This document shows positions 1 to 21,594 of a stretch of 21,594 bases of DNA, piece by piece; positions within the stretch are counted from its first letter, which is position 1, and every line of letters begins with the position of its first letter. The position numbers and the translations under genes are program-made. The DNA is from Anaerolineae bacterium. Lineage in GTDB: Bacteria; Chloroflexota; Anaerolineae; JAAYZQ01. The stretch lies in NCBI GenBank assembly GCA_016929795.1, contig JAFGIA010000025.1, positions 1 to 21,594 of the forward strand, written 5' to 3'. The notes beneath the pieces were generated by a model that had not been told where the DNA came from, searched no databases, and saw only the letters and a list, made by a program, of their open reading frames with translations.

Positions 1-1
1 C

Positions 2-310
2 TGGCTGCCCAGCTATGTCACGAGGAAGGCGCTGGACAAAAAGCTGGTGCGGGGCGTGATCTGTGAGATCGAGCTGCCTGAAGGGGCCACGCTCCAGGCC
101 GGCGAGCCGCGCATCGATGCGGGGCAACTGGAGGGCCGTGCCTACAAGCCTCCTGCCGCCATCGGCTTTGACGACTCGGATCCAAGTGAGGATCGGGCGA
201 AGGTGGAATGGTTCGTGCACGCACCCGCGGGCGGGCGTGTGCGCATCACGGCGCGCCACGAGCGTGCCGGCACGGTGACGGCCGAGGTGGAGCTGGTAGA
301 AATGAGTTGA
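2..310 (+). CDS. C-terminal end of a probable M14-type metallocarboxypeptidase (partial)
   Basis: The reading frame is open from base 2 to the TGA at 308-310, so this is the last 102 codons of a gene that begins outside the window. The visible sequence starts WLPSYVTRKALDKKLVRG, continues through CEIELPEGATL and GQLEGRAYKP, and ends in DRAKVEWFVHAPAGG and ARHERAGTV. From memory this resembles the beta-rich region that follows the catalytic domain in some bacterial M14 zinc carboxypeptidases. The zinc-binding residues would lie upstream and cannot be checked here. A GTG at 47 could be called as a start, but it has no convincing ribosome binding site and the frame is coding before it. The gene runs opposite to everything else in the window and converges on the terminator at 330-357, so it probably belongs to the flanking chromosome. 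The family call is tentative; the partial coding frame is firm. Confidence 0.55.
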   Translation, partial: WLPSYVTRKALDKKLVRGVICEIELPEGATLQAGEPRIDAGQLEGRAYKPPAAIGFDDSDPSEDRAKVEWFVHAPAGGRVRITARHERAGTVTAEVELVEMS

Positions 311-329
311 CTGCCGAGAGGGTGAAAAA

Positions 330-357
330 CGGGCTCCTGCCATTCGGCAGGAGCCCG
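330..357 (-). terminator. Intrinsic terminator, perfect 12-bp stem, oriented for the minus strand
   Basis: The arms CGGGCTCCTGCC (330-341) and GGCAGGAGCCCG (346-357) pair perfectly around an ATTC loop. Read on the minus strand the stem is followed at once by TTTTTC, a classical intrinsic terminator. On the plus strand the stem is followed by TGCATTCTGG, so it should stop plus-strand transcripts only weakly. It begins 7 nt after the CCA of the tRNA 3' half at 365, which suggests it was originally that tRNA's own terminator. It may now also end the long minus-strand operon. Confidence 0.85.
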
Positions 358-364
358 TGCATTC

Positions 365-415
365 TGGCACCCTCGACGCGACTCGAACGCGTGGCCTTCT
401 CCGCCGCAGGGAGTG
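365..415 (-). pseudogene. tRNA 3'-half remnant (possible integration scar)
   Basis: Read on the minus strand, this segment has a 5-bp T-stem ACGCG/CGCGT around the canonical T-loop TTCGAGT. It is followed by a 7-nt acceptor strand CGAGGGT, a G discriminator and an encoded CCA (365-367). Upstream are a 5-nt variable loop AGGCC and a weak anticodon arm with 4 bp CTCC/GGAG and loop CTGCGGC. The 5' partner expected for the acceptor (ACCCTCG) and a D-arm with the usual GG are absent from the upstream sequence, so this is not a functional tRNA. Keeping only anticodon-arm-to-CCA is what tyrosine-recombinase integration into a tRNA gene leaves at the distal end of an element. Amino acid identity is uncertain; the loop, read literally, would give anticodon GCG. 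A decayed tRNA unrelated to integration is the alternative. Confidence 0.6.
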
Positions 416-499
416 CTGAGGCGGGGATCAACCCTTCGCTGCTCTCGAAGCAGGAGTTGGCCGGTTACAGCAAAACAGGCCAAGAGATATCGGAGTCGA

Positions 500-670
500 A
501 ATGGTCTCACCCAGCAACGACGCCCAGTACTTCTCATTGTGGAAGCAGATGTTGCCGGCCTGGAAGATGACGTCCTGCACGACAACACCTTTGTAGCCCT
601 TGAATTCGGCATACGCTGGCAGGCTGGCAGGGTCCAGGATCAATGTCGATTCGTGATGGGCAAGCCGGCC
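500..670 (-). pseudogene. Fragment of an IS66-like transposase
   Basis: The minus-strand frame reads AHHESTLILDP, ASLPAYAEFKGYKGVVVQDV and then NEKYWASLLGETI before the similarity ends. From memory, the order HHxSTLILDPxSLPAxAxFKGY(x)VVVQ followed by (K/E)KYxSPSLGxTY matches the N-terminal half of IS66-like transposases whose next residues are the start of the catalytic core. Only about 55 codons survive. The frame runs on into unrelated sequence and stops at 428, and no start, DDE core or terminal inverted repeats are visible. It sits between the tRNA remnant and the 3' end of the large operon, so it may record an insertion and decay event at this boundary. The exact IS group is uncertain. 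Confidence 0.45.
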
Positions 671-711
671 ATTCTACACACGTGCTGACAAGATTTACCC
701 GGTGAGCAACC

Positions 712-3700
712 TTATTCTTGTGAGTAAGCTACACCGTATTCGTCTGCCCAATCCACGCGTGAAGGCTGTTTGGGTAGCGTGTTGGATGCGGTGACAGGAC
801 AGTAGGAGAGCCATGGCGCATCTATGTATATTTGCCTCACACAACAGTGATCTTCTAGGCACCATCTTTCTCCACAAGTGCCGCATGCGACTTCTGGAGG
901 GCACAATAGAGGTGGGCATGGTGTTACGGGACAGGGATCTGGAATGCATGTATGGCAGATTTGCTGAAAGTTTATTCGATCCCCTTCGCCAACTGGGCAG
1001 GGACCGTCTAGGCTTCCCCAATAGTTGGCGCCGAGATGGACGATTTCGCCAGGTGCGATAGCGTTGTAGGCGCCGTAAATGGAATTGCTATAGATGCAAT
1101 TGTTGAATATGGAGAGTGCGGAGTCTTCTAGCCAGAGACCATAGCTGTTGGTCGCGATGATGTTCTCACTGGCGGCGACGTCTGCCCCGTCGACTACCCT
1201 GATACCTGCTTGTGCATTGAGTGTGATTGTACTATTGCTCACGCGAACCACCGAATCACTGTCCGCAAACACAGCGCCTGTGTAGAATGTAAAGGCGCGC
1301 CCACCGCCGCTGTGGTTGATCGTGCTATGAGTCATAGTCAACATGCCGTTGGCATAAATGCTGCCACGCAGCCCGTGAATGGACGGTGGATCGTACCAGT
1401 AGTAACCACCGTAGCGGATGTTGACGTGCTCCAGATCGCCAATCCCGGTGCTGGCGATGTGAACACCTGCCCAATCGCCATTCGCAGGTACTCTTCCTGC
1501 TGAGTCATTGAGTGAGGTGAGCGTGATCGGCAAAGATGATGTGCCGTGCGCGAACAGGGTGCCAGCTATCTCCAAAGTGGTCTGGTATCCGGCAAAGTGG
1601 ATTGTGATGCCTGGATCGAGGACGAGCCTCGCCCCGTTGGCGATAGCAAAACCTCCAGACGAATATGGCAGGTCTGTTGGCAGAGATGCAGTGCCAGTCA
1701 CGGTGCCCACAAGATCGATGGCATCAGTATCATTGCCGGTCGCCATATTACCATTCAAAGATGGTCGCCCAGCAGCCATGGGCACGAAGCGCAGTTGGGC
1801 TGCAACATCCGTGTTGCTGATGAACTGCGAGTTGCTGATCGATAGCTGGCCCATGTCATCGTGCGTATAGTAAAGTCCCCAAGAATTCCCCTGAATTCGA
1901 GAGCTGGCGAGTGCGAGTGATGAAGAATAGGCCCGGATGCTTGGCTGAGCATTATACTCAATATCACTATCTGTAATATGGACCAAAGCGGCATTGTCTG
2001 CGTAGATGGCGCCTGTGTAGGATGGGAAAGCGCGACCGCCGCCACTATGACTGATTGTGCTGTGAGTCATGGTCAGCGTGCCACCGTTGGCATAGATGCT
2101 GCCACGCAGCCCACGAATCGTCGGTGGCTCGTACCAGTAGTAGCCACCGTAGCGGATATTGACATGCTCCAGGTCTGCAGTCCCGGCGCTACTAATCCGG
2201 ATGACTTCCCAGTCGCCGTTCGCAGGTACCAACCCGGTGATGTCTTTGTGTGAGGTGAGGGTGATAGGCAAAGAGGATGTGCCATGTGCGACCAGCGTGC
2301 CGGCCACTGCCAGGGTTGCTTCGTATCTGCTAAAACGGATCGTGACGCCGGGGTCGAGGGCAAGCCGAGCTCCTTCAGCCACAGCCAAGTCCGCAGACGA
2401 ATAGGGCAAATCTGATGGCAGAGATGCAGTGCCAGTAACAGTGCCCGCGAGATCCACACTGTTGGAGTTGTTGCCCGTGGCCGTGTTACCACTCAAGTCG
2501 GGCCGACCGGCAGCCATCGGCTCAAAGCGCAGCTGCGCTACAAGATCGGTGTTGCTGATGAACTGTGAGTTGGTGATCGATAGCTGATTCATGTCTTTGT
2601 GAGTGAAGTACAACCCGAGGGCATTGGCATGAATTCGCGAGTTAGCAAGTGAAAGCGACGAGGAATAGGCCCGGATGCTGGGCTGAGCGTTGTACTCAAT
2701 GTCACTGTCTGCAACGCGGACCGAGGCTGCATTATCTGCATAGATAGCACCTGTGTAGGATGTGAAGGCGCGACCGCCGCCGCTGTGGCTGATGGCGCTG
2801 TGAGCCATGGTCAGTGTGCCACCGTTGGCATAGATGCTGCCACGCAGCCCACGAATGGTCGGCGGCTCATACCAGTAATAGCCACCATAACGAATGTCAG
2901 TCTGTTGTATGTTTGTCATGCTACCGGTTCGAAGCCAGATTCCTGACCAGTCGCCGTTCGCTGGTGTAGTAGTATTTCCATCTCGGTTCGTGTCGCCTGC
3001 ATATACGTCATCTTTTATTGATGTCAGAACGATTGGTTGACAACTGCCTCCCAGGATTTGCAGCGAACCATCCACTACGAAGACGGTCTGGTTCCCGCTA
3101 ATCTTGATCACCATCGCACTCGCTGGTGCCAGCGAACTGGAACTGATGGTAAGGGTAATGCCTGGATTAACTGTAATGGAGCCCAACAACACATAGGGCA
3201 AATCCTCGTCTGAATACCATCCACCACTGATTGTGATGCTGCCTGCATCCACACGGATGCCATCTGTCCCGTTGCCATCGACTTGGTTGCCCACAAACTC
3301 TGGAAATGCCGTCCGGTCAATATAGGCAGCATAGTTGGTGTTGGATAGGATCGTGCTGGCTGCAATATCGGGACTGGACAAGCCTTCGGCCCGCAGCCCA
3401 TAGCTAACGTTCTCGCGGATCTCGTCGCCAACGATCACTGGTGATGCGTTCTTGACTCGAATTCCACTGCTACCGCTGTAGCGAACGACTGTGTTCAAAA
3501 CGTGCACGTCGTCGCTCTGAACAAAGAGGTTGCCATAGCCCTCGGTTGCCCGCCCGCCATACTCTACGACAGTGTGGCGTAGCCGGCCTGTGCTACCACT
3601 CTGGAAGATAATGCCTTTCCAGCTACCGGCTGTCGGCAGATTGGCATGGGATGTGAATGTGATGGGCATGGTGGCCGGCGTGCTGTCGCCAGCGTCGATC

Positions 3701-6510
3701 ACGCTCACGTCACCTGTTCTGGAATTTGCAGCAAAGACATCCATGGTGGGGCTAAACAGGCCGACGTCGACGGGATAGGCGCCGACAGGAAAAACGTCCT
3801 GGACAGCAAAGGTGGTGCCGTCGAGCCTGGTCACGCTGTTGGTGCGCCAGTTGGCGACGTACAGCCGGTCATTGGCGGCATCGTAACTGACACCCGACGC
3901 ACCCCCGGCTACCGGCACGGTTGCGATCACGGCATCCGTGTCGCCGTCGATCACGGAGATAGTGCTGTCGGCGTCGTTTGCCACAAAGATGCGGTTGTTT
4001 GTGGCATCCGTTTCGATCTTCCACGGGCCGTTGCCGACTGTGATCACACCTGTGACCGTCACGACCGGCGAGGTGTCAATGACCGACACCGTGCCATCAC
4101 AGTAGTTGGTGATATACGCCTGACCATTGGCGCTGTTGAAGGCAACCCACCTGGGACTGCAGCCCACCGGCAGCAGGTGGGTCGTCGTTAGCGTGGTCGC
4201 ATCCACTACGGCGACGGCCTCGTCGGCCCCGAGGGCGACAAAGATTCGACCTGTTGCCGGATCGATGTCGATCCCTGTCGGTGCGCCACCCACACGATAA
4301 TCGGCGAGTGGGGTAAGAGTATCTCGATTCAAGGCAAGGAGGTGGCCACTGCCGGCGAGTGTGACATAGATCCGGTCGCGGGGTGCATCGACAGAGACGT
4401 CGACAGGATGGTGGCCGACGGGCAGGGTGAAGAGCCGGGTGTGCGTCACCGCGCTCATGACCGACAGGGCGTCGTCGCCACTGGCCGCGACGTATACCCG
4501 CCCGGCGTCGCTGTCGACGGCCATGCCGTAGGGGCGGTGGCCTGCTACGACGTCACGACTCTGGACGCCATCCGCGATGAGTGCGCCCTCGACAAAGAGC
4601 CCGGTCCCCGACTGAAACTCAACCTGGCTGCCTGCTTCAATGGTCAGGATCGCGCTTGCCTCAACAGTGACATCGCACGTGACGATGTATGGGCTGCCCA
4701 ACAAGGGCCAGGTGGTGTGAGTGACAACGCTGCCGCACACTGGCGTCGGCCCTGTCACGGTAACCGTCACGGGGCCACCGAGGTTGTTCGTCTCGTCTTC
4801 TTCGTCAACGCCGGAGGTAGTGATGGTTGTATCTGCGTAGGCATAGAGTGGATAGTAGCCGGGCCAGCCCACGGTGTGTGTGTCGGTCAGGGTAGTGGTC
4901 ATGCCTGCTGCGAGGCTGGGCACCGTCCAACTGCCCGCGCCCTCCAGCGTGGCAGTAGGGAGAATAGAAGGATCGAGATACCAATCTGCGCGGAATGGTT
5001 CATCAGCGTCTCCTGCTCCCTGGTTGGCGAGGATCAGCTCCAGGGTGAATGTTTCTGTCGCCGTCACGGTTGTGGAGACTACGCCGACACTGTGCACGAC
5101 AAGATCCGGGTAGGTGTTGGTAATGGGCAGCGTGCAGCTCTGCGTGGCCAACAGCCAGTATCCGCGCCCGGGATCGAGGCTCAGGAGATCGCTGTCACTC
5201 TCTCCAACCTCATAGCTGGACCATGAGCCGGTGGGGATGCCGGCCTGATAGCCATAGACGGTCGAATAAAACCCATCAATCGGCGCCAGGACGTCGCTGA
5301 TAGCGCGCGTGTGGCGGATCGGAAAGCCCACCAGGTTCCAGCCCTGGTGCAGGGGGATTTCGGCGGTTAGGGGGGGCGTGCCAGTGAACGGCAGCAGGAC
5401 GTTGTCGGTGGCGTGCACCCACAGGCCCATCGTGGGGTCAATGACCGCGAGATCGTTCAAATACGTGGCTGTCCCTGGTCGGTAGCCACGCCACGGATCG
5501 TCGGGGGTGGAAGGGGCAAAGGCCAAAGCTGTGTCGTACATCCCTGCAGCCGGAGCCAACACGGACGCCAGATGCATGTCGGAGGAGAGACGGGGCCAGG
5601 CCACCAGGTTCCAGCCGGAAAGCAGGTAAATGCCTCCGGTCTGCGGGGCATAGAGCACAAAGTCATCTATGACATGATTGTTATTCAGCCCGCCCGTGGC
5701 GGCTGAAAAGCCGATCCCTGTGTAGGTATAGTCCGGGTTTGGAATGGTGTAGTTGATCACGCGACCACCGTCGATCCACACTTCGATCTGGCCTTCGTCG
5801 AAGGTGACTCTGGCATCGTGCCAGACATTGTCCTCGACACGGTTGTCGTTGACCGCCGCCAGGTGGTTGGCCGTAGTATCCTTGATCAGGCCGATGTGAC
5901 GTGCCGATGGATCGTTCTCTGTAGTGCCATAGTAGTTGTCGAATTCGATCCCATAACCCGACACCGGCCACGATTGGCCGTCGTGATAGACCTTGAACCC
6001 GAGCGTACCGCCTCCACCTGGACTGCCGTAGGCGGACTTGTCTTTGTAGAACATAAAGGTGAATCCATCGGCGCCAGAGCCGCCGCCAGCGCGGAAGCGG
6101 AACTGGGCTTCCCAGCGATGAGCCAGCAGGTCCACGTCGGCAAAGACGGCCGACGCACGCCCGTTGGTCGCCGTCGTCAAGTAGAGTACCTGCTGTGTCG
6201 GATGCCAGTATGCCTCGCTGGCGGGATCGCCGGCGGCGCGGTGGATGGTCCATTGGCCGTTGGTGTTGGGATCGGTAGCGAAATCGTCACGAAGAATGGC
6301 GGGGAGATCTTTGTCGATGCCCGATGTGTGTTGCCCGATCTCGGGCAAGGGGAGATGGCCTGTGGATGGCGGCACAGGAGGAGAAGGCTCCTGTGCATGG
6401 CCAGGGGCGGGGCAGAAACAGGATACCAGCATGCACAGCGCAAACGCCAACAAAGCGGCGGTCCACACGCCAGCAAGGCGTAGAGCTTTGGTGTTGCCCG
6501 ACAAGTTCAT
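712..6510 (-). CDS. Giant exported protein: L-type lectin, GWN module, CARDB, 7-bladed propeller, beta-helix, Cys-rich tail
   Basis: 1932 residues. Start ATG at 6510 is chosen because AAGGAG (6519-6524) lies 8 nt upstream and a signal peptide follows at once; the open frame further upstream is only a shadow of the preceding gene. The leader has a hydrophobic run at residues 12-30. It could end in a lipobox (LVSC, Cys31) or be cut after GHA (about 39). Domains: about 74-290 resembles a legume-type lectin (GADGFTFMFY, YGIEFDNYYG, HIGLI); 296-465 is a tandem GWN module; 468-588 is CARDB-like; 592-650 enters a beta-helix; 651-941 is a seven-bladed YVTN/YNCE propeller; 945 to about 1830 is right-handed beta-helix with tandem 246-residue repeats. 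The last roughly 95 residues carry about a dozen Cys in CP, CxxC and CC patterns. It is predicted to act outside the cell in adhesion or glycan binding. No catalytic site was recognised. Confidence 0.88.
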   Translation of the reverse strand: MNLSGNTKALRLAGVWTAALLAFALCMLVSCFCPAPGHAQEPSPPVPPSTGHLPLPEIGQHTSGIDKDLPAILRDDFATDPNTNGQWTIHRAAGDPASEAYWHPTQQVLYLTTATNGRASAVFADVDLLAHRWEAQFRFRAGGGSGADGFTFMFYKDKSAYGSPGGGGTLGFKVYHDGQSWPVSGYGIEFDNYYGTTENDPSARHIGLIKDTTANHLAAVNDNRVEDNVWHDARVTFDEGQIEVWIDGGRVINYTIPNPDYTYTGIGFSAATGGLNNNHVIDDFVLYAPQTGGIYLLSGWNLVAWPRLSSDMHLASVLAPAAGMYDTALAFAPSTPDDPWRGYRPGTATYLNDLAVIDPTMGLWVHATDNVLLPFTGTPPLTAEIPLHQGWNLVGFPIRHTRAISDVLAPIDGFYSTVYGYQAGIPTGSWSSYEVGESDSDLLSLDPGRGYWLLATQSCTLPITNTYPDLVVHSVGVVSTTVTATETFTLELILANQGAGDADEPFRADWYLDPSILPTATLEGAGSWTVPSLAAGMTTTLTDTHTVGWPGYYPLYAYADTTITTSGVDEEDETNNLGGPVTVTVTGPTPVCGSVVTHTTWPLLGSPYIVTCDVTVEASAILTIEAGSQVEFQSGTGLFVEGALIADGVQSRDVVAGHRPYGMAVDSDAGRVYVAASGDDALSVMSAVTHTRLFTLPVGHHPVDVSVDAPRDRIYVTLAGSGHLLALNRDTLTPLADYRVGGAPTGIDIDPATGRIFVALGADEAVAVVDATTLTTTHLLPVGCSPRWVAFNSANGQAYITNYCDGTVSVIDTSPVVTVTGVITVGNGPWKIETDATNNRIFVANDADSTISVIDGDTDAVIATVPVAGGASGVSYDAANDRLYVANWRTNSVTRLDGTTFAVQDVFPVGAYPVDVGLFSPTMDVFAANSRTGDVSVIDAGDSTPATMPITFTSHANLPTAGSWKGIIFQSGSTGRLRHTVVEYGGRATEGYGNLFVQSDDVHVLNTVVRYSGSSGIRVKNASPVIVGDEIRENVSYGLRAEGLSSPDIAASTILSNTNYAAYIDRTAFPEFVGNQVDGNGTDGIRVDAGSITISGGWYSDEDLPYVLLGSITVNPGITLTISSSSLAPASAMVIKISGNQTVFVVDGSLQILGGSCQPIVLTSIKDDVYAGDTNRDGNTTTPANGDWSGIWLRTGSMTNIQQTDIRYGGYYWYEPPTIRGLRGSIYANGGTLTMAHSAISHSGGGRAFTSYTGAIYADNAASVRVADSDIEYNAQPSIRAYSSSLSLANSRIHANALGLYFTHKDMNQLSITNSQFISNTDLVAQLRFEPMAAGRPDLSGNTATGNNSNSVDLAGTVTGTASLPSDLPYSSADLAVAEGARLALDPGVTIRFSRYEATLAVAGTLVAHGTSSLPITLTSHKDITGLVPANGDWEVIRISSAGTADLEHVNIRYGGYYWYEPPTIRGLRGSIYANGGTLTMTHSTISHSGGGRAFPSYTGAIYADNAALVHITDSDIEYNAQPSIRAYSSSLALASSRIQGNSWGLYYTHDDMGQLSISNSQFISNTDVAAQLRFVPMAAGRPSLNGNMATGNDTDAIDLVGTVTGTASLPTDLPYSSGGFAIANGARLVLDPGITIHFAGYQTTLEIAGTLFAHGTSSLPITLTSLNDSAGRVPANGDWAGVHIASTGIGDLEHVNIRYGGYYWYDPPSIHGLRGSIYANGMLTMTHSTINHSGGGRAFTFYTGAVFADSDSVVRVSNSTITLNAQAGIRVVDGADVAASENIIATNSYGLWLEDSALSIFNNCIYSNSIYGAYNAIAPGEIVHLGANYWGSLDGPCPVGEGDRINFQQICHTCIPDPCPVTPCPPLLCPPEVACGTCGERWCLEDHCCVRQIYIDAPWLSYCPVTASNTLPKQPSRVDWADEYGVAYSQE
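1189..2964 (-). repeat. Tandem 738-bp in-frame repeat, two full copies plus a partial third
   Basis: The block beginning PANGDW recurs with its start near 2964, 2226 and 1488, an exact 738-bp (246-codon) spacing. Each copy continues IRYGGYYWY(E/D)PP, GLRGSIYANG, SHSGGGRAF and YTGA(I/V)(Y/F)AD. Copies 1 and 2 run full length through the block ending (T/A)HGTSSLPITLTS. Copy 3 loses one codon (ANGMLTM instead of ANGGTLTM) and diverges after about 1190 into a capping sequence. DNA identity between copies is visibly high, which points to recent duplication by unequal recombination. In protein terms the copies lengthen a parallel beta-helix. Confidence 0.9.
3688..4560 (-). other. Seven-bladed YVTN/YNCE-type beta-propeller inserted within a beta-helix (part of the 712-6510 gene)
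   Basis: Residues 651-941 contain seven units, each with a G(H/G/C/N/A)xP turn, a (V/I)(D/S)(x)4(D/N)xx(Y/F)V core and a SV(I/M)D strand. Blade turns read GHRP, GHHP, GGAP, GCSP, GNGP, GGAS and GAYP. The sequence before it, ending LFVEGALIADG, and after it, starting MPITFTS, are halves of one typical beta-helix rung. The propeller therefore interrupts that rung. The propeller call is confident; the nested arrangement is inferred from the rung motif. Confidence 0.8.
5116..5625 (-). repeat. GWN tandem module, copy in the lectin/beta-helix protein (internal)
   Basis: Residues 296-465 hold two related halves. The first starts SGWNLVAWP and ends LWVHATD; the second starts QGWNLVGFP and ends GYWLLATQ. 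Each half has a (D)DPW or related W motif and a DL(A/L)xxDP(x)xG turn. The same two-half unit is C-terminal in the genes at 6618-9869 and 13821-19907. This copy is the most diverged: the second half has lost the DPWKEY motif (GSWSSYE instead). Confidence 0.85.
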
Positions 6511-6566
6511 AATCGATGCTCCTTCTTGTTTGACAGTGGTCCGATGGAACCGCCGCTGCGTAAGTG

Positions 6567-6621
6567 AAAAAAGAACCATCTCGATGTTGAGACACCATTG
6601 ACGATCATGGTATCGTCTCAA
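6567..6621 (-). promoter_or_regulatory. Intercistronic hairpin with a distal U-run (weak terminator or attenuator)
   Basis: The arms TTGAGAC and GTCTCAA (6587-6593 and 6615-6621) pair perfectly. An inner ACCAT/ATGGT stem with a 3-nt bulge extends the hairpin, which overlaps the TGA of the upstream gene (6618-6620). On the minus strand a run of six U follows, but 14 nt beyond the stem, too far for a strong intrinsic terminator. Partial termination or mRNA protection between the two genes is possible. Confidence 0.35.
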
Positions 6622-9600
6622 GGACTGACAGCAAGTGTGCACGGTGTTGTGACATAGATCCAGTAACCCTGTCCCGGGACCAGGGTAACCAGGTCGTTGG
6701 CATAGGCCGGAGCGGTGACATTGTATTCTTTCCACGGATCGGTGGCGTCTGTGGCATCGAAGGTCCGAATGCGTGTGTAGCTGCCCGCGATGGGCGACAG
6801 GGCGTCGGCAATTGGCTTGGGCGTCGACGACGGGTAACCGACCAGGTTCCAGCCGGTGCAGAGCGGGATCGCCGTCGTCGCCGGTGGTTTGCCGGTGACG
6901 GTCAGGGTGACGGGGGCGGTGGCGTGTAGCCACACGCCGATCGTTTCGTTGATCTGGAGCAGGTCGTTGTCTCCGGGGGGCCCGCCGAGGAGGTGCTGCT
7001 TCCAGGGATCGGTCACGTCGCAGCCATCGTAGGCGTACACCTGGTCGTAGCTGCCTGCGGCCGAGCGGAGGACTGTGGAAAGCGACGAATTCGTGGGAGC
7101 AACCGGCAAGGAGATCAGGTTCCAGCCCGCCCGCAATTGAATCTGGACCGTCTGCCGGTCAGCCCCCAGCGACGTGGCCCAGAAGCCGGATCGTACACGA
7201 TAGCTGTCGCTGCTCGCTCCACCGAGGCTCGTCGTCTGGCCGTGGGTGCCGTTCACCTGGTAACTCGCCGACGTCTTGGACCCGCTACCGCTGCCGATCA
7301 CGCTGCTGGCGAGTCGATAGCTGGATGAGGAGGGCCTGGCTTGCTCGATCTCGAGGCGGACGCTGGCGCTGAGAGGGTCTGAGACGTTGCCGGCCGCGTC
7401 TCGAATCTGGGCGTAGATCGTCTGCGCACCGGTTTCGGGCAGGAGCGCCCACATCCGGGTGGGACGATACGCTTCCCACGTGCTCCACTGCACTCCGTCG
7501 GCGCTAAAGCGCATCGCCGTGGCGCCGCTGCCCTCGTCCTGTGCGAGCAGCGACAGGGGCACGGCGGCATGGCGCGTGGTGGGCTGCCCGTTGTTGGCGG
7601 TGAGGGTGCCGGTGGGTGGAGCGGCGTCGTAATGGAAAGAGAAGAGCGTTTCCCAGGGAGCCTGGTTGCCGGCCTGGTCGACGGTGCTGACGCGGAGGTG
7701 CCAGGTGGCCGCTCTATCTGCCGCGGTGGTGGCGGTGGGCGCCTCGAACCGCGCCTGGTCGATCACGGTAGTAGATGTGCCGGTAGTGTCGGTGCCCCAG
7801 TATACACCATACCTGGCGATGGCACTCATCTCATCCACAGCACCGGCCCACGCGAACGCGGGTGCAACGATCTGGTTGTGCCAGGCACCGTCCTGGATGC
7901 CGTGGGTTTCGGTCACGGTGATGGGGTTCGAAGGGGCGGTGGTATCGATCAGGAACGGGCCAATGTGCGCGGCTTCACTCGCGTTGCCGGCGGCGTCGAC
8001 GGCGCGCAGGTGAAAGTACCAGCGGCCGTCGGGCAGGGGTGGGTCGGTGACGCCGATTGCGTTGGCGGGTAGGGATGCCTCTGAGCCTGGAACCGCGGTA
8101 GGAGACTGGTCCCAGGTGTACGAGTAGCCGACCAGCCTGCTGCCATCAGGCTCATCCTGCCCAGATGCCCAGCGGATGGCGATCGTGCCCAGGTTGGACG
8201 GGGTACCGGGCCGATGGCTGGTGCTGGAGGGCGAGGCGGGGATGGAAGGTGGCGTGGTGTCGATCAGGAAAGGCCCCGCGTGCGCAGTGTCGCTCGCGTT
8301 GCCGGCCTCGTCGATGGTGCGCAGGTGCGCATACCACTGACCGTCTGCCAACGGAGGACTCATGGTCTCGACCGTCATTGCTGGCAAGGTTGTTGCGCCA
8401 TTCGGCTGAGTGTCTGGTACCTGATCCCAGGCCACGACGTATCCAGTGATTGATCCTGCATCGTCCGATGCTGGAGTCCAATGGAGATGAATGCTATGTA
8501 TCGTGCTCCAGGAGTCAGACAAGTGGGTATCGCTGTGAAGGTTGGCCGGCGGGGAGGGTGGCGCGACATCGGCAACTGGAGTCGGCTCGTGGATCGGTTC
8601 CGACGAAGGTACAAGAAGCAAGGTTGATTCTTGGTTTGGGGTGGAAGACTGAAAGCCGAAGGTGAAGGTTGATGGAAAGCTGTCGTTCGACAGGATGTAC
8701 GGCGTCGGTTCGGTGGCGCCACACTGCGCTGCTTGGGTGGGGCAGCCGCAACAGTCATTTTTGTAGTAAATGAAGGTGATGCCTGCAGTGAGCGGGCATG
8801 AACGAGTATTGTAGCAGCTTTTGCAGTAACTCTGCTCTGAAAAGCTAAAAGATGAGCCAGCGACACTCGTAACGATGGCTACGTGGCCGTTCGCTGCATC
8901 TGCCCAGCAGACATTGGGCTCAAAGACAGCGATAGCACCTACTCTTGGAGTGGTCCCAGTCGGAAATCCGTCTGCTTGTGCTTCTCCCACCCAGTGGGTT
9001 GGGGCACTCCAGTTGTCACATCCGATATCGCTCCGCATATAATTGGCCCACCAAACACAATTGCCTGTGTCGCTACAACACCCATAAGGATTACAGGTAT
9101 CAGTGTAGTTACAGCAGCCCAGCTCCAAAGGCATGGGTGCAGATAGGGGCTGATCTGGAATAGGTGGCAGCTTGTCAGACTTGTCGGGTATGCTCGACAG
9201 GGAGAAACTTGCCAACATCTGGCGATAGGTTGCCTGAGCCAGGCCTCCATCGAAAAGGAAGTAGCGCAAGCGATAGACGAACCGTGGTGTAGCGAGAATC
9301 GTGATAAAAGTCATCGGGCCATACTCATCCTCTGGCTGGGCGACAAAAATCGCATCAACTCCGGCTATTCGTGAATCAGGCCTGTCTGGAACAGATTTGA
9401 TTCCAGGCAACGCCCGAGGATAAAAGGCTTCCAGCCAATCACTCACAGAGAGGTGATCTCGATTATTCCAGACATCGACCTGGACTACAGCACGATTGGG
9501 GCCGACAAAGCGAGCCCGCTTGAGGATCTCCCAATCCGGTATACCGTCGTTCCGTAGGGTGATCTCAAAAGACCATCCGCTCGAAGGATATTCCATCTCG

Positions 9601-9869
9601 AACTCGTAGTCTTTATCGACATAGCTGTGCCATGTTTGTGTGTCGATGCTGGATAGTGGAGCGCCGGTCGTTTGCATCGGACTAAGCAGTTGTCCATTTT
9701 CAACTTCGTAGTTTCTGCCTGCGAAACAGGGGCGAAAGTACGAAACTGTTTCTGGACAACTCCTAAGTGAAACTACGGCACTACTTGGTATAGTGATCAA
9801 GAGTAAGGCAAACGCAGCACCTAGGCTTTGCCAGGCTTTGAGAAATTTCTTTCTCCAGCTTTTGTTCAT
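6618..9869 (-). CDS. Exported CHAP-type cysteine hydrolase with PsbP-like N-terminal, Ig-like repeats and C-terminal GWN module
   Basis: 1083 residues. ATG at 9869 has AAAGGA about 10 nt upstream. A signal peptide (KKFLKAW then a hydrophobic stretch to about residue 33) predicts export. Residues 83-225 resemble a PsbP/DUF1795-like domain (YEFEMEYPSSGWSF ... LASFSLS). Residues 248-370 look like a CHAP domain: Cys271 in GNCVWWA and His329 in GHVAIV are the expected catalytic pair, with extra Cys pairs suggesting disulfides. CHAP enzymes cut peptidoglycan as amidases or endopeptidases, so a cell wall or peptide substrate is likely. Residues 437-842 hold four Ig/FnIII-like domains, each ending in (D)xAGN(x)S. 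A SSYRL ... SGFW motif (846-897) precedes the GWN module (915-1081). It lies 31 bp after the upstream gene, consistent with cotranscription. The cluster holds no recognisable inhibitor for it. Confidence 0.88.
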   Translation of the reverse strand: MNKSWRKKFLKAWQSLGAAFALLLITIPSSAVVSLRSCPETVSYFRPCFAGRNYEVENGQLLSPMQTTGAPLSSIDTQTWHSYVDKDYEFEMEYPSSGWSFEITLRNDGIPDWEILKRARFVGPNRAVVQVDVWNNRDHLSVSDWLEAFYPRALPGIKSVPDRPDSRIAGVDAIFVAQPEDEYGPMTFITILATPRFVYRLRYFLFDGGLAQATYRQMLASFSLSSIPDKSDKLPPIPDQPLSAPMPLELGCCNYTDTCNPYGCCSDTGNCVWWANYMRSDIGCDNWSAPTHWVGEAQADGFPTGTTPRVGAIAVFEPNVCWADAANGHVAIVTSVAGSSFSFSEQSYCKSCYNTRSCPLTAGITFIYYKNDCCGCPTQAAQCGATEPTPYILSNDSFPSTFTFGFQSSTPNQESTLLLVPSSEPIHEPTPVADVAPPSPPANLHSDTHLSDSWSTIHSIHLHWTPASDDAGSITGYVVAWDQVPDTQPNGATTLPAMTVETMSPPLADGQWYAHLRTIDEAGNASDTAHAGPFLIDTTPPSIPASPSSTSHRPGTPSNLGTIAIRWASGQDEPDGSRLVGYSYTWDQSPTAVPGSEASLPANAIGVTDPPLPDGRWYFHLRAVDAAGNASEAAHIGPFLIDTTAPSNPITVTETHGIQDGAWHNQIVAPAFAWAGAVDEMSAIARYGVYWGTDTTGTSTTVIDQARFEAPTATTAADRAATWHLRVSTVDQAGNQAPWETLFSFHYDAAPPTGTLTANNGQPTTRHAAVPLSLLAQDEGSGATAMRFSADGVQWSTWEAYRPTRMWALLPETGAQTIYAQIRDAAGNVSDPLSASVRLEIEQARPSSSSYRLASSVIGSGSGSKTSASYQVNGTHGQTTSLGGASSDSYRVRSGFWATSLGADRQTVQIQLRAGWNLISLPVAPTNSSLSTVLRSAAGSYDQVYAYDGCDVTDPWKQHLLGGPPGDNDLLQINETIGVWLHATAPVTLTVTGKPPATTAIPLCTGWNLVGYPSSTPKPIADALSPIAGSYTRIRTFDATDATDPWKEYNVTAPAYANDLVTLVPGQGYWIYVTTPCTLAVSP
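6621..7127 (-). repeat. GWN tandem module, C-terminal copy in the CHAP protein
   Basis: Residues 915-1083 comprise AGWNLISLPVAP ... TDPWKQ ... GVWLHATAP and TGWNLVGYPSS ... TDPWKEYN ... GYWIYVTTP, reaching 2 residues from the stop. DNA identity with the copy at 13824-14324 is obvious; for example a 20-base word starting aggtcgttgg at 6691 recurs at 13894. The module is probably a stable surface-binding or anchoring domain; its function is not known to me. Confidence 0.9.
8760..9128 (-). other. CHAP-like cysteine hydrolase domain (part of the 6618-9869 gene)
   Basis: Residues 248-370 match the CHAP pattern: a Cys in a (G)NCVWWA block (Cys271), PRVGAIAVFEP, and a His in GHVAIVTSV (His329), with an acidic or polar third residue expected about 15-20 residues later (Glu345 in SFSEQSY is a candidate). 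Eleven or more Cys lie inside or beside the domain. Activity on peptidoglycan is the family norm but is not shown here. Confidence 0.78.
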
Positions 9870-9900
9870 AGTAGCAATCCTTTCTAGTTCAACAAACTGA

Positions 9901-11886
9901 TCACCATTTGCGGATCATGGCCTTGATCAGCCCGCGCTCACCCTCGAAATCTTCCAGCGCCTGGGCAATCACACTGCCGGATACCGGATCGTTGTTGACC
10001 ATCGCATAACCCGGCACGTCGGATGCGACCAGGATGTCACCTCGCCTTACCGGTCCGATGACCTTGATGACCTCTGCGCCGAGGACGATGGGCCGGCCCT
10101 GCGCGTCGGCAACGGCCTGCACCAATCGGTCGTTTGCGACGGAGCAGATCTCTAGCCGGTCGATGCCCCAGCACAGGATGTCGCCCTCTTTGAAGCGCTC
10201 CACAGTCTCGGCATCTCGCTCTTCCTCTGTCTGCAGGTTCGATTCGATGTATGCCCCGGCCTCGCAGCTTCCCTCCAGGCGCATGCTGCCTGCGACGTGC
10301 AGCTTGTGGGTGGGGGCAGTAGTTCCAATCCCAACCCGACCGTTCGAAGTGATCCGTACTTTTTCTGTCCCCTGCGTATAAAGTCCCATGTCGTCAGTGG
10401 AATTGCTATAAAGTACTTGTCCGGCACCAGGCGTAGCCGCGTCACCAAAATAGACAGCGCCCCATTGACTCACAGGGCTTCCAATCTGCAGGATTGAAGG
10501 AGCTGAATTCTCGATGAATAAGCCTGTGTTCTGATATGCAGAAGTATAGCCCGCGCTACCCTGCTTGACGTGTATCTCGGCAAACGGGTCTGTGGTGCCA
10601 ATGCCCACACTTCCGGTTTCTTTGACTGTCATCAATGCCATCGCGTTGGCGTCTCCTGATGTCTCGGCATTCTTGAGAAAGTATATTGCGGTATCGTCGT
10701 CCTGATTGTTGTCGGCATCTATAAAGAACAACAAATTTGACTCTGCCGCCAGCCCGCCTGCGCCGTCGAAAAACAGATCGCTTTCGATCTCACTAACGTT
10801 ACCCGAGCCGCGCAATAGCAGTGTGTTGTTTCCCAGACTGAGGGTGGCTTCTGGCTGTGTCGTCCCGATGCCAACCCGTCCGTTTCGATCCAAGATCAGG
10901 ATGTCGTTCGCGTCACTCCGTGCCCCAAATACGAGTGTAGTAGGCATTTCATAACTTGTGTAACCTGCCGGAACAGAGCCTGGCGTGATATCGATCAGGC
11001 TCCATCCCCATCCGGAGTGTTTGTAGACCTCGATCGTCAGCGGAGTGGCCGCGGCGCCACCTGTCTGATCGTACGCTTCGATGTACATTTGATCGTCCGA
11101 CTCGTGCATAAGTAGACGGATCGCAGTGACAGCCGTGCCAAAACTGGAGCTATCGAGCACAGTGATGCCCATCGCCGCATCATAGCCATAGTCCGCGCCT
11201 ACGGCGAATCGCACGTGGCCATGATAACCCTGTCTCTGCCAGCGGATTTCAAAGACGCCCGAGTTGTGCGAGACATTCACGGGGCTTTGGGCGAAACGGA
11301 ACCAGCGTGGCATGTCATCGGTATAGGCTATCGTCTTGTGCTCTTCATAGATCTCGCCAGTGCTGCTGATGTCACCCACAACTGCAAGGTCGCCGTCTGA
11401 CAATGTGCCTGCCTCGATTGCGTACGCGACACTCGTTAGCAACTCGCGTGGGCTAAGCGCCTCGTTGGTGACCGTGAGCTGCAGGTAGGCATCCGCCGTC
11501 AGGCCGGCGGGGTCGATCGGCACCAGGCTACCGAGCAGCACGTGGAAGATGCCGTTTGTGACGCTGATCGCCTGGGTGCCGGTGTACGTCTCGGTCCAGA
11601 ATGCCGTACCGCCTGCCGGGACGTCGTACAAAGCAAAGGTCATACCGACGTACCCGTGCACTGGCACATCCTGCGCATCGAGGAGCTGGCCCTGGTAGCT
11701 AAAGAGCGTCGCCCCTGGCGACTCGATGCCGGCGCTTGCATCTCCCGGGTCAGTTGTACGATTCGTGGGTTCGATCGACGCCTGTGGAGCACTTGGCCGC
11801 GCTGCCACGCCTTCTGACGCGAGTAGCAGTGCGGTGACGATCAAAACGAGTGCGACAAGTGGTAGATATCGAGCAACGTTCTTCAT
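9901..11886 (-). CDS. Exported fibre-like protein with GIGT repeats and conserved C-terminal domain (paralogue of 11941-13722)
   Basis: 661 residues. ATG at 11886 follows AGGAGGG at good spacing, and a signal peptide (residues 1-28, ending VAA) follows. Residues 60-160 form the SYQGQL domain: SYQGQLLDAQDVP, GMTFALY, VTNGIFHVLLGS, LSPRELLTSVAYAIEA. The middle holds GIGT motifs at 339-342, 428-431 and 519-522, each followed by P and a short hydrophobic strand (for example GIGTTAPTHKLHVAGS), as in phage tail fibres and trimeric bacterial fibres. The last roughly 125 residues carry ESNLQTEEE, GDILCW, RPIVLGAEVIKV, GDILVASDVPGYA and ALEDFEGERGLIKAMIRKW. This tail resembles the capping domains of tail-fibre-like proteins; a peptidase-G2-like self-cleaving domain is one possibility I cannot test. 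Probable role: a secreted, likely trimeric surface fibre. It is spaced 54 bp after its paralogue. Confidence 0.85.
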   Translation of the reverse strand: MKNVARYLPLVALVLIVTALLLASEGVAARPSAPQASIEPTNRTTDPGDASAGIESPGATLFSYQGQLLDAQDVPVHGYVGMTFALYDVPAGGTAFWTETYTGTQAISVTNGIFHVLLGSLVPIDPAGLTADAYLQLTVTNEALSPRELLTSVAYAIEAGTLSDGDLAVVGDISSTGEIYEEHKTIAYTDDMPRWFRFAQSPVNVSHNSGVFEIRWQRQGYHGHVRFAVGADYGYDAAMGITVLDSSSFGTAVTAIRLLMHESDDQMYIEAYDQTGGAAATPLTIEVYKHSGWGWSLIDITPGSVPAGYTSYEMPTTLVFGARSDANDILILDRNGRVGIGTTQPEATLSLGNNTLLLRGSGNVSEIESDLFFDGAGGLAAESNLLFFIDADNNQDDDTAIYFLKNAETSGDANAMALMTVKETGSVGIGTTDPFAEIHVKQGSAGYTSAYQNTGLFIENSAPSILQIGSPVSQWGAVYFGDAATPGAGQVLYSNSTDDMGLYTQGTEKVRITSNGRVGIGTTAPTHKLHVAGSMRLEGSCEAGAYIESNLQTEEERDAETVERFKEGDILCWGIDRLEICSVANDRLVQAVADAQGRPIVLGAEVIKVIGPVRRGDILVASDVPGYAMVNNDPVSGSVIAQALEDFEGERGLIKAMIRKW

Positions 11887-11940
11887 TCTTCCCTCCTAAA
11901 AAGATGATGGTGGCTGCACAATTGGGTCCGTTTCATCCGG

Positions 11941-13722
11941 CTACATCTTGCGGATCATGGCCTTGATCAGGCCGCGCTCACCGTCGAAATCCTCGAGCGC
12001 CTGAGCGATGACGATGCCAAAGGTTGGGTTGGCGGTGGCGACCGCATAGCCGGGCACATCGGAGGCGACTAGATAGTCTCCTGCCTTGACCGGGCCGAGG
12101 ACCTTGATCACTTCGGCGCCGATGACGATCGGCCGGCCCTGTGGGTCGGCGACAGCCTGTACGAGCGGATCGGCACTCCTGGCACACTTTTCCAGCCGCG
12201 ATACTTCTGGCGACCAGCAGAGCACGTCTCCTTCCTCGAACCGATCGATCTGACCGGCCTCCAACTCATCCTCGGTCTGCAGGTTGGCTTCAACAAGCGC
12301 GCCGCAGGTCACCGGTCCATTCAGCTTGACTCCGCCGGCAAAGTCGTAATCATAGTTAATCGTCAGCATGTCGTTGACGTCGTTTACCATGGCCCGACCG
12401 CCTCCACGCCCGCCGTACTCGTCCATAATAAAGTCGGTGCCACCCAGGTGGAGGAATCCACCCACTTTGACGTCACTTCCCGTCTGAAGCTTGTCTTTTA
12501 CCCACAAACTGCTGCCACCGAGTGCAGTCAGTTTTGTATCGGCATTCGCATAGGTATTGTCAATGCCCAGGCTGCCGGCGCGTACACTCTGAGCCGTGGC
12601 AGTAGCAGTTTTGTAGAAACCAATGTAAGAGGTGTCGCTCCTCAATCGGCTTACGTTGCTCAGGTAGCCATCCGTCAGATCAATATTGCCTTCTACTCGG
12701 ACACTGCCGTTGATGTGCAGTTTTTCCGTAGGGCTTGCCGTCCCAATACCGACCAGTCCACCAGATGCTTGGAGTGCCAATGGCCCCCAGTGGTCACCTT
12801 CTCTCAAGTACTGGATGCTCGCGTATTCGTCGTCTCCGTCGATGCCAACGTACAGCTTTTGGTTGGGGTCTGAAGCGTCGGTGACATAGATGTGCGTCGT
12901 CCGAGCGTCGGTGTCGTCGTAGCTCACTTGTAGGCTGCCCAGCACGGCGGTGTCTCCAGCAACCTTGAACTTGTAAGCGGAATCGTAGCTGGTGTTGAGA
13001 TATGCCCCACCGGCCTGCAAAAGCGCATTGCCGGTGACTCCGTCGACGTCGAGTGAAAAGCCCCCGGGTTGGGGGAATATGCCACTGCCACCGTCGTCGA
13101 AGGAAATGTAGTCGTTGTTGTTAAACTTGATCTGGGACATTGGCACGTCCGCATCACTGTTGACATGGAGGAGGCTTCCCTTGATACTCAAGTTGCCATC
13201 GGCGCCAAGATCTCCCGCGACGGTGATCGCCCCGCGCGTGACTGCCCCCGCCGGCAGCGTCCGCGCCTCTACGGCATACGCCACGCTCATCAGCAGCTCG
13301 CGCGGACTGAGCACCTCGCCGTTGACCGCCAGCTCCAGGTACGCATCCCCTGTCAGGTCGGCGGGATCGATGGGCGATAGGCTGCCGAGCAGCACGTGAA
13401 AGATGCCGTTGGTGACGCTGACCGCTTCGGTGGCAGTGTACGTCTCGGTCCAGAGGGCCGTGCCTCCTGTCTCGGCGGCGTACAGGCTGAAGGTCATACC
13501 CACGCCTCCGTCTACCGGCTCGCCGGCAGCGTCCAACAATTGGCCCTGGTAGCTGAACAGCAGGCTCGACGGGCTGAGAATGCCGGTTTCGCCGGAGGGT
13601 CGCGCCGCTTCCGCCTCCTCCTGGAGTGCTGGCCTGGCGGAAGCGTTTTGCACTGCGAGGAACAACCCGATGACCAACAAGGGGGCAACGCCGGGCAACA
13701 GGAGACTGGCCCACTTTTTCAT
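11941..13722 (-). CDS. Exported fibre-like protein with SYQGQL domain and conserved C-terminal domain (paralogue of 9901-11886)
   Basis: 593 residues. The frame is open further upstream to 14205, but that part is a shadow of the preceding gene. ATG at 13722 is preferred because GAGGAGG lies just upstream and a clean signal peptide follows (KKWASLLLP ... NASA, residues 1-29). Residues 55-155 are the SYQGQL domain, nearly collinear with its neighbour (SPRELLMSVAYAVEA). The centre has beta-rich fibre-like sequence and one GIGTASPTEKLHINGS motif (about 325-340), against three in the paralogue. Residues 470-593 repeat the shared C-terminal domain (VEANLQTEDE, GDVLCW, RPIVIGAEVIKV, VASDVPGYA, GERGLIKAMIRKM). 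The ends are highly conserved and the shafts differ, which suggests two fibres with a common base and tip but different shafts. Self-cleavage of the end domain is possible but unproven. Confidence 0.86.
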   Translation of the reverse strand: MKKWASLLLPGVAPLLVIGLFLAVQNASARPALQEEAEAARPSGETGILSPSSLLFSYQGQLLDAAGEPVDGGVGMTFSLYAAETGGTALWTETYTATEAVSVTNGIFHVLLGSLSPIDPADLTGDAYLELAVNGEVLSPRELLMSVAYAVEARTLPAGAVTRGAITVAGDLGADGNLSIKGSLLHVNSDADVPMSQIKFNNNDYISFDDGGSGIFPQPGGFSLDVDGVTGNALLQAGGAYLNTSYDSAYKFKVAGDTAVLGSLQVSYDDTDARTTHIYVTDASDPNQKLYVGIDGDDEYASIQYLREGDHWGPLALQASGGLVGIGTASPTEKLHINGSVRVEGNIDLTDGYLSNVSRLRSDTSYIGFYKTATATAQSVRAGSLGIDNTYANADTKLTALGGSSLWVKDKLQTGSDVKVGGFLHLGGTDFIMDEYGGRGGGRAMVNDVNDMLTINYDYDFAGGVKLNGPVTCGALVEANLQTEDELEAGQIDRFEEGDVLCWSPEVSRLEKCARSADPLVQAVADPQGRPIVIGAEVIKVLGPVKAGDYLVASDVPGYAVATANPTFGIVIAQALEDFDGERGLIKAMIRKM

Positions 13723-13770
13723 CTGATATACCTCCTCTGTCAAACTGCCGCAGGGATGTTTTTGTTCTCT

Positions 13771-13810
13771 GGAGCAGCCGAGGTGGCCTGTCTGCCGCCT
13801 CGGCTGCTCC
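13771..13810 (-). other. Strong intercistronic hairpin (13-bp perfect stem, extendable to 17)
   Basis: GGAGCAGCCGAGG (13771-13783) pairs perfectly with CCTCGGCTGCTCC (13798-13810). A G-T pair and GGC/GCC extend it to 17 bp with a 6-nt CTGTCT loop. It lies 10 nt after the TAG of the giant C39 gene. The downstream minus-strand sequence is AGAGAACAAAAAC, not U-rich, so it is not a standard intrinsic terminator. It may protect the 3' end of a processed mRNA or act in Rho-independent pausing between very unequal genes. Confidence 0.6.
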
Positions 13811-13820
13811 GCTCGATGTT

Positions 13821-16800
13821 CTACTGTGGAACCAGCCAGGTACAATCTTCGGTCACATAGATCCAGTAGCCGCGCTCTGGCTCGATCATTGCCAGGTCGT
13901 TGGCATAGGCCGGGGCGTCGACGTTGTATTCCTTCCACGGATCGGCAGCGTCGGTGGGATCGTAGGTCTGGATGCGCGTGAACTTGCCAGCGATCGACGC
14001 CAACGCTTCTTCCACAGTGTGGGGCACCGGCGACGGGTAGCCGACCAGGTTCCAGCCCTGGCGCAGCTCGACCGCCGCGCCGGCAGGGTACCAGCCGGAG
14101 AGCGTGAGCGTCACCGGCTCGGTGGCGTGCAGCCACAGCCCTGCCGTCTCGTCGACCTCTGCCAGGTCGCCAGGCCACTCCTTCCACGGATCGGTGCTGT
14201 CCCAAGCGTCATATGTCCACGCCGCGTCGCACGTTCCTCCCAACAGAGAGAGGGTGTCGGTGAGGTTCGTCGAGACGGGCGCCAGCGGCCACGAGATGAG
14301 ATTCCAGCCCGGCGCCAGGGCCAGCTCGCTCGACAGGAGCTGCGCGCCGGCGTAGGCGGGGTATGGCTCGCTGGCGTTGCCCACGCTGTCCTCTACCTGC
14401 ACCCAGACGACCTCGCGCTCGTCAAAGGTCCAGGTGACGACCTCGGTGTAGGCCAGAGTGACGACGCCTTCGATCATGAGCGGGTCGTTGCTCAGGTAGA
14501 CTGTCGCGACGTCGACGAGCTCGTCGTAGGCCAGGACGGTGACCGCGCGCGTCAGCGTGTCGCCGGGTGCGACTTTGGCGTACACCAGTGGTGGCGTCGT
14601 ATCGACGACGAACGTATCGCTGGTGGTCTCGGACACATTGCCCGACACGTCGCGGTATTGGGCGTAAAGCACGCCTTCGGTTTCCGTCGTGAGCGAGATG
14701 GGCAGGGCGAGGGTCCAGGTGTACGGCTGCCACACGGCATCGGCCAGTGTGGGATCCTGCCCAACGCGCATGTCGGCGACGCCGCTCAGGTCGTCGATCG
14801 CGCCAAAGTAGGCGGTGACGGTCAGGAATGCCGGCCCGACGATCTGGTCGCCGAGGGCGATGCCGCCCAGGGGCGGCGTGGTATCGACCATGATGCTGGC
14901 ATCGGCTGGCTCTGAGATGTTGCCCGCATTGTCGCGGAAGCGGACGTGCAGGGTCTTGATGCCATCCTCGCCGTCAAAGGTAAGTGGCACGATGGCGGCA
15001 TAGGGCTCCCATTCGGTGCCTACAAAATCTGGATACTCGCTCACCTGGATGCCTTCCAGCCCGCTGCTGTCGTCGTTGGCGCTGAGATAGAGGTCAACCG
15101 TGTCCTCGTTGATCACGTGCAGCGTCACCGACCCCTTCTCGCCTTCCACTTCTATTGTGGCACCTTGTGCCTGCTGGGTGCCGGTCAGCAGCTCCGTCAG
15201 GTCGAATACGGCCTCGCCGCCCCACGCGTTCGGGTCATAGACGATGTCGTCGACGAAATCACCATAGACAGCGCCCGAGCTGTCCTTGAAGCGCGCGTGC
15301 ACAAAGCGGGGCTGCACCGACGTGCCGCTGATCTGGAGCGTCCAGGAGATGGTCTGAGTGTAGGGCTGCCACACGGTGGCGCTGAACTCGCCTGTGTTGC
15401 TGAGCATCACCTCGACCGGGTCAGGCCCGCACAGGGTGAGGGTCACTTCCGGCGAGTTGGTGAAGGGGGCGTCGTCGTTGATCTCGACGCTGTAGAATTC
15501 ACACTCCGGCTCCGGCGCAGGCGGCGGCGGGGGTGGGGGTGGGGGTGGCTGGAGGTCGTAGCCGGTACCCCCCCAGAAGCCGGAGAGCATGACATAGTTG
15601 GTGCTGGTGATGGTGCGCACGTGAGCGGGCTGGCCGAGGGTGCCCCACATCTTGTGGTCGGACGACTGCAAGGCGGTGGCACCCGTGCCGCCACCGGCCA
15701 TCACAGAGCCTGTTTGCGTGTAGGTGATGTAGGTTGGCTGGACCACCGGCGCGGCCTGCGCCCCTGCTTCAAAGCCCGTCTGCAGGAGGTAGTTGGGGCT
15801 CGCCGCGACCTGGGTGTTTGTCGACTGTCCGACGGTCGCGTGCGCATTGTAGTTTGTCGACGTGATCACTCCGCTGCCGGAGGCCATCTGGTTGTTCCAC
15901 AGCCAGTAGTTGTCCGATTGGGGGCGTGGTGGGTTGACGTCGAGATAGACGGTGTCGGACACGACGCTGGACAGGTTCCCGGCGGCATCCGCCACCTGCA
16001 GGTAGACGGTGTGGGTGCGCCGGCCGAGGGCCGGGATCTGCCACAGGGTCTCGGTCAGGATATCTGTCCAGTCGGCCCAGCGGCTGCCGTCGTTCGACAG
16101 CCGCATCTGCACCACGCCGCTGCCTTCATCATCACTCAGGATGCTGAGGTGGATATCTGTTTGGTGAGTGACAGTCAAGCCATAGTTGGCGATCACGGTT
16201 GCTGTCGGTGGGGCGCCGTCGTAGGCGAGGGCATAGTCGACCCATGGCGACTGCCAGCCGACGTTGTCCTGGGAGCGCGCTCGGAGATAGTAGACCTGGG
16301 CTTCGTCCTCGGCGCAGATGGGTGTGGAGTAGACAAAGCCGGGCTCAACGCGCAGGGTGTCGCTGATGCCCGCGGGCTCGGGCCCCCAGTAGACGTGGTA
16401 GCCGGCGATGCCGGAGCCCTCGTCTACAACCTCAGGCCAGGAGAAATCGGCGGTGCGCACCTGGTTTTGCCACACGCCGCTGGCGACTTGGTCGTTGTTG
16501 TGCACAGCAGGCGAGCGGGGTGGCGTGCCATCGTATTTGAAGGTAAAGAGCGCGCCCGTTGGCCCGACGTGGCCCGCCCAGTCGACGGCGCGAGCGCTGA
16601 GCTGGTAGGTACCGGTGCGCACGGCAGGCGGGTCATAGGCGGCAGTGGTGACGACCTGGAGCGTGCCGTTCCAATCGACCCGGTAGTAGCGGACGCCCGA
16701 CGTGGCGTCGGTCGCCGGCACCCAGGTGAACGCCGGGTCGCTCCAGTCGCGCTGCCACTCGTCCGAGACGGCGCCGTGCGTCTCTGTCACAGTGCCGGGC

Positions 16801-19800
16801 GCGCCCGGCGGCGTGGCATCGATCTTGAAGGTCGCCTGGCGCGTCGCTTCCTGGTTGCCCACCTTGTCCCTGGCATAGTACTCGACGGTGTGGGTGCCAT
16901 CGCTGCTGACGGGGAAGTTCGTGTCGGCGCCGGTGCGTGTCTGCCACGCCCCACCATCGAGGCGGTAGTGGATCTCTTTGACGCCAGCGCGGGCGTGGCC
17001 AGTGGCCTGGTCGCTCGCTTGCAGCCGTACCTGGACAGGCACGGTGGGGAACCACGTGGGCCATTTTGCCGCGTTGGTGGCGCCGTTCAGTGCCAGAGTC
17101 GTGATCGGGGGCTGCAAGTCGATGCGCAGATTGAGGTGCTGGCTGGGGGTGACGGCGCCGTCGTCGTCGTAGGCACGAAAGTGGATGTCGTTGCGGCCGG
17201 CCATGCTGCTCCTCGTGTGGGTCCAGGTGTTCAACCCGCTCTGACTGGTGTAGGAGCCGCAGCCGTCGCCTGTGCAGCGGTACTCGATCTTGGTCACCTG
17301 CCCGTCGGAATCGGCAGCCGTGCCCGCGAACGTCCACCCTCGCACGTTGCTGTCGATGGATCGGGAAGAGGGGATGGCGCTGCCGTTGGCCGTGGTGAAG
17401 GCGATGGATGGCGGCTGGTTGGGCGGCTCGATGGAGAAGGTGCGTGTGGCGCTCCAACCGCTCTGCGCCTGGCGGGGCAGGTCGCGTGCCTTGACGTGCC
17501 AGTTGTAGGTGTGGTAATCACCGTCGAGTGAAGCGGGCCGCCAGCACGTTTCATGGATCCAGCCGCTGTTGGCGTTCACCGGGCTGTTGTATACCTCGGC
17601 ATAGTACTCGACCTCGTTGCCTTCGGGGTCGACCGCGCGGTTCCAGCAGAGGGTAGGGGCCTTGCCATCCTGAGCCACGTAGCCGTTCGCGGGACTGCTG
17701 GGGCTGGGCTTGGCAGGGGCCGAGTTGTGACCACAATCGGGGACATTGTAGACGCGGAAGGAGGTGATGTTGTCGTTGAGGGTCACGCCGTTGTTGAAAT
17801 AGTCGCCCCAGAAATTGGGGTCATCCCCGCTGCGGCAGGCCGATCCGCCAGTACCGTTTTCGTGTTGATAGAGCTTGACCGACCAGCCGGCCGGGACGCG
17901 GACAGAGGAAGCCTGATCGTTAAAGTCGGCGCCGACGTCGTTGTAGACTCCCGGGTTGTCGAGGCGCACGTAGCCAGAGCCATACTCGCCGCCGCCGCAG
18001 TCATAATTCTCGTGTTTGAAGAGGATGACGCCGCCGCTGGATGGGCAGGTGGGCGGATTCTGAGGGGGATTGCAGCCGTCGAACTCGATCCCTGATTCGT
18101 TGGCTGCCCGTACTGCGCAATAGGTGTTGGCTTCCAGGAAGATAGGGAGTGCGATGGCTATCTTGTTGGCTTTGACGTTCACCGTGCGGATGCCTGCTTT
18201 GTATCCTTCGGCCGTCGCCCACACCCTGGCACTGCCGGCCGGTACGCCAGGCAGCAGGTAGGCTGCAATCTCGTTTGTCTTGACCCATGGTGCGCCTCCG
18301 CCTGAAAGAGTCCTTACCCAGGCATCAGGAACAAGATCAAAAGGTGGATCCATCACAATGCCAAAGATCGAGCCGGTCCTCTTACCTTGGCAACGTGGGT
18401 TGTCAAAGACCTCGATCGAAGACACGTTGTCGTTAATCGCAACCTGAGTTCCTGGAAAGGTGCCAAGAGTAGAAAAGTCGTTGACATCGACATTTAGGCA
18501 AGCACTCGCTCCTGTTTGATCCGCATGCTCGAAAAGTAGCACGGACCAACCTGAACGGACTAGGAGTGCGGATGCTCGATCGTTGAGTTCCGCAGATATG
18601 TTCTCTGGCCCTACACTGTCCCGCCAGAAAGGTTTTGTATCTTCACAGCCCCAAATCGCGTGCTCGAAGAGTGTGACACCATGCATCGGGCATTCGATAT
18701 CTTCGTCGGGTTTGTATCTTCGAGTGCTGACGATAGATGTCGAGGGGAGTTGGGTCCTCGACCCGGCTGGATCGTTAACATAGTACGTATCTCGGTCCAC
18801 TCTTCCAGTAACGACGAGGAAATGCCCGCCGATGGAGGCAATGACCGGCCGGCATTTTCGAAGATCACAGTCGATCTTGGCCTCGGTTCCTGAGCCAACG
18901 TAAGATAGCCCGGCGGGTCCACATGACGAGGCGGCCGTTGACCAAATAATGTCGCACCCCGAGTAGCCTCCATTACTCCGCAGACAAGTGTTCAGTATCT
19001 TGGGATCTGTTGCCGCACCATAGAAGCTAAATACCATGGCTGCAGAAGTCATTGCGCATCCAGCGCCACAAATAGTGTATGAGCAAGCCCCAGGCGCCCC
19101 CAAAGTCAAACTCCCCCACCGTGAATCACATTGCAGAAAAGTGGGAACTGAGAGCGGCGGGATCTCGGTATCAGGACCGCTGAGGATTGAGTCAAAGCCA
19201 ACACTTCTGGTAAATGCCCCAAAGGTCAGCGAGTCCACAATCAGCAAGAACACTTTTTCGTGTTCAGCGCTCAGAATATCATTGGGATTGTCAGCAGTGC
19301 TAAAGCTAATCTCAAAGATCTGCTCTTCAACGGAAACAAAGAAATGATATCCCGAGTGGTCTAGTTCATCTATGGTCAAGACCAGGGCTGGCTGCTGGCC
19401 TACCACTGCCTCGCGTTGATCCAGCACGGACCACTGAGGGAATTCGCCTTGTTCGCCTGGCTCTGCCCCGGACTCGATATATCTTTCCACCCAGTCTGAT
19501 AGCCCCAGAGCCTGCGGGTTATTATATGGACGAACTCGGAAGGGCAATGCACCATCTGGCAGGGTGATGAGCAAGATGCCTTCGAGGTCGTAGCGTTGTG
19601 CGGTCGCTTCTGGTGGATATTTCAAGGAGTAGCCATAATCTGCGTCTCGCAGTTCGATCCAGTCAGATATGGGTTGTGTCCTTACTTGTGTAGGAGCCTC
19701 TGGCTCAAGTGCTGTGCGTCTCAGGCTTCCTTGCAGCGTATCTGCCAAACTCTTGCCTTGGATTTGAGCAGAGGATATGACTGTGTTTTCATCATCCAGC

Positions 19801-19907
19801 CTATCGAATGCAGCCAACTCGGGTCCAGTATTCGCAGTGCTGCCTCCCACCGGTAGCAGTATGCCAAAGACAAATATCAAGCTAATCAGCCTACGTACTT
19901 TGTTCAT
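13821..19907 (-). CDS. Giant exported C39-like cysteine peptidase with beta/gamma-crystallin, Ig-like and GWN domains
   Basis: 2028 residues. An ATG at 19913 is in frame, but the GGAG at 19915-19918 is only 1 nt from it and 7 nt from the ATG at 19907, so 19907 (MNKVRRLIS) is preferred. A signal peptide spans residues 1-25. Residues 85-230 resemble a PsbP-like domain (YGYSLKYPPEA). Residues 254-400 are C39-like: Cys284 in GAGCAMTSAAMV, His362 in GGHFLVVTG and Asp379 in VNDPAG form a plausible catalytic triad. Two beta/gamma-crystallin domains (407-504, 622-725) carry calcium-type motifs NDNVSS, NDQASS and NDNITS; the fourth (NDRASA) is imperfect. Between them, 509-592 resembles a carboxypeptidase-regulatory-like domain. 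Residues 729-1450 and 1470-1860 are FnIII/Ig-like, joined by a ten-proline linker (1454-1463). A GWN module ends the protein. It shares its architecture with the CHAP protein and is probably extracellular; its substrate is unknown. Confidence 0.88.
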   Translation of the reverse strand: MNKVRRLISLIFVFGILLPVGGSTANTGPELAAFDRLDDENTVISSAQIQGKSLADTLQGSLRRTALEPEAPTQVRTQPISDWIELRDADYGYSLKYPPEATAQRYDLEGILLITLPDGALPFRVRPYNNPQALGLSDWVERYIESGAEPGEQGEFPQWSVLDQREAVVGQQPALVLTIDELDHSGYHFFVSVEEQIFEISFSTADNPNDILSAEHEKVFLLIVDSLTFGAFTRSVGFDSILSGPDTEIPPLSVPTFLQCDSRWGSLTLGAPGACSYTICGAGCAMTSAAMVFSFYGAATDPKILNTCLRSNGGYSGCDIIWSTAASSCGPAGLSYVGSGTEAKIDCDLRKCRPVIASIGGHFLVVTGRVDRDTYYVNDPAGSRTQLPSTSIVSTRRYKPDEDIECPMHGVTLFEHAIWGCEDTKPFWRDSVGPENISAELNDRASALLVRSGWSVLLFEHADQTGASACLNVDVNDFSTLGTFPGTQVAINDNVSSIEVFDNPRCQGKRTGSIFGIVMDPPFDLVPDAWVRTLSGGGAPWVKTNEIAAYLLPGVPAGSARVWATAEGYKAGIRTVNVKANKIAIALPIFLEANTYCAVRAANESGIEFDGCNPPQNPPTCPSSGGVILFKHENYDCGGGEYGSGYVRLDNPGVYNDVGADFNDQASSVRVPAGWSVKLYQHENGTGGSACRSGDDPNFWGDYFNNGVTLNDNITSFRVYNVPDCGHNSAPAKPSPSSPANGYVAQDGKAPTLCWNRAVDPEGNEVEYYAEVYNSPVNANSGWIHETCWRPASLDGDYHTYNWHVKARDLPRQAQSGWSATRTFSIEPPNQPPSIAFTTANGSAIPSSRSIDSNVRGWTFAGTAADSDGQVTKIEYRCTGDGCGSYTSQSGLNTWTHTRSSMAGRNDIHFRAYDDDGAVTPSQHLNLRIDLQPPITTLALNGATNAAKWPTWFPTVPVQVRLQASDQATGHARAGVKEIHYRLDGGAWQTRTGADTNFPVSSDGTHTVEYYARDKVGNQEATRQATFKIDATPPGAPGTVTETHGAVSDEWQRDWSDPAFTWVPATDATSGVRYYRVDWNGTLQVVTTAAYDPPAVRTGTYQLSARAVDWAGHVGPTGALFTFKYDGTPPRSPAVHNNDQVASGVWQNQVRTADFSWPEVVDEGSGIAGYHVYWGPEPAGISDTLRVEPGFVYSTPICAEDEAQVYYLRARSQDNVGWQSPWVDYALAYDGAPPTATVIANYGLTVTHQTDIHLSILSDDEGSGVVQMRLSNDGSRWADWTDILTETLWQIPALGRRTHTVYLQVADAAGNLSSVVSDTVYLDVNPPRPQSDNYWLWNNQMASGSGVITSTNYNAHATVGQSTNTQVAASPNYLLQTGFEAGAQAAPVVQPTYITYTQTGSVMAGGGTGATALQSSDHKMWGTLGQPAHVRTITSTNYVMLSGFWGGTGYDLQPPPPPPPPPPAPEPECEFYSVEINDDAPFTNSPEVTLTLCGPDPVEVMLSNTGEFSATVWQPYTQTISWTLQISGTSVQPRFVHARFKDSSGAVYGDFVDDIVYDPNAWGGEAVFDLTELLTGTQQAQGATIEVEGEKGSVTLHVINEDTVDLYLSANDDSSGLEGIQVSEYPDFVGTEWEPYAAIVPLTFDGEDGIKTLHVRFRDNAGNISEPADASIMVDTTPPLGGIALGDQIVGPAFLTVTAYFGAIDDLSGVADMRVGQDPTLADAVWQPYTWTLALPISLTTETEGVLYAQYRDVSGNVSETTSDTFVVDTTPPLVYAKVAPGDTLTRAVTVLAYDELVDVATVYLSNDPLMIEGVVTLAYTEVVTWTFDEREVVWVQVEDSVGNASEPYPAYAGAQLLSSELALAPGWNLISWPLAPVSTNLTDTLSLLGGTCDAAWTYDAWDSTDPWKEWPGDLAEVDETAGLWLHATEPVTLTLSGWYPAGAAVELRQGWNLVGYPSPVPHTVEEALASIAGKFTRIQTYDPTDAADPWKEYNVDAPAYANDLAMIEPERGYWIYVTEDCTWLVPQ
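13824..14324 (-). repeat. GWN tandem module, C-terminal copy in the C39 protein
   Basis: Residues 1862-2028 read PGWNLISWPLAP ... TDPWKEWPGD ... GLWLHATEP and then QGWNLVGYPSPV ... ADPWKEYNVD ... GYWIYVTED, ending 4 residues before the stop. It is the closest relative of the copy at 6621-7127, alignable in DNA over nearly the whole unit. This suggests copying within the cluster rather than ancient divergence. Confidence 0.9.
15529..15552 (+). other. G-quadruplex-prone tract encoding a polyproline linker on the other strand
   Basis: The plus strand has three runs of five G separated by single T, then two GG runs, within 24 bases. On the minus strand these are CCC codons for a ten-proline stretch (residues 1454-1463 of the C39 protein). 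Such a run could form a G4 on the template strand and could slow translation. The protein linker is the likely reason for the sequence. Confidence 0.45.
17733..18689 (-). other. Pair of beta/gamma-crystallin domains separated by a regulatory-like domain (part of the C39 gene)
   Basis: Residues 407-504 and 622-725 each contain two Greek-key motifs starting V(T/I)LF(E/K)H and S(V)xL(F/Y)(E/Q)H. Each key ends in a calcium-binding type motif (N/D)DxxSS or close to it: NDRASA, NDNVSS, NDQASS and NDNITS. The first has Ala in place of the second Ser, which usually weakens binding. The segment 509-592 between them reads SIFGIVMDPPFDLVPDAWV then LPGVPAGSARVWATAEGY, a carboxypeptidase-regulatory-like fold. 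Calcium binding is predicted from motif only. Confidence 0.75.
18708..19148 (-). other. C39-like papain-fold peptidase domain (part of the 13821-19907 gene)
   Basis: Residues 254-400 begin VPTFLQCDSRW, a common opening of peptidase_C39_2 domains, followed by GAGCAMTSAAMVFSFYG (Cys284), GGHFLVVTG (His362) and YYVNDPAG (Asp379). Several other Cys (275, 280, 308, 318, 329, 347, 352) suggest disulfides in an extracellular setting. Most members in this fold are secreted peptidases or isopeptidases. The triad is placed by motif, not by structure. Confidence 0.72.
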
Positions 19908-20006
19908 GGGCATTCTCCATCAACCTCTGGACTGTTCCTCTCGTCGAGCGGTCAACTGCTTACTGAGAAGTAGCCGACCTTCAGCTGCTCCTTTGCTATG
20001 ATAGGC

Positions 20007-20023
20007 GCCAAAGCCGCTTTGGC
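20007..20023 (-). other. Small intercistronic hairpin
   Basis: GCCAAAG and CTTTGGC form a perfect 7-bp stem with a 3-nt loop, 6 nt beyond the TAG of the fibre-like gene on the minus strand. No U-tract follows, so it is unlikely to be a strong terminator. It may mark the 3' end of a processed transcript. Confidence 0.35.
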
Positions 20024-20029
20024 AGAGTG

Positions 20030-21313
20030 CTAATCGCCAATCGCCAGCCACATGAAACACCACGTGCCGATGGCATCACTGATAACCCGAAAGCCTGTTG
20101 TGGTTTTCGCGGAAGTACCAGCAAGCGCAGCAGCGTGCATTCCCCCCGATCCACTGGTCCAGTTTTGTGTCAGGAAAACGTGATAGTTTGTGTTCGCAAA
20201 TGACTCTGGCAACGTGATGTCAGCATAATAGAATCCGCCGGACAAGGTGGTCCCGATACAACCTGTTCCGTATTGGATCTCGCGACTGTCACCATTAACC
20301 GATCGGATCAAAGAAGGGGCGTGCGTATGCGTGACGGCTCCACTTGCCAGCTCGCTGCCCGTGACTGAATTGGCCGCCAAGTCATCGGCAGTCAGCGAAT
20401 TGTTATACACTTCACTGCTGCGCACCGAACCCTCACCCAAGTCGCTGTTGGTAAGGCTGTTGTCGGACACTTCGCTGCTGCCGACAGAACCGGCAGCCAG
20501 GTCGCTGGCAGTCAGCGAGTTGTCGGACACTTCGCTGCTGCCGACCGAGCCGGCAGCCAGGTCGGTGGCGGTGAGCGAGTTATCCGCTACTTCGCTGGAC
20601 CCGACCGCCCCTGCCGCAACTTCGCTACTGCCGACCGAGTCGGCCGCCAGATCGGCTGCAGTGAGGGAGTTGTCCGCCACTTCGTCGCTGCCTACGGCGC
20701 CGGTCGGGATCTTGGCGCTGGTAACTGCATCGTTGGCCAGCTTGGCCGTGGTGATGCTGCCGTCGGGCACGGTCAGCGCCTGCATCGAAAAGGGCACGCT
20801 GCCCAACTGCACGCGCGGCACCATCTCACTGTCGGCGCCGACCGTGATGCCCAGGTAGAGCTCGTCGTGTCCCTGGATGACGCCGGCCAGAGAGGAATTG
20901 ATGCTGCCCAGCATGACGTTGAACAGCCCGTCGGACACCTCCACGGCATTGCCGCCCGTCCAGAACTCTTCCCAGAGGTAGGCGGTGGTAAGGGGGTCGG
21001 GGTAGATGCGGAACTCCATGTTGTAGACGCCGGTGAGGGGATTGCCCGTCGAATCGGCCAGCCGTCCCTGGTAGCTAATGGTGGTGGTCGAGGGGGCCTG
21101 GATGCCGGCGTGCTGGGCCAGTGAGGGCACTGTGAACAACAGCGCGACAACCACCAGGATGGTGCCGATGTTGGGCACCATCTGCCGGACCATCCAGCCG
21201 CGCCAATTCCGTCCACGTGCCGGCTCCTGCTCGGCCGCGCCTTGCTGCCGCGCGGCGCGATATCCATCCAACGTTTCGCCCAATCGTGTAACCAAACCTT
21301 TTTGCTCGTTCAT
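20030..21313 (-). CDS. Signal-anchored fibre-like protein with SYQGRL domain and 20-residue S-E-V/N-S-L-T repeats
   Basis: 427 residues. Frame and ATG at 21352 exist, but ATG 21313 is preferred because GAGGAG (21322-21327) lies 8 nt upstream. The N-terminus is about 45 hydrophilic residues, then a hydrophobic stretch at about 47-66 (NIGTILVVVALLFTVPSLAQ). This is either a long signal peptide cut near SLAQ or a signal anchor. Residues 77-180 are the SYQGRL domain seen in the two paralogous fibre genes. Residues 206-325 are a tandem 20-residue repeat (EVxDNSLTxxDLAAGSVGSS), an extended, probably beta-solenoid or stalk-like shaft. The last roughly 90 residues (FANTNYHVFLTQNW ... MWLAIGD) resemble C-terminal domains of tail-fibre-like proteins. 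It lacks the C-terminal domain of its paralogues. Likely an exported fibre whose base stays in the membrane. Confidence 0.85.
   Translation of the reverse strand: MNEQKGLVTRLGETLDGYRAARQQGAAEQEPARGRNWRGWMVRQMVPNIGTILVVVALLFTVPSLAQHAGIQAPSTTTISYQGRLADSTGNPLTGVYNMEFRIYPDPLTTAYLWEEFWTGGNAVEVSDGLFNVMLGSINSSLAGVIQGHDELYLGITVGADSEMVPRVQLGSVPFSMQALTVPDGSITTAKLANDAVTSAKIPTGAVGSDEVADNSLTAADLAADSVGSSEVAAGAVGSSEVADNSLTATDLAAGSVGSSEVSDNSLTASDLAAGSVGSSEVSDNSLTNSDLGEGSVRSSEVYNNSLTADDLAANSVTGSELASGAVTHTHAPSLIRSVNGDSREIQYGTGCIGTTLSGGFYYADITLPESFANTNYHVFLTQNWTSGSGGMHAAALAGTSAKTTTGFRVISDAIGTWCFMWLAIGD
20339..20698 (-). repeat. 60-bp tandem repeat encoding a 20-residue stalk unit
   Basis: About six copies of a 60-bp unit lie head to tail, most clearly 20461-20520 and 20521-20580, which differ at only a few bases. 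The outer copies are more diverged. The encoded unit is SVGSSEVxDNSLTAxDLAAG with changes such as DLGEG and SVRSS. The middle copies are most alike, as expected of recent slippage or unequal crossover. Copy number could vary between strains. Confidence 0.85.
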
Positions 21314-21402
21314 GGTGTTATCTCCTCTTTGTATTCCATAAAATTTCGTCATCTTGGTTTTGACGGCCTGTGAGCCCGCGCGCGGACTGTCGCGCCTGAT
21401 TC

Positions 21403-21420
21403 CACATGTCGCGCCATGTG
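21403..21420 (-). other. Short palindrome just past the stop of the partial gene
   Basis: CACATG and CATGTG pair around a 6-nt loop immediately after the TGA at 21422-21424, read on the minus strand. No U-tract follows. The stem is short, so a terminator role is unlikely. Confidence 0.2.
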
Positions 21421-21421
21421 C

Positions 21422-21594
21422 TCAATGGCGCGTGACGATGGGCAGATAGTGCCGGAAAATCGAATCGGGCAGGGAGACGGGCCCGTGGAGCGTGCGGGCG
21501 TCGTGGTTGTCGACGCCTTCGAGCCAGTAGTAGTAGGTCGTGCCTTCTTGCGCCGTCTCGTCGAGAAAATCGTAGGCTGCCCCCGCCGGGCTGC
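21422..21594 (-). CDS. C-terminal end of a secreted protein with YLPIV tail (partial)
   Basis: The minus-strand frame is open from the window edge to the TGA at 21422-21424 and encodes about 56 residues. It reads AYDFLDETAQEGTTYYYWLE, GVDNHDARTLHGPV and ends DSIFRHYLPIVTRH. TYYYWLEGVD then a HGPV turn is the usual last strand pair of FnIII-like domains in large secreted proteins. From memory, short C-terminal or linker segments of the YLPLV kind are frequent in exported proteins of Chloroflexota. The gene lies upstream of and on the same strand as the operon, 108 bp before the next start, so it is probably the preceding cistron. Its main domains and function are outside the window. Confidence 0.7.
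   Translation of the reverse strand, partial: SPAGAAYDFLDETAQEGTTYYYWLEGVDNHDARTLHGPVSLPDSIFRHYLPIVTRH

What the first reader, a model, noticed from the sequence alone, without database searches (positions are those of the whole stretch)
712..21594. Seven-gene minus-strand cluster of exported fibres and giant multi-domain proteins
All seven cistrons are on one strand, with gaps of 31-122 bp. All six with a visible N-terminus have an export signal, and the seventh has a secreted-type tail. Three are fibre-like, two are cysteine hydrolases and one is a lectin/propeller/beta-helix protein. Modules are shared across them. This looks like the parts list of one extracellular assembly not matching any system I know. 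It could serve adhesion, filament sheath, predation or wall remodelling.
Basis: inference. Interest (0 to 1): 0.72.

Follow-up and report, generated by a model that had tools for sequence, protein, structure and literature searches.

The report
Surface fibres paired with wall-cutting enzymes
The stretch holds two copies of an apparently undescribed two-part unit, found in many Chloroflexota bacteria, that pairs exported fibres with a secreted partner protein carrying an exchangeable enzyme, here of cell-wall-cutting type.

Summary
In detail: seven same-strand genes, gaps 31-116 nt. The reading "one seven-part assembly" does not. Relatives split the cluster into two conserved units, F-E and D-C-B; A is not conserved with them. 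Each unit is fibre gene(s) followed by a secreted protein bearing a ~52-residue module ("SGFW") that no Pfam model matches (0 of 21 members). In 400 Chloroflexota genomes fibres occur in 36, SGFW in 43, both in 33. Of 89 SGFW ORFs in 96 loci plus the window, 72 have a fibre ORF adjacent on the same strand, none on the opposite. The two genes diverge in parallel. The partner is ~100 aa or carries an exchangeable domain: M23, CHAP, C39-like, amidase, others. F has an H-type-lectin/pyocin-like tip by model. The fibres resemble Bdellovibrio MAT adhesins but score below that model's cut-off. Best reading: SGFW docks an enzyme or anchor to the fibre base, so wall hydrolases act where the fibre binds. 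Linkage is shown; docking and target are inferred.

The parts
21422..21592 (-). G, 3' end of an upstream gene; last 56 aa end in ...HYLPIVTRH, as many SGFW-class partners do
   Evidence: 49% identical over 55 aa to the C-terminus of an SGFW protein in L156; Pfam none
20030..21313 (-). F, fibre class 1: ~45-aa leader + membrane segment, beta-sandwich N-domain, repeat shaft, H-type-lectin-like tip
20786..21088 (-). F N-domain (residues 76-176), distantly related to Bdello_MAT_N
   Evidence: E 4.8e-8, 33 bits, cut-off 60; 10-residue block means of pLDDT 87-97 for residues 81-170
20033..20323 (-). F tip domain (residues 331-427), phage/pyocin fibre-tip and H-type lectin fold by model
13821..19913 (-). 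E, secreted partner: N-terminal domain, C39-like peptidase, crystallin-type, Ig/OmpL47-type, two SGFW modules, GWNLI repeats
18765..19151 (-). E: Peptidase_C39_2 domain with conserved Cys/His/Asp
   Evidence: 28.5 bits, cut-off 24; alignment
15573..15923 (-). E: two SGFW modules (residues 1331-1382 and 1393-1447)
13771..13810 (-). 13-bp-stem RNA hairpin between E and D; no U-run
   Evidence: z -6.8; 0 of 200 shuffles as stable
11941..13722 (-). D, fibre class 2: N-domain, GIGT shaft, C-terminal knob ending GLIKAMIRKM
9901..11886 (-). C, fibre class 2: N-domain, GIGT shaft similar to Bdellovibrio Bd2133, knob ending GLIKAMIRKW
   Evidence: (8ond_A E 1.3e-12)
6618..9869 (-). B, secreted partner: N-terminal domain, CHAP amidase/peptidase, Ig-type modules, one SGFW module, GWNLI repeats
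8832..9071 (-). B: CHAP domain with Cys/His motifs
   Evidence: (48.9 bits, cut-off 26)
7179..7334 (-). B: SGFW module (residues 846-897)
712..6510 (-). A, secreted lectin/CARDB/propeller/beta-helix protein; neighbour, not part of the conserved unit

Best explanation
The window carries two tandem copies of a conserved unit: exported fibre gene(s) followed by a secreted partner that contains the SGFW module. SHOWN: the linkage and order, the parallel divergence of the two genes, the variable fibre ends, the exchangeable enzyme in the partner, and (by model) the lectin-like tip of F. INFERRED: the fibres are trimers; the SGFW module binds the conserved N-terminal base domain of its own fibre; the partner, which usually carries the C-terminal YLPLV-type tail that fibres lack, holds the fibre at the cell surface. 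In the minimal form (~100 aa) the partner is only an anchor. In the form seen here it also carries a hydrolase of wall-cutting type (CHAP in B, C39-like in E), so the fibre brings the enzyme to glycan-bearing surfaces. The likeliest use is attack on, or scavenging of, other bacterial cells or their remains.
For: Linkage: 33 of 36 fibre-positive genomes among 400 also have SGFW, against 10 of 364 others. Leaving out the 12 genomes that gave seeds to the SGFW profile (my count) it is 21 of 24 (Fisher). 42 of 52 fibre-bearing contigs have SGFW downstream on the same strand within 6 kb, 0 on the opposite strand. 72 of 89 SGFW ORFs have an adjacent same-strand fibre ORF, 0 opposite. Upstream adjacency is 69 of 89 for SGFW ORFs against 194 of 5683 for other ORFs of the same loci. 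Parallel divergence: Mantel rho 0.68 over 68 pairs, 0.59 over 52 non-redundant pairs, 0.39 among 10 pairs of one genome (37 of 2000 permutations reach it). Payload: 14 loci with a long B/E-like partner were scanned (L001-L003, L072-L080, L082, L113); 12 carry a wall-hydrolase-type domain at E below 1e-3: M23 in 8, C39_2 in 2, CHAP in 1, Amidase_3 in 1; 9 of the 12 pass Pfam's cut-off. Tip fold. Tail: 65 of 89 SGFW ORFs, 2 of 102 fibre ORFs, 237 of 5683 others.
Against: No binding was shown; adjacency and co-divergence also follow from co-inheritance. The SGFW model is poor (pLDDT 62), so no fold supports docking. Window partners B and E lack the YLPLV tail. Many partners are too small to carry an enzyme, and some payloads are not wall hydrolases (C13 peptidase L153, CAP L157, metallophosphoesterase L113). 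L073 has no enzyme call at E below 0.05. The M23 domains of L003 and L074 were missed in whole-protein scans and found only on the trimmed N-terminal piece. 17 of 89 SGFW ORFs have no adjacent fibre; 7 of these lie within 900 nt of a contig edge. A promoter-like site in the F-E gap leaves open that E is transcribed apart from F. Nothing here shows that the target is a foreign cell. Enzymatic activity is untested, and C39-like domains need not cut peptidoglycan.
Confidence: 0.45

Rival explanations
1. The hydrolases work on the producer's own wall: they open it locally so that a long exported fibre can pass or be anchored, as lytic transglycosylases do for conjugation and flagellar machines. 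No foreign target is involved.
For: Hydrolase genes sit directly behind fibre genes. L001-L003 partners have M23 plus a downstream region with a lysozyme-like 'KESS/QESS' motif (the motif reading is mine, no model called it), a pairing known from secretion machines (recalled).
Against: Many fibre loci have only a ~100-aa partner, too small for an enzyme, so a hydrolase is not generally needed for export. Payloads also include C13, CAP and phosphoesterase domains. A lectin-like tip on F points outward.
Confidence: 0.22
2. The fibre-SGFW pair is a surface adhesion or biofilm/filament-sheath system. The enzymes are processing or matrix-remodelling domains unrelated to killing or feeding.
For: Many partners are minimal; SGFW proteins can carry cohesin/dockerin and Ig modules; C39-like and C13 domains can be protein-processing (recalled).
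Against: Among long B/E-like partners the payload is a wall-hydrolase type in 12 of 14 loci scanned.
Confidence: 0.25
3. The fibres are recently captured phage or tailocin parts, and the neighbours are unrelated secreted proteins.
For: PHROG tail-fibre hits to shafts of C, D and F; the F tip resembles phage and pyocin tips.
Against: N-terminal export segments; no relative found by a two-peptide-pattern scan of viral contigs or by tblastn of one F relative against phage records; PHROG hits of the six proteins are fibre-type or of unknown function, with one 'virion structural' hit to F's repeats; strict linkage to SGFW.
Confidence: 0.04
4. SGFW and fibre are linked only because both sit in exported-protein islands of these genomes.
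For: Other secreted proteins with YLPLV tails occur nearby.
Against: Fixed order and strand, 0 opposite-strand cases, and 69 of 89 against 194 of 5683 other ORFs in the same loci.
Confidence: 0.04

Closest known systems
Mosaic adhesive trimer (MAT) fibres of Bdellovibrio bacteriovorus (Caulton et al. 2024, PMC10769870; abstract, found passages, sections 10 and 16 seen)
   Same: Export signal, conserved beta-rich base domain after it, fibre shaft, exchangeable tips including lectin-type folds; C's shaft matches solved Bd2133 and the N-domain weakly matches NF053851.
   Different: All N-domain matches lie below the family cut-off; no S74 domain was called; a linked SGFW/hydrolase partner is not mentioned in the parts that I saw, and the paper says that the surface element bound by the N-domain awaits identification.
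CPR-type pilus protein PamT (NCBIfam NF058579)
   Same: 8 of 21 SGFW members match it (best E 3.4e-6); for B the match is to model positions 23-80.
   Different: B's match is 19.5 bits against a cut-off of 240; two paper searches with the name PamT found nothing on it, so its function gives no support.
Phage and R-pyocin tail fibres
   Same: Tip fold of F and shaft repeats.
   Different: N-terminal export segments; no viral relatives found in the searches run.
Cohesin-dockerin cellulosome (recalled)
   Same: The idea of enzymes docked on an extracellular scaffold by a small module.
   Different: SGFW matches no Pfam model and no PDB sequence; here the scaffold would be the fibre.
Polymorphic toxins / secreted lysins with a constant carrier and exchangeable catalytic domain (recalled)
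   Same: B/E chassis shared, catalytic domain differs among M23, CHAP, C39_2 and amidase.
   Different: No immunity gene was looked for; the catalytic domain is N-terminal; the fibre linkage is a feature of its own.

Membership tests
MAT superfamily (Bdello_MAT_N, NF053851) | N-terminal domain scoring over the curated cut-off (60 bits) | tested here: not met
   F 33.0, D 18.6, C 14.4 bits; 0 of 400 genomes over the cut-off, 9 of 400 at E <= 1e-3
MAT superfamily (Bdello_MAT_N, NF053851) | Conserved beta-rich domain (~130 aa) right after the signal peptide | tested here: met
   F: about 100 residues (76-176) after the membrane segment modelled as a beta-sandwich, confident for 81-170, with invariant positions in F plus 45 relatives; C and D share it by sequence
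MAT superfamily (Bdello_MAT_N, NF053851) | Trimeric beta-prism shaft | tested here: inconclusive
   C shaft matches 8ond_A, best stretch residues 497-534, E 1.3e-12; no trimer was modelled
MAT superfamily (Bdello_MAT_N, NF053851) | Exchangeable C-terminal ends on a common base | tested here: met
   F tip H-lectin-like by model; C/D share another C-terminal sequence, not modelled
MAT superfamily (Bdello_MAT_N, NF053851) | Surface display and prey or glycan binding | not testable with these tools
   needs experiment
CHAP-type hydrolases (PF05257), protein B | Domain over the Pfam cut-off with Cys/His | tested here: met
   48.9 bits against 26; GNC and NGH motifs starting at residues 269 and 327; their catalytic role is recalled
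C39-like peptidases (PF13529), protein E | Domain over the Pfam cut-off with Cys/His/Asp | tested here: met
   28.5 bits against 24; Cys, His and Asp columns shared with L078 and L080; their catalytic role is recalled
Peptidoglycan hydrolases | Cleaves peptidoglycan | not testable with these tools
   activity assay needed
CPR-type pilus protein PamT (NF058579) | Score over 240 bits | tested here: not met
   B 19.5 bits as a whole protein; 8 of 21 SGFW segments match, best E 3.4e-6
Phage tail fibre | Lies in a phage genome | tested here: inconclusive
   no relative found in viral contigs by two peptide patterns or in phage records with one F relative; the window's genome is not held

The most novel reading that the evidence does not exclude
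Fibre N-domain plus SGFW is a general bacterial docking pair, the unidentified surface partner of MAT-type fibres. Chloroflexota use it as a plug-in system in which any enzyme fused to SGFW is mounted at the base of a lectin-tipped fibre, giving contact-targeted lysins for killing or digesting other cells.
Probability: 0.2. Interest if true: 0.87.

Novelty: new variant of a known kind. Interest (0 to 1): 0.62.

Why it matters
If right, a large unnamed protein family (1822 F relatives among 7991 candidates scored; where a listed one of the best 120 has a name it is 'hypothetical protein', and where it has an organism it is Chloroflexi or Anaerolineae) gets a unit, a partner and a testable role. 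It offers a concrete candidate for the question, left open in the MAT paper, of what holds such fibres on the cell. It also gives a way to find fibre-linked enzymes by one short module, and a molecular route by which uncultured Chloroflexota could attack or recycle other cells.

Tried and rejected
One seven-gene assembly: rejected, because A is unlinked and the two units lie on separate contigs in G001. Pieces of A do lie on the same contigs as SGFW sites in a few cases, the nearest about 7 kb away (G001 contig C494).

MAT membership: not claimed.

Phage origin: no support; plasmids: no match. Searches used one F relative (P0012), not F itself; one search scanned by two short peptide patterns.

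SGFW fold: AlphaFold model too poor to search, so no fold search was run with it. SGFW and fibre profiles find no PDB sequence relative.

A clean rule 'F-type fibre goes with two SGFW modules, C/D-type with one': not kept. It holds for the six E-like partners (E, L077, L078, L080, L081, L082, though L078's second copy is lost in the stricter scan) and for B, L001, L002, L003 and L072, but L074 and L079 have F-like N-domains and one SGFW.

Promoter and terminator scans (window 7001-9799 not scanned): terminator-like sites 4 against 4.4 and 7 against 7.8 expected; promoter-like sites 2 against 3.2 and 9 against 3.6 expected. Only 2 of these 11 promoter-like sites are on the minus strand, one of them in the F-E gap (20025-19998).

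Chassis search (B residues 660-905): 37 proteins with varied domains, among them M23, C39_2 and subtilisin-type (names of accessions recalled); used only as support for payload exchange.

Literature: one search listed three papers with the MAT term; two searches found no paper, one irrelevant paper each; some searches gave listings on predation, Herpetosiphon and other topics (seen as listings only). That this pair is undescribed rests and on the NCBIfam and Pfam scans; most subscription journals are not covered.

Bias: A4 seeds came from fibre-centred loci. I therefore repeated the genome test without the 12 seed genomes (21 of 24) and the locus test on non-seed loci (50 of 69 SGFW ORFs paired upstream) and SGFW-selected loci (25 of 41). 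In one search at most three candidates per genome were scored, so 36 of 400 is a lower bound. Genomes are related, so p-values overstate independence. Signal peptides were judged by hydrophobicity only.

Full report
WHAT IS THERE. Six complete genes and one gene end lie on the minus strand. I name them in transcription order: G (end only), F, E, D, C, B, A. F, D and C are fibre proteins; E and B are large secreted modular proteins with a cysteine-hydrolase domain; A is a lectin/CARDB/propeller/beta-helix protein. C and D are 43% identical over the alignment, most alike in the N-domain and the C-terminal knob. B and E share a similar N-terminal region, Ig-type, SGFW and GWNLI modules although their catalytic domains differ. 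The closest relatives found are Chloroflexi/Anaerolineae (titles; the few organism names).

NEIGHBOURHOODS. The one scan of genome contigs, with C and D as query, gave three loci, all Chloroflexi/Anaerolineae. In all three the fibre gene(s) are followed at once on the same strand by a B-like protein, but with an M23 peptidase in place of CHAP (L003's M23 only in the trimmed scan). Genome G001 also has an F-type fibre followed by an E-like protein (60% identical over the shared part) on another contig. So the window joins two units that stand apart elsewhere: F-E and D-C-B. Protein A has only scattered module matches, in 8 of 17 fibre-bearing genomes; none is adjacent to a fibre unit except the GWNLI module of L001's B-like partner.

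THE SGFW MODULE. Reading the partners showed one short module in common, consensus PxSxxYxLxxxVxxxGGGxxxSxxYxLxGTxGQxxxxGxxxSxxYxxxxGFW, once in B and twice in E. No Pfam model matches any of 21 members and no PDB sequence matches the profile. NCBIfam's PamT model matches 8 of 21 weakly. In many loci the whole partner is only ~90-150 aa: signal segment, SGFW, and a YLPLV-type tail.

LINKAGE IN NUMBERS. Of 400 Chloroflexota genomes, 36 match the fibre profile (64 places), 43 match SGFW (98 places) and 33 both; the three fibre-only genomes are G073, G086 and G170. Of 52 contigs with a fibre place, 42 have SGFW downstream on the same strand within 6 kb; of the other 10, two have it close by on the same strand but upstream and eight have none on the contig; none has it on the opposite strand. 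Because SGFW seeds came from fibre loci, I repeated the test on the 24 fibre genomes that gave no seed: 21 have SGFW, against 10 of 364 others. In 96 loci plus the window there are 89 SGFW ORFs: 72 have a fibre ORF next to them on the same strand (66 nearest upstream, 6 nearest downstream), none on the opposite strand, and 17 have none (7 of these within 900 nt of a contig edge). Counted as upstream neighbours only, it is 69 of 89, against 194 of 5683 other ORFs in the same loci; for the 41 SGFW ORFs in loci chosen by SGFW alone it is 25. Fibre N-domain and SGFW distances correlate: rho 0.68 (68 pairs), 0.59 (52 non-redundant), 0.39 within one genome (10 pairs; 37 of 2000 permutations as high). 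The six E-like partners have two SGFW modules and F-like fibres, but F-like N-domains also occur with single-SGFW partners (L074, L079).

PAYLOADS. Fifteen loci have a long B/E-like partner by BLAST (L001-L003, L072-L082, L113); 14 were scanned and L081, near-identical to L080, was not. They carry M23 (L001, L002, L003, L072, L074, L075, L077, L082), C39_2 (L078, L080), CHAP (L079), Amidase_3 (L076) or a phosphoesterase (L113); L073 has no call at E below 0.05. Three of the 12 wall-hydrolase-type calls (L072, L074, L078) are below Pfam's cut-off, and those of L003 and L074 appear only on trimmed pieces. The window has C39_2 in E and CHAP in B. L076 is cut by its contig end before any SGFW module; it is included because its chassis is B-like. 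Other SGFW proteins carry a CAP domain (L157), a C13 peptidase (L153) or no known domain. The chassis of B is joined to yet other domains in the protein database.

MECHANISM. The strict pairing suggests a physical partner. The tail distribution (65 of 89 partners, 2 of 102 fibres) suggests that the partner, not the fibre, carries a retention signal. In the window the partners instead end in GWNLI repeats and carry a hydrolase. I therefore propose: partner retained at or near the surface; SGFW bound to the fibre base; fibre tip binding glycans; hydrolase acting at the contact. Binding, retention, activity and target are not shown. Own-wall opening for fibre passage is the main mechanistic rival. 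Enzyme-free partners and non-wall payloads speak against it, but they also weaken a purely lytic reading.

TRANSCRIPTION. The E-D gap holds a 13-bp-stem hairpin (z -6.8; the other five gaps z -2.2 to +1.8). It has no U-run, so I call it a boundary candidate, not a terminator. A promoter-like site lies in the F-E gap, so E may also be transcribed by itself.

VERDICT. Observation confirmed. Interpretation partly supported: two conserved units, not one seven-part machine. The unit seems undescribed in what I could search. It is a new variant of a known kind (mosaic surface fibres), with a categorically new docking system as an open possibility.

Noticed in passing
C-termini of many ORFs in fetched loci, e.g. 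L114 and L092; window G at 21422-21592: A C-terminal YLPLV(L/I)R-type tail ends 65 of 89 SGFW ORFs but 2 of 102 fibres and 237 of 5683 other ORFs; it could be an unrecognised sorting or retention signal of Chloroflexota.
   Followed up: partly
A, B and E: e.g. B residues 905-1083, E 1862-2030, A 290-466: A double 'GWNLISWP...GYWIYV' module is shared by three window proteins and by L001's partner, and takes the place of the YLPLV tail at the ends of B and E.
   Followed up: partly
window 13771-13810: Very stable hairpin in the E-D gap without a U-run.
   Followed up: partly
F residues 1-66, and 45 relatives: Conserved N-terminal leader before the membrane segment in F-type fibres (PNxGT...), like an extended signal peptide.
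   Followed up: no
L107, L110, L111, L117, L127, L132: A second fibre class next to SGFW genes; its ORFs end in a short RR-rich tail (e.g. GWLLGRRSAKGQR), and L111's shows GGG..NN-type repeats.
   Followed up: partly
A residues 28-31 (LVSC), in the signal segment: A's signal region holds a possible lipobox (LVSC, motif recalled) besides a normal-looking cleavage site, so A may be a lipoprotein.
   Followed up: no
P0205: An SGFW-type protein whose C-terminus looks dockerin-like by eye is named as from a Methanophagales archaeon, so the module may not be limited to Chloroflexota.
   Followed up: no
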